A stretch of 64,000 bases of DNA, taken from Poecilobothrus nobilitatus (lineage: Eukaryota; Arthropoda; Insecta; Diptera; Dolichopodidae). This document shows positions 1 to 64,000 of this stretch, in pieces. The position numbers were made by a program, and so were the translations under genes. A model generated the notes under the pieces. It did not search any database. It was not told where the DNA came from and saw nothing but the letters and a program-made list of their open reading frames with translations. Location of the stretch: NCBI GenBank assembly GCA_947095535.1, contig OX352773.1, positions 167,164,438 to 167,228,437 on the forward strand, given 5' to 3'. Positions within the stretch are counted from its first letter, which is position 1. Each line of letters begins with the position of its first letter.

Positions 1-660
1 TTAAGTACTTAAAAAATAATTAAAATTTATGCAAACATTATATATTATGTTCGTGCGGGTCTCCTAAATTCAATTTTAGATTACTGTATATATTTCTCTA
101 TATTTTAAAGATATTACTCATTTACATAAATGTAGATCTGTAATAGATCTGTGTAGATCTGTAAATTTTGAATAAATGAAAATCGATGTCAAATTTCTAA
201 ACGTTGTCCATAAATGAAAAAAAAAAATCTGATAGACGTCAAAATTAAAGAATAAAATTGTACTAGTTAAAAAAATTTTTGTATGTACTTTGTTTAGTCT
301 GAATCCCGTGACGTCGGAAATATCGTTAAAAAAAAAACTGCAATGCAACCTGATTCAATGTAAAATTTATGAACCCAAACGCATTGTGTTGAAAATACAA
401 TGTGTTTTGTTTATAACCTTAATCACAAAGTACTGTTTTCTGTAACTGTTACTGTACTGTTTATTATAAATTATTATTTACCCTACATTCACAGGCATTT
501 AATATTAATGCAACCATTTCTATTGGGTTGTTGTTTATAAAATACATACATAATTTGGTATATTCTCTATAATCATTTTATGGTTATGTTATTGATAATC
601 TTACATATTCAAAATTATCAAATTGCTGTTTAACTATAGATTACTTGCTTAAAAATATTC
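1..660. other. Non-coding AT-rich stretch, presumed intron of an upstream gene
   Basis: No convincing gene is seen. Around 130-175 there are three short direct repeats of a TAGATCTGTA-like unit. If the candidate terminal exon at 675 is real, this stretch is the end of its intron. A 76-codon minus-strand reading frame here shows no recognisable domain. Confidence 0.4.
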
Positions 661-674
661 TTCTGTCTCTATAG

Positions 675-751
675 GTGCTGAGTTACATCATGTAAATCGG
701 AGTGTTATTATTAAATATATAACGAAATTAAAAAGGTCTTTTGCAAAATGA
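675..751 (+). CDS. Candidate terminal exon of an upstream family gene (partial)
   Basis: A strong pyrimidine-rich acceptor (TTCTTCTGTCTCTATAG, AG at 673-674) is followed by two bases that would complete a split Gly codon, then 24 codons and TGA. The predicted tail begins A-E-L-H-H-V-N-R and is basic at its end. It is nearly identical at its start to the candidate exon at 15046: both carry GTTACATYATGTAAATC just after the acceptor. Its phase matches the phase-1 donors of all first exons in the array. The first exon would lie left of the window. The shared bases form a near-palindrome, so a conserved DNA element is the alternative reading. Confidence 0.4.
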
Positions 752-2290
752 ATCTTTGTAATTGTTTGACTTTTTTCATTTTTTTTTTATCTTTACTCCT
801 CATATTTTACTTTTCCTCTTATCTATTACATAATATTATAACAATGTTTCTTAAAAGAAAAAAAAAAAAAATATTTAGAAGTTTAATGTTTCTTAATCTG
901 ACCACTATGCTTAAGTAGCCAGAGTAATTAACGGTTTAGTGAAAATCATCATTAAAAAGAACTGAAGTTTAATGTTTATATGAAGAATAGATGGCCTGTG
1001 GTGTTTCTAAAACTGAAAAAAAAAAACAAAAAAAATTAATATTTCTCCTGTAGATATCTTTTTCCTACAAACTCAGTGGAAATAGCATAAGTATAATTTA
1101 ATTGAAATCCTTTTTGTTTGACAAAATGTACGATCGTATAAAAACAAGTACAGTATAATATATAATATATGTATGTATAATATTTGGTTGACCTGAAAAC
1201 TTCCTCATGTCCTTAATAACGAATAACAAATTTTCTCAATAATGAATGAAATGTTTAATATTTAAATTTACATAATTAAAAACACATACATAAGTATATA
1301 CATTTACAAAAATACAAAACATTAACATTTAAGTACAATTTTTAATTACTGTTCATTATTTTATGTTAATACTTAATAGTAGAATTGACGCGCCATAGAC
1401 AGAATTTATGTTTGTATTTTTATGTTGACATAATTTTGGCGTCTAAAATAAATAATTTAATTATCATTCAAAAGTCAAAAATTATTTAAAAAAAAATGAA
1501 AATGAAAATGAAACTAATACAAACAAATTTTTAATATGTGTATGTATAGTTAATTCATAAAATTTATATAAACCTATATACAAATAAGATTATATACATA
1601 ATATATAAGCATAAAGCTTTTTTTCTTTAAATGAAACTTAAAAAAAAAAAGAAAATTCTTTAATCCAAAACATGTTGCGAGCTAAAAAAAATTTTTATTT
1701 GAATATTTTTTTTTTTTTTTGTGAAAAGTTGTCAAAAAATATGTTGTTTCTTTGTGTTTTTTAAATATTTTCAATAAATTAAAGTTGTTAAGAAAAATTA
1801 ATAATGTATGTATGTATGTATGTATAAGTAGGTATTATGTTTTTGTAGTATTTTCAATGTTTATGTTATTCTTATCCTAGGATTATTCAAAGGACACACG
1901 CATATGCATAAATAAAACGATGACAAAATAATGAACTTTTTTAAGGCTTGGCATTAATAGTATTTCTTGGAAAATGGAGAAATAGGTATATCTCTTAGAA
2001 CGCACAGATACAAAACGAAAAGTAATATACGTATATTTTTATTATATAAGTTTTTGTAACCAAAAATTTCAAAATGTTCAATGAACTAGATTTGAACGAA
2101 TTAGATTATTAGTCTTTAACAATAAAAGTAATGAATGACTAATTCAACACCCAACCAACATTAAATATCAGCTAAAGAAAATTTAAATTCTGTTATTTCA
2201 CTTGTTTTTATTTTTTTTTTTTTTTGCTTTCTAAGTATTTCCAAACACAGCCAAAATTCAATCGGTATAATCCTATTTGTTTTTATAAAT
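752..2290. other. Gene-free AT-rich stretch
   Basis: Poly-A/poly-T runs and TATG microsatellites (for example near 1804-1826). No coding region, RNA gene or clear transposon end was recognised. Confidence 0.6.
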
Positions 2291-2307
2291 TTTATAATTT
2301 GACTAAA

Positions 2308-2545
2308 GACGTAGTGATTAAATCGCTTTCCTTCCAATCGAAAGGTGTCGAGCTAAAATTCCCTTCATCTGAATATCCAAAATATTAGTAATGTTTATCG
2401 TAATATAAAATAAAATAAATAATACTTGTATCAGATAATAGATGGCCGCCCAAATGTAATACATATTTCTGTTTTATAATCTTGTACAACCGGGTAAACA
2501 ATAGTTTGTACAAATTGATGCTTCTCATGGGAGTGAGAGAGCAAA
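2308..2545 (+). mobile_element. SINE with tRNA-Gly-like head, degenerate (copy 1)
   Basis: The head reads GTAGTGATTAAATCGCTT then CTTCCAATCGAAAGGT, which matches the A-box side and anticodon arm of a tRNA with a TCC (Gly) anticodon loop. The body contains ATATTAGTAAT, CGTAATATAAAATAAA, then AATAGATGGCCGCC and AATCTTGTACAA. The same order of blocks recurs at 33970-34290 and, for the 3' part, at 43195-43310. The B box is worn (GTGTCGAGCTAAAATTC). An inactive copy. Confidence 0.6.
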
Positions 2546-2559
2546 AAAAAAAAAAAAAA

Positions 2560-3440
2560 TAGTAGATATAATACCTAAATTAATATTTGAGTTATAAGAT
2601 ATAAACAAAATTGTTTACTTATATTTGAATATTAAGATATTTGTTTCTTTTGTTTGTTTAAACTGCGATATTTAATATATGGTATAAGGTGTAAGATATA
2701 ATTTAAAATTATTTATTTACCATTGAAATTTGTTTTGTTTTTTATATGTTTATATTTTTCTATTATTATTATTTATATAACGTATTGACAAAATGATAGT
2801 TTCTGAAACAGATCGAAAATCACAAAGTTTGTAGAAGTTTTCACTTTTCTTGGAGTTTGAACCTAGACTAACAGCATAAGAGGTTCATACTCTAATCAAT
2901 GTAACATCTAGTTTTAGAATATTACCTATAATTCATAAATGCATGAATTATAGTAGATTAAATGTCAATAATCATATACATATATTTATTGATTTTATAT
3001 ACATAGTGTATTCAAGGTACAAAATAATTTCAAACGGTTTCAATATTTATATGTATTATTATTGTGTACATTTTTCTATACTATGTTATAAGTGTGTTAA
3101 TTACCGTAATACTTAAGAAGATAGCAAAACAATGATATAAATGAAAAGTTTTTGATAGTTATAATCTATAACCTAAGTAGTAAGTCATTATAATATACCT
3201 AAGTTAATGAATGACACTTCTTTTTTTCACTTTTTTAATGCATTTGTATAGTGTAACAAAACTGATATAGTGGCAAATTTTCAATAGTGTGAAGAGAAAG
3301 AACATAAGTAATGTACGTATAAATGTCTAGTTTAATGCAAAATATAACTAAATTTACATTTTCCAACCGCCAAATATTTTTTTATTTTATATTTTTTTTT
3401 TTTGTTATGGAGTAAATATGGAGTTTTAAAAAATATAGAG
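2560..3440. other. Gene-free AT-rich stretch
   Basis: No gene seen. Around 2850-2895 a short block contains GGAGTTTGAACCTAGACT. Read on the minus strand this is a B-box-like GGTTCAAACTCC, so it may be a very old SINE head. Otherwise only AT-rich low-complexity sequence. Confidence 0.5.
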
Positions 3441-3444
3441 TTTT

Positions 3445-5102
3445 TACCGAACGTTCTATTTAGCGAACATTTCCATTTAACGAACAATTTATACTGCATT
3501 AGCATTACTACAATTTTTTAGAATAAAAAAATCTCTATATAACAAACTACTATTTAACGAACATCTCTTAATAACGAACCAATTCAGTTTTCCATTGCTT
3601 AAAAATTGTTACTCCATTTTAACTAACAATTCACAAAAATTTTCTTAAAAAATCTACAATATTTATGAAATCTTTGAAAACTTATTAGCAATATTTTAAA
3701 ATGATTTGTTATTCTGCAAGACTCTAAAGTGATGTTTTCAATTTGACCCGATATTAAATGTCAAAAGTACCGTGTGTTGTGGTGTTTCTGGAAGACTTTT
3801 CCTACGAAGCGATAGCCAATTTCTATCACGGCAAAATTCTTGTACGATAAATATCACTTTTAAGCAATTCTTAGGAATTAAGTATTTTTTTTAGTTTTTA
3901 GTTAAGTTTAAGTTTAAATAAAAATATAAAAATGGATAGAATGGAAAGGAAGTATGTATGTATAATTAAAAATAAATTAGTATTTTAGTGAATGTTGTTT
4001 TTGTTTAATATATTTTACAAATTAAAAAATTTTTTTTCGTTTAATATATTGAACTAGCATCAGAGTACATACGTAGTTGCAGTTATAAGTTTCAAGAAGC
4101 CCCCGTATCTTGCGAACTAGAAGTCGGACCGACATGATTTAAAAAAGGTACTCCCTGTTTTTAATGAGAATTAAAATATAGAAAAAGAAATAAAACGGTT
4201 CGACTTTAAGCCCGCCCAAAAAAATAGCCCCCAAAAAATAAAGTGTCACTTTTTGGTACATTTCTCATTTTTTTTTTTATTTTTAATTTCTATTATAGAC
4301 TCGGGGACTAGGTTTTTTTAATCACATCGGTCCGACTTCTGGTTTGCAAGATACGACGGCTTCTTGCAACTTATAAATATGTACTTTCATTTACTATTTA
4401 AAAATCAAACCTCTTTTTTAAATAATTTTAGCTGAATGTTCGTATATAGTAGATTTAGATACGTAAACAAAAACATAATACATATAATATATATTTTTTT
4501 AATATAAATTCTATAATATAATGTTCTAAGCTCTGTATAATTTTTCATTTGAGTACCTTCTATACAGTGTGTCAGTCATCAGTGTATATTGATCATATTT
4601 CGAGTACTCGTTTTTGATTTTCAAAACATCAAATCTTTTACGAGATCAAATTTAATACGCATTTGAATTTGATACAAACAAATAGAGTTGAATACATATA
4701 TATTTGTTTACAATCGAGTATAGCTTTTACTGTATACTCTTTCTTGATTGAGTGTAGTGAATTACTTGTATAGTATAGCAATAGAGAGAAAAAACAAATG
4801 TATCCATGCACATCTTTAGTATATATGTACATATTATGTCAAATTAATTTTTATGATAACTTAATGTCAAATATCAATTCAAATTTAAAATTTGTTTTGG
4901 TAAAAATATTTTATGTAAAAAGATGCAATGTAAGATTATTTTTCATTAATTTTTAAAGATTTTATCTTCATAAAAAAATTTGTTACAGAATGGGGAAAAA
5001 ACGTAAGATATTAACTTTGGTTCTCTATTTAACGAACTTCTCTATATTAAGAACAAAAATATGTGAAATTAGGCGTTCGTTATGTATGAAGTTTTTATTG
5101 TA
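3445..5102. mobile_element. Degenerate pogo/Tigger-like DNA transposon remnant
   Basis: The left end carries iterated TCTATTTAACGAAC-type motifs (3455-3590: TCTATTTAGCGAAC, CATTTAACGAAC, ACTATTTAACGAAC, CTTAATAACGAAC). The right end carries CTCTATTTAACGAAC, CTCTATATTAAGAAC and GCGTTCGTTATG (5020-5090). Such iterated CTCTATTTAACGAAC motifs near inverted ends are typical of pogo/Tigger-type elements in insects. No transposase frame is left inside. It is interrupted by a MITE at about 4084-4376. Confidence 0.6.
4084..4376. mobile_element. MITE with ~57-bp terminal inverted repeats
   Basis: The left arm (4084-4140, starting ATAAGTTTCAAGAAGC and containing AGAAGTCGGACCGACATGAT) is matched in reverse complement by the right arm (4321-4376, ATCACATCGGTCCGACTTCT ... 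CTTCTTGCAACTTAT). Only scattered mismatches separate the arms. The ~180-bp core is non-coding. It is nested in the older pogo-like remnant, so it is the younger insertion. Confidence 0.75.
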
Positions 5103-5104
5103 AT

Positions 5105-6960
5105 TGTAATTTAATTTTGAAAAATCAGCTGTTTTTTTTTTTGAATAATCAGTTGATATTTAAAAAATATAAATACCAATTTGTTGCTATATAGCTATAA
5201 ATTTAAATTTAATATTTGAACATTTTATTTATTTATTTATTTGATATTTTTTTACAATATCAAATAAATACATATGTATGTATATTACAAAACTTTCTTC
5301 TCATAATATATTTTTTTTCAGTTTTATTATAATTTAAGATTTCTGGACAATAACAGTAATATTTATTTTTCAAATGATAAAATTAAATGACAATTAATGA
5401 CGTTTAATATAATGCAAGCGTATATTCATTTCTTTTCAATATACATTATGTACATACATTAAAAATATATTGTCATATATTGTCAATATATTGTCATATA
5501 TTGTCAATATATTGTCATATATTGTCAATATATTGTCATATATTGTCAATATATTGTCACATACAACTGACATAACAGCTTAATAGTTTTTAAAACATTA
5601 AAAAAAGAAGTGTCATAAATAGCTTTAGACTATAGGATCTAATTGGGATGTTATCATACAAAATACATATATACCACACATACAAAAGTTACCACAAATA
5701 CAACAATACTTTGATTGTGTTAAATATAAAATTTGTAGATAAATATGAACATATGTAGCTGTTCTACAAAATAGGTATAATGAAATTATCTAATTAATTA
5801 TGTATTTTAATTATATAATAGGTGATCGTGATCATACTTAGGTATTAATCAAAACAAACACATTTTTAATTAATTATACTAATACCTATATCCATATTAC
5901 AATTAAATTTAAATAATTATCTATTTAGCTTACAATCATTATTCCAAATTTTAATACTTATCGATATACATGTGTACATATATTATGCTAATTAGGTATA
6001 CTACCATATGCATATACATATATATACATAAATAGTTAAAATATAACAGATATTTTTTTTTTATGCTATTTTTTACTTTAGTTTATGCAAAATTTTTTAA
6101 GTCATGGAAAATCATTAGCCCCATTAAAATGTTTGTTTGTTTTTTTTTTTTTTTTTGTTATGAATGTATTTTTGTTTTTTGAATTCAAACCATTTTTAGT
6201 AATGTTTAAAAGTTTGAAAAAAAAAAAGAAAAGATAGAAACAAGTTCATTTACAGCTCCTGCTCTAATGTTTTTTATATTTTTTTTTTTTCTAATAAATT
6301 TTTATTTGAATTTTCGCAACAAAATATAACACTATCATGGCATGTGGTTGTGTATTTTTTTTTGTTTTGAATTATTTTTCTTTTTTACTTTTTATTTTTT
6401 AGTATTTTTTTTATTGATTATTTAAAAGTTAAGTTATAAAAAGCTTTTTTTTTTCTCATATTTTTTTTTTTAGTTTGACTTGAAGCTTGTCAAGCGAAAA
6501 TTGTTTTATTTTCTTCTTTTTTGCTTAATATTTTATAATTTGCACTACACAAGTGAAGTGAAACTTGACCTGTTATGAATCACCAATAACAATACTTATG
6601 TTTTAGTTTAAAATTTAACAGAAAATAAGTAAGACGTATTTTAAAAGAAAAAAATAAAAAACATAAGAAAATTTATAATATTGTTGTTTATTAATAAATA
6701 TTATTGTTTACAATTAATTAATATATTAATTAAATTTTATTAATTTTTGTTTCTTTCTAAGAATAAGAAAGGGTTTATTTCTCTATAAGAAAAAAAAAAT
6801 TGTTTATTTTAAAAAAAAATAAATAAATAAATAAACAAACTTAAAATTATATAATACCTACAATACGTAAAATCTATCTATAAAACAACAACAAAAAAAA
6901 AAAAAAAACAAGAATTAAGAAAAAAAATATAAATAAATATAAATAAATAAAAAAATAACA
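5105..6960. other. Gene-free stretch upstream of the 6964 gene
   Basis: Holds the 21-bp tandem array at 5467-5561 and many poly-T/poly-A tracts. TTTAGTTTGACTTGAAGCTTG...GCGAAAATT near 6470-6502 loosely resembles the promoter block of the MSY-type genes. No coding region was seen. Confidence 0.5.
5467..5561. repeat. 21-bp tandem repeat, about 4.5 copies
   Basis: The unit CAATATATTGTCATATATTGT is repeated head to tail with almost no divergence. Each unit is itself two near-copies of a 10/11-bp half (ATATTGTC). Confidence 0.9.
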
Positions 6961-6963
6961 ATA

Positions 6964-7366
6964 ATGGTTGGAGTAAAAAGTATATTATCATCATATAATG
7001 ATATTATTATGAATAATGATACATTAACTTTATCTGAAAAACTGGATTTATTACATGAATTGCATAATAAATTTACTTCTCATATGACTACAGAAACATC
7101 ATATAATTATGATAAGAAATTTAATAATTATGATAGTAATAATAATATAAATTTAAATAATAATGATTATTTTAATAATAAAGATACTATTTATATTCAT
7201 AATAATAATAATAATCATAATATAATAAAATATTCACGTACAAAACCATTATATATTAGTTTTTCTATATTGGGTGCTGTTATATTTTTCATTTTAATAT
7301 GGATATTATGTATTTGTTTTAAAAAATCTAAAAAAAATTATTTACAAAATAATAGAACACAATATG
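6964..7366 (+). CDS. Small single-pass membrane protein, first coding exon (N-rich member)
   Basis: The ATG sits in an A-rich leader (AACAATAATGG). The exon encodes 134 residues plus one base of a Gly codon. Residues 45-86 are an Asn/Asp/Tyr-rich low-complexity spacer. Residues 95-119 are hydrophobic (PLYISFSILGAVIFFILIWI, then LCICF), followed by a KKSKK stop-transfer patch, so the N terminus is probably outside. The exon stops at ATG|GTAAGTT, the best donor in the array, in phase 1 like all other members. Without splicing the frame runs only to 7398. A possible acceptor is TTTTTAG at 8551-8555. Two Cys lie at the cytoplasmic edge (C116, C118). No homology to a named family was recognised; membership rests on architecture, strand and donor phase. 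Confidence 0.6.
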
Positions 7367-7459
7367 GTAAGTTATTTTATCAAAAAATAAAAAAATAAAA
7401 ATCAACAATATGTATAAAAATATGTGTTATGTTATATTATATTATATTTTATGAATATA

Positions 7460-8180
7460 CAGGGTTTTCCAATTTGAGTTATATGATTTCTTTTCAAAAA
7501 AAAAACACACAAATTAAGTCGTATGTCATAACAAAACTGTCGATTCTGGTGCGAAGATTATTCATGAACAACCGTAACATTCACCTAAATTGATAGTTTG
7601 GTGTGGTTTTTGATCTGGTGGAATCATCGGTCCGTACTTCTTTCGAAATGAAGCTGGTAACACAGTTACTGTCAATGGAGAGCGGTATAGATCGATGATA
7701 ACCAACTTTTTATGGCCGAAATTGGAAGAAATTGATCTTGACAACATCTGGTTCCAACACAGCACGTGCAACAACTAAATTATTGCGAGAAAAGTTTGCA
7801 GATTCGATTATTTCAAGAAATTGTGATATTGAATGGCCTCCAAGAAGTTGTGATTGAACACCATTAGACTATTTTTTGTGGGGTTATTTGAAGTTATTGG
7901 TCTTTAGCAATAAACCAGACTCTCTTCAAGCTTTAGAAGTCAATATTGAACGTGCTATACATGACATACGACTTGATTTAGTGGAAAAAGTGCTCAAAAA
8001 TTGGGGTCATCGAATTTGTTCCTGCAAAAGAAGTCGTGGAGGTCATTTGAATGACGTTTTATTCAGAACTTAATTGTATCGATTGTACTTCACATTAAAT
8101 AAAAAACATTTGAATTTCCTTAACAATTAGTGTGTTTTTTTTTTTTAAAGCAATCATATCACTCAATTTGGAAAACTCTA
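7460..8180 (+). mobile_element. Truncated Tc1/mariner element (copy 1)
   Basis: Flanked by TA (7458-7459 and 8181-8182). The ends CAGGGTTTTCCAATTTGAGT and ACTCAATTTGGAAAACTCTA are inverted repeats. The inside reads as a broken transposase: GGIIGPYFFRNEAG, then ERYRSMI, WPPRSCD, PLDYFLWGYLK and NKPDSLQA. It contains a frameshift near 7760, where the second catalytic Asp should be, and a TGA in the CD-x-TPLD motif. The 5' third of the gene is missing. It sits in the presumed intron of the 6964 gene and shares ends with the copy at 44761-45564. Confidence 0.85.
7876..8073 (+). pseudogene. Mariner transposase C-terminal fragment
   Basis: 65 codons continue after a stop in the DDE domain. The fragment starts inside the L-D-Y-F-L-W-G-Y-L-K motif that holds the third catalytic Asp and runs to the natural C terminus (HLNDVLFRT). 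The same tail is present at 45259-45456 with few changes. Not functional. Confidence 0.8.
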
Positions 8181-8182
8181 TA

Positions 8183-9290
8183 TCTATATTATAATTTTAC
8201 TCTTACTCTTCCCAGAAAAAAAAAAAATTAAAAAAAATTATAAAATAAACAACAAATTTTAACAGAAAAAAAAAATTATTTAAAAAAGATTTATCAAAAT
8301 TTTTTTTGGAAGAATATGAATACATATTCACATTCATACATACATATGTACATACTTTATAATAATTACTTTGAAATGTTTTTTTAATCACAAACGTCGT
8401 CATAATACTAATTATATAAATTAATTAAAATAATTTTCTTTTATTTTTGTATATTTAATATACATACGTAACTAAGTGTGTAACTAATTGTAACTAAGTT
8501 CAAACATACATAATATATAAAAAAAAGTAAACTCTTTTATAAATTAATTTTTTAGATAGGCATAGGAATGTTATAATTTATAAATTATATACCTATATCT
8601 GGTTATAATATTATTATATTATATCTGATTATAATACATACATATATATATATTTTAATAAATAGTAACAATATTTTATACTATCTGTTTATAATTGCAT
8701 GGGCATGTATGAATTGTATGTATTATATGTATTGTGTTTGCATCTGTGCATGTATGTATTATATTGTATGTATGTATGTATTGTAATTGTATGTATAATT
8801 ATTTTATACTACTACAATACATATGTAACTATGTATGCATTGATAAAAAAAAACAAAAAACAAGTTGTAGGTACATAGTTTTATATTTAACCCATATTAA
8901 ATTAGATAGTAATTTTACATAAAAAAAAGCTTTCTTTTTTTATGTTTCATTTATTTTTTATTGCTTTTTAAAAGATTATTTACAAAATAATTTGAAATTT
9001 TACTTTGGAATTTAATAATTTAATTAAAAATATTTTCATAAATTAAAATAAAGAAAGTATCTTAATTGTCATAGTTTTATGTGTCTAAAACTAGAAAAAT
9101 TGAATTTTTTAACCCTTAATATAGCGGTTTAAAACGAGATAAAAAGAAGGGAGAGATTTTTTTCTAAGGTAAAAGACATCTGTCTGATATCCAGATCAGT
9201 GCTGTCACCTTAACGGGATGTTATAGTAATAAATCTGATCAAAAAAAGTAGCAGATAGTAACTTAAAGTAGTAGATATAATTTAAATTAT
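8183..9290. other. Gene-free AT-rich stretch
   Basis: TATG microsatellites (8740-8790) and homopolymers. A minus-strand frame at 8203-8403 is only the complement of A-rich sequence. Nothing else was seen apart from the weak acceptor at 8551-8555. Confidence 0.5.
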
Positions 9291-9324
9291 AAAATCAAAA
9301 TACAATAAAATAATTTTAATAAAT

Positions 9325-9564
9325 GTCAAGTTTAATCCTATCGGAATAGTATTGCTCAATTGTCAGCCTAACCTAAAAATTATTACTATGTATAACGCAC
9401 CTGATAATAATAAAAATGATTATGTCAATTCTCTTGGTATCCTTCTTAAAACGTTTAATAAAAACATTATTATATTAGGTGACACTAATATTTATTTGCT
9501 CTCAATTAACGATCTTACAAATACTTATAAAAACATAATTGAATCAAGACTTATTTTTACTTAA
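9325..9564 (+). pseudogene. Non-LTR retrotransposon endonuclease fragment
   Basis: The frame reads I-G-I-V-L-L-N-C-Q-P-N, then I-I-T-M-Y-N-A-P, N-I-I-I-L-G-D-T-N-I-Y-L-L and Y-K-N-I-I-E-S. This is the usual order of an APE-type endonuclease domain in Jockey/I-type ORF2, in which the catalytic Asp lies in a GDFN-like motif (here GDTN). About 75 codons remain. There is no start, no RT domain follows, and the surrounding DNA is unrelated. Confidence 0.65.
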
Positions 9565-9576
9565 AAAAGAAAAAAA

Positions 9577-10225
9577 TTATCGGTTATAACGTCGAAAAAA
9601 TTAAAACAAAATAAAGAAAAATGCATATGTAGGTACATAGGTCATAGATTATAATAACTAAGAAAAAAAAGCATCAGATTGACCCGTTACTTATTGTCAC
9701 CTAATTCTTATATGGCTATAATCGTACACGCTTATATGGCTATAATCGAGACTCACATCAATTATTAAATTATTCATACGCGCAATACGTGAGAATCAAT
9801 TGCAATTCTATCACAACTACATTCATGTGTTTTCAGTTCTTGGCCTGTTTACTTAGGTCTTGTATTTCTAATATTTTTATTTATGTATATATGTATGTAT
9901 GTTACATTAGGTTTATTGTTTTAAAACGCAAGACAAGTTTAAAATTATACAAGAAAGTATAGATATGAATGAAACTTTTAGTATGAATAAAAAAACGTAG
10001 AGTAGTTTTGGAGAAAAAGCTCTTATTGTTTTTCGATCAGAGTCTTGTTCTGGTAAATAAAATTTTTTTTATTTTTTTGTTAAAAACTGTTTAATAAAAA
10101 CTCTAATAAATAAATAACTAATACCTACTTTTTTTTTTATTTATAAAAAAAATTCTAAATTGTTTATAACGATCTATCGGATATAACGGCCACATTTGCT
10201 GGTCCGCCCAATGTCGTTATAACCT
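9577..10225. mobile_element. Possible non-autonomous pogo-like element
   Basis: The left edge is ATCGGTTATAACGTCGAAAA. The right edge has TTTATAACGATC, GGATATAACGGCC and AATGTCGTTATAACC (10162-10215). Iterated TATAACG motifs at both ends suggest a pogo/Tigger-type remnant. The inside is non-coding and the boundaries are approximate. Confidence 0.4.
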
Positions 10226-10559
10226 ATATTGATATATATATGCATGTATGGATTTGAAATATGAAATTCTAAAGAATACTGCATATCCCGGGTAGGTACA
10301 AATTTTTGGTATGAAAACAATACCTATTAGGCTACTTTATATAATATGTACATTCAAGTACCTATACGGTCGGTAAAAAACGTAACAGGTTACCTTTTTT
10401 TTTATAAACGGTATGGAAGTATAGGTACTTTACTTATACATTCAATTAATATTCAACAATTAATGTTTAAATTTATAATAATGTTTACATGATACAATTA
10501 ATAAATATACAATAAATGTTTAAATTTATAATAATGTTTACATACATATGTGTGTATAT

Positions 10560-10788
10560 GTACATACATATTATGTTTTTTGTAAATAAATACAAAGAGA
10601 AAAGATATTGGGCAAATCTTCAATTAACATTTTATTCGAATTTTTAGAAAAAAAAATAAAAAAAATTTTTTCTGATCATTTACTCTTTTAGTTTAAAAAT
10701 TCTTTTATACTGATCGGTCAGATCGTTCTCGAAAATTATATTATATAATATATTTTAATCGTTTTTAACAGTGTTAAAATTTTAAAAT
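10560..10788 (+). promoter_or_regulatory. Conserved upstream block of the MSY-type gene at 10789
   Basis: The blocks TCTGATCATTTACTCTTTTA and TTTAGTTTAAAAATTCTTTT-ATACTGATC-GGTCAGATCGTTCTCGAAAATTAT lie in the same order at 16770-16830 before the paralogue at 16895, and more loosely at 22670-22715 before 22753. The TCAG in the middle resembles an arthropod initiator. The 5' end of the mRNA is therefore inferred near 10720, leaving a leader of about 70 bases. Confidence 0.45.
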
Positions 10789-11179
10789 ATGTCATACTTA
10801 AAGTGCGGTAACGATTCATTATATTTATGTAAAAATGTTACAAATCGTTTAGATACCTATTCAATATTAAAAAAATTAGCATTAAATTTATCAAAAACTT
10901 CTAATTATAGTAAGGTGTATGACTCATCAATATTTAATTTATATTCTACAACAAATTCTCCAAATTATGTTCAATATCAAAGATTAAATTATTATAATAA
11001 TACAAGTTTTTTATTTTCACAAGTTTTTGCAGTCTTTTTAATAGCTGCATTTATTGTATTTTACATATTTTTTGTTTATAGTATTACATGTATTTTATGT
11101 TGCTATTCACCAAAAGAAAAAAAACCAAAAGAAGATGTTGTTTTAACAGTTCTAAATCATGATAATGGTATTGTAGAAG
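10789..11179 (+). CDS. Small single-pass membrane protein, MSY sub-group, first coding exon
   Basis: The exon encodes 130 residues plus one base. Residues 1-70 form a polar N-terminal part with sequons at N8 (NDS) and N16 (NVT) and with C6 and C14. Residues 75-100 are hydrophobic (FLFSQVFAVFLIAAFIVFYI). A C-x2-C-C-Y-S-x-K-E-K-K patch follows (C101, C104, C105), then an acidic tail (HDNGIVE) ending at GAAG|GTAATG. The first 42 residues are nearly identical to the protein at 16895, while the membrane segment is quite different. Unspliced, the frame ends at 11202. A well-formed candidate terminal exon lies at 15046. Probable topology is N-out/C-in from the sequons and the basic patch. Function unknown. 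Confidence 0.7.
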
Positions 11180-11204
11180 GTAATGGTATTATATATACCT
11201 AATA

Positions 11205-11535
11205 TATTATATTTTCTAATAAATAAATGATTTTTTCTATTTATTATAATTTTAAATTTAACTAAAAATTTTTTAAATATTTGTTAAAAAAAAAGTTTTT
11301 TTTTTTTAAATTTTACATATATAAATAAAACAAAAGGTATATCTTTATACTGTACATACATATATATAATATAACCGAAAATAGACGAGATGAGACTATA
11401 AAAAAACACAAGAACTTTCGTACGGTTATTTTTCGCGAAGTATAAACAAGCACTAAACTAGCTAAAATTATAAAATGGAAGTGTAATGACGATAAAATCA
11501 TATTTATATACTTTTGTAACTTTTAAACAAATAGA
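11205..11535. other. Intron or intergenic, nothing recognised
   Basis: Follows the donor at 11180. Low-complexity AT sequence. A minus-strand frame at 11313-11501 shows no domain. Confidence 0.5.
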
Positions 11536-11539
11536 ATTA

Positions 11540-12144
11540 TAGTACGTTCACAAACACTTAATTTTGAGAAATCGAGATGATTTTGAAAATTAAGTTGATT
11601 TCGTTCTTTTTTTTTCTTGATTTCCCATACATTTTTCAAAAATTTATCTGTCTAAGAAAATCAACTCGTTACTTGATTTTCTGAAAATCACCTAAAAATC
11701 ACGTTGTTCGTTCATGAATTTTCGATTTTTTTTTTCCGATTTTAGATTATTTTAAAAAATTTTTCATAACTTTTTTGAATTTCTTGTCAAAAATCAAAAC
11801 AAAAATTTTGTTGATAGCAGCAGATTCAAAAAGGAAATATTTTCTATTGTGTGGACGGAAAAATAAAAATGGAAAAAAAGATTTTAAAAAAAATGTAATT
11901 GGAATGAGAATTCTATTAAATTGTTGATTTCCAAATCTATTATAAATTTTTTCAAATATTATTTTATTTATTTACTTTTAGCTAAAACAATAACTTTTAA
12001 CTTTTTATTTACTTGAAACAATAATATAAACAAAAATATGTCAAATTACGTTCTTGATTTTCAAAAACGGTTTGTGAACGCTTGACATTTTACTTGATTT
12101 TGTACATGATAATCAACTCGATTTCGGAGTTTGTGAACATACTA
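11540..12144. mobile_element. Non-autonomous TIR element, candidate TTA target duplication
   Basis: The left end is TAGTACGTTCACAAACACTT. The right end, read in reverse, is TAGTATGTTCACAAACTCCG. TTA is found on both outer sides. Internal repeats of TTGATTTTC/AAAATCAAGT and a second GTTCACAAACCG-type motif (12068-12081) lie inside. There is no coding capacity. The 3-bp TTA duplication would suit the PIF/Harbinger group, but that assignment is an inference. Confidence 0.65.
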
Positions 12145-13735
12145 TTAACTACAAATTTAATTTTATAATTTATCTGTATTTAATTGTATACCTAATATGT
12201 ATAATTTTAAAATTTGCTTCTACACATAAAGAATTTTTTATGTTAAATAAATTTTTAGCTTATAAGTATTGGCATCTTTTTACGGAAACGAAGACTATAT
12301 AACTTTTCTCTTCCGTTTATATGACATTTTTTTTTTTACAGTTTTTTTTTTGACATTTTCGTCTATTTTAGCTACGTTCATATATTTACATGTGACGGTC
12401 CAGTTTTTACTCGTCTCGTTACCTCTATTTTGGGCTATACTTTTACCTTCTGGTTTCATATCAACTTTTTTTAGATGTTGTTGTTTAGATTGTCTTTATA
12501 TAAAAATGAATACAATCAAGATTTTGACTTCATTCTTTTAAACTTTAAAATTTATTAATTTTCTACAGCCCATGGTATAGATAAAAAAATTTAATAATAA
12601 AAAATAAAATTAAAACATTTTTTGTGAAAGAAAATTATAAAAAATAATAAAAAACACCATTAAGATAAAACCAGTATTGTGTAACCCTAGAGTCCTAAAG
12701 TAATAAAAAACAAAGCCGGAAAACAAAGCTTAGATTTTCTTTATACCATAAATTGAAACAAAATCGATCTATAGTTAATATAAATAATGTAAAATATATT
12801 AAAGAATGGTTAATGTATCTGTGTATTATGTTTAATATTATGTCCTTTACTTTTTGTTTTTTTTTTAAGTTTAAAACTTAATTACTTACTAGGTAATTTT
12901 TATATAACTGTAAATTAATTTTATTATGATTGAAAACATTTAAATAAATTTTCTGTCGTTTGGCTTTTTAAAATTGATAGTAGATATACTGTATATGATA
13001 ATTTTAAGGTAAAACTTTTTTATACTGTAGCTTCGTAATAGATGCAACTATATAAAAAGTATTTCCTATTTTTTTTTTTAAATTAAATTTATTATTATAA
13101 ATATCTAGAGTCTAGAGATTCTAATATATTATTTTAATAAAATTTATATTAGATAGGTATTATTTACATTTTATAGTCAGTTATATATTCTAACTAATAT
13201 TGAAATTATGTAAGTTGGTAATAAACTATTAATGAAATGACATGTACATAATATGTCAGATTCAAATTTTTTTTATTCATCGTAAAAAAATCTCATGTAT
13301 AACGCGGCACAACAGTCGCATCGCCCTATCATCTATGGTTAATATTTTATGTGTAAATTTATTTCATACATGTATACGTATGTGTATGTATTCATGTTGT
13401 TTACAAAAAAATAATTAACAATTTAAAAAAATTTTTTTTTTTTTTTGGTATTTATTTAAAATTCATTCCACATTTTATTGGAATATTTTATCGTATGATC
13501 ATTGATTTTTTTTTTAAGGAAAAATTTAAAATGAGAAAAAAATTAAAAAAAAATAGATTTTCTTGGAAAACAGAATCTTAATATATAATATGTACATAAA
13601 GTTTTTATGCTTTATACATATACATACATACTGTACAACTATATTATATACTTATATCTTATAAACATTTTGAAAAATTTCTTAAAATAAAATCTGATAA
13701 TTAAGTAATAAATTAATGCTTAAAATAATAATTGT
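12145..13735. other. Gene-free stretch with an unexplained higher-complexity block
   Basis: Most is AT-rich filler. The block at about 12262-12500 has richer base use. On the plus strand it reads as a hydrophobic frame without ATG. On the minus strand it gives about 65 Lys-rich codons with balanced residues (for example GKSIAQNRGNETSKNWTVTC). Neither frame was recognised. ATTTTTAG at 12251-12258 could be a phase-compatible acceptor. Confidence 0.3.
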
Positions 13736-13737
13736 TA

Positions 13738-14303
13738 TGTTAAGTCAGAACCAAAATAAACGAAACGAAACGAAAAGAAACGAAACGAAACGTGACGAGA
13801 CGCAAAAGTTCGTCAGTATGTAAAAATATTTAATGATTTAATGAATCACATTCCAAATCCAACAATAGATAGACTGCGTTCGTTAAGTTCGATAAAATTT
13901 AGTTTGCGTTTTTTACCGTTTATGTAACGCTAAGTTCAGTAAGGATCGAACTTTTTGTGAAGTATTAACGTTTAATTAAACAAATGGATTTATATTTTTT
14001 TTTTTTTAGTTTTTCTATTGTTCTTTATTTTTTTCAGCTCTCGGCTACACGTGTACTTTAAAAGATATACATAAATGCATTGAATTTCCAAGTTATTTAA
14101 AATTATTAAATAAATCCCAGTTTTTTATTTCAAAATTTTCAAAAATAATATTGATTTTGCGGTTTTTTACATTTAAACAAATTGACCGAAAATTTCTACT
14201 TTTGTTTAAGTTTATTTAATGTCAAATTTTCACTTTTACGCGTAACACTAACTTCCCCGTTCGTTAAATAGTAAACGTTTCGTTTCATTTATTTTGATTA
14301 ACA
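13738..14303. mobile_element. Non-autonomous TIR element with CGAAA iterations
   Basis: The left end (GTTAAGTCAGAACCAAAATA then repeated AACGAAACG) pairs with the right end (CGTTTCGTTTCATTTATTTT GATTAACAC) read in reverse. Sub-terminal GTTCGTTAA motifs occur on both sides (13878 and 14259). No reading frame inside. Confidence 0.6.
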
Positions 14304-14304
14304 C

Positions 14305-15000
14305 TAAAATTGCATTAGTAAATTTTATTAAAAAAAAAATTTTTTTTTTTTTGGAAAAATATAAAATTAAAATTTTATAGTCACATAAGTATTATACCGA
14401 TGTATATAATATATGTATGTATAATGTATATGTATATATTAATACATGAAATAGTATAAAATTTAATTTTTATTATCACTTCTTAGTAAAATTCTTTGAA
14501 TGGAAAGCTGATTACAGCTTATGAGATGCATATTTTAAGATCCGTTTTAAAAAATCTTGACTACTATTTATTTTCCTAATAGAAAAAAAAGTCTTAATAT
14601 AGATGTTGAAGAGAAAAGATTTTCTGTTACATGTTTATTCGTAATAATTTTCTATTTATCATTTTTTCAATATTTATTATGTCACACAACAAAAATAAAT
14701 TATATTTAAATAAATTAATTATAGAAGAAAACTCTTAATTTAATTATGAATTACTCTGTTTGAAATGAAAATTTTTTAATGAAAACAATAAACTATAAAA
14801 TCTTTTAATATTAGGTAGCAATGAAGTCTGCTTTTTTTGGAGGAATATAGGTTTACATGCTCTATTATAATTGTTACATATTATAATATAGGATCATTGA
14901 TTCAATTATTAATATTGATTTTCTAATAGTATAATTCTTACATATTTTCTTAAATAACTAAATATTTACTTATTAAAAAAAAACATTTAAAAAGTTTATA
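14305..15000. other. Gene-free AT-rich stretch
   Basis: Nothing recognised. Presumed intron between 11180 and 15045. Confidence 0.5.
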
Positions 15001-15045
15001 TTATAATTATTTTAAATTAATTTATTCTTTTTTTTTTATTTTCAG

Positions 15046-15083
15046 GTAAGTTACATTATGTAAATCATAATATATGCCAGTGA
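15046..15083 (+). CDS. Candidate terminal exon for the 10789 gene
   Basis: The acceptor is a very long pyrimidine tract ending TTATTTTCAG (AG at 15044-15045). Two bases complete the split Gly codon of the phase-1 donor at 11179. Eleven codons (K-L-H-Y-V-N-H-N-I-C-Q) and TGA follow. The opening bases match the candidate exon at 675. It would give a 142-residue protein after removing an intron of about 3.9 kb that holds two TIR elements. Splicing is inferred, not shown. Confidence 0.45.
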
Positions 15084-15220
15084 TTTAAATTAATTTTTAA
15101 TTTAAAAATTAAATACAAAGGTAAAGGTTCAGATTTGTTTTTAATATTTATGAATATATGAAAAATATCATAATTTCATGTATTTATAGAGATAATAATA
15201 TAAAATCAATATTTTTCATA
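15084..15220. other. Presumed 3' UTR of the 10789 gene
   Basis: AT-rich sequence after the TGA at 15081. No canonical AATAAA signal is obvious before the tandem duplication. Confidence 0.3.
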
Positions 15221-15355
15221 TTATTAATTTTGTTATTACAAAAAATATTGAAAAAGTACCTATAATGATCAGATCAACGTAATCTAAATTATTAATTTTG
15301 TTATTACAAAAAATATTGAAAAAGTACCTATAATGATCAGATCAACGTAATCTAA
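15221..15355. repeat. Perfect 68-bp tandem duplication, two copies
   Basis: Copies at 15221-15288 and 15289-15355 are identical over about 67 bases (containing GATCAGATCAACGTAATCTAA). The identity implies a recent event or an assembly duplication. Confidence 0.9.
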
Positions 15356-16432
15356 TGACATATTTATAATAAAATTAGGCAGTTAAACAATTTCACCATA
15401 AATCATTTACCTTTTTATACAAATATGATAGTAATATGTACATCATTATTAAACTATATTCTTAGGTTATATTTACTCTACCGATTTATACATAATCAAT
15501 GTCAAATATATAATCAATTACTTATTCGCACTGTGTTCGCAAATAATATTACATATTTATCATTTTTATGATTAAACTACACTTTTTTTACTCTTCTAAT
15601 TCAATTTTACACAACCGAAAATTATTCGAAGTTGCGATCAAATCAAAAAAAAAAATTTAAGAAAATTTGTCTCTCATCTACCATACAACATTTTTCCTGC
15701 AACTTTACTTTCTAAAATAAGCTAAAGTAGTTTTTTTTTTGTTTCTGTAGGTTTTTTTGTAAAATAAGTAATTCTTCCGTTGATTGTTTTTTTTTTTTTT
15801 TGTTGGTCTGTTGATTCTTTTTTTTTTTAATAACGACCACTTTAAAGTACAGATTTTATTAAGCATTATAGTTTTATAACAGATATGCGTATGAAAACAT
15901 ATTTAAAAATATTTTACAACTCTAACAGGTAGGTTCGTAGATTCTAGGTAGGCAATTAGAAAAGAGATGCGCACTGCAGATGCACACTTAAACCAATTCA
16001 GGCCCCTTTGTGATGCACTGAATCAGGTTTCCTTCTAATTAAAAAATTGAAAGCTTATAAAGTGCAGTAAATTTATTAAGTTTACTTCCGACAAATCGAT
16101 AATGTTATTGAAAAGAATTTTAAAAGAAAGTTTCTTCTTTTTAGAGCAAGAGCTGGAAATTATTACAAAATAGGTGAAGGAATGAATCCTCTTCCTCATT
16201 CATTTTTGTAAAAATCATATTGGGGAAATAAAAGTTTTTTTTATAGAGTAGATAACTCTATATATGTATTTATTTATTTCTTAAGGTAATGTAAGTAAAT
16301 AAAATGAGAATCAATTGTTAACGTCGCTTTATGAAACAAAATAAATTCTGTATGTAAAAATTATGAAAATTATATTGTTAATGACAATCAATAACCATTA
16401 TAAAATACAAAAAAAAAAAAAAAGGAACTGAT
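15356..16432. other. Gene-free stretch, one GC-richer unrecognised block
   Basis: At 15935-16040 a less AT-rich block (GATGCGCACTGCAGATGCAC, then CAGGCCCCTTTGTGATGCAC) stands out but shows no frame or RNA fold that I recognise. It may be an old retroelement 3' end. The rest is AT-rich filler. Confidence 0.4.
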
Positions 16433-16600
16433 TGTGAACGCGACTAAAAGTAGAAAGTTTCTCTACTCTGGCGTCACTTCTCACGGCGCATTGCATTTTA
16501 GTCAAGTCATATTTAAATTAATGTATTCTATTATTCTTTTTAAAAGTCAAAGCGACGCAAGAAGTAGCGCAAGCATTGGGTCATCACCTTTACTTCAAAA
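16433..16600. repeat. Dispersed repeat, copy 1 (pair with 18531-18685)
   Basis: Starts GAACGCGACTAAAAGTAGAAA and ends GCAAGCATTGGGTCATCACC TTTACTT. The second copy has AAACGCGAATAAAAGTAGAAA ... GCAAGTATTGTGTCACCACC TTTATTT in the same order. Source element unknown. Translated frames over it (16434-16788) are not genes. Confidence 0.6.
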
Positions 16601-16769
16601 AAAAAAAAAAAATTGTATACGAAAAATGTATACGAATAGAAACATTTTCTAAGTTTATAATAATATTTACATGTATGTATACATATCTATTATATAAACA
16701 AATTTTAAGAGCTTTGTATATCCTCAAGCATAATTTTATCCATATTTTTAGAAAAGAAAAAATATTTTT

Positions 16770-16894
16770 TGATCATTTACGGTTTTAGTTTAAAAAATTT
16801 TTTCATACTGATCAGTCGCGAAAATTATACAAAATAAAGAAAATTTTAATCATTTTTAACTGTACTAAAATTAAAATTAATTTTTTTTTTAAAT
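16770..16894 (+). promoter_or_regulatory. Conserved upstream block of the MSY-type gene at 16895
   Basis: TTGATCATTTACGGTTTTAG, then TTTAGTTTAAAAAATTTTTT-CATACTGATCAGTCGCGAAAATTATAC. This is the best-preserved copy of the block shared with the 10789 gene. GATCAGTC contains a perfect arthropod-type initiator (TCAGTC). The leader to the ATG would be about 80 bases. Confidence 0.5.
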
Positions 16895-17303
16895 ATGTCA
16901 TACTTGAAGTACAGTAACGATTCATTATATTTATCTAAAAATTTTACGAATCGTTTCGATACCTATTCAATATTAAAAAAATTAGCATTAAATTTATCAA
17001 AAACTTCCAATTATAGTAAACTTTATGAATATGACTCATCAATTTTAAATTTTAATTTTCCGACTAATACTCCAACTTATGTTCAATATAATACACCTAA
17101 TACAATTCCAAAACGTATTGTTATAATTATAATAGTTATAATTATAAAAATTATATGTTTTGTTTGTTACCATGCAGTAAAAGAAAAAACTCGAAATGAA
17201 ATTGTAGTTATTACTCAAAATGTTAATCCATTACAATCACCAAATCATAATCTGTATGATATTGTTTATAATGATGATAATGATGAAAGTGAAAGTGAAG
17301 ATG
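16895..17303 (+). CDS. Small single-pass membrane protein, MSY sub-group, first coding exon
   Basis: The exon encodes 136 residues plus one base, closing at GAAGATG|GTATGTT. The N-terminal 42 residues differ from the 10789 protein at only five sites in that span, two of which replace both cysteines (C6 to Y, C14 to S). Sequons are at N8 (NDS) and N16 (NFT). The hydrophobic segment (75-92) is almost pure Ile/Val with one Lys (K85). C88 and C91 precede a K-E-K-T-R patch. The tail is long and acidic (NDDNDESESED). Unspliced, the frame would end in Phe/Cys low complexity at 17332, which supports the donor. No terminal exon could be picked with confidence; the intron to the right is filled with transposons. 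Confidence 0.7.
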
Positions 17304-17399
17304 GTATGTTTTTTTTTTGTTTTTGTTTTTAAATAAATTTTAATTGATAAATAATTTTTTTTAAAACTTAAACTATAACTAAAAACAAGTCAGTATGTG

Positions 17400-18200
17400 T
17401 ATAACATTAAAGTTTTTTAAAGTTACACATTTTACAAAAGACAATACAGTTTAGAATGTTGTGATTTGCATTAAAATTTGTAATTAGAAAAGCTTGTGAA
17501 AAATAAAGGACACTTTCTTCAATTTTAAAGAAATTCTACATAATTTAAGAAGTGATATTGACATTTGGCACATGTAAAAATGCTGAAACTTTAATTTTTG
17601 TGTTTTACTTTGAAAAAATTTCGAGAGATGCCTAAGTGACAGGTGTCTTCAACTAGCTGATTTTCAATTTTTGACCCCTAATATCAGTTAAACAGCAAAA
17701 GATACAAAAAAAAATTTCTTAGGTAACTTAAGCGCCGTAACCACTATGCTTCATGTGTGACATACATGAGTGACAGCATTCCATGTAGCATAGTGGATGG
17801 CAATGTATGTTACACATGATGGTAAGAATCAAAATAATTTTAATTACTATTTTGACATTTCGTCACTAATGTATGTCACGCATGAAGCATAGTGGATATG
17901 GCGGTTTACATTATGCTAGATCTGAAAAATCTTTCTACTCTCAAAATTTTAAGGTTGTAACTAAAAGCGAGTTATGGAGGAAACAGAATGCTGTAGGATT
18001 CAAAAATGTTAAACAGAAACTGAGATATACACATCACATTTGAAAATAGAACTTTTTCCAACTTTGAGAGACTGTAGCTTCATAATTGGTGCAGTCACAT
18101 ACATTTTTTAAGAAACCTAGCCTTGGTAAAAATTTACTTTTTCTATGTTAAAGGTTTTGTAAACAGACGATTGGACAGAATAAAACTAATAAACTATTTT
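17400..18200 (+). repeat. Dispersed repeat family R, copy 1 (degenerate)
   Basis: Shares ordered blocks with 39196-40760 (same orientation) and 28800-29610 (inverted): GACACTTTCTTCAATTTTAAAG; TTTTTGACCCCTAATATCAG; and AACTTTGAGAGACTGTAGC. No frame. It carries a MITE at 17733-17906. Confidence 0.55.
17733..17906. mobile_element. Short MITE with ~45-bp inverted arms
   Basis: The left arm CGCCGTAACCACTATGCTTC ATGTGTGACATAC and the right arm GTATGTCACGCATGAAGCAT AGTGGATATGGCG are inverted copies. A further ATAGTGGAT-type copy is at 17790. The core is about 80 bp and non-coding. Confidence 0.7.
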
Positions 18201-18530
18201 TTTTATTGGAAAAGACATATTCCAACATATTTATTCTTAAATTGATAACACAATTCATGCCACATTTTAAGCGTAGTTTTGTAATCGTATTTCAGGGCGC
18301 GTCGAATTTTTTTGATGACCGAATGATAGTGTTATCATAGGCATTTAAAAAAAAATAAAACAAAACGAATGTTAAAATAATGAAAATTCGAATAATCTTT
18401 TAATTTAAAAATAAAAATTTAATAAATAAATTAAAAAATGGATACAAAACAAATTATAGATTTTATAATTTTATTTAATATTTTTTTGAATTTATTTTTG
18501 ATGTTTAATAATTTGATCAATGTACTAGAA

Positions 18531-18685
18531 ACGCGAATAAAAGTAGAAAATAGATCAACTGTAGCGTTGAGTTTTCTTATTAGATCAGTTATCATTTAAA
18601 TACATACTTACATATATTCAACTTAAACGTCAAAAGAATTCGCGAAACAATGCAAGTATTGTGTCACCACCTTTATTTTTAAAGC
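18531..18685. repeat. Dispersed repeat, copy 2 (pair with 16433-16600)
   Basis: Same block order as copy 1, including AACGCGAATAAAAGTAGAAA and CAAGTATTGTGTCACCACCT. Confidence 0.55.
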
Positions 18686-18896
18686 AATTTCTACTATATA
18701 GATAAAATTTAAATTTAAAATTGTATTTTAATTTAAATTTTATTTTTTTACTTTTAAATTTTTTTGTAATTCATTTTTATCTTATAAATACATAAATAGA
18801 ACAAAAGATATAATATACAGGATGATTCTCTTTCTCGGTATTGCATATTTATAGGATGTGTTTGGTGATCAAAACGAACAAAAAATTGTTCTGTGA

Positions 18897-18911
18897 GGGG
18901 GAGTGCAGGTT
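18897..18911 (+). repeat. 15-bp target-site duplication, left copy
   Basis: GGGGGAGTGCAGGTT, repeated exactly at 20930-20944 after the poly-A tail of the retrotransposon. Confidence 0.85.
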
Positions 18912-20542
18912 TAAAGTTTAAAGCTCTCAAGAACAAAATTTCTTCTGGTATCGACAATATCCCAAATATAGTGTTAAAAAATCTAAGCAGATTTATAATA
19001 TCTAAATACGTTGTCCTTTTTAATAATGCAATAAACAATTCGTATTTTCCTAAGAATTGGAAAACAGCGAAAACCATATTGATAAAGAAACCTGGCAAAG
19101 ATCCAACCAACCCCAGCAATTATAGACCAATAAGCCTAATGCCAAACATAAGTAAAATATTTGAAACTTTAATAAATGATAAAATTTCGAGCATTGCACA
19201 CTCAAAAAACCTCATACCTGATAACCAGTTTGGGTTCAGACCCAAACACAGTACAATTAACACTATAACTAAATTAACTTCCGATATTTGCTGGTTCATA
19301 AATAAAAACTACGGCGTTGGTGCCTGTCTCATTGATTTGGAGAAGGCATTCAATTCGGTTTGGTTGGACGGTTTAACATACAAATTATTAAAATATAAAT
19401 TTCCATTACGCTTAATAGTACTTATTAAAAATATGTTATACAATAACAAATTTCTAGTACATAGCCAAAATAATATGTCTAACAAAACATTTGTAATTGA
19501 AAATGGTCTCCAACAAGGTATTGTTAACGCACTAATTCTTTTCTCGATCTACATAGCAGATCTTTTGCTCTGGTTAGACCGAGTTAAAGCTAATAATTAT
19601 GCCCTAGCTTTCGCAGACGACATAATAATATACTCTGCGAATGACACTGTAAATAGCATTCAGTATACTATTCAAAATATGTTTAACATTGTACAAGATT
19701 ATTGCAAAATATGGAAATTAAAAGTGAACTTTAGTAAATGTGAAACCGTGTTATTCCGTAACACGGTAGACAAAACAAGTTCAGACATTAGGAAAAATTG
19801 AAAAAATTTTACCATTAAATCGCCCATTTCACCTCTCGCAAATAAAAAAGTCGTTAAATATCTTGGGGTTCACCTTCATAGAAATCGGAACTTCATTGAT
19901 CATATAAAATACACAAAAGAGAAAGGTAATAAATCCTTTATGGCAGCAAAGAACCTCTTTTACAACAAAAATATCAGTAACAGAGTCAAAATTATTTGCT
20001 ACCAAACATTAATAAGGCCTACGGTTGTATATGGTGTACCCATATGGTACAATATCAGTGCAAGCCTAATGGAAAAAATCCGCAAGTTTGAAAGAAAGTG
20101 CATAAGAGTTTGCATCAATAAACATAGAAAACCTGAATCCGAGTACAAACATTTTTACTCCAATAAATATTTGTACAAGGAATCAAAAATCATAAGAATC
20201 GATAATTTTATTAAATTAATTCGCAAACACTATGATAGAGCATTAAATTCTCCAGAAAATGGTTTAATATCACATATATTTTACCACAATGAGGAGTACA
20301 TCAAGAAGACTTTGCTCACGGGCTTCATAGCACCTGAGCATTTCATCTTCTTAGACAAGCATGGTTATATACAAAACCAAAATCATGTCCCTATACTATT
20401 TCATTATAGTAGACGGGCTACATGTAAAAAAATTGAATATGATCCAGGTAACGTCAACCCAGATAATATGAAATATGAGATGTCGATACCAGATATAGAT
20501 AAATCAATAAAAAATAATTATTGGTGGTTAAGCACGTTATAA
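18912..20542 (+). pseudogene. Reverse transcriptase ORF2 fragment of a non-LTR element
   Basis: The frame contains the RT hallmarks in order: NWKTAKTILIKKPGKDPTNP and SNYRPISLMPNISKIFE; NQFGFRPKHST; CLIDLEKAFNSVW (first catalytic Asp); GLQQGIV; and the FADDIIIYS catalytic box. A single in-frame TGA at 19799-19801 breaks the protein, and the same frame then stays open for 246 codons (KYLGVHLHRN, then IRPTVVYGVPIWYN) to TAA at 20540-20542. Endonuclease and ORF1 are missing because of the 5' truncation. The architecture (RT, then the I-R-P-x-x-x-Y-G-x-P-x-W region) fits the Jockey/CR1 group. Not active. Confidence 0.85.
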
Positions 20543-20929
20543 ACAAAAATATAATTTATTAGTATAAAAAATTGGTACATTAAATTATTAGATTAGTGTT
20601 ATTTTAGTATTAAAATAATAATTTTTAGTTATGTTTCTTAATTAGTTGTAAGAATAGGATAAGTTAGGCTAAGGTTTAATTTTTTGCAATTAATTAAAAT
20701 TAAGGAATTAATACATACTCAAAGGTATGATTAAGATAGTCAGTAAACATTCATAATAATTATTAAGACAAACAATTTAACATAAAAAAAAAAACATTTT
20801 ATTTTTACATGTTAATTTTTAAAGCACGAAAAACCTTTTTTGTTAACTATTTTTGTAGGTTAAGTTATTATAAGTATGTAAGTAAACAACAAAATAAAAG
20901 TTCAATAAAAAAAAAAAAAAAAAAAAAAA
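18912..20929 (+). mobile_element. 5'-truncated Jockey-like non-LTR retrotransposon
   Basis: It begins inside the reverse transcriptase and ends with a poly-A tail of about 22 bases (20908-20929). It is bounded by a perfect 15-bp target-site duplication. The 5' truncation, poly-A and TSD show target-primed reverse transcription. The perfect TSD and mostly open ORF imply a fairly recent insertion. Confidence 0.9.
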
Positions 20930-20944
20930 GGGGGAGTGCAGGTT
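20930..20944 (+). repeat. 15-bp target-site duplication, right copy
   Basis: Exact repeat of 18897-18911, directly after poly-A. Confidence 0.85.
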
Positions 20945-21242
20945 CTATTTTTCTTGGTTCTTCAGATAATGACGAAAGACATATTTTGTAGGTTTTAATT
21001 TAATTGGCTTTTATCTCAAAAACTACGAAATTAATTAATAAGTTTGCTATGATTGCGTAGTTTGTGAGATATAAGTCAATTAAATTAAAATCTAAAAAAA
21101 TGTAATTGCCATTAACTCAATAACAGAAGGAAATAGACACCACCCCCTCTGCACCCTCCTATAAAACAATATTTTTTGTTAGTTTTGGTCGCCCAAAAAC
21201 TCCTTATAAATATTCAAGACCACAAGAGAATCACTCTGTATA

Positions 21243-21398
21243 ATAATGTATTCAAAAGATATATCAAAATATTGGTAATATGAAACCATCCTTTTTTAAT
21301 AGAATTTCTTTGTTTTGATTTTAAAGTTATGTGGTTTTTATTTTATGCTAATTCAAAATTTTTCTTTTAAATACATATATATCGTATATATAATATCT

Positions 21399-21433
<35 letters not shown>

Positions 21434-22670
21434 ATTCTATTATATTCTATGAAAAGTGATTAAACAGTAAAAAAATTCGAAAATTAGTTGTTTTTTTTAT
21501 TTCTTATTAAATTAATAACTGAACGTATACCCAGCGCAACAACAAAGATCAATTTTAATGGAGCAATCACAAATGGATGAATAATAAAAATAATCTTCTA
21601 ACAAGTTTCTTTTTTCTTTAATAATATGTTAAAAATCTCATCATCAGATGAAGATGACAAAATATCGAAAAAGCTGTGATTTGACAAAATTTATCACAGT
21701 CCAGTAATTATTTACAATATCTTCCATTTTTAATTTTTATTATAATTGTAGCTTGTTAATTTAAATGGAATAGTGATTGACATTTTGTTCAGGGGAAAAA
21801 TTGTGAAACGTCAAAAATTTAGATGCAAAAAATGTTACATTTTGAAGGAAGAATTTTTTAGAAACAAACACGAATTTATTTTTAGTTGTACATTTTCCGA
21901 GAAATTATCGCAAAAACTGCTACGTTGTCAAAAAAAAAAAGTGCAGAATGCGGATGCATTTTTTTGAGAAACGAATTCAGAAAAATATTAGTGAGATATT
22001 TAAAAAAAAAAAAGATTATTTTGATTAAATATGCAATTTTTCTTTACCTAATTTATGATTTGTTTGCTTGCACATGTTTGAAAATCATAGATACACATAT
22101 ACATACATAAATGCAAATGTAAAAATATTTTTAAAATATATGAATTATCTATATAAAATATTATATAAAATTTGTAAATTTCCTTTTGTTTTTTTTCTTT
22201 GTTTTGTTTTGTAAATAGTATTTTTTTTTTCTTTTTTTACAATAGTAAATAAATTAGAGTTTTAGATTACATACACATACATATAAGCAAAAATAAAAAT
22301 TCCTAAAATTAAATGTATTTGCAAACTTGCAATATTTGTTTTTTTTTTTTTTGTCAGTTATGTTTCCCTTAATTTATATAGGTACATAAATTATATACTT
22401 TTTATATACCTATTCCTTACTTTAATAAAAATGTAGACTCTGGAAACATAACAAAAAAGAAAACCATTGTATATAAAAATTTTCAAAAGTTTGCGGATAG
22501 ATAACTAATAAAAGTATTATAATATTTATGTACTTGTATTGATTAAGTTAAATACAAGTAAATGTTATATACATTATACATATGTATATATACAAATAAT
22601 CAACACATTATATAAACCACATTTTTAGAAGAACATAAAAAAAAAAAAAAAAAAATTGAGTAACTTAATT
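21243..22670. other. Gene-free stretch upstream of the 22753 gene
   Basis: A TA microsatellite lies at 21402-21430. At 21628 a short frame (MLKISSSDEDDKISKKL, then TGA) looks like the charged start of a lost protein but has no continuation. Frames at 21773-22110 start without ATG or are A-rich and show no domain. Confidence 0.4.
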
Positions 22671-22752
22671 TTAGTTTGAATTTTTTTTTCATACTAAACA
22701 GACGCGAAATTAAGTCCTTTGAACAGTTTTTTAATTAAAATAAAAAAAAAAA

Positions 22753-23143
22753 ATGTCATACTTTGATAATAATTATGCATTATATTCATCTGATGATTCA
22801 ATTTATTCATCTAAAAATATTACTGATATTGTAAATATTAATTCAATATATACAAATTTAACAAAAAATTTTAATTATGGTCCACTTTTAAATCGTAATT
22901 TGTCAACTTTTTTTCCAAATTATATACAATATCAAAAATCAAGTTATGATTATAATAACAGAAGTTATAGAGCTATAGGACGTATAATTATATTTTTGAT
23001 AATTGCATTTATTAAAGTTGTTTGCTTTTGGTGTTGTTATTCAGCAAAAAAAAAAAAAAGATCAAACGAAGTTGTAATTGTAACACAATCAATAACACAA
23101 AATGATAGTTTATTAAATTCACCAATTGATGAAGATGAAGATG
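22753..23143 (+). CDS. Small single-pass membrane protein, MSY sub-group, first coding exon
   Basis: The exon encodes 130 residues plus one base and ends at GAAGATG|GTATGTT, the same donor context as the 16895 gene. The ectodomain is Tyr/Ser/Asn-rich with sequons N22 (NIT) and N35 (NLT) and a PNYIQYQ stretch aligned with PNYVQYQ of the 10789 protein. Residues 78-95 are hydrophobic with a Lys at 88. The juxtamembrane C-F-W-C-C-Y-S-A-K patch (C91, C94, C95) aligns with the 10789 protein. The tail (residues 103-130) is acidic at its end (IDEDED). The upstream block (22671-22715) shares TTTAGTTTG and GACGCGAAATT with its paralogues. Candidate terminal exon at 24641. Unspliced, the frame runs into T-rich repeats and ends at 23217. 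Confidence 0.7.
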
Positions 23144-23284
23144 GTATGTTATTATATTTATATTTGCATGTATATATTTATGTATGTATATTTTTTTTTT
23201 TTTTTTATTGTAATTAAATATAATTTCTCAAAGTTGCAATATTGTGTTAAAATTTAGTTTTAAGCTTTGGGAGCGTATATATTC

Positions 23285-23855
23285 AAATCTCGGAAATTAA
23301 AATCTCGCGTTTCAAAATCTCGTGCTTTTATAAATCTTGTTTCTTAAAATTTCGCGTTTTTAAGTCTCGCCTGTCAAAATCTTGTGTCTCAAAATGCCGT
23401 GTCTCAAAATCTCGTGTTTTCGAAGCTAGATAGAAATGAAAAAAAATATTAGAATTATTGCCTATGTTTGTCGAAATGTCTATGTTTAAAAAAGAGCTGG
23501 TTGTAAAATTAACTTTTATCAATCACGAAATATGTATGTAAAAAAGATAATTATTTGGGATTAGCAGAGATTTTAGAGTTGATTACAAAATCAAAGTTCC
23601 AATAATTTGTTTAGGTTAATAAGGTTATAAGCCTTTTCATAATATTTATATATATATATGTAGGTATAAATGATTTGAAATAAGAGGGATTTTTTAAAGT
23701 AATAGTGTTATAGTTATAGTCAATTTTTTTTTGTATAAATTCTTTTTTTTAGGGTATTCATACCCATCCAACATATTTAATTAATGAACAAAATTATTTG
23801 ATTTTAAAATGCGAGATTTTAATGTCTCAACACGAGATTTTGAAGTGGGCAATTT
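23285..23855. repeat. Iterated CAAAATCTCGTGT-type repeats in inverted arrangement
   Basis: From 23285 to 23423 at least seven degenerate copies of an 18-20-bp unit (TCTCAAAATCTCGTGT and variants) lie in tandem. At 23805-23852 two copies return inverted (GCGAGATTTTAATGTCTCAA, CACGAGATTTTGAAGTG). The 64-codon minus frame over it (TRDFETRHFETQDF) is just the repeat translated. At 23567-23605 it also contains one unit of the ~85-bp repeat of 27117-27415. Probably a small foldback-type element. Confidence 0.6.
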
Positions 23856-24640
23856 CGTAGTCACCCCTTTTGTTTTTTTAATTTTATTAAATTTTATAAA
23901 ACTAGAATTTATCACAATATGCTTGAAGCAAGTTCTATTATTGTGGTTTTAAAACATTATTTTTTTTTTTTTCTGACAAAATTTTCAATTACGAATCTAT
24001 TTTTTTAATTTATTTTTTGAAAAATCTAACATGATTTACACGTGACTTAAATTATAATATAAAAAATTTTCGGCTAAAATCATACTAAAATTAAAAAAAA
24101 AAATTAAATATTAAAGTGAAAATGTACATTTTTTTATTATAAATTGCGAAACTTTATTTAAACTGCGGTTTTTTAAAAATAACTTATTTTGGAAAAAAAA
24201 TATAGGTATAATATAATATATTGGCATAGAAATATAACTTTATCGAAAGATATATTGCATAACAAACTATAGAAAAAGCATAGAAAAGAAACTTTCGCAA
24301 ATTTCGCCTTTTGGCAAAAGTAAAATTACTAAAAATTTCCCAAAAAGACGTTTAACAAAAAGAGTACATATTTGACAAAAATATGTTTAGTAAAAAGACA
24401 ATTTAATATAAAAAATCATATATATACAACACCGGTAACTTCCTTCTTGAAAAAATGAAATTTTTAGAAAAAGGGTAAATATTTGATATTTTCAAACAGA
24501 ATTTAAAATATAAAATAATCGCTTATCGCCCCTTATTTAATTTCTCGCACCTTTATCAAATTTTCCTTCTTTTATTATTGTTAGTTTTGCTTTTTACTCT
24601 TATTATTTATATTTAAATAAACTTGTTTGTTTTTTAATAG
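23856..24640. other. Presumed intron, AT-rich
   Basis: At 24250-24410 short CAAAAAG-type iterations recur about every 17-22 bases (AACAAAAAGAG, GACAAAAATATG, AGTAAAAAGAC). No gene. Confidence 0.4.
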
Positions 24641-24732
24641 ATAACCCATTAGTTGGACAATCTATTCAAAACTTTTATATAAATTTTATACTCGAAAAAT
24701 GTTCCTATAAAAATTTCATTTTTCTGAGTTAA
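24641..24732 (+). CDS. Candidate terminal exon for the 22753 gene
   Basis: The acceptor GTTTGTTTTTTAATAG (AG 24639-24640) is followed by AT, which turns the split codon into Asp, then 29 codons starting N-P-L-V-G-Q-S-I-Q-N and TAA. The phase fits the donor at 23143. It has no matching sequence among the other candidate terminal exons, so this is a weak assignment. Confidence 0.25.
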
Positions 24733-25460
24733 ACTTCAAAAGTTAATAACGTATTATACTGTAATGCTAATCTAGTTCTAAAGTAAAATTAAAATTTTAA
24801 AATTCACTTTTAATCTTTTTAATATGACTTTCAAATAAAATTCAAATATAACTTAAATTAAATTTTTTCACAAATAATATTGTGTGATCTTTTAAAAATT
24901 TCAATTTCTAATTTTCGAAAATTGTCAACAGAAAAATTTTTTTTTTATCTGGTATTGATAAAAATTATATCAATCAGATATTAAATAAGAGTCTACAATT
25001 AGAAGCGAAATTTATTAATTTCATTTTATAATATTTGCACTAATATTCTATTTTTTAATATTTGATCAAAAACTGACATAATTTATATTACATTAATTTT
25101 TTTTTATTTTAAAATAATATCTATCTAATTGAAAAATATATTTCAAAGGATTAAAATCTCCAACTTTGGTGGCTTAAGTGGGCTTTACGAAATAAGTTCG
25201 AAAGATTAAAAATTAAATAATAAAATGAAAAAACTTTCGAACTTATTTCATAATGAAATATGATTGATAAGTTAAAAATGAAATAAATTCGAAAAAAAAA
25301 ACAACTGGCCCACATCCGAAAGTAAAATGGCCGTTCAAATTAAATTGTAATATTTGTATTACACATTTAATAAAAAATAAATAAATAAATAAAAAAAACT
25401 AAAATTTTTTGTCGAAATTATTTAAGTTTTGGTTTTGAAGTTATTTCGTTCGAATTTAAT
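24733..25460. other. Gene-free stretch with a short hairpin
   Basis: ACGAAATAAGTTCGAAAG (25177-25194) pairs with CTTTCGAACTTATTTCAT (25234-25251). AT-rich filler otherwise. Confidence 0.5.
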
Positions 25461-25461
25461 T

Positions 25462-25637
25462 CGTAGCGCAAGCCTAGTGAGCAAGAGCATAGAAGAGTAT
25501 AAAATAACTTTAAACAACGAGGGAGTTCCAATCCCATACACCTCTTAAGAATAATTTCCCCTTACGATATTTACAACAACACCTAGAAAGGGGAGGCTTT
25601 GTAATTTCCTTGTTACATTTATGTGGCAGATAAATAA
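25462..25637 (+). mobile_element. tRNA-derived SINE, family S, degenerate (copy 1)
   Basis: The worn head (CCTAGTGAGCAAGAGC, then GAGGGAGTTCCAATCCC as B box) is followed by the family body TTCCCCTTACGATATTTACA and GGCTTTGTAATTTCCTTGTT ACATTTATGTGGCAG. The same body is at 41060-41175 and 63785-63895 (inverted). Confidence 0.7.
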
Positions 25638-26810
25638 CCCCAAAAAAAAAAAATAATTAATAATTCAAGTCTTAAAAATTTAATTTGGTTTATTTTTTTT
25701 TCATTTAAATCTTAATAAAATTTTGCTTATATAGATAGCAATATATATATATATATATACATATATAGAAATTTATAAACATTCATAAATAAAATTTAAA
25801 TGATTTTTTTTTGCAATAATTATGTGAAATAAAAATAAACTCAGATATAAAATATTATTTTTGTTTCTAATTCTGTATATTCTAAAAATTAAGATTTTGT
25901 TTTATTTTATCACAATACAGTGAAACCTGTTAATTGGAATATTCTACAATCAAAAAATCAATTTTTAATTGGATCGGTATATATTGCAAGATTTTCTTTT
26001 ACTTTTTCATACTATACATTATTTTATCTGTATTGAATGTAAGCCTGATTTAAAATGTATTAAATCTTTATAGAATGTTCCCATAAATTACTTTGTAAAA
26101 GATTTTCTTTCATTCAATTAAACTTTCAAATAAATACATTAAATTTGACATTAGAATTATTCTATTTTTTTATTTGCATTTTTAACCATTTCTTTTATTT
26201 TGGTTACAACTTGACTCAATTTTTTCAAATCCAATTTCAATACTATCTACAGGATTTTTTTTTACAAATTTTTGATTAAATTATTTTAGGTCATCTGTTG
26301 TTTCGTGGTTCGAGGTTATTTCACTTAAAAAGAATTCAATGTATTTATATACTTAACCTTAACGTAAACTTTTCAGAATAATATTTAAAAAAAAAAAACT
26401 AATTTACGCGCGCTTTGAAACTTTGTTTACACAAGATAAATCCATAAATATATTTAATATAAAATGTATATTATGCAGGTAGTGGTACTTATATAATATA
26501 TTTTAATATAAAGGTGCGCCATTTTTATATTCATATCTGTTATTTAAATATTTAATTTAATTTCTTTTTTCTTAGTTTTGTTTTTATGTTCCTCTAAATA
26601 AACATTTTTACATTTTCTTTTAATTTTAATATAGAATTCTTGGAAAATTCTATTTATCAAAATGTTAATAATAATTTCGATTAACTTTTTTATAAAAATT
26701 AAATAAATATACATACCTAATTATATAGGGGGTTGCATTTCAAAAATTATAAAAAAATTCAAAATATAAATAAATGAAAAGTTAGAAAAAATAAATAAAT
26801 GTAAATAATT
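25638..26810. other. Gene-free AT-rich stretch
   Basis: A TA microsatellite near 25740-25765. GTGAAACCTGTTAATTGGAA (25921) looks like one worn end of a pogo-type element, but no partner end was found. Nothing else. Confidence 0.4.
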
Positions 26811-26815
26811 ACAGG

Positions 26816-27715
26816 CTGCCGGAAATAGTACCGCAAAAAACAAACCCAAAAAAAAAAAAAATTAAATAACACCCAAAAAAAATTGAGGATTATTTCATTA
26901 TGAAATAACACACCAAATTCAAAATGAAATATTCCCGCAATAAAAGTCAAATATTAAAATGAAATTTTAAAACAAATTAAAATGAAATAATGCCACAAAT
27001 TAAAATGAAATAATGCCCCATTATTTTAAGATGTTATCTACTAAGAAAACTTAAATAACATATATTAATTAAGGGATCACTACCTTTGCACGAACAACAA
27101 AATCCCAAAAAATAAGAGAAATTTTAGAGTTGGCTGCGAAATCAATGAAATTCTCTTTTGCCAGAATATTCACATATATGTTTATGCAAGTTTCTGATTT
27201 AGAAGAGATTTTAGATTTGGATTCAAAATTAAGGTATTTCCTTTTTCCAAAATCTTTATATAATATGCGAGATTCTGAATTGTGAAAGATTTTAGAGGTG
27301 GAAAGAAAATCAGAGTATTCCCTCTTTTCATATATATTTACATATATGTTTATGAGAGATTTTAGAGTTGAATTCATAATCAAGATATTTTCTTTTTCCA
27401 AAATATTTATATACATATATATATATAAGCACCATTCTGACTTGGGCTCTCTTCATAATTATGAAAATAAAACAATTCCCCAAAATAATAAAATAATCCC
27501 CAAAATATAGTTGTTTTAGGGGGTCATTTACTCATTTCATTTGAAAAATTATTTTATATGAAAAACGGCCCCAAAAAGAAAATGAAATTTAACCATAAAA
27601 AAAAAGAAATAATGCCCCAATTTTTATGACGTAATTTCATTTTATGCGGCTTTATTTTCCATATAAATTTTTTTTTTTTTTAGGGATTATTTCTTGCGGG
27701 GTTATTTCCGGAAGT
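26816..27715. mobile_element. TIR element with internal iterated repeats
   Basis: The left end (CTGCCGGAAATAGTACCGCA) and the right end (reverse: CTTCCGGAAATAACCCCGCA) are inverted repeats of about 40 bp. Next to both ends lie several copies of AAAATGAAATAATGCCCCA-type units (26905-27020 and 27540-27640). The centre (27117-27415) is an ~85-bp tandem repeat. Translated frames over these repeats are not genes. Superfamily unknown. Confidence 0.65.
27117..27415. repeat. ~85-bp minisatellite, about 3.5 copies
   Basis: Each unit contains GAGATTTTAGAGTTG, a variant of AAAATCAAGGTATTTTCT, TTTTCCAAAATATTTATAT and TATATGTTTATG. The minus strand stays open for 115 codons with a ~28-residue period (NIYVNI, then EKEN). 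An isolated unit lies at 23567-23605. Confidence 0.7.
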
Positions 27716-27719
27716 CGTA

Positions 27720-28780
27720 AATACAATGTAATATGTTATAATTTTTTATATACCTATAATATATATATTTATCCAATTTTATATATTTATTTATATTACA
27801 TAATATCATATCAGTTTGCAAATAATCTTATGTACATACTTACATGCAGGTTCTATAACTGAAATAGGTACCTTTTGCAGACTTGCAGTAAGTAATAAAG
27901 GGCGTTCATATTTCGTAACGAAAATGACTAATAAATAACTCTAATTATTTAATTTAAAAAAAAAACCTAACACTATTTTGATGCATTTACTTATAAAATT
28001 TATTTTTAACAGGAAATTCTTATCATTTTGTTATCAAACCCATTTACATATATATAAATCGACTTGTATTACAGACATCCGCTACAAACACTTTTTTTAA
28101 ATTAATGTAAAATAATTACTAATAAAATATTAGTCTTTAGTGTACTTACTAAATAGAAATTCAAATTTCCCTAGAATTGTATATAAAAATACATTGATTT
28201 GGCAAAAAATAAACAATTTATAAATATACGGTCTAGAATATGTTTAATTAAACACACATATATACATTCTATTTCTATTAATTAAGTTGTGTATTTTTGT
28301 TTCTAAGATTATTTTTAAGAAGAAGAAGAATTAAAATTTTAATTATTATACGATATCTATATGTGCATTATATATTATTATAGCCATTGTATAATATATA
28401 AATGCTTTATAAGTATAAATAATTTGTAATCAGCAAATTAAAAAAAGATTTTAATTTTTAATTTTTAGAAAAGTAAAACAAAATATTTTTTTTTATAATA
28501 AAGTTTTAATTTATTAATTGTTAAAAATTTTATAAAGAATTAAATGTTTAATTCGTTTGTAATACGGTTGGCAATCGTAACTTGTATAATATTCTTAAAT
28601 TCAATAAAAACATCACCATCTATAAACATTCCACTTTTTCAATCTCTTCTAAACATTCCTTTCAACATCCAGTAACCTTCCATATTTCCCAATTTCCTTT
28701 ACTCCAATGTTTATATTCGACAATCCTTAAACAAAACAGTTATTTGTCATTATGTTATACTTTTTAGCACATTTTCAAAA
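27720..28780. other. Gene-free stretch
   Basis: AT-rich. At 28560-28770 one strand is markedly purine-rich and the other pyrimidine-rich, giving a 61-codon plus frame without ATG and a broken minus frame. Neither was recognised. An AGCACATTTTC hairpin (28766-28800) closes the block. Confidence 0.4.
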
Positions 28781-28799
28781 AATTCTGAAAAAATGTGCT

Positions 28800-29610
28800 T
28801 TATAGTTTCACTCTGTCTATCTATCGGTCCGTCCGTCAGTTCGATCGTCTGGATATTTAAAAAACTTGTGCACTGTTTGAAATAAAGCTATGAAATTTTA
28901 ACTACGGATAGACATTGCCAAAAAATTAATTTTGTGGAACAACTTTTTTCGGTAGTCCCATCCGTTACGGAGCTACAGCCCTTCAAAGTTTAGAAAAGTT
29001 ATATTTTTAAATTATTATAACAGAGGTTCTATAAGACATATTTTCAATATGAAAACGTCAAACACTAGCTGGTTTTTATATACTTTATAAATACATATAT
29101 ATAAAATAAATATGTGGCTTTGCCATGCGGTATTTTAATATACCGTTATGTAAAACTGAATTTTTGCAAAAAATTTAACCCCTTCTATTTTTCAAACGGT
29201 TTATCTTAGAAGCTTGAAATTTTAGATGGAGTTAGATCTTTCGTAATCAATATGAGTTATTTCAGAAAATTTTTTTGTGTCGCCCCCCGTTTAGGAACTG
29301 TAAGAGGTCAAAACTGAAAATTCTCTATTTTTAAACACCTATAATATCTATTTTTAAACACCTTGTTTGTGTCAATATTTTTTCTTAATATTATAGGGTT
29401 ACCTTATAATTGACGAAAGTGTAATTTGATTTTTCTCAATTTTTTCGTACCAAAAAAAAAAACAATCGATAATTTGTTCTACAACATCAAGTTTTTTTGA
29501 AAAACTTATTCATGGTTAAAATTATTCTATTATTCTATTTAAAAAGTGTTGAAGTTCTGTAAATAGACGGACAGACAGACAGTCAGACGGACAAAGTGAA
29601 AATAATGAAA
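28800..29610 (-). repeat. Dispersed repeat family R, copy 2 (inverted)
   Basis: Carries, in reverse order and orientation to 39196-40760: GGTCCGTCCGTCAGTTCG, ACGGAGCTACAGCCCTTCAA, CCGTTTAGGAACTGTAAGAG GTCAAAAACTG-like sequence, and ACCTTATAATTGACGAAAGT. A second GGACAGACAGACAGTCAGAC block lies at 29569-29598. Non-coding. Confidence 0.6.
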
Positions 29611-30770
29611 TAAATTTGCTAAAAGTTAAAAGAAAAATTTTCCGACTTAGCGAAATTAATAAAGAAAGATTTTTATTGTATAGTAGAACGGTTTGCCTTC
29701 TAAAGGTGTAAATGAGCAGTTGTGAAAGTGAATAATTTTTAAATATAAATTTATTTATAAAAGCGTTTTTAAACAATAAAATCTGAGAAAAATAGATCTT
29801 AAAGTTGATTTTTTAAAAATTATATACATAAATGAAATACAGTGGACTCTTAATGAAATAAATTAAATATAGTAAAATCTTTTTCTTTATTTTCAAATTT
29901 TTTTTTTTTATTTTTCAACTTTTTACTATTTATTACAAATAAAAAAAATAAGGTATATAGAACTTAAATAATAATATAATTATAGAACTCATATATTTCT
30001 AGTATAAAATCACAACTAAAATTGTCTCATATGTGCTGTTGTTTGACTTATATATAAAAGCGCCCCACAACATCATCATGGTACCTAATGATTAATAAAT
30101 ATATTTTGAAGAAAAATTGTAATGTTCCTCTTAAACTTTACTAAATCGTATACAACATATATTTAATTCATAAGATCTTTTAATTGAATGCTTGTTCATA
30201 TGGTTGTTACTAGTTTTTAGTTATAATTTTTTTTATTTACAAACAGCTGTTGAATTTTTTTATGTAATTTTCTTTACATTACATTACATATTTATAATAT
30301 AAATCTTTGTATAATAATAACATTAATATAATTAATATAATATACACTTAATATTTATATAAACTAAAAATATAAACTTTCTCTCTATCTCTATCTGTCT
30401 CTCTCTTATTTTCTGAAATCAAAAGAATCTCATAATAAAATTCAATTTGTATTATATATACAAATAGAGAAAAATAACAATAATATTGAAAATATTACAT
30501 AATTATTAATGATTAATAATACAAATATATTAAAACTGTATTATATTAATAATACATATATTTAATATTAATAAAATAAAAAATAACCAATCTTATGTTT
30601 ATAAAAATTTTCAAAGTTTAGTTTAATATAAAAATCATGTTTTCCCGGTTATCAAAAATGTTTTCCTATTATTAATTCTGTTTTATAAAATTTTAAAAAA
30701 ATTTCAAAAAAAAAAATACATAAATATATATACCTCATATATATTATATATATATATGTATTAATAAATA
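29611..30770. other. Gene-free AT-rich stretch
   Basis: A CTCTCTATCTCTATCTGTCT microsatellite lies at 30380-30408. No gene or element was recognised. Confidence 0.5.
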
Positions 30771-30778
30771 TATACATA

Positions 30779-31001
30779 ATGTCAAAATTTATTAATGATT
30801 ATAGTGAAATCGTTTATCTTATTATTCTTTTAATAATTGCTTTATGTACAAATTATATTATTATATACAAATATTTATCGTTTATATAATATTTGTTATA
30901 AAAATTACAATATAATATATAGTAAGCATAACACTCCCCTTATATTATCATAGCAATAGCATATAATGAAAATGAAGATAATAGTGAAAATAATGAAAAT
31001 G
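30779..31001 (+). pseudogene. Broken mini-TM family member
   Basis: The ATG at 30779 opens 36 codons (M-S-K-F-I-N-D-Y, then a hydrophobic run V-Y-L-I-I-L-L-I-I-A-L) before TAA at 30887. Further stops follow, yet the same frame resumes with an acidic tail (NENEDNSENNEN) ending at AATG|GTGAAA in phase 1, exactly where a family donor is expected. The membrane-then-acidic-tail layout and phase match the array, so I read it as a decayed member. A functional 36-residue peptide is the alternative. Confidence 0.45.
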
Positions 31002-31197
31002 GTGAAAATTAAGGTATATTATTACATAATATATAAAAAAATTCACCTCAATAATATATATATGTATATATACATAAATAATTAATTTGAATTATACATA
31101 TGTTATTTATTTTATTAATTGAATTCATAATTACAAGTATGTATTTCATAAAATTTAATAAAAATATGTACAAACTTCTCTTCATGTATGTTGTATA

Positions 31198-32156
31198 CAG
31201 AGTGTTTCAGAGTACTCGTAGATACTCCATTCAGTGGTGGACTCCGAGTATTCGTACGCCAATCAAACTACACTCAGTGATTGGCGGGGTTAAAACAAAC
31301 AAAAAATTGTATGGTGATGGGGGAGGGGGGTCTATTCTGCACGATTTTTTAAAATATGAGGCTTTAAAAAAATTGAATAGTTTTTTATAAACGAATCTAT
31401 AACTTTTGAACGGCTTGCTATAAATAAGTAGGTAGGAAAGATGGTGACCTTTACGATGCTGTGTGAAGCCCTCAATTAGCACTAGATTGCGCCATTTTGA
31501 TCCCCATTGCACTAACATGATTTATGTTTTTATATTTCTTATTCGTTTTATATCCAACTATCGGCGAATTTAGATTTATATCGACGAATTTAGATTTTGT
31601 GTTTGGAAAGTTCACTAAAGTTGTGTTAGAACGGTTTGCCGAATGAGAGGAGTCTGACTCTAGCTATGGCCGTAGACCTCTGCAAAGAAATTGCTCAAGG
31701 TTACAGCTTGTTACAAATAGAGATGTAAAAAAATGTATTTTATAAAGTAAATTGCTATAGCTTTGCTAATGATCTTTTATACTTTTAACAGTTACAAAGT
31801 TATGATGCGGTTTTACAAATGATTTACAACCCCAAAATTATGTTTTAAACTCAATTTTCTTTTGTATTTGTGAAACTTTTATATTGTAATGTAATTGTGT
31901 ATTTGTGTAACTTTTTTATAGCTTATTTGTGTAACTTTTTTATAGCTTATTTTAAAAGAATATTTCAAGCTCTTTAATTCTGTACTTAATAATTTTTTTT
32001 TCTATCTCTAATATAATTTTTCTGTTTCAACCGATTGAAACACGGTTTTCTCTTCAAAATTCATATATGTATCTCGAAAAAGATGAGAAATATGAGAACA
32101 AAAATATGAAAAAAATTAGTACAGTATGGGTACTCGACTCAGAACCACTCTGTATA
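31198..32156. mobile_element. Non-autonomous TIR element
   Basis: The left end TACAGAGTGTTTCAGAGTAC TCG and the right end (reverse) TACAGAGTGGTTCTGAGTCG AGT are inverted repeats; both lie in TATA context. Inside, a GC-richer left part (TTGGCGGGG, GATGGGGGAGGGGGG) resembles the left arm of the element at 18819. The two antiparallel frames at 31100-31518 are incidental. Confidence 0.6.
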
Positions 32157-32159
32157 TAT

Positions 32160-33337
32160 AAAATGTGAAAAAAATGAAAATTCAAATTTGATATTTACGC
32201 GGGTTATTCTTATTTTACGGTTATGCACACCAAAAAAAATAACATTTTTTGTTACTTAATTATTTCATCATAAAATTAAATTCGCTCAAAAACCCCTTAA
32301 TATAAAAATCGTCATCAAAAATAAATTGTTTAAAATCTTATTACTTAAGTCGGTATTATTGAATTCTAGTGAATAATTTAAGTATATATAATGTGTAGGT
32401 TTATTTAAAAAACATATTTTTTTTTTTTTTTTTAATTCAATATAAAAAAGTATTTGCATGTATTTTTTTTATATTTAAATTACTACTTTTAAAACAATAA
32501 TGTATTTTAATTGTTATATTATATGTATATTTATTATTATGACTGAGTATAGGTATTTTTTTTTTTTATTTTTTTAAAGTTTCCATTAAGCAATTAAAAT
32601 AAAACATTTTTAAATACACTGTGACAACTTTTGTTATATGTGATGTTTTTTTTTAGTTTTATTATTTCTGAAATAAAAAAAAAAACCCGATTCAAATTTT
32701 AAGAAATTATTTATATTAGGGAAATACGTTTATTTTTATGTTATTTTCATTGAAACCTATATAAACAAATTAATAAAAATTAATAAAAATAAAAAAAAAA
32801 AAAATAAATAAAAAAAATCTGGTTTTTACGATAAGCTGCTAGATTAAACTTTAAGATAATTCTTAAGTTCAGTTTTATATTAAACTTTGATTTTCTCGGA
32901 TGTAAAATTTTGATATACTGTATTAGTACTAAATTAGTAAATAAAATTTTTTTTATATTAATTACATACTTACAACATTATTATGTACCTACTTACTATA
33001 ACTGCATTTTCAAAAAGTTTACATAATAAAATTGTACCTAGTATCTAGTGAAATTTTTATGTGTCATTAATGTTTTTTTTGTGTTGTTGTGGGTGACTTG
33101 TAGTGTAATGTTATCATAAAATTCTAAAATACATATTTATTAATTTCTTTTTTTTTTTTTTAAATAATTTAAAAAAAAAAAAAAGTAAAAAAAATAAAAA
33201 TTATTGAAAATTTTATTTAATAAGCAAAATAATTATAAAGAAAAAAAAAAACAAAAATCAAAAAATACATAATTTCACTTAACTTAAACGTTTCACTTCA
33301 CGTTAATTACAAAAAAAAAAAAAAAAAACAGTTAACT
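32160..33337. other. Gene-free stretch upstream of the 33338 gene
   Basis: Long homopolymers (32410-32440, 33140-33190). CACTTAACTTAAACGTTTCA CTTCACG at 33277-33303 lies just before the A-rich leader and may be the promoter. Nothing else. Confidence 0.4.
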
Positions 33338-33473
33338 ATGGGTATTGATAACATCGTTTTAATAATTTTCATATTAGTTATTATTATAATTATTCTTCAT
33401 ATTTTTTTATATTTTTGTGAAATTTTATATGACAATCGTAAATCAGATCAACTTGGATTAGTAGATAATGAAG
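33338..33473 (+). CDS. Mini single-pass membrane protein, first coding exon
   Basis: 45 residues plus one base. ATG follows a poly-A leader. Residues 5-28 are almost all Ile/Val/Leu/Phe (VLIIFILVIIIIILHIFLYF), then C-E-I-L-Y-D-N-R-K. The tail L-G-L-V-D-N-E is followed by G|GTAAAT, in the shared phase 1. The tail matches those of the 35949 (LINHEG) and 41670 (LIENQG) members. The unspliced frame adds only repeat-derived residues to 33538. Confidence 0.55.
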
Positions 33474-33539
33474 GTAAATATGTACATATATATTTATGTA
33501 TATACAAAAAAAAATTTAATTATTTGTGGTTTTTTTAAG

Positions 33540-33960
33540 GTAGCCTATAATTATAATAAACCAAATTAAAATGAAAAGTCACAAATAACCGCCAAATTTG
33601 AATTTTTGCTATTATCATTTATGATATATATATTTTGAATTATTCAGTTGCATTTATTGGCTCTAGAAAATTATTCCCCATATAGGAAATTACTCCCCAA
33701 AATGAAAAAATGAGAAAATCTAAAACAAAAAAAAAGAACAAAATTGAGAATATGTACATATTTGCTTTAATGGAAAATATTTTAAATGATTAAATATTTT
33801 TACGATTTCTGACAAAAAACAAACGTTTTCACCTGTTTTTAAACTATATACATATATTTTATATAAACTGATGAAGCCTCCGCTAGCTAGAATCAGCTAC
33901 AACTCTAATTTTTTCTAACGAACTATATAACCAGCAATCACTTTTTTGTTCCTTTTTTTA
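33540..33960. other. Presumed intron, AT-rich
   Basis: ATTATTCCCCATATAGGAAA TTACTCCCC around 33667-33700 recalls the iterated units of the element at 26816. No gene. Confidence 0.4.
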
Positions 33961-33969
33961 TTTGACTTT

Positions 33970-34290
33970 ATAGTGGTTAAATTGCCGGTCTTCCAATCGA
34001 AAGATCTCGAATCTTCCAATTGAAGAAGGCTATCCAGCCTTCCAATCGAAAGATCTCGAGTTAGACTTCCGATCAGCTGTTATCAAATATTAGTAATAGT
34101 TTAAATCGTAATATAAAATAAATAAAAAAAATCATTTTTATATATGTATTGTACATATTTATTATATTAGATAATAGACGCCGCCGCGCTCAAATAAAAT
34201 AAATAATATTTTTATATTTCGTATAATCTTGTACAATATCATTAGTCGAATAATCACTGGCTTAGTGATTAAAACAAAAAAACTGAGATA
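33970..34290 (+). mobile_element. SINE with tRNA-Gly-like head (copy 2, head partly duplicated)
   Basis: GTGGTTAAATTGCCGGTCTT CCAATCGAAAGATCTCG, then a second CTTCCAATCGAAAGATCTCG AGTTAGACTTCCG at 34039. The body ATATTAGTAATAG, CGTAATATAAAATAAA, AATAGACGCCGCCGCG and AATCTTGTACAATA is as in copy 1. A minus frame over it is incidental. Confidence 0.65.
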
Positions 34291-34746
34291 ATCATTGAAA
34301 AGAAACTGAAGTTCATAGTTAAACAAACGATTTAGTGGATACTTTATGATACTCCTGACAAAAAAGAGGAAGGGAAAAAAAAAAAAATTTTTTAATTTTT
34401 TTACATATATACATATACATATACATATCATACATACATATTTCAAAAATAATGCACTTAAAAATTGTTCCTTATGAAATAGTGATCATGAATTTGATAT
34501 CACTCCTTCAAAATTTTATTATAATATACATATGTACATACAGATGTATATATATGTATAAAGATGTATATATATGCTTTATGAGAACTAAAATATTCTT
34601 CTGTAACAATATATACTTTACTATATTCGTAAATTTTTGTTTAATATTTTATAACATGAAAAATTATTTTGAAAAAAAATAATAAGAAAGTCAATGTTTG
34701 TGCGTTCCTTTTACACAAAAATATTAGTTTAGAGTAACTGAGTGTG
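34291..34746. other. Gene-free AT-rich stretch
   Basis: TATACATA microsatellites at 34400-34570. No gene recognised. Confidence 0.5.
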
Positions 34747-35000
34747 TATATAGCATTTTCTGATTAAATGAAACCTTTTTTCAATTAAATGAAACTATTT
34801 CCCAATTGAATAAAACATTTTTTCAATAAAATGAAACTATTTTTCAATTGAATGAAACCTTTTTCAAAATAAATGAAACCATTTTTGTAAATGAATTAAA
34901 TTTTACTTTTTTAAATAAATTTTATTTGTAATTTTGTTTAGTTCCACTTGAATTTTTTGAATTTAATTTCAGTTTTTTAAATAACGGAAAATGCTATATA
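34747..35000. mobile_element. Small TIR element filled with 20-22-bp iterations
   Basis: TATATAGCATTTTC (34747-34760) and GAAAATGCTATATA (34987-35000) are perfect inverted repeats. Between 34765 and 34890 at least five copies of an AATGAAACYATTTTTCAATT unit stand in tandem. Same design as 26816-27715. Confidence 0.65.
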
Positions 35001-35402
35001 TTTGGTGAATAAAACTCTTAAATTTTTTTTGTGTTGTAAATTTTTTATTAAATTCATCATTTGCAGCTAAATTTTTATATATGTATGTATTTTACTTCTA
35101 TCATCTATTTTTTCTCGAAAATTGCTAACTACACCAGTTGAGAATAGAAAAGATTATTAGTTTACTAATACTCCTGAGAAAAGTTAAGTTAGTTTAATTT
35201 CGCTAGTTATTTATTTGGCTTTATTACAGGTCGCTTTTTAATAAAATTAAAATTGTAAAATTAAGGATTCCATTTTTTTTTTTTCTTCTTTTTAATTTCA
35301 AATTGTTTTCAATTTGATAAATTTTTTCAACATGCTTTTTATTGTTAATTTTTGTTGTAATTATTTATATTATACAAAAATTCTATATACTCGTACATTA
35401 TA

Positions 35403-35455
<53 letters not shown>

Positions 35456-35948
35456 TAGAATTGCTATTATAATATATTCTGTTCATATTTCAATAATTAA
35501 TATACCCTTTTTTTTTTTTTTTTTTTTTTTTTGTACAATCATCACTTTATTTTTATTTTATAATATTGTTGTTTATATAATCGGTATAGAACTGAAGTAA
35601 GAAGTTATTATCTGAAATTGTTTTTGGTTGGTTGATACATAAACAACAATATTATAAAAAAAAAAAACCACAAAATTGAAATATGAAATTTAAAACAAAT
35701 GATAACAAAGCAATTTTATCGTATAAATTATATGCATAAGCTTATGCTTGCTTATGCTAAATCATTTACTTAAAAAAAAATTTTATTTTAGTTTAAAATT
35801 GATCGGCTTCAATGCTGGACAATACATATTATATAGATTTTAATTTTTAGAATTTATTTTTATAAAAATAAAATATTTGAATTTTTTATAAGCAACCAAA
35901 ATATTTAGTTCAAAAATTAAAAAAAAAAAACAAAAAAAATAAAATAAA
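35001..35948. other. Upstream region of the 35949 gene
   Basis: A long TA microsatellite lies at 35404-35450 and a poly-T run of about 30 at 35505-35532. TTTAGTTTAAAATTGATCGG (35789) is a possible upstream element. No gene. Confidence 0.4.
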
Positions 35949-36189
35949 ATGGATTATCGTGAAAATATATTTGAACATGCAGTGGAACAGAAATTATATG
36001 GAGATGCATCAAATGAATCTTTAACAAGTATTGGAATATCAATGATTTTTGGAATAGTTATTCTAATAGCTGTTGCTGCTGTTATTTTAATATCAATATT
36101 ATATTTATGTGTTTATGGATCGTTACGTTGCTGTGAAATGTGTTGTTGCAGACGAAAATCAAATCATGTTTTATTAATAAATCATGAAG
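35949..36189 (+). CDS. Small single-pass membrane protein with Cys-rich patch, first coding exon
   Basis: 80 residues plus one base. N-terminal acidic part (MDYRENIFEHAVEQ) with a sequon at N22 (NES). Residues 30-53 are hydrophobic and richer in Ala/Gly than the other members (ISMIFGIVILIAVAAVILIS). Then C54 and the patch C-C-E-M-C-C-C-R-R-K (61-70), a likely palmitoylation-type or metal-type cluster. The tail V-L-L-I-N-H-E is followed by G|GTATGG in phase 1. Codon use is the least AT-biased of the set. A strong acceptor 250 bp downstream gives a short terminal exon (36441). Confidence 0.65.
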
Positions 36190-36440
36190 GTATGGAACGT
36201 CTTACTTAAAAATTCTAAATACAATACAATTTTTAAATATCAAACAATTTAATATCTATAAAAAAATTGTTTTTAATTTTTGTTTTTTTTTTTTTTTTTT
36301 TTTTTTCGATAATATAATTTTAATTAACAATTTATCAAGTTTTATATATATATTTTTATATAAATTATAATATATTTAAAAAATATGGAAAAAAAAAAAA
36401 AAAAAACTATGAATAAATAAAGATAATAATTATTTTTCAG

Positions 36441-36472
36441 ACAAATTAATTATGTATTTTATTAAAATTTAA
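36441..36472 (+). CDS. Candidate terminal exon of the 35949 gene
   Basis: The acceptor TAATTATTTTTCAG (36439-36440) is followed by AC, completing GAC (Asp), then K-L-I-M-Y-F-I-K-I and TAA at 36470-36472. The intron is 251 bp (36190-36440), a normal size for flies, with a poly-T tract. The product would be 90 residues. Confidence 0.45.
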
Positions 36473-39195
36473 TTTTAAATTATATATTTTATTTCTATAT
36501 ACATAACATTTATATAAGCTATAATTATATATATTTTTTTTATTATTATTTTTTTAAATAAAAAAAATTTTTTATTAAACATAACTTTAATATTGATTTA
36601 TTTATGTATGAATATACATTTATATTTATTCTAAAATTAAAGTTAGTAAAAACAAAATTTAAAAAAAAAATTTACGCATTATTATTTTATAAAATATATA
36701 CCTATATCTATAAATATATAAGCATGTTTTTACAATAACAAGTTAGTATATACCTACATACATATATAAAAATATTACCCAGTTTCGGTTGTTAATTTTC
36801 TCTGATCGTTATAATTTTGATATATTAAATAGCTGTTATATACTTATATACTGTTATATAGAATTTTATTTTTATGGTAATACATAATATTGATGACAAA
36901 GAAAATTTGGTTTTCAATTTTAACAAATTTTTTTTTTATTTATCTAAAGTTTAACTTATTATTTATTATTTTTTAATAAAGTGGTGGGTCCTTTTTCTTC
37001 CCCTTTCCTTGAAAAATTTAAAATATCATCCTAAAATATTATAACGTTTAGAATCACATATGTATAAAGAAACAGCCTTATTTTTTTTTTTTAATATTTG
37101 AGTTTATTTTTTTAAAGAATTTAAAATGTTTAAAAACTAATCAAATTGTTTAATAATATTCTACATATGTATATTTAAATTACTATTTAGTTCTTTTTAG
37201 AAACTTATTATTGTTGTGAATTTTTTTTACTTAGGCGCTAGTAAAATAGCTATAGCTGAGTAAGTTATAGCTATCATTGAAATGCTTTCGGAAAATGTTT
37301 ATTTTCAATTTTTTTTTCAACAAAGACATATAAAATTTAACAAAAGTGTTGATTTAAGGATTAAATAATATCTAAAGAATAAATTCTGCTACGAATTTTT
37401 AAATTTTAAGTTTAAATATTTAAAAAAAAAATCAATTTTATGATTTTCCGGATTGGTAATTATTTTCCTGAACAACTGATCAGTAATTTTGCTAATGAAA
37501 CAAAATTGTTCCAATGACATATGTTTCATTTCTTCCCATTTCAGTTTGTCATTGAAAAAAATTCTGATTCAATTCTTGATTTATTTATTTCAAGATGATT
37601 TTGTATTTTAATGATTTTAAATTTTGTTTTTTTATTATTTTGTTTAAGTTTAGTTTTAAAATTTTTTGGAAATTTTAAAAAAAGTAAAAAAAAAAAATTA
37701 ATTCTATAAAATTTATGTATACTTTTTTATTCTTCTCAATTCAGCTAATGTCATTATTAATTAAAAAAATCTTTTTTTATTCTTTATTAGTACCATTTTC
37801 TACCAATAATAATTAAATAAATAAATAATTAAAATAATAAAATATAAATTAATATAATTTTGCAAACATCGAAATAACGCTAACAAAAATTTAAATTTAA
37901 ATTACATTTATTTTTTTTTATTTTGCCTTCATTATTGTTATTTGCCATTTGACAAATAATTTAACTGACAGTTTTCTCTGATTGCTATAATCGCCTATAC
38001 GGAAAAAAGTATAAGTTTTCAATGAAACGTTTTTTTCGGATCGCCTTATTCAAATATTGGATCAAATGCATAAAACTGAATTTGAGCTCAAATTTTACTT
38101 TTTCAATATGTAAATAAATAATAAAAACAAAAAACAAAAACCTAAATGAATTTTAAAAATTCTTTTTAAGAAATAAACATCAATTTGTTGCCATTATCAA
38201 ATAATCAATAAATAACTATAGGAATATTTTCTTTAAAAAGACTAGAATTAATTAAAAAGAAAAATGTACATATTTAGATAAAATATAATATCATATAATA
38301 TACATATACATACAAGTATATACGTATGTGTTTTAAATACATATTAATATGTTCTTATTAATTTTCATTAAAACTCAACTGAAGTGGTATTTATGTTAAT
38401 TTTTTGTCATAATTTTATTGTTTATTGTTTATTTTCTCACATTTTTATACGAAATCCAATAAGTTTATCCAATGTGTTTATTTTACGAATAAATAAAATT
38501 ACTTTAAAAGGGAGATATTAATTTTCAAAAAAAAAAAAAAAAATCATAAGACAAAATCCGATTTAATATGCATATATCCAAAATTTGAGTAGGTGAATAT
38601 GGAAAATTTTAAAATATATCTTTGTTTTTGTTTAGACAAATTTTATATGGTTTAAATCTGTTTATTTAGGAGCCGATCTGATTACAAATCTTAATTATTA
38701 TGCAACCCTCACACTTAATAATAATTTAAAAATTATAGAAAGCGCAATCGTAAATAATGAGTTAATACTGTTAACTATTAATTTTTTTTTTAACATTCTG
38801 ACTAATTTAGAATAAAACTAAAATTGAATTAAATTGAACTAATTATACCAATACATATTATAGAAACTATATAATTCTATCTTTCCACACACACACGGCC
38901 CTTCTCGAATACAATTTTTACTTATGTTACCCTTTTTCCTATAAATTATTTTTGTTGGTGGCGATTTCATTCTTCTTTTTTTTTGTATTAAAAATTTCAT
39001 GCGGTGAAGGCGACAAGCCAAGCCACAAACACAAAGAAAAAATGAAATAAAATTTTTTATTAGGGTCAGGAAAATTTTGTTTTATATATCTATAAAAAAA
39101 AAAAAATAATATCAAAAATAAATTATTTTAGTATCTATGCTTTTTACGTACTTCTCGCTGTAAAATTTATTTTGAAATACACACATACATATTAA
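36473..39195. other. Long gene-free AT-rich stretch
   Basis: Two loosely similar blocks (37228-37310 and 37975-38050) share CTATAGC/TATAATCGCC and TTCAATGAAA...TTTCGG motifs and may be ends of an old element. At 38880-39020 a less AT-rich block has no recognisable frame. No gene. Confidence 0.45.
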
Positions 39196-40760
39196 AACGA
39201 GAAAGAATACAGTTGCCTTTGTCAACTCTTAGATACCCGTACGAACCGTTAGTATGTTCACAGCTTGTCACTCTGCTTACAATATTATTTTTTTAATATT
39301 TTAGTATTTTAAAATAATTTGGATGAATTTTTTAATTTCTAGAACTATGGGTTGTACATATATTCAAACTATATGTTTATACATTCTTCAATAGCAGATT
39401 CTAACCTTCCACATAACGATTATCAAACCAAAACTTTTTCAAATATTCTATAGTACCATTTAATACTAAGCGGTAAATGTATATTAAATTACAAAATAGT
39501 AAATATAATTTTAAATATTATATTATATTAATGCGTACCTACATAGTACCTATATTTATATTGTTATAAGTATATCGCCATACATTGCAATATTTCTTTA
39601 AAAATATTTTCATTCATAGAATAATTTCTTATAAGTACAATAAAATACATATATGTATGTAAATACGGTGCTATATAATATACATCTATACTCTTATCAT
39701 TCATCATTCATATACGATATGTAAATAAACATGATATTATAAAAGTATGTATGTATATCAATATCATATAAATAAAAATTCTTCAAGCAACCGTTATGTT
39801 GTTTATTTATTTACATTTTTTTGTACTACGCATTATATCCTCAACAATTTCAAATTATCGAGTAAAACAAACTGGAAAAAATTCGTTAAAGAAATTTGTT
39901 AGAAAATTTGAAAAAATTAAGAAACACTTTCGTCAATTATAAAGTAACCCTATATTATTAAAAAAAGTTGTTAACAAAAATAAGAGTATAATGTTGAAGC
40001 TTTAATTTTTATGTATTACTTCAAAAAAAATTGTATTACTTGTTCAAGTTACAGGTGTTTAAAAATAGGAAATTTTCAGTTTTTGACCCCTTACAGCTCC
40101 TAAACGGGGGTTATTACAAAAAAAATTTCTGAAATGACATACTTATTTTCAAAGATCTCATTTCTGTCAAAATTTCAAGTTTCCAGCTTAAACCGTTTAG
40201 AAGATAGAATGGTTAAAGGATTTTGCAATAATTCAGTTTTGCATGACGGTAAATTAAGAGACCGTAAAGCACAAGTATATATGTATTTATTATATATATG
40301 TTTGTAAAGCTCATAATAGCACCTATCGTTTGGAATTTTCAGATTGAAGATATACCTTATAGAGCTTGTGTATTTGTGTACAATTTAAATATAGAGATTT
40401 TTCGAACTTTGGGGGGCTGTAGCTCCTTAACGGGTGGGGCTACAGAAAAATTAATATATGCATAAAATTAATATTTTTATGATATCTATCAGCAGTTGCT
40501 GATATTTGCTTCCAGATAACAGATAACAAATTGCTCCCAGAATATTTTGTGTAAATTTCAAGATTTTAGCTTTCTTAGTTTTTGAGTTAGCGTGCTAACG
40601 CACTGATGGACGGACGGACGGACGGACATGGCTTAATCGACTCAGAATTTGATTCTGATCCGATCCATACCTTTGAAGGTATATCTAGCTCGCTTATTTC
40701 GAGGTGTTACAAATGGATGAGTAATTTAAGTAATACTTATCGTACCGGGTATAATGAATC
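39196..40760 (+). repeat. Dispersed repeat family R, longest copy (copy 3)
   Basis: Starts near AACGAGAAAGAATACAGTTG ... AGATACCCGTACG and ends ATCGTACCGGGTATAATG, giving short inverted ends (ATACCCGTACG / CGTACCGGGTAT). Near the right end GGACGGACGGACGGACATGG CTTAATCGACTCAGAATTTG closely resembles a short repeat I know from Drosophila genomes. Ordered blocks match 17400-18200 and 28800-29610. Non-coding, probably a non-autonomous DNA element. Confidence 0.6.
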
Positions 40761-41006
40761 AAATTCGTAAAGAATCGTGTGGAAATAAACAGTATTTAAG
40801 AATCCGATTCAAGCAGAACCGTGTATGGATGATGAACCGTATAGGGATGAACCATTAATTATTTTAATATTAGATTTAAAAAAAAAAAAAAAACTATTTG
40901 TTGTTTCTATGAACAAATTTAGTTTAGCCATAATAAATATTTAGCTATCTTAGGGACAGGTGAGCAAATATGAAACCATATTTGACAAAGAATACTATTT
41001 TGAGAA
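40761..41006. other. Gene-free, nothing recognised
   Basis: Short AT-rich spacer between repeat R and the SINE. Confidence 0.5.
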
Positions 41007-41190
41007 CGGAATATCGGTGACGTAGTGGGTAAAAGCATATAAAATACGCTGTAAATTCCGAGGATGTGTGGGTTCGAATTCTATCACACATCGTAAGAAA
41101 TAATTTGCCCTTGCGACATTTACAGCCACATTTCACAAGAAAGGCTGTGTAATTTCATTGTCATATTAATGTGGCAAGGGAATAAACTAA
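41007..41190 (+). mobile_element. tRNA-derived SINE, family S (copy 2)
   Basis: The head has an A-box-like TCGGTGACGTAGTGGGTAAA AGC and the B box GTGGGTTCGAATTCT. The body has TTGCCCTTGCGACATTTACA GCCAC and GGCTGTGTAATTTCATTGTC ATATTAATGTGGCA. A 63-codon minus frame over it is incidental. Confidence 0.8.
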
Positions 41191-41669
41191 AACAACATTT
41201 TTTTTTGGAAATGCATTGTGGTTTATTATTGTTTTGTGGTTATAAAAATAAATTTACATTTTTATTGAAAATAACAAAACAATACATATTTATTATATAC
41301 TATATATATAACTAAAAAACAAATTTATTGTACCTATCTATAATTTTTAAAATTAATATTTTTTTTTTTTAACATTTTCTTACACCAAAACTGAAACCAA
41401 CTTTAAATACAATGTATACATACATATGTATGTAACTAAAAATTATATTAATAATTCATTTTTAATATTGTGAGTTTTTTTTTTTTTTTGTCTTATCATT
41501 TTGTACTTAAAATTGTATATGTATACTTATTCTAAACATATTTTAATTTTAGTTTATAACCTTAAGGTGTTTAGTTCATAACCGTTAAGTTGACAAAATT
41601 TTAATTTCATAATAATTTGGTTTTTTTTTTATGTTTAATACAAACATTAATTTCAATATTTAAAATATA
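41191..41669. other. Upstream region of the 41670 gene
   Basis: TTTTAGTTTATAACCTTAAG GTGTTTAGTTCATAACCG (41550-41587) precedes a T-rich leader and could hold the promoter. No gene. Confidence 0.35.
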
Positions 41670-41802
41670 ATGAATGATGCTGTAATTTTTATTATTTTTG
41701 CAATAATTGTCGTTATTACAATTTTTTTTACAATACGTTTCTGTTTTTGTTCAAATAATTATAATAGAAGCCATAATATAACAACTTTAATAGAAAATCA
41801 AG
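41670..41802 (+). CDS. Mini single-pass membrane protein, first coding exon
   Basis: 44 residues plus one base. The Met-Asn start is followed by a hydrophobic run from residue 5 to 21 (VIFIIFAIIVVITIFFT), R-F-C-F-C and a polar tail (SNNYNRSHNITTLIENQ) ending at CAAG|GTATTG in phase 1. The unspliced frame closes at 41837-41839. The tail LIENQ|G is equivalent to LVDNE|G and LINHE|G of neighbours. Its shortness means routine gene finding would probably skip it. The identification rests on layout, strand and phase. Confidence 0.5.
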
Positions 41803-42087
41803 GTATTGAAAAGTTTTTATTACTAATAATTAATAAATAATAATATAAGTAAAGTAATAAGGCTGCTATATGGTATTAATAGAGAATAACATATAATTTT
41901 CTATTTACTTGAAAAATAAATATTAATATTAATTTTTTAATTATACAAATATAATATATAAATATAAGAAAAACGATCATTTTTAACATAAATTGTTTAA
42001 TCATATAGGCATAATATATAAGGTTTAAAGAAAAATGATGGGAATTCTTATTTTAATTTAAAAAAAATAAATAAATAAATAAATTGT

Positions 42088-42126
42088 ACGGGCCTCGGTG
42101 GCCTAGTGGATAAGAGCGTGTAACTT
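42088..42126 (+). mobile_element. SINE head only (family S type)
   Basis: GGGCCTCGGTGGCCTAGTGG ATAAGAGCGTGTAAC is a clean A-box half. The B box and body are absent. Confidence 0.6.
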
Positions 42127-42249
42127 TGCCACAATTGTAGTATTTTAGTTTACCATAAAAATGTTATAAAATACTATTCTTTTAGTTACCTATCACATAA
42201 TTATTTTGCCAAACCAAAAGAAATAATATCGTTTCAGTTAACACTTAAT

Positions 42250-42917
42250 GGGCCTTTCTACACGAGTAGTGTCCTCTTTCGTTTCGTGACTACTTTCCTC
42301 TTTTTTTTATTTCCACACTGTTCCTCTCGATAGTCGTTACTTTTATATGTGTGTGTAAATATTTCATTTTAAAACAAAATTTGTTGCGAGAGGTAGATAA
42401 TAAATATAAAATAAAAGCACGCATAAAACAAATACATTTTTTTTTGTATTTAAGTAACATAAGATTTTTTTGCCTGTAATTTTTAAATAATATATATTAT
42501 ATATGTATGTACCTAGAAATAGAATAAACTGTACTGTGCACATAATTTCTTTTTGTCAATAGAATATATTTTAATAATTTCATCAAGTGAAAGATCGAAA
42601 TTATTTTTACTTTCATCAAGTGAAAGATCGAATTTACTTTTTTAAAAATTTGCTGCGACCGTTTCAAAAACATTTTTCTTTAATTTTCCAAACGAGAATG
42701 AAACGTATGTACACATAAAATTTTTTTGACCCTCATAAAAATTTTTATTTGAGTTTTTGTTTGTGTTAGTGGACTAAATTTTTAAACTCTAAAATTTTGG
42801 TTTAAAAAATTACTCCTAAAAATCCCCATCACAAATTTAGTTTATAGACAAGAGGGTATGAAACGAAGGTAAAAGTAAAAAATGACGAAAGAGGACACTA
42901 CCCGTGTGGAAAGGCCC
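42250..42917. mobile_element. Non-autonomous TIR element, Harbinger-like ends
   Basis: The left end GGGCCTTTCTACACGAGTAG TGTCCTCTTTCG and the right end (reverse) GGGCCTTTCCACACGGGTAG TGTCCTCTTTCG differ at only two positions over 32 bases. AAT flanks both sides (42247-42249, 42918-42920). The core is non-coding and contains a direct repeat of TTTCATCAAGTGAAAGATCG (42579, 42611). Confidence 0.8.
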
Positions 42918-42959
42918 AATAGGTATATGATTTATTTATTTATTTACGTAATATCCAGT

Positions 42960-43310
42960 GAATAATATTGTGTAGCAGTTAAGACAACCTTTTATTCGTA
43001 TAAGTGCTCGCGTAAAAACCTCGACTGGGTCATATAAATTAATAAATTAATAAAAAATAATATAGATTTTTCTTATAATATACAATTAGTATAATATATA
43101 TTAATAAAAATAATTATATATTATCATATATTATATTATAATATAATATCATATCATATCGTAATAAACAAAATAAAAAAAAAAAAAAACAACATAGAAT
43201 AGAATAATTCTTGTATAATATAATAGATGGCGCATAAATAAAAATTATTTGCACTTCACAATCTTGTACAATAGTTAGTTATAGACGCAGTAATCAACGG
43301 CTTAGTCAAA
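42960..43310. mobile_element. SINE remnants, including the 3' part of the tRNA-Gly-type family (copy 3)
   Basis: 43197-43310 holds AATAGATGGCGC, CACAATCTTGTACAATAG and AATCAACGGCTTAG, matching the 3' half of the copies at 2308 and 33970. No head is kept. Confidence 0.45.
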
Positions 43311-44162
43311 AAAAAATTCGCATATCAAAATTTTTATTTTATATTACTTTTTAATTTTATATTTGTTAATATATATTCATAATATTTTATTAAAAGAATG
43401 AATACATTATTATTTATTAAATTCAAGTAGTAATTTTATAGCCATAATAATAACTGATTAATTATTATTAAGTAAAAGTTTTAATCAGGATTCGAACGTA
43501 GTTAAAATTACGTCATAATCGTTGTTAGACATTGTTCTATCTCTAAATCTAAAGCAAAAATACTTAATTTAGAAATAAAAAATATATATATATATATTTT
43601 TTTTTTCTTTTTTATTCATTTAATTTATTCTTTGTTTTTTTTTATATTGGGAAAATACGTTATATTATTAATATGACTAATATTCATTTTATAGTCGCTA
43701 ATTGTAATCTAAGACAAAAATAAATCTGTTAAAGGAATCCATAAAATATAAAAAAAAAAAAATTTCTAGTTGTTAGGTAATTATAAAATTTTCTTATAAA
43801 AAATGAAAAAAAAAAACAAAAATAATATATTTAATATTTATTTATGAATAATTTATATTTAGTTGCAAAGATAATGTATTAATGTGTGCAAAATTACAAA
43901 AAAAATTAAAAATTAATTTTACATTTAAAGCTCTCATATAATAAAAAAAAATAAAAGATTTATAATAAGTATTCAAGATGTTTTAAAATTTAGTATAAAA
44001 AATAAAATTGACATTAAAAGAAGGATTTTAAATTGAAGTATTTTAATTTTTAATATTATATATATACCTATATATGATCATTTTCTAAGAATTAAATATA
44101 TATTTGTTAGATTTTTTCCTAAAAAAAAACAAAAAAAAAATTTGAATATAAAATTTGTTATA
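43311..44162. other. Upstream region of the 44163 gene
   Basis: At 43487-43520 CAGGATTCGAACGTAGTTAA looks like an inverted B box, probably a SINE remnant. The rest is AT-rich filler. Confidence 0.4.
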
Positions 44163-44319
44163 ATGAATTTTTTAATTGATATTAGTTTAATAATTATTAG
44201 TATATTTGTTGTTTGTTTTTTAATTACTTTTATAATAACATTTATTTGTATTAGTTGTATATTAGATCATATTTGTTGTAAAAAAAAATTAGATAATTTT
44301 ACAATAAAGGAGAATAAAG
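44163..44319 (+). CDS. Mini single-pass membrane protein, first coding exon
   Basis: 52 residues plus one base. The true ATG is taken at 44163, since upstream codons in frame lack an ATG. Residues 5-33 form an unusually long hydrophobic stretch (IDISLIIISIFVVCFLITFI, then ITFICISC), followed by D-H-I-C-C-K-K-K. The tail LDNFTIKENK ends at AAAG|GTAAAT, phase 1. Cys at 18, 29, 32, 38 and 39. The 8 bases around the donor equal those of the 33338 gene. The unspliced frame runs into a TA repeat. Confidence 0.5.
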
Positions 44320-44863
44320 GTAAATACTATATATATATATATATATCAATATTATTTATTTACTTATATATACTTTACATATATAATTTATATAGTTTAA
44401 GATTTACCTATATATACAGTCCGAAACGTATAAGTGTAAAACGCATAACTGAATAAAACGCGTAACTGCACACGATCATAAAACACCATATCTGTTTCTG
44501 TACAATAAATATATACATATGTATAACTGCAAAAATGTGATAAGTGTAAATTCCTATAAGTGCACAACATTTTCAAACTCCAAAATAATTTTTTCGTTGA
44601 TTTAAAAACATATAAATGCAATTTTACAATTTTTGATTAACAAAATTATTTTAAATATGTATGTATGTATGTATGTATGCGTTTGGTCTACATGACTTAT
44701 TCTTTGATATTATTTTATTATAGTGCAAATATGTGCAACTATTGTAGATCAGTACAAATATAGGGTTTTCCAATTTGAGTGATATAATTTCTAAGTGACG
44801 TTTCGGCCATTTGTAGTATGTCATGATCTGTAATTTTTTTTTCATTGTATTCAGTAAATAGTA

Positions 44864-45112
44864 ATGTTTACAATTTCATCATGGAGAGATATACGCAAGA
44901 ACAACGTTTACAAATTATTCAATTTCAACGTTTACAAATTCAATTTTTTTAAGAAAATCATCTTCTCCGATGAGGCTCACTTTCATCTGAGTGGTGTCGG
45001 GTGTGGTAAATATTTTACCGCACTCTTTCGATTCTGGTACAAAGAAAATCCACAAATTATTCATGAACAACCATTACATTCACCTAAATTAACAGTTTGG
45101 TGTGGTTTTTGA
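44864..45112 (+). pseudogene. Mariner transposase N-proximal fragment
   Basis: Contains F-S-D-E-A-H-F-H-L-S-G and K-E-N-P-Q-I-I-H-E-Q-P-L-H-S-P-K-L-T-V-W-C-G, then a TGA where relatives continue W-S-G-G. The N-terminal helix-turn-helix region is replaced by unrelated sequence. Confidence 0.75.
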
Positions 45113-45258
45113 TCTGGTGGAATCATCGGTCCGTACTTCTTTCGAAATGAAGCTGGTAACACCGTTACTGTGTTTTAAATTATTTTAATTACTGTCTTCT
45201 AAATTGTAACAATGAATGGCCTCCAAAAAGTTGTGATTTAACACCATTAGACTATTTC

Positions 45259-45456
45259 TTGTGGAGTTATTTGAAGTCATTGGTCTTTAGCAATAAACCA
45301 GACTCTCTTCAAGCTTTAGAAGCCAATATTGAACGTGCTATTCATGACAAACGACTTGAATCAGTGGAAAAAGTGCTCGAAAATTGGGTTCATCGAATTC
45401 GTTCCTGCAAAAGAAGTCGTGGAAGCCATTTGAATGACGTTTTATTCAGAACTTAA
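45259..45456 (+). pseudogene. Mariner transposase C-terminal fragment
   Basis: 65 codons equivalent to 7876-8073, with N-K-P-D-S-L-Q-A-L-E and the same C terminus. Cut off from the rest by the internal deletion and stops. Confidence 0.8.
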
Positions 45457-45689
45457 TTGTATTAATTGTGCTTCACATTAAATAAAAAACATTTGAATTT
45501 CCTTAACAATTGGTGTGTTTTTTTTTTTGAAAAGAAATCACATCACTCAAATTGGAAAACCCTATATATGAAGCACTTAAAGATTAGTGCAACTGTGTGC
45601 ACTTATGCATAAATGCAAAAAACAATTTGGCAGATTGGGTGTGGATTTATTCGTTTCGGAGAATTCCGATTATACATATGTATGTATGC

Positions 45690-46312
45690 ATATATAATTT
45701 AAAGAAACTACTAAAAACTATTAACAAAATGTTAACTGCAATTGGAAAACAGTACCAACTTTGATAATTTCATCATATTTTAATAATATTCTATATTTAA
45801 CGATTAAAAACAATTAGCGTATAATCATCACGCTAGTATAAAGTTTATAAAATATCAAAAAGATCATGACTTAACTTGAAAAAAAAAAACATTTTCAATA
45901 AATAAATTACATATTAAATTATAAAATATAATCTATGTATATGTATGTACATAGTATTAAACTTTTGAAGCTTTAACGCTAAAGAAAAACTTTACAACCA
46001 AAATACCTACCCTTAATAAAACTATGAAAATAATATATTAAGGTATCCTTAAATTCATTCAATTTAAATTATATTTATAGCTATAATATTAAATTATATA
46101 TTATATTATTTAAAAGCATTTGAAACAACAGAATATTTCAAACAGAAAAATAATATATGTACATATGTACATGCATAATACGTATGTATGTACATAAATT
46201 TAAAAATAAAATGTTTTGAATCGTGATACTTTTTAAAGTTAAGTTTAAAAAATATTTACAGTACCTACCTATATTTATATTGTTATAATATGTAATATGT
46301 ATACACTTACAC
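45690..46312. other. Gene-free AT-rich stretch
   Basis: TATG microsatellites at 46155-46195. Nothing recognised. Confidence 0.5.
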
Positions 46313-46313
46313 T

Positions 46314-46816
46314 AGAGCCTCAAGATGCGTTGTTTCAACTTGCGTCGCTAAAAATTTTAACACCATAATTTTGATTGTGTCGTATTTTGGACGCAACTCG
46401 AAATTTGTCAACTTCTTTCGAACTTCTTTTCGAAATAAAATGGACGATTAAAAGAAAATTGAGACAAAAAATTAATCTTTTTTTTGTCTTCATTTGTATA
46501 CATATAGTAAAATACATACATATGTACATATTATGTAGCACAAAAATATAGAAAAAGGGAAAATTCCCTGATTATAAAGAATAGATAAATTTAAAAAATA
46601 AAAGAATTTTGTAATGAAATTTTTTCATTTGTTCAACATTATTTTATTTGTTTGTTCAACATTCAGAATTTGTTCAATATTCTATTTATTTGTGTACATA
46701 CATAAATATGAACACGCCGTGTGAACATGTATTAAAAAAAATAAATTTCGAGTTGCATCATTTTCAAAATGCGTTGTATTTTTCTGGAACGCATCATCGA
46801 CGCAACTTCAGGCTCT
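46314..46816. mobile_element. Non-autonomous TIR element (AGAGCCT ends)
   Basis: The left end AGAGCCTCAAGATGCGTTGT and the right end (reverse) AGAGCCTGAAGTTGCGTCGA are inverted repeats. A second inverted pair inside is GACGCAACTCGAAATTTG (46391) and AAATTTCGAGTTGCATC (46744). No coding capacity. Confidence 0.65.
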
Positions 46817-46819
46817 GGT

Positions 46820-48460
46820 TTATGTATTTATGTACTTATGTACATATATAATATCATATATAATATAATGCAGATAAATAATAATTTGAGATTTTAAATA
46901 CATAGGTACATACATATGTATATACTCGTATTTAATTCTATTTAATTTCATTAAAAAAAATTGCAATTTATTAATTATTTGTAGGTACAATATATATTTT
47001 TACATTCTACATACATACATATGTATATATGTATGTACATATAGATGAGTTTTAAATAATTATAAAATTAATAAAAAAAAATATCGGATAAACAAAAAAA
47101 AAAAAAAATAAAATTCTTTTGAAATTAAAACCTGTTTACGAAATTCGTTTGAAAATAATATAATTTCATAATTTTTTCTCAAGAAAGTCATATTATATCT
47201 ATATTATTAAAATGTTAACTACATACCTATACATACATATTTATGTATGTATGTAATCCATACATTGTGTATAATTAGATATAAGAAAAGTATTTAGTAA
47301 GTTATGTTATGATAGTTTGTATTGTGAAATTATTAACAGCTAAGCTAAAATTTTTAGAATAGGTACATATATTTTGCATTCCTCTTAAATAAATTGACTC
47401 GTCAATTTATTTCCGATTTCTCTTGCGAAATTAGGTACATACATAATACATATTATAATCCTGTTATCTTTCATTTACATATTTACATATATGATATATG
47501 TATGTACATATGTATGTATATGATATATCATATCTTAAAAAACCCACTACGCATTTCGATAATTTTTTTAAAATAAAATTTAATAATAAATGTTTTAGAC
47601 CTAAGTACCACCTAATGAACAAAAAAAAAAATTTTCAAAAACCCCAAAAAAAAGAAAAATCACTTCTTTTTGCTTCAACACAATTTTAGTTTCGTAAAAT
47701 AAATCGTAAAATTTATAACCCATCAATTAACATACGTAACATATTAATATATGTTTATATGTATGTACATATAAATATATAAGTTAATTACATAGGTACA
47801 TATATTATAAAATCTTGGATTTTTTCTCCCAATTAAAAAAAAATTAAGAAAAAAAAAAAGAAATTCATATTGGGTATAGTGTTAGAAGAATACAAAATAT
47901 GTACATTTATACATACATATGTATATACATACCTATAATAAAATTATTCACGTTGGTTAACTTGTTTTAAAAATAAAAAAAAAACGTGTTTTTTAAGTGT
48001 TTTAAAATATAACTGGTAACAATATGTGTATTATGTACCTATAAAAAAATATTCTAAACTTTAAAATATTTTTTTTCGTCGTAAAATGGTTTTTTTTTTT
48101 TTTTTTTTAAGATTTAACAAAATATTTTATTTTTATTTGATTGCAAAAGTATTAGTATTTATACACAATATTATAAATGTTTTAAAAAAGGAATTAGATT
48201 TTTTTTTTTTTTTTTAAATAAAATTAACACAGTTGCATTTAAAAAAGCTTCTATAGGTATTATTTATTCTAAAACTATATGTATTTTAATAAAAATTTAA
48301 AGAATATATTTTATCATTTAGTTTAAAGTTAAAGTGCGACATATTCAGATGATATTTTATTTATTAACTTAAAGTTAAATAACTTAGTTCATTTTTAGTA
48401 ATTTATTGAAACAAAAAAAAAAAAAAAATTCTTTTTTTTTTTTTTTTAATTAAAATTATA
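46820..48460. other. Gene-free AT-rich stretch upstream of the 48461 gene
   Basis: Many CATACATATGTATG microsatellites and homopolymers. TTTAGTTTAAAGTTAAAGTG CGACATATTCAGATG (48319-48353) contains a TCAG initiator-like site 110 bp before the ATG. Confidence 0.4.
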
Positions 48461-48638
48461 ATGTATAAAACTGACCATTATTTCTTTATTCTTACAATTA
48501 TCTTTTTTAAAATTATTTTAATTGCTTTATATGTTACGTATCGATTATATTGTTTTTATCGTTTGACTGATTTTTGTTATATATTTTGTTGTAACAAATG
48601 TTCAAAAAGAAATTTATTAGATGAAGAAGAATGTGAAG
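48461..48638 (+). CDS. Mini single-pass membrane protein with Cys patch, first coding exon
   Basis: 59 residues plus one base. Residues 7-27 are hydrophobic but contain K17 (YFFILTIIFFKIILIALYVT). A second, Tyr/Phe/Cys-rich part (28-48) with Y-C-F-Y and C-Y-I-F-C-C-N-K-C-S-K-R follows. The tail LLDEEECE ends at GAAG|GTAAAA, phase 1. ATG sits after a T-rich tract and ATTATA. Candidate terminal exon 136 bp downstream (48774). Confidence 0.55.
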
Positions 48639-48773
48639 GTAAAACTATTTTTATATTTTATTAAAAATTAAACATAAATTGAAAAAAAAAAAAAAAAAAA
48701 ATTCTTTTGTCGAAATTCCTACATTTAAATTAATTATGAAAAAATAGAAAAAATAAATATGAATATTTTTTAG

Positions 48774-48802
48774 TGGTATTAATTATTTTAACAAAATTAT
48801 AA
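48774..48802 (+). CDS. Candidate terminal exon of the 48461 gene
   Basis: The acceptor GAATATTTTTTAG (48772-48773) is followed by TG, completing a Val codon, then V-L-I-I-L-T-K-L and TAA. The intron would be 135 bp. The exon is short and low in complexity, so chance is quite possible. Confidence 0.2.
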
Positions 48803-49010
48803 AATCTAAGTTAGGTATCTAAAGATTTATCTCGTAAGTTCATTTCGTTGTGATATTGTTAGACTACTTGATTAATTTAACTTATATGTATTTATTAATA
48901 AAAAAAAAAACAAGTCAGTGATAAAATATATCAGTTATTTTTTTTGTACTAAAAATTTAAATATTCATGTTTTTTTGTTTGTTTTAGTTAAAAGTAACAA
49001 TTATTTTACC
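48803..49010. other. Spacer before the transposon
   Basis: AT-rich, nothing recognised. Confidence 0.5.
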
Positions 49011-49713
49011 ATGTCGTCACCCTAGTCGTAATTGTCGTATACGCATATTTGTCATTTTTGGCAAATTAAGTTTAAAGTAAAAATACGTAGTGTAGCGTCA
49101 ATAGTATTAATATAAAAATCTAATCTTTTTTTAAACAATGGTGTGTCGACAATACTTTTACTTACATTATAGTCGGTTTCCTAGTTTTAATAGGGTAACA
49201 TATTTTTAAGTTGAATATTTTTAAATTTGTCGTATATACAAAGATAATTAATGATCATTAATTTTGATACATGTACGACAAATATAGTCATATACGACAA
49301 ACAAGCATTAAAATTTGTATTAGCTCAATTTCTTATCATACATCAAAGAAACTGCAAAAATTAAAATGAAAAACCAATATTTTGTTTTTGTAAAAATAAT
49401 GTAGTCCTTACGTACGTAACAGTTTTATTTAAAAGTTTAAAATTAAAAAAAATATATAAATAAATATTAGTTACAGTTATAAATAAAAAAAAAAAAGATA
49501 ATTTTAATTCTTCTAATAACATAAGCAGAAACAAAACAAATAATTATAGCATAACAAAAAAATAATTATATCATAAAAACATATTTTCATTCATAGAATT
49601 ATAAAAAACAAAAAAACTTCATCTTATAAAACTTATAGGTTAAAAGAAAAATTATATTTTAAAATAACTAAATAACTCTTAAATATATTTAATTTTGGCA
49701 GTCGTTTTAGGTT

Positions 49714-51455
49714 TTAAGTTTTTTTTAATTTTTTGCTACTTTTCGGCATAATGTCGATTACTTTGCTGGAGTTTAAAGCAGCTTTATAATAGCTGATATC
49801 TTGTTCATCCATGTATTTATACATTGATTCAATGTCCTTAATTTTTTCTTTTGAAACTTTTATTCCACAGATTTTTACATTATTAATTTTAAATAACGTT
49901 GCGGATCCGATTTTTTTTTAAATTCTACTGTTTTTAATATAAAATGTTTGAAAATGTGTATCAGCAAAAGATGTTTTATATTGTAAATTTAATAAATTTT
50001 CTCTGTCATATACATTTTATTTTATTAAATGGCAACCAGTTATAGTTTGTCGAAGCAATATTAAAGTTAAAAAAATCTCTACTTTGCATTATTACCAGAC
50101 TAACTTTTCGATAGTTAATTTTTAGCATTTGCTTTATTAAGGAAACGGGACTATATATTGATATACCTTTTAAATGACGTTTTATTGCACTATGCACAGA
50201 ATCGACTTCTTGAATAAGCGAATGTCCTTTGCTGAGTATTTGTGTTGAATAGAGTCAATGTTCACATTTTCTTCTAAAAATTTCAAAATAATCATGAAGT
50301 TCATTCTATTTTTATTTTGTGCCACACATGAATCAGACCAGAGAACAAAATTCTTGATATTAGGATTATTTTCTAATACTTTTTCTAAAATTTTTTTAAA
50401 AGCACTGGCTATGTCGTTGCCTGACCTGTCACTTTGTGTTTCAGTTTTTTACAGGCGAAAGAATACATTTTCCTTTATACAACTCGTACATCTTACGTAT
50501 ATTTAATGTAGGGTCTAAATAATGTTTCGCAGTATTTTGACGGCAATAATGAGGTTATACCTTTGGAAAAATTTGAATGTGGTTTCGTATTTTATTTAAA
50601 GAAAAATCTGAAGTAGCTTTTTTCACATGTTTACCTTTCATTGGAGATTTTGCTGTCCCAGTTTTATCAATTTTATTCTTGAAAAAGTAGTAAATTCTTC
50701 TCTCACTAATATCCAAAGTTTTTAAGAAAAACTCTTTGCAGACTCGCGTCAAGTTATCAACATCACTGATAATACTGATATGTAAAGTTTCGACTTTTTT
50801 TTTGTCCTTGCTTCACTCTTTTAGCACAAAGTTTCTTAACAAATTTAGCGTAATAATGGTTTTTGGACTTGTCGTCTAATCTCCAAAAACTCATGAATTT
50901 CTTGACGTTCATTTATATCAAAGTTTTCACCACATTTTAAAATACAACCTAACCTGCAAAGCATTCCCTGTTTAACAGATTTAGAATTTATAATCTTTCC
51001 ATTATACGAGATATATTCTTTTCCACTTTCTCGTAATTTTTTTGCAACATTTTTTTTCCAAGTGTGTTGCTTCACTAATCTCTTTGGTGAAGTGGTATCG
51101 AACTATTAGAAACTTGTTGACCAGCTGGTGAATTTGGAGTTGGACAGAAATTCAACAGATACGAAGATAAAGTAATCTGATTAGCGCTCTGACTACCTGC
51201 TTTTTAACAGGAGTCATTTCACTAGCTGATAAAGAGACAGGCTCAATTGGGACAAAATTAGGATCAGTGATAGAATTGTCTGGAGAGAAGTCTTCTAAAT
51301 TTTTATTGTTGCTGTTGTCGAAAGAAGAAATAATAAATTTGTATGCATTAAAAGTAATATTACAATCTATGCAAATAAAAATATTACCTTTTCTCTAAAT
51401 TTATTATATTACAGATGTTTTGTTTGCCAGTATTATCATCAATTAAGTAGCTCAT
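49714..51455 (-). pseudogene. Transposase-like gene of an insect multicopy family, broken
   Basis: Start at 51455 (MSYLIDDNTGKQ), a short exon to a donor at 51389 and an intron to a CAG acceptor at 51312-51314. An acidic N-terminal region and KQHTWKKNVAKKLRESGKEY with a Cys-rich CRLGCILKCG follow. Next come VCKEFFLKTLDISERRIYYF, GKHVKKATSDFSL and IRNHIQIFP, a lost middle, then SGNDIASAFKKILEKVLENN with WSDSCVAQNKNR, GHSLIQEVDSVHSAIKRHL, and the C terminus (IKDIESMYKYMDEQDISYY). It has several stops, frameshifts and a large central deletion. The layout recalls an uncharacterised multicopy protein found across insect genomes. The conserved D in WSDS and E in QEVDS would suit an RNase-H-type DDE fold. 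That fold is an inference. Confidence 0.7.
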
Positions 51456-51706
51456 ATTCTTCACTTATGTACGGGGCGGGTGATGAACTTCTAAACATAA
51501 AATAAATTTACTTTAAGAAGTGACACTTCAGGGCAGGTCATATATATGATTTATACATTTACCTTTCTTCGTTTATTTCCATATTTAATAATTTTTTACC
51601 ACCGTACATGTATTTTCCTAAAATATGCGCAAATGCAACTAATTTCTTGTAATATTTATTATTTACTAGAAAAATAAACAATGATTCGCTTTTTACTATA
51701 TGAAAT

Positions 51707-51880
51707 ATTCTTTTTATGTATAGTATACAGCAAACAAGCACTAAATAGAGACTTTGCGTATATAAATACAAATTCTTTTTTGTATGGCATACAACAAACA
51801 AGAACTCAAAAGAGCCTTTGCGTATACGACTTCAAATTCTCTTTATGTATGCTATACGACAAACAAGAAATAAATTTGTT
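51707..51880. repeat. ~64-bp sub-terminal tandem repeat, three copies
   Basis: Each copy runs AAATTCTTTTTATGTATAGT, then ATACRRCAAACAAG, then AGACTTTGCGTATA-like sequence. Further single TATACGACAAA motifs are at 49270, 49295, 51940 and 51975. They lie between the transposase gene and the TIR, where transposase-binding sites are expected. The frames at 51559-51884 are only this repeat. Confidence 0.75.
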
Positions 51881-52138
51881 TTGATATTAACTTACATGCA
51901 AATTTGTCGTTAATTGAATAAACACATTTTATGGAATATACGACAAATAAGGTTTAAACAAATAGTTTAAATTATGAATATACGACAAACTCGCTACTGA
52001 TATCTTTGGAATGCAGAATAGGTAGCTAAATTCTGACCAGACCATTCGAAAGATTTTGTTTTTTTTAGTAAGGTTCAAGACTTAAGTCTGAATGGGCTAA
52101 AAAACGTATACGACACTCAAGAACTAAGGTGACGATGT

Positions 52139-52495
52139 GTCTATGACTACTACAACTATCATGAAAAAGAGATATTGTTTGAAAAAAATTTTATTTTTAG
52201 TACACATATATACATACATATGTATCTGCTATACCTGTCATACAATATGAAGAAACTGCATGATTTGAATTTCTTATTTTATAATTCAAGCATAAAAAAA
52301 AATATTTCGAACTTCTCTTCTCGAACTCAGTTATATCTAAAACTAATCTCGAAATAACAACACGAAACATGGAACGAAAAACAATAAAGCAGTTGGAAAT
52401 GTGATAAAATACCAAGTGAAATCTTAAAGTTAGATCCAAAAGCTGAACAACAGCTGAACATACACAGCCCTTTTTAACAAAAACATGAGAATGTG
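52139..52495. other. Spacer, nothing recognised
   Basis: AT-rich, with opposed frames at 52175-52439 that show no domain. Confidence 0.4.
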
Positions 52496-52499
52496 AAAC

Positions 52500-53650
52500 A
52501 ATTCCGACAGGAAGAAAGGTGTCATAGGAAGAAAGGTGTCATAGTCAAGATCGCTAAAAAGAGTGACCTATAACTGATTGCAATAATTGCAGAGGTATAA
52601 CATTAGAAAATTTTAACTGAAGTAAATTTAATTAGACTCCAAAATATACAATGAGGAATACACTCATAAATCAACAGATTGGATTTTGACTAAATAAAAG
52701 TTCTCTATACCAAGCTAATACTCCACTAATAATTTTAGAGCATATGGATCACCACTTTATTTAATATTTGTTGATTTTAAGTTAGCCTTTGATTCCATTC
52801 AAATAAACGAAAAATGGAGAGATCTAAAAACAAGAAAAGTACCGCAGAAAAAATAATTAATATAATCATGTAAAGTATATGTACGAAAATGTGTTACTAT
52901 AAATATTACTCAATAGGAATATTAAAGAATCATTCACAACAAATTCAGGTGTCAAACAGGATGATCCTCGCACCGTTACTACTTATTATCGTCTTACAAA
53001 ATATTTATTTATTTATTTGTCATCGGCTACTAAGGCCATTATAAGTCGAATACTAATATTAATTTATACATTAATACTATTACTATTTTGTTTATATTAT
53101 ATATTATACACCATATATTTGGTAGCAAGGAAGATTTGTTTTCAATTAATAAAACCTGGTACCTGGACAGGATTTGAACCCGCACTCCCTCGGTCCTCGG
53201 TTGATAAGCCACGTGCTAAATCACTAGGCCACCGATAGACAATATTATTAGAGAACTTAGTATAGAGGTATAAGTTGTTCAGACGAAAAATATCTAAAAG
53301 ATCTTAAGTTCGCGGATAACCAATCAAATTAGAAACAAATTACCAGAAGGAAATGGAAATGTAGGTTTCACACATTAAGAATAAATGAAGACTGCATAAC
53401 CAGAATGATGTTAAACTGGAATCGACCAGATGAGCCCAAAATTAGCGGATGGTCCAAAATAATATATAAAAAAAAACAGTATTGGAATAGCAATAACTAG
53501 GTACGAGATATTCTCGAATGAAGTAAAAGAATTAGTAATGATTAATGAATACATATATGAGGGGAAACTTCATGTAGAAGCCTTATACTCTTACGAAAAG
53601 TTTACAAAAAGAGAAAAAAGCAAACAGAAAACCCTTCTAATAATAAAAAT
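52500..53650 (+). pseudogene. RTE/BovB-like reverse transcriptase remnant, split by a SINE
   Basis: In shifting frames one reads N-C-R-G-I-T-L-E-N-F (52595), Y-L-I-F-V-D-F-K-L-A-F-D-S-I (52765, first RT Asp), K-V-P-Q-K-I-I-N-I-I (52835) and N-S-G-V-K-Q (52945). After the SINE come H-T-L-R-I-N-E-D-C-I-T-R-M-M-L-N-W-N-R (53370) and C-terminal pieces. This order (RT motifs, then the I-G-H-x-L-R region) is typical of RTE-type ORF2. It is full of stops and frameshifts. Confidence 0.65.
52994..53240 (-). mobile_element. tRNA-derived SINE inserted in the RTE remnant
   Basis: Read on the minus strand: TATCGGTGGCCTAGTGATTT AGC (A box), then GGAGTGCGGGTTCAAATCCT (B box), a 150-bp body and an AT-rich tail. 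The tRNA half resembles family S but the body differs. ACAATATT-like sequence on both sides may be the target duplication. Confidence 0.7.
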
Positions 53651-54539
53651 CTATAATAGATCATAATTTATTAAAAGAATTTTTTCATTTTTACTTAAAA
53701 TATTTTATTAACTTCATTTAATTAAACAACACTAAATTGTGATTTTGATTTTGAATTTAAATTTAAATATTTTTCTATCAATAATAATTTTCTTTTTCGG
53801 CCTTTTTGTAAACAGAAACAAAAACATTAAAAAAAAAGTTGTGATGTTAAAGTTAACCAAATTTTTGTATACATGGCTAAAAAAAAGGCATTAAATAGAT
53901 TCATAAATTAAAAAAAAAGTGTAATTAAACTTAATTAAATATGACTATAGTCCTATTAATTAATTGCGAATACTAGTTTTTAATAATAATAATAATTAAT
54001 AATATCCAAATTGAAGAGCTTTTAAAAATAATGTTAAATTTACACATTTTTAAATACAAAATAATACTACTTACATACATATATACAAATACAATGTATT
54101 CACATTGAACTTAGTGAAATTATTTATTTTTAAGTTAATCTTATTTTAGTAATTCGTTTTCTTATTATGTACTTTGGTTTTCAACTGTTATTCTTTAATT
54201 AGTCAGTTACCAACTGTCATTTTTTAATTATTATTCAGCTCTACGTCTTCCATGCAAACTTAACTAAGAAATGCGTATGAGTAAAAATTACTTTTTTTTT
54301 ATTTTAAAAGAGAAAAACTTCAACTAAAAGCTTTAAATAGTAAAAAGTCACGGCGAATTTATTTAGAGTACAAGAATTTGTCAGACAATTTTTTTGAACC
54401 AACTATATAGCTACAATTTAGATTACATTTACATATATACCTACTAAAAAAATAAACTTTTTTAAACTTTATTAAAAAATAATAGTTTCTTTTGAAAAAA
54501 TTTTATTATTAGTACAAAAAATATTTGTGAGCAGATGAG
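53651..54539. other. Gene-free stretch upstream of the 54652 gene
   Basis: AT-rich, with TATA and poly-A tracts. No gene or element end recognised. Confidence 0.5.
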
Positions 54540-54651
54540 ATCTAATCACAAGTGAATTTTTTTTTTTATTTATTTATTTTTTTTTAATCTATTAAGTAAC
54601 TGATAACAAAAAAAAGTGAAAAAAGTGTGGTAAAAAAAAATTATAAAAAAA
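54540..54651 (+). promoter_or_regulatory. Upstream block of the MNIS-type gene
   Basis: AGATGAGATCTAATCACAAG TGAATTTTT is paralogous to AGATAAAATCTGATCATAAG TGAATTTTT before the 56660 gene (56559-56587) and to AACTGATCATATGTCAATTT TTT before the broken copy (59007). The conserved position about 70-100 bp before the ATG suggests promoter or 5' leader. Confidence 0.4.
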
Positions 54652-55090
54652 ATGAATATATCATCTTTAATCATATCACATTTAAATTTAACTGATTTTA
54701 TAATTGAAGAAAAAGAAAAACCTAATTTATTTTTAAGTGATATTAATTATTTACCACAATATGGTACTGCCAAAGAAGCATCAAATAAAAATGCTGGTAT
54801 TATTTTCGGAGTAATAGCATTAATATGTGTTTTAACATGCTGTTGCATGTGGAAAATTATGAATTTAAAAGAAAAGAAAACTAAAAGACCAACATTACAA
54901 CAACAATACGAAAATGAAGAGAGATCATTTCCAACATCAACAAGATTTGGACCAACATCATCTACATTTAATTCAGCAACAACAGGATCAACAACAACAC
55001 ATACATTTCGTTCAGAAGGACCAACATCATGTGGTTATCAAACCACAACAACAACATATTTTAGTACAGGACTTAATGATGATGATGATG
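54652..55090 (+). CDS. Small single-pass membrane protein, MNIS sub-group, first coding exon
   Basis: 146 residues plus one base. N-terminal MNISSLIISHLNLTDFIIEE with sequons N2 and N12 and a shared YLPQY motif. Hydrophobic 48-66 (NAGIIFGVIALICVLTCCCM) with three adjacent Cys (63-65). A basic stretch K-I-M-N-L-K-E-K-K-T-K-R follows, then a Ser/Thr-rich tail (92-140) with two G-P-T-S repeats, then DDDD. The frame reads GGT TAA directly (stop 55093-55095), so it could simply end in Gly. But ATG|GTTAAT is also in the family donor position and phase. Probable topology N-out. The tail could be heavily phosphorylated; no function assigned. Confidence 0.7.
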
Positions 55091-55095
55091 GTTAA

Positions 55096-55850
55096 TATAA
55101 GAATTTCTTATAAATTATATACATATACATATATATATAATATATAAATATTTTAATAAATATATGTAAGAGATCGTGACTGCAAGGTTCCCAAATGATA
55201 AAACTCAAAATCGCTCCGATAATATCTTTAATATATTAATAAAATTTAAATACTATATAGGTATATGATTTTTAAGACCGAAATTTTAATCTTTAGTGTA
55301 AATTAAAATAAAAGTACTATTTAATTATTAATTAATTTTAGTATAAAATCTATACTTTAGAACTTAGGTAATTAAATTGTGATATATAATACCACGTGAT
55401 ACCTAGTATAAATGTAGCATAGTAGTTAGTACTCATTTTCCAAAATATATATAATATTAAAATGTAAATATAAATATAATTTTTACCGATTATAATCTAT
55501 AGTTTAAAATTTTCCAATTAAGTTAACTTCCTGTAAATCTTTACTGATAAACATTAATCGGTGCCATATAAATATAATATAATTACTAAGAGATTCTAGA
55601 TATTCAAAAAAAAAAAAAAAAACGGCTAAAATAAAATAATAATAGCTTAAACTAAAAATAAAATTATCAATAAATATTTTAGTAAACCAAAAAATTTAAA
55701 TATAATAATTATGTGTATGTATATATGTATAAAGAAAAACTTTTATATTTTTCCTTTTCACGCGAATATAATTAAAAAGAAACAAAAAATGAAATTCTGG
55801 TAAAATTAGTATTTTAATTAGACCAGACATTAATAATAATAGAGAATCAA
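55096..55850. other. Gene-free AT-rich stretch
   Basis: 3' flank of the 54652 gene. Nothing recognised. Confidence 0.5.
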
Positions 55851-56659
55851 GTTAGGACCTACACGTGTAAATATTATATTTCTATGTGAATATATTGTGC
55901 GTAATTTTTTTTTTTTTTATCAATTTGTTTTGCTTCAGTGAGAAATTAAAAAAAAATTGATGTCATTCTTTTTTCAAACTTTTTTTTTTTATTTATAGCA
56001 TATATTTGGAACACATAAATTATTTAATTTGTATAATTGTATCTGTTTTTTTTTGTTTTTTGGAAAATTTCTTTAAGATAGGAATAAAATCGAATACATA
56101 TACACAATAGCATACTGAACATATACATATAGAAATCATTTTTGAAAAATTTCTCGGAGACATTTTTGATTTTACTACCTAGTTATTATAGTTATATTTC
56201 TCAATCATTTCTAACTTCTCTCTTTTTTTGACATATTTTTGACATATTTCTTCAAAATAAAATAAAAAAAGAAAAACACAAATACAAAAATTCTGAAAAA
56301 TACAAATGAAATAAAAAAATATGTATGTATTATACAGTATAGTAAAATTAAATTTATATGGAATAATTTTATTTTAACTATATTGTCAATTAAGCACACT
56401 AATAAAGCTTTACTTTAAATATAAAAGTAACTATAGCTAGCTTGTAAATCAATCCATAAGATATATAATAAAGAAAAGTAAATTGAATTTTATATTAAAA
56501 TAAAAATAACTTTGTTTTTAGTTTTTATAAGTTGTTAGTGGTGAAGTGATCACGTTTCAGATAAAATCTGATCATAAGTGAATTTTTATTTACTAATTTT
56601 TTTTTTTTTTTTGTTAAAAATTTTTTATTAAAAGTTATTATAAAAAATAAAAAAAAAAA

Positions 56660-57113
56660 ATGAATATATCATTTCCAATAATATCATATTTAAATTTAAC
56701 CGATTTTATAATAGAAGAAAAAAAAGAATCTATTTTACATTTAAGTGATAGTAATTATTTACCACAATATGAAAATGCTAAAGATGGATTAAATAAAAAA
56801 GCTTATCTTATTTTTAGCGTTATTCTGATAGTATGTTTTTTAACATTTTATTGTATGTATCAAATTTCAAAAATAAAAGATATAAAAAATAAAAGGACAA
56901 CATTAAATTTACAACAACGGCCCGAAAATGAAATAACATTATTTTCAACATCATCACCAACTTATTGCCCAACATCATCTACATTTAATTCAAGAACAAT
57001 AGAATCAAGCAACAGAGGACAAACTTCATCTAATTTTCATTCTACAACAGTAGAACCAACATCATATGCATATCAATCCACATCAGGATTTAATGATGAT
57101 ATTGATGATAATG
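56660..57113 (+). CDS. Small single-pass membrane protein, MNIS sub-group, first coding exon
   Basis: 151 residues plus one base. Paralogue of the 54652 protein: MNIS, LNLTDFIIEEK, SNYLPQYENAK, S/T-rich tail with PTSSTFNS and PTSYAYQS, acidic end DDIDDN. Sequons N2 and N12. The hydrophobic segment (49-66) has two Cys instead of three adjacent ones. The frame reads GGT TAA (stop 57116-57118) or, spliced, ATG|GTTAAT in phase 1. A candidate acceptor 140 bp downstream (57257) is conserved in the broken copy. The ectodomain and tail are better conserved than the membrane segment. Confidence 0.7.
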
Positions 57114-57256
57114 GTTAATATAAAAATTTATGAGAAATTAATTTTTTTTTTTTTTATTAAATTGAAGTTTTAAATACATTTTAAAGAATCTAATTAAAAG
57201 ATTAGAAATCGATTAGATTCGAAAAGATTAGAAATCGATTTGAGTTCGATTTTTAG

Positions 57257-57288
57257 GTATAGTTTATTTTACAAATAATCCTATATAA
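57257..57288 (+). CDS. Candidate terminal exon of the 56660 gene
   Basis: The acceptor TTCGATTTTTAG (57255-57256) is followed by GT, completing a Gly codon, then I-V-Y-F-T-N-N-P-I and TAA. The same acceptor and following bases remain at 59270-59320 in unit B. The weak GTTAAT donor makes splicing uncertain; plain termination at 57118 is equally possible. Confidence 0.25.
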
Positions 57289-58198
57289 ATAAACTGTCAG
57301 TTCATGATAATAAATTTTGTTAGATAATTAAAAGGAATAATTGCGGATTTCTCATTTTGATGGAGAGGTCAGCTTTAAATTGAATGGCGAAACGAATTTA
57401 TTGAAATCAATTCTAAAAAAAAATAATATATCCTCAACATAATCTTACTTACCCTTATTCATAAAGATAATATATTTATAATATCCTCAATTTCCTATCA
57501 TACCTTCGCTCCTACATACATAATGTATACATGCATACATACATAATGTATCTGTGATGCAGACAGACATGAACAATTAACAAGCAAAATATTGAAAAAA
57601 AAAAAAAAATTACAGCAATAATTCTGTCTTAATTTTATTTCTAATATACAAGAGTATATAATTTATAGATGGTAGAACCGACAACTTGTAGATACAGTAC
57701 TTTAGTTTTGTTAAAATTAAATATTAAAGAAATTAATGTTAAAAAAACGCGACACGGTGCAACTAATTAACTAAAATAAAATAAACTAATTAAAAAAAAA
57801 AATTAAATTAACTAAAAAAATATGTTAAGCGAAAAAAATATGAAGCAAAAAAAAAAATTATATTCCTTTTTACAGAAATATAATAAAAAAAAACTAATTC
57901 AAACAGTGGACGTTAAGTTATTTAATATTATATTATGTAGTATTTAAACATAACAATAAAATTGTATGTATATACATTGTGTATATAAACGTAATGTTTG
58001 TTACATTGTGTATATAATCATTGTGTATATAAACGTAACAAAAATTACGTCATTTTTTTCACAAACATTAGGTAGTAATTTTTTTTTGTTTTCTAAATCG
58101 CCGTAAAAATTTAACACAACTATTTATTGTGTTTATTAATTTTTTTTTTTTTTTTTTAGTTTTTAAATATTTTTAAGTAATAAATTTTGTATACATAA
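57289..58198. other. 3' flank inside unit A
   Basis: Contains a local repeat of CATTGTGTATATAAACGTAA (57976, 58019) and otherwise AT-rich sequence collinear in part with 59330-59690. Confidence 0.5.
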
Positions 58199-58345
58199 CG
58201 TTTAATTAATTCAAATAATTCAAATGGTTTGTTTAATTTATTAAAAAAAAAACATTTTGATTTTTAATTTTTTCCTTAATTTATTTGATTTTCGTTTTTA
58301 AAACTTTCTTTAAAGATGAATGAAAATTGAAAATAACGAACCAAG
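58199..58345 (+). pseudogene. Remnant of a Q-rich family gene (unit A)
   Basis: GTTTAATTAATTCAAATAAT TCAAATGGTTTG and the following intron plus AAAGATGAATGAAAATTGAA match the 3' end of the 60070 gene (60387-60545). Everything 5' of the last six or so codons, including the start and membrane segment, is deleted. Confidence 0.7.
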
Positions 58346-59087
58346 TAAGTCCTACACGTGTGAATATTATATTCCTATGTGCGTATATTGTGCGTAATTT
58401 TTTTTTTGTTTCAATGAGAAATTAAAAAAAGAAAAGAAAATTACGTCATTCTTTTTACAAAGTTTTTTTTATTTACAGCAGATATTTGAAACACATAAAT
58501 ATTTAATTTGTATCTGTAGTTTTTTTTTTTTTTGGAAAATTTCTTTAAGAAACAAATAAAAGTTAATCACATACATATACACAATAGTCAATAACCATAG
58601 TCCATAGATATAAAAATTATTTTTAAAAAATTTCTCAGAGACATTATATTAGTTAATTATATTTTTGCATGATTTCTAATTTTTCTCTTTTTTATGACAT
58701 ATTTACGGCGAATTTCTTCAATCAAAAACAAAATAAAAAAGCAAATACATATTATGCATGTATTTTATACAGTATAGTATATAGTTAAATTTATATGTAA
58801 TACATATATTATTGTAACTTTGTCAATTAAGCATACCAATAAAGGCTTGTAAATTGTAATATAAAAATAACTACTTAGTTAGCTAAACCAGTCCATAAGG
58901 TATATAATAAAGAAAAGTAAATTGAATTTTATATTAAAATAAAAAATAACTTTGTTTTTAGTATTTACAAGTTGTTAGTGGTGATTGGTGAAGTGATCAC
59001 CAGATAGATAGATAACAACTGATCATATGTCAATTTTTTATTTACCTATTTGTTTTTTTTTGTTTGTTTATTTTGTTTTTGTTTGTT

Positions 59088-59265
59088 GTTGTTTAAATTT
59101 ATCCAATTTTATAATAGAAGAAGAAAAAGAATCTATAATAAAACCGGTTGTTTTTTCGGTTGTTTTATAAGATATGTATTATAGTATTTTATTGTATGTA
59201 TGAAATTAAAAAAAAAAAAGAAAATTACATTTATAACAACGGCCCGAAATATTAGAAATCGATTT
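59088..59265 (+). pseudogene. Broken MNIS-type gene (unit B)
   Basis: Keeps TTAAATTTATCCAATTTTAT AATAGAAGAAG (L-N-L-S-N-F-I-I-E-E), KESI, a stub of the membrane end (C-M-Y-E-I) and CAACGGCCCGAAAT, all clear matches to the 56660 gene. The start codon, most of the ectodomain and membrane segment, and the S/T-rich tail are deleted; a stop lies in the remainder. Confidence 0.8.
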
Positions 59266-60069
59266 GATTTCGATTTTTAGGTATAGTTTATTTTACAAAT
59301 AATCCTATAATTAAACTATCAGTTTATGATAATACATTTTGTTAGATGTTAGAAGTTAGAATGATCCGGTCTCACTCGATGGAGACGCCCAATGAACGTT
59401 AAGTTATTATTTAATTTTTTTTTTGTAGTAACATTGAACATAACAATAATATTGTTAATTTATATGGATTTACTTCCATACGTATGTACCTATTATATAT
59501 AAAACATATGAAAATTTCTGTAAACGTAATGTTTATAATTTTTCTCAACATTTTTTGTTTCAATGAATATAAAACAAAAATTACGTTAACACATTTCTTT
59601 TTCGCCGTAAAATTCAAAACAATTATTTATTGTGTTTACTTTTTTTTTTATTAATATTTTTAAGGAATAAATTTTATATACGCATATATACACAATTAAA
59701 CATACACATAAAAATTTATTTTAATAATTAATTGTTTTTTTTAAAAAAAAATTTTTCTCTTTTTAAAAAATTTTACGGCGAATTTCTTCAATCAAAAACA
59801 AAAAAGGTGACTAATACTTTATTATAATATAAAAAAAAAAACGTAAAAGCTTCTTTCTCACAAAAAAAAAAAAAAAAAAACAAACCCAATTTTTTTTACT
59901 CCTTCCAAAAAAAAATCGGACATTTTTTAGTACAAAATCATGTATATAGTCTGATGAACGCGAAATTCGGATATAAAATTTATTTTACGAAAAATAATTT
60001 TTATTTTTAAACCAAAAAAAAATACAATTAGCAAAATATTTATATAATAAATAAAATAAATCATATAAA
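59266..60069. other. 3' flank of the broken copy and 5' flank of the 60070 gene
   Basis: The first part (to ~59350) equals 57190-57320. The part at 59590-59680 (CGCCGTAAAATTCAAAACAA TTATTTATTGTG) equals 58100-58140. No other gene. Confidence 0.5.
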
Positions 60070-60412
60070 ATGATAACAAATAAAAATTTAACATTAAAAA
60101 TGAATTCAAATGAATCGATTTTATATTTAAATAATAGTTATTTTAATAAACAATATAATATAAAAACAAATAGTAATTATAAAAATTATATTCTTGGTGC
60201 AATATTTTTAATTATTATATTATTAACAATTTATATAATGCATTTATTAAAAAAAAGACGTTTAAAATTATTACAAAAACAACAACATGATTTAATACAA
60301 ATGCAAGAAACAGAATTTGAATTAAGTGATCAAGAACATCAACAGCAACAACAACGACAACATCAAAGACAACAACAACAAATAGGTTTAATTAATTCAA
60401 ATAATTCAAATG
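60070..60412 (+). CDS. Small single-pass membrane protein, Q-rich sub-group, first coding exon
   Basis: 114 residues plus one base from the ATG at 60070; a second in-frame ATG at 60103 (MNSNESILYLNNSYF) would start like its neighbours and may be the real one. Sequons NES and NNS follow it. The hydrophobic segment is NYILGAIFLIIILLTIYIMH, then L-L-K-K-R-R-L-K. The cytoplasmic part is Q/H-rich (QEHQQQQQRQHQRQQQQ), ending S-N-N-S-N and ATG|GTTTGT in phase 1. Without splicing the frame continues through K/F-rich sequence to 60492. A 115-bp intron to an acceptor at 60527 gives a two-residue terminal exon, and that boundary is partly kept in the unit A remnant. Confidence 0.6.
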
Positions 60413-60527
60413 GTTTGTTTTTAAATTTATTAAAAAAAAAAAAAACATTTTTGTTTCGATTTTTTTCGACAAAAAAAAATGATTCCTTTTAAAATATTAT
60501 TTTTGTGACCTTTAAAATTTTCTTTAG

Positions 60528-60535
60528 ATGAATAA
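60528..60535 (+). CDS. Candidate terminal exon of the 60070 gene
   Basis: The acceptor AATTTTCTTTAG (60526-60527) is followed by AT GAA TAA, giving Asp-Glu-stop. In the unit A remnant the same place reads AAAG AT GAA TGA, also Asp-Glu-stop. Very short, so support is limited. Confidence 0.3.
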
Positions 60536-60852
60536 AAATTGAATATAAGAAAAAAAGTTGAGCTTTTCAAAAAACAAAAATATGTGTACAAAAATGTAAC
60601 TTGATAAATATTTACTTACGAATGTATTTATGTATGTATTTTCGACACATTATATGTTACAGTACAATTAATTTAGTACTATAACAAATATTTGATAGAT
60701 TCAGATGTAAAATTAATATTTTAATTTTAAAATAGGATTTATCTTCTAAACAAAAACAAAATTATAAAGATAAAATACATAAATTAAAAATATTTTTAAA
60801 TATTTGATTAAATACAATTACAATTAATTAAAATACAAAATAAAAAAAAAAA

Positions 60853-61216
60853 ATGAATATAACATTTTCAAATATTACCATAGATTCAATTGAAGAAAAT
60901 AAAACCATTTCATTATTTTTAAATTCTAGTCATTCATTTTCATCTAAATCAGATTATTATCATTATCGCGATAATACTTATGATAAATATCGATATAGAA
61001 AATATAATAATGAAAATCCTTTTCTTAGTGTTATATTGTTAGTAATAATTGTTTACATATTAGGATTTTATTTAATGCATAAAGGTAAAAAATATAAATT
61101 ATTAGAAATAAAAAAATTACAAAAAGAATGGATTATATCACAAGAAGAAGGAATAAATTTAAATCAAGAACAATTGCAACAACAACATCAATCATTTTAT
61201 AATAATTTAAATAATG
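60853..61216 (+). CDS. Small single-pass membrane protein, Q-rich sub-group, first coding exon
   Basis: 121 residues plus one base. MNITFSNITIDSIEENKTIS has sequons N2, N7 and N17, plus N24 (NSS), the clearest sign that the N terminus is extracellular. A Tyr/Arg/Asp-rich stretch (35-54) precedes the hydrophobic segment 57-75 (FLSVILLVIIVYILGFYLMH). K-G-K-K-Y-K and a Q/E-rich part (NQEQLQQQHQ) follow, ending N-L-N-N and ATG|GTTCGT in phase 1. The unspliced frame ends at 61290. Y-[IL]-M-H at the membrane exit and the K/Q-rich continuation link it to the 60070 protein. The donor is weak, so termination at 61290 is possible. Confidence 0.65.
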
Positions 61217-61290
61217 GTTCGTTATTTAATTTAAGTAATACCTATTTAAAATTTTTCAAAAATAGATTTTATCATATTTATAACATATGA

Positions 61291-63780
61291 AAAGTAGGTT
61301 TCATCTTATACAATATGAACATACATATTTGTTTTTTTTTTTTCTTTTTTTTTTTTTTTTTAATTAATAATTACTTATTTAAAATAAAATGAAAAAGTGT
61401 ATAAAATTTTCATTTTTCCTTTTAATTATCTACATAATATAATTTCAATTAAAATCTAATTTTATGTAACTACCTATTTAATACAAAAATTTAATAATAT
61501 TAAAATAAAATAAATATTAAATAACATTATGTATTTATAATTTTGGTATTATATAATATAAATAGTACATGTATAATCGTACATACGCATGTAAAAAATT
61601 GTGAAAAAAAACGATAATAATTATCCGCACATGTTTATAATTTTATAAATCTTTTAAATAAAAAAAAAAAAACAAATTTTTGTATGTGTGTACATATTAT
61701 GTACTACAATTATAATTGACAACTAAAAATATATTATTTTATTCAATTTTCCAATTTAACACTAAAACACTAAAATACCTCAAGCTCAACTACATTGAGA
61801 ATTTTATCAAAATATTATTTTTGTTAAAATTTAATTCGTTACGTCATTCTATTTGCTAAGTTTTCTTTTATTTTGTTTTCTCCATTAATTATTATATTCG
61901 CAGTTTGTATACAGGTCATATATCAATACATAAACACATATCTATATACATATTAATAATACATATGTATATTTATATTAATTTTTTGTCTGGCCAAATG
62001 ACTTTTCTTTTTTTTTTCCTTTTTGTTGTTTTTATTCTTTTTGTATTATTTTTTTTATATTGTTGTTTTGTTTTTTTTTGTTTTATTTTTTTTTTCCTTT
62101 ATATTCTTTCTTTTTTTTTTTTTTATTGTGGATGAAAATTTCAAATTGTGTTAAAATTTTCTTTGGAAATTTTAATAAAATGAGTCATACAAATTTTCAA
62201 CTATTCTAAAAATTATTATGAATTTAATTAAAAAAAAAAAAATCTCCACTTTAATGACGTTTATATAATAAAGTAATTAACATAAATATATAGTTAATAT
62301 ATATGGTACATAATGTAGATAAATATCTACATACTTAAATAAAATGGTTAAATTAATTAAATAATTTTATTCAAGTATATACTCGTACATACATAAGTAC
62401 ATTCATTACATAAGGATATTTAATTCTATTGTAGTATTATGTATTTATCTGTTTTATATATAGAAAATTAATACATATACAATGAAATAAAAATAAATAC
62501 ATTGTACATGTATCATACATATGGAGGATTACCTATTTTAAATGTTTCAATTCGAACCAACTTTTCCAATATTTGGATGTTAGTTTCGAAAAAAAAAAAA
62601 ATCATAAAATTCTTAGTCCTTTTGTTTGATTTCTGTTATAAATAATAGGATATTTATAATATACCGATACTAACCAATATACCGATACTTATACCCTTGC
62701 CTTGCTTAACATTGTAATAATATAACGTTACGACAAATATAAATTTATGATATCACATCTATAACATGAAATTTTTTTTTTACCCTTTTGACACTTTTAA
62801 CTTATGGATTTAGGTGTAGGGCGTTAGATACGTTAGAATAACATTATAATTTGTAATACCTAAATTTTATTAACTTTTAAAGCTTCTTAAAATTAGGTAC
62901 AATACAATATATTTTCAATAATCGATCATTATTCGTTGTTTCTTTGTTTCAAAATAAATAAAAAAAAAAAAATTTAATAATTTTTATTTTTTAAAATTCT
63001 TGTTTGTGTCTTTTTTTTTTTTTTTTGCAAGAAAAATATTTTTAAATATATGTACATAGATACATACATAAATGTTGTTAAAATAAATATATTTATGTAT
63101 AATTATTTCTTTAGATATTTTTAAAAATATTTTTAACTTGAAAAATATTTTATTTTCTAAAACATTTATATATGAATATACAATGTAGATATTATGTATG
63201 CATTTAATTAATTTTATGTATTTTTAAAAATTTGACATAAAATCAAATTTTTATGTTGAAATAAATAATTGCGCAATAATATTGTAAATTGTAGTAAAAT
63301 GCAAAAATTAAACTAATAAATAAACAATTTATAAATTTTTCTTTTTTCTATTAAATTTAACTTACTATATTTAGTCAAATGTGTTAAAATTAGAAAATTT
63401 AAATTTAAAAACAGGAGTAAATGTAAACTTAATACAAATGTCAATGTACATAAATGTTTAGATTGGCAAAGAAATTGATATTTAACCCAAATTTGTAATA
63501 TTCTTTAAGTTGGCCAGACGTTAGACATCTTTTGAAAAGGATTGTTCTCTTTAATTCATTTGCATTCTCTCCAAAATTTATGACCTCCTTTGTTCTACTT
63601 TGGCATCTTTTTCATCTTTTTGGAATAATATTAGCAAATAAATAAATTTATGACAACCATCGAAATTTAAAGGAACCTTGAATAGTGAAATCGAATGGAA
63701 AAAAAATACATAGTTAAAAAACAGTTTTATTCATGAAAAAAAAAAATTTGTTTTGGAAATTGAATTAAATCATTTTTTTT
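61291..63780. other. Long gene-free stretch
   Basis: AT-rich, with TATG microsatellites and T-rich low complexity at 62003-62123 (its Phe-rich frame is not credible as a gene). TTATTTCTTTAG at 63104-63115 is a possible acceptor. The block 63505-63640 is slightly less AT-rich and looks like an old coding remnant on the minus strand, unrecognised. Confidence 0.5.
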
Positions 63781-63784
63781 TTTT

Positions 63785-63995
63785 TAATGCATTTCTCTGC
63801 CACATAAATGTGGACAGGAAATTACACAGCTTCCTGTTCAGGCGTGAAACAAAACAGCCTTCCTGTTTTTCGTGGCTGTAAATGTCGTAAGGGGAAATAA
63901 CTCTTACGACGTGTGTGGGATTCGAACACACACTCCCTCGGTGCTTACAGCGTATTTTATACGCTCTTACCCACTAGGCCATCGAGGCCACCCTG
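63785..63995 (-). mobile_element. tRNA-derived SINE, family S (copy 3, best preserved)
   Basis: On the minus strand: GGTGGCCTCGATGGCCTAGT GGGTAAGAGCG (A box), CGAGGGAGTGTGTGTTCGAA TCCC (B box), TTTCCCCTTACGACATTTAC AGCCACG and ACACATAAATGTGGC-type body, with the tail to the left. Possible Pol III promoter intact. It may extend beyond the window. Confidence 0.85.
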
Positions 63996-64000
63996 AAATC

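Follow-up and report, generated by a model that had tools for sequence, protein, structure and literature searches.

A 54-kb stretch of very AT-rich DNA of insect character inside the window (the whole 64,000-nucleotide stretch analyzed here) carries 13 short coding start exons, each encoding one small membrane anchor and all on the + strand. With a confidence slightly above even, we read this array as the alternative first exons of one gene, the common remainder of which would lie outside the window. The window would then hold the variable 5' part of a single large gene, with at least 13 alternative first coding exons head to tail, each with its own core promoter.

A one-strand array of short coding exons

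All 13 exons listed in an earlier note on this DNA were reproduced in position, strand and length (Table 1; the 178-nt exon starts at 48461), and each is open from its ATG to the G/GT (the slash marks the exon end), with an internal stop in none (0/13). A scan for ATG open reading frames (ORFs) of ≥40 aa that reach a mean Kyte-Doolittle hydropathy of ≥2.2 over 19 residues and carry an in-frame GGT ≥5 codons past the helix, the cutoffs of which were set after the exon list was already known, returned 14 candidates on the + strand (the 13 exons and a 59-aa low-complexity ORF at 8699) and none on the - strand. Sixty simulated order-3 Markov sequences gave a mean of 0.17 candidates and a maximum of 1. 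We therefore rejected the possibility of chance ORFs, and the contention of the note that a one-strand set of this kind is not random holds in this comparison.

Leave-one-out codon usage picked the correct frame in 12 of the 13 exons, the other frames scoring at most -22; exon 9 (48461) is the only one without such support (score of -0.5). Between the paralogues 10789 and 16895, indels come in threes within the exon (9/9) versus 2/13 in the flanks. Close paralogues had dN about equal to dS (0.30/0.33 and 0.27/0.28, by a method that is poor at 22% GC), indicating that amino acid constraint is weak or that the exons are diversifying.

Remnants of mobile elements sit apart from the exons, and there was no sign that the exons are parts of such elements. 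They include a reverse transcriptase remnant at 19.1 to 19.8 kb and pieces at 7.6 to 8.1 and 44.8 to 45.5 kb that we take to be mariner-like, a label for which Pfam gave no confirmation in the two pieces scanned. The 60853 ORF gave a Pfam Tc5 DNA-binding match (27.5 bits, cutoff of 22.2, E value of 3e-6, residues 88 to 139), which spans its K/Q-rich tail and 18 residues that follow the final complete codon of the exon; we regard it as compositional, a reading that is unproved. Rfam and tRNA scans returned no matches.

Table 1. Coordinates of the exons, upstream elements and broken copies in the window
Feature	Position	Strand	Length (nt)	Remarks
First coding exon 1	6964..7366	+	403	134 codons + 1 base; donor ATG/GTAAGT
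First coding exon 2, sub-group A	10789..11179	+	391	Donor AAG/GTAATG
First coding exon 3, sub-group A	16895..17303	+	409	Donor ATG/GTATGT
First coding exon 4, sub-group A	22753..23143	+	391	Donor ATG/GTATGT
First coding exon 5, tiny	33338..33473	+	136	Donor AAG/GTAAAT
First coding exon 6, Cys-rich exit	35949..36189	+	241	Donor AAG/GTATGG
First coding exon 7, tiny	41670..41802	+	133	Donor AAG/GTATTG
First coding exon 8, tiny, Cys-rich	44163..44319	+	157	Donor AAG/GTAAAT
First coding exon 9, tiny, Cys-rich	48461..48638	+	178	Donor AAG/GTAAAA
First coding exon 10, sub-group C	54652..55090	+	439	Weak donor ATG/GTTAAT; GGT TAA, ORF end directly after
First coding exon 11, sub-group C	56660..57113	+	454	Weak donor ATG/GTTAAT; ORF end directly after
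First coding exon 12	60070..60412	+	343	Weak donor ATG/GTTTGT
First coding exon 13	60853..61216	+	364	Weak donor ATG/GTTCGT
Upstream element TTTAGTTTRAA	10687..10722	+		TCAG 26 nt past the start of its TTTAAA
Upstream core TTTAGT of the 60070 exon	59926..59931	+		Core also at 41548, 43989, 56517, 60672
Broken exon	30779..31013	+		ATG and helix present; stops and frame breaks before an acidic tail
Broken copy of the 56660 unit	58901..59249	+		Exon as three matching pieces at 59092-59249; none matches the donor
Exon fragment	58200..58243	+		93.6% identical to 60386-60432, the end of the 60070 exon

An element recurring upstream of the exons

An element of the TTTAGTTT type, spotted by eye first and counted afterwards, was found 80 to 180 nt 5' of 10 of the 13 exons. 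As TTTAGTTTRAA, it has six copies on the + strand (that of Table 1 and those at 6602, 16784, 22670, 35787 and 48317), all of them 83 to 362 nt 5' of an exon, and none on the - strand. Relaxed to TTTAGTWY, the element has a copy within 300 nt of 10 of the 13 exons, compared with a random mean of 2.2. The 150 nt upstream were alike beyond the background 95% line in 38 of the 78 exon pairs (3.9 expected), a similarity that is partly due to a poly-A leader; by the same measure, 22/78 pairs were alike in the 150 nt past the donor and 11/78 at 150 to 300 nt upstream. An EM motif search recovered poly-A alone, and a spaced TATA/Inr pattern showed no strand enrichment (128 on + versus 119 on -). A promoter of its own is putative for each exon.

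Encoded membrane anchors

Hydropathy shows one helix per short exon. Over the 13 exons, K and R residues rise from 22 in the 15 residues before the helix to 47 in the 15 after it, while sequons fall from 27 before to 6 after. Both trends favor an N-out orientation, and the anchors are probably N-out/C-in. The description given earlier, a basic or Cys-rich exit and a glycosylatable N terminus, stood on the whole; it failed for the sequon in the four smallest exons (33338, 41670, 44163 and 48461), which have just 3 to 7 residues ahead of the helix and no sequon there. A single-sequence AlphaFold2 model of the 35949 exon consists of one helix at residues 4 to 77 (mean pLDDT of 95 to 97 over residues 31 to 50 and 77.8 overall), which amounts to no more than the prediction of a helix. 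A search of solved structures, covering two of the 13 exons, gave weak matches alone for 35949 (best E value of 0.68) and, for 22753, a weak best match to an anaphase-promoting complex subunit (E value of 0.022). With the 54652 ORF as the query, a homologue search among proteins of similar length, which full-length isoforms would escape, yielded nine candidates, none at an E value of ≤1, in a collection that is perhaps poor in insects.

Related exons and broken copies

Positions 33382-33476 (exon 5) and 36097-36192 (the 35949 exon) are 69% identical (E value of 4e-4), and the 54652, 56660, 60070 and 60853 exons are alike one another. Comparison of translated segments did not link these four to the remaining exons, and found no link among the tiny exons or from 60070 to 60853, a sign of its limited sensitivity in the search for second exons. 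Three broken exons had also been announced, and three broken copies were found (30779-31013, 59092-59249 and 58200-58243). The acidic tail of the first (30950-31009) has a codon score of 17.8. The broken copy of the 56660 unit retains its upstream region (58901-59068, 84.5% identical), and 54652, 56660 and this copy at 59.1 kb are units duplicated in tandem together with their upstream regions. The fragment at 58200 is alike right across the donor proposed for 60070, which counts against a single locus.

Donor sites

A uniform phase-1 donor was borne out by donor scoring: the top-scoring GT past the helix is in phase 1 in all 13 exons, and it is the site originally proposed in 12 of them, the exception being the 54652 exon, in which that site ranks third among the GTs past the helix. 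Since 51 of the 81 GTs examined are in phase 1, 13/13 would arise by chance with a probability of about 0.0025. Scored with a matrix of general donor-site frequencies and ranked among 725 GGT sites on both strands, the GTA-type donors of nine exons fall at the 67th to 98th percentile, and the GTT-type donors of 54652, 56660, 60070 and 60853 at the 25th to 65th. That the weak donors are those of the four 3'-most exons counts against one locus, as does the fact that 54652 and 56660 read GGT and then a stop, like a single-exon gene.

A rival reading takes each ORF as a complete single-exon gene for a small membrane protein, in which the G/GT is a Gly codon close to the ORF end. The GGT-stop ends would fit, and so would the weak donors of 60070 and 60853, 7 and 11 codons beyond which the cumulative codon score reaches its maximum. 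However, the score also peaks past good donors (by 10 codons in 33338, 7 in 22753 and 6 in 10789), and the better donors of the other nine exons are each the top one among all GTs of their ORF. Moreover, the codon score after the donor is ≤1.5 in 13/13 exons and negative in 9/13, and the tails beyond it range from 0 to 44 codons. We consider this explanation very unlikely. Still more improbable, in our view, is a mixture in which the nine GTA-donor exons form a locus with alternative first exons and 54652 to 60853 are a neighboring single-exon family. The donor types do split cleanly at 54 kb, and the last four exons are alike and show no translated link to the rest, but strand and anatomy are common to both sets and the upstream core also precedes 56660, 60070 and 60853.

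Search for second exons

No recognizable second exon was found in any interval of the window by codon score, translated comparison or acceptor scans. Outside the exons, no segment reached a codon score of 18, save antisense shadows of the exons; these scans are insensitive to very short exons, since 33338, 41670, 44163 and 48461 themselves score below 18. Segments above 9 outside the exons numbered 26 on the + strand versus 25 on the - strand. Lower cutoffs gave a + excess (95 versus 64 above 7 and 52 versus 38 above 8), part of which is accounted for by mobile-element remnants. Within sub-groups A and C, the upstream region and the exon are shared, and no common downstream translated segment with a coding look was detected.

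Under a strict acceptor rule (YAG, ≥10/15 pyrimidines, intron of ≥40 nt), three sites lie between 54652 and 56660, where the frame of the exon stays open for at most 10 codons, and the 200 nt scanned from 60070 towards the upstream region of 60853 hold one site, which opens 2 codons; with any AG permitted, 40 codons are open between exons 12 and 13. Past 60853, as many as 34 codons are open after strict acceptors, and in the larger intervals there are longer runs, of up to 66 codons outside mobile elements. One strict acceptor, at 57257, opens 10 codons and sits inside a block 97% identical to the block past the broken copy. It was not taken as an exon because the two frames differ (10 versus 21 codons) and the aligned stretch after 54652 has no AG at this place.

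Another reading to be weighed against these results is a tandem family of small independent genes, in which every member has a short second exon and a 3' end to itself. Second exons with anything from a few codons to several tens could be missed because they are short, slipping past both the codon-score and the translated-segment scans. The tandem duplication described above, which includes upstream regions, is plain; most of the larger intervals hold acceptor-like sites opening tens of codons, and the + excess at low codon cutoffs points the same way. Against it stand the lack of any coding-looking downstream segment common to close paralogues and the poverty of strict acceptors between exons 10 and 11 and between exons 12 and 13. 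We judge such a family unlikely. The array of one gene is better supported because no second exons were recognized, only 440 nt separate the last two exons, and no coding sequence common to the close paralogues was detected downstream of them. The local gene family suggested at the outset thus survives in its design, strand, phase, first-exon status and related sub-groups, and less so as a set of separate genes.

Proposed organization of the locus

If the exons belong to one gene, whichever promoter fires would supply its exon, which would be spliced from its phase-1 G/GT to the same downstream acceptor, which would lie past 61.2 kb and probably not within the window. The exon would provide an outside N terminus, from 3 to about 100 residues long and open to N-glycosylation in the longer exons, followed by a single helix that serves as signal anchor, an exit that is basic or rich in Cys and perhaps palmitoylated, and a linker that is often acidic or Asn-rich at its end. 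The cytosolic working part would come from the constant exons, and the choice of promoter would set the anchor, surface tag or membrane address of that part. With a common constant region, the array would be a compact and fast-evolving example, beyond the vertebrate protocadherins, of protein diversity driven by promoters, and would show whether an anchor with its juxtamembrane linker can by itself diversify a protein. In that case, first exons of 44 to 151 codons could also serve to test the annotation of AT-rich genomes.

Comparison with known systems

We know of no single gene with 13 alternative anchors. Tandem arrays of lineage-specific small membrane-protein genes show the same local duplication, rapid divergence and broken copies, but here the first exons alone recur and no complete gene is recognizable. 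In synaptotagmin-type anchors, a short lumenal N terminus that can be glycosylated precedes one helix, a Cys-rich exit and a charged linker, and the cytosolic working part is encoded further downstream. The exons share this anchor design, and a working part of this kind is proposed to follow them, although no C2 domain was found in the exons of the window.

Insect gustatory receptor loci of the Gr39a/Gr28b type have several promoters and alternative first exons joined to shared 3' exons, as is proposed for the array. Each of their first exons is long and encodes several helices, whereas those described here are short with a single one. An insect chemoreceptor with alternative first exons was rejected, as the multihelix domain is absent and hydropathy gives one helix; no chemoreceptor family matched above its cutoff (7tm_7 on the 60070 ORF at 14.5 bits, cutoff of 26.6).

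In the clustered protocadherins of vertebrates, variable first exons lie in tandem on one strand, every one of them preceded by a promoter and an upstream element common to the set, and are spliced to constant exons. The array has the same tandem first exons on one strand with one donor phase, four of the 13 donors being weak, and its exons, like the protocadherin variable exons, include a transmembrane helix and a short cytoplasmic stretch. Strand, phase and helix can be read directly from the window; promoters and common exons of the protocadherin type would complete the likeness. No cadherin family scored above its Pfam cutoff in the 13 exons. Below it, the 60070 ORF matched Protocadherin (18.4 bits, cutoff of 26.3) and Cadherin_C_2 (16.8 bits, cutoff of 31.5) over the helix and its flanks, not over repeats. 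Unlike protocadherins, the array lies in an insect genome and encodes an outside part of 3 to 100 residues without cadherin repeats, and no constant exon was recognized in the window, which counts against the one-gene reading. It is conceivable, if unlikely, that a code of promoter choice in the style of the protocadherins arose independently at this insect locus from minimal parts, with one cytosolic effector and at least 13 fast-evolving anchors, so that the same protein would carry different surface tags and membrane addresses in different cells or tissues.

Coding capacity of the first exons

The window has a GC content of about 22% over its 64 kb. All 13 of the + strand first exons described in an earlier note were recovered with the lengths it had listed, open and with a terminal G|GT in phase 1. 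A mechanical scan for the same design (an ATG ORF with a hydrophobic helix and an in-frame GGT after it), with cut-offs chosen when the exon list was already known, returned 14 candidates on the + strand, namely these exons and a low-complexity ORF, and none on the − strand; 60 order-3 Markov sequences gave a mean of 0.17 and a maximum of 1.

The thirteen exons are coding. With codon usage trained on the other twelve, the proposed frame scored above 0 in 12/13 (−0.5 for 48461; exons are named by their start), and the other two frames scored −22 or less in all 13, a test that is partly dependent because related exons occur on both the training and the test side. Unguided DNA alignments had gaps in multiples of three in 9/9 cases within exons 10789/16895 versus 2/13 in their flanks, and in 5/8 (the remaining three totaling 12) versus 6/16 for 54652/56660; the poor alignments of 16895/22753 and 60070/60853 gave 6/15 versus 1/18 and 11/22 versus 8/20, respectively. 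Among close relatives dN almost equals dS, indicating that the frame is maintained while residues are free to change. The distribution of Lys plus Arg (22 before the helix, 47 after) and of sequons (27 and 6) favors a predicted topology with the N terminus outside and the C terminus inside. No Pfam family exceeded the cut-off in 12/13 exons (8 scanned as whole ORFs, 5 as exons). The match to the Tc5 transposase DNA-binding domain on the last ORF (27.5 bits, above cut-off) lies in its K/Q-rich tail, extends beyond the proposed donor and is probably compositional.

Donor and upstream regions

A generic donor matrix placed the top-scoring GT from helix to stop in phase 1 in every exon, and at the site proposed in the earlier note in 12/13; since 51/81 GT sites examined were in phase 1, the chance of such agreement is about 0.0025. 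Nine donors are GTA-type, and the four from 54 kb onward are weak and GTT-type. The Asp, Glu, Asn, Gln or Lys recurring ahead of Gly partly reflects the exon side of a donor, where xAA or xAT precedes G|GT.

Many exons are preceded by TTTAGTTT or a near variant, an upstream pattern spotted by eye before counting. TTTAGTTTRAA occurs six times on the + strand of the window, always 83 to 362 nt ahead of an exon ATG, and never on the − strand, and 10/13 exons have TTTAGTWY in the 300 nt ahead of them, versus 2.2 for random positions. Six exons (10789, 16895, 22753, 48461, 54652 and 60853) have a TATA-like stretch at or near the element and a TCAG-like site 18 to 26 nt further; this spaced form showed no strand enrichment in the window (128 + versus 119 −). 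Exon pairs similar past the background 95% line (3.9 expected) numbered 38/78 in the 150 nt before the ATG, 11/78 at 150 to 300 nt before it, 22/78 in the first 150 nt past the donor and 5/78, about the expectation, at 150 to 300 nt past it, a similarity that stems partly from poly-A leaders and AT-rich runs.

Search for second exons

Outside the first exons, six-frame self-comparison of the window (open runs of at least 18 codons, E 1e-3) turned up nothing but fragments of mobile elements, repeats (dispersed or tandem) and duplicated blocks similar in several frames and on both strands. No codon score there reached 18 save antisense shadows of exons, although these scans are blunt, as four tiny exons (33338, 41670, 44163 and 48461) themselves score below 18. 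Segments above 9 were balanced (26 + versus 25 −), and lower cut-offs favored the + strand (52 versus 38 above 8, 95 versus 64 above 7); the top-scoring segment outside the exons was an acidic tail, that of the broken exon starting at 30779.

Acceptor sites passing a strict rule numbered one between exons 12 and 13 (60070 and 60853; 2 codons opened), three between exons 10 and 11 (54652 and 56660; at most 10) and five after exon 13 (at most 34); with any AG the frame opened up to 40, 32 and 91 codons, respectively. So few codons make a private second exon unlikely for exons 10 and 12, while the other exons might still have one. One block, 97% identical in two duplicated units and matching more closely than the adjoining exons, contains an acceptor-like TTTTTAG; its frame differs between copies, so it is probably non-coding.

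Mobile elements and repeats

A non-LTR retrotransposon has a poly-A end, is apparently 5'-truncated and has GGGGGAGTGCAGGTT on either side in direct orientation (identified by eye), which looks like an insertion with target-site duplication. Two transposase remnants, presumably mariner-like, both have broken frames and lie between the exons; they are 93 to 96% identical to each other in parts. Short dispersed repeats, some inverted, carry a tRNA-like box (by eye) and are perhaps tRNA-derived SINEs; ARAGORN called no tRNA.

Coordinates of features in the window
Feature	Position	Detail
Transposase remnants	7557-8117; 44780-45560
Low-complexity ORF	8699	+ strand
Tandem direct repeat	15200-15335	68 nt, two copies, 87% identical
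Non-LTR retrotransposon	18897-20944
Reverse transcriptase	19139-19801	Pfam RVT_1, 107 bits
Dispersed repeats	25555-25653; 41014-41079; 53170-53240; 63773-63985
Acidic tail of broken exon	30950-31009
Duplicated blocks	around 54652-59.3 kb
Block with TTTTTAG	57223-57285; 59247-59309
ORF with Tc5 match	60853-61290

Organization of the array

The repeat unit comprises upstream region, exon and donor, on one strand and in one phase, and its lack of a recognizable local splice partner points to alternative first exons with a common downstream acceptor. We therefore lean, with some reserve, toward an array of alternative first exons joined to one shared acceptor downstream, the splicing and the constant part being predicted. 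Promoter choice would pick the exon and splicing would join it to the putative constant part, so that each exon would place a distinct outside tip, helix and juxtamembrane linker on the common part. Loci suited to comparison include protocadherin clusters, insect Gr genes and synaptotagmins; the array resembles protocadherin clusters in architecture only.
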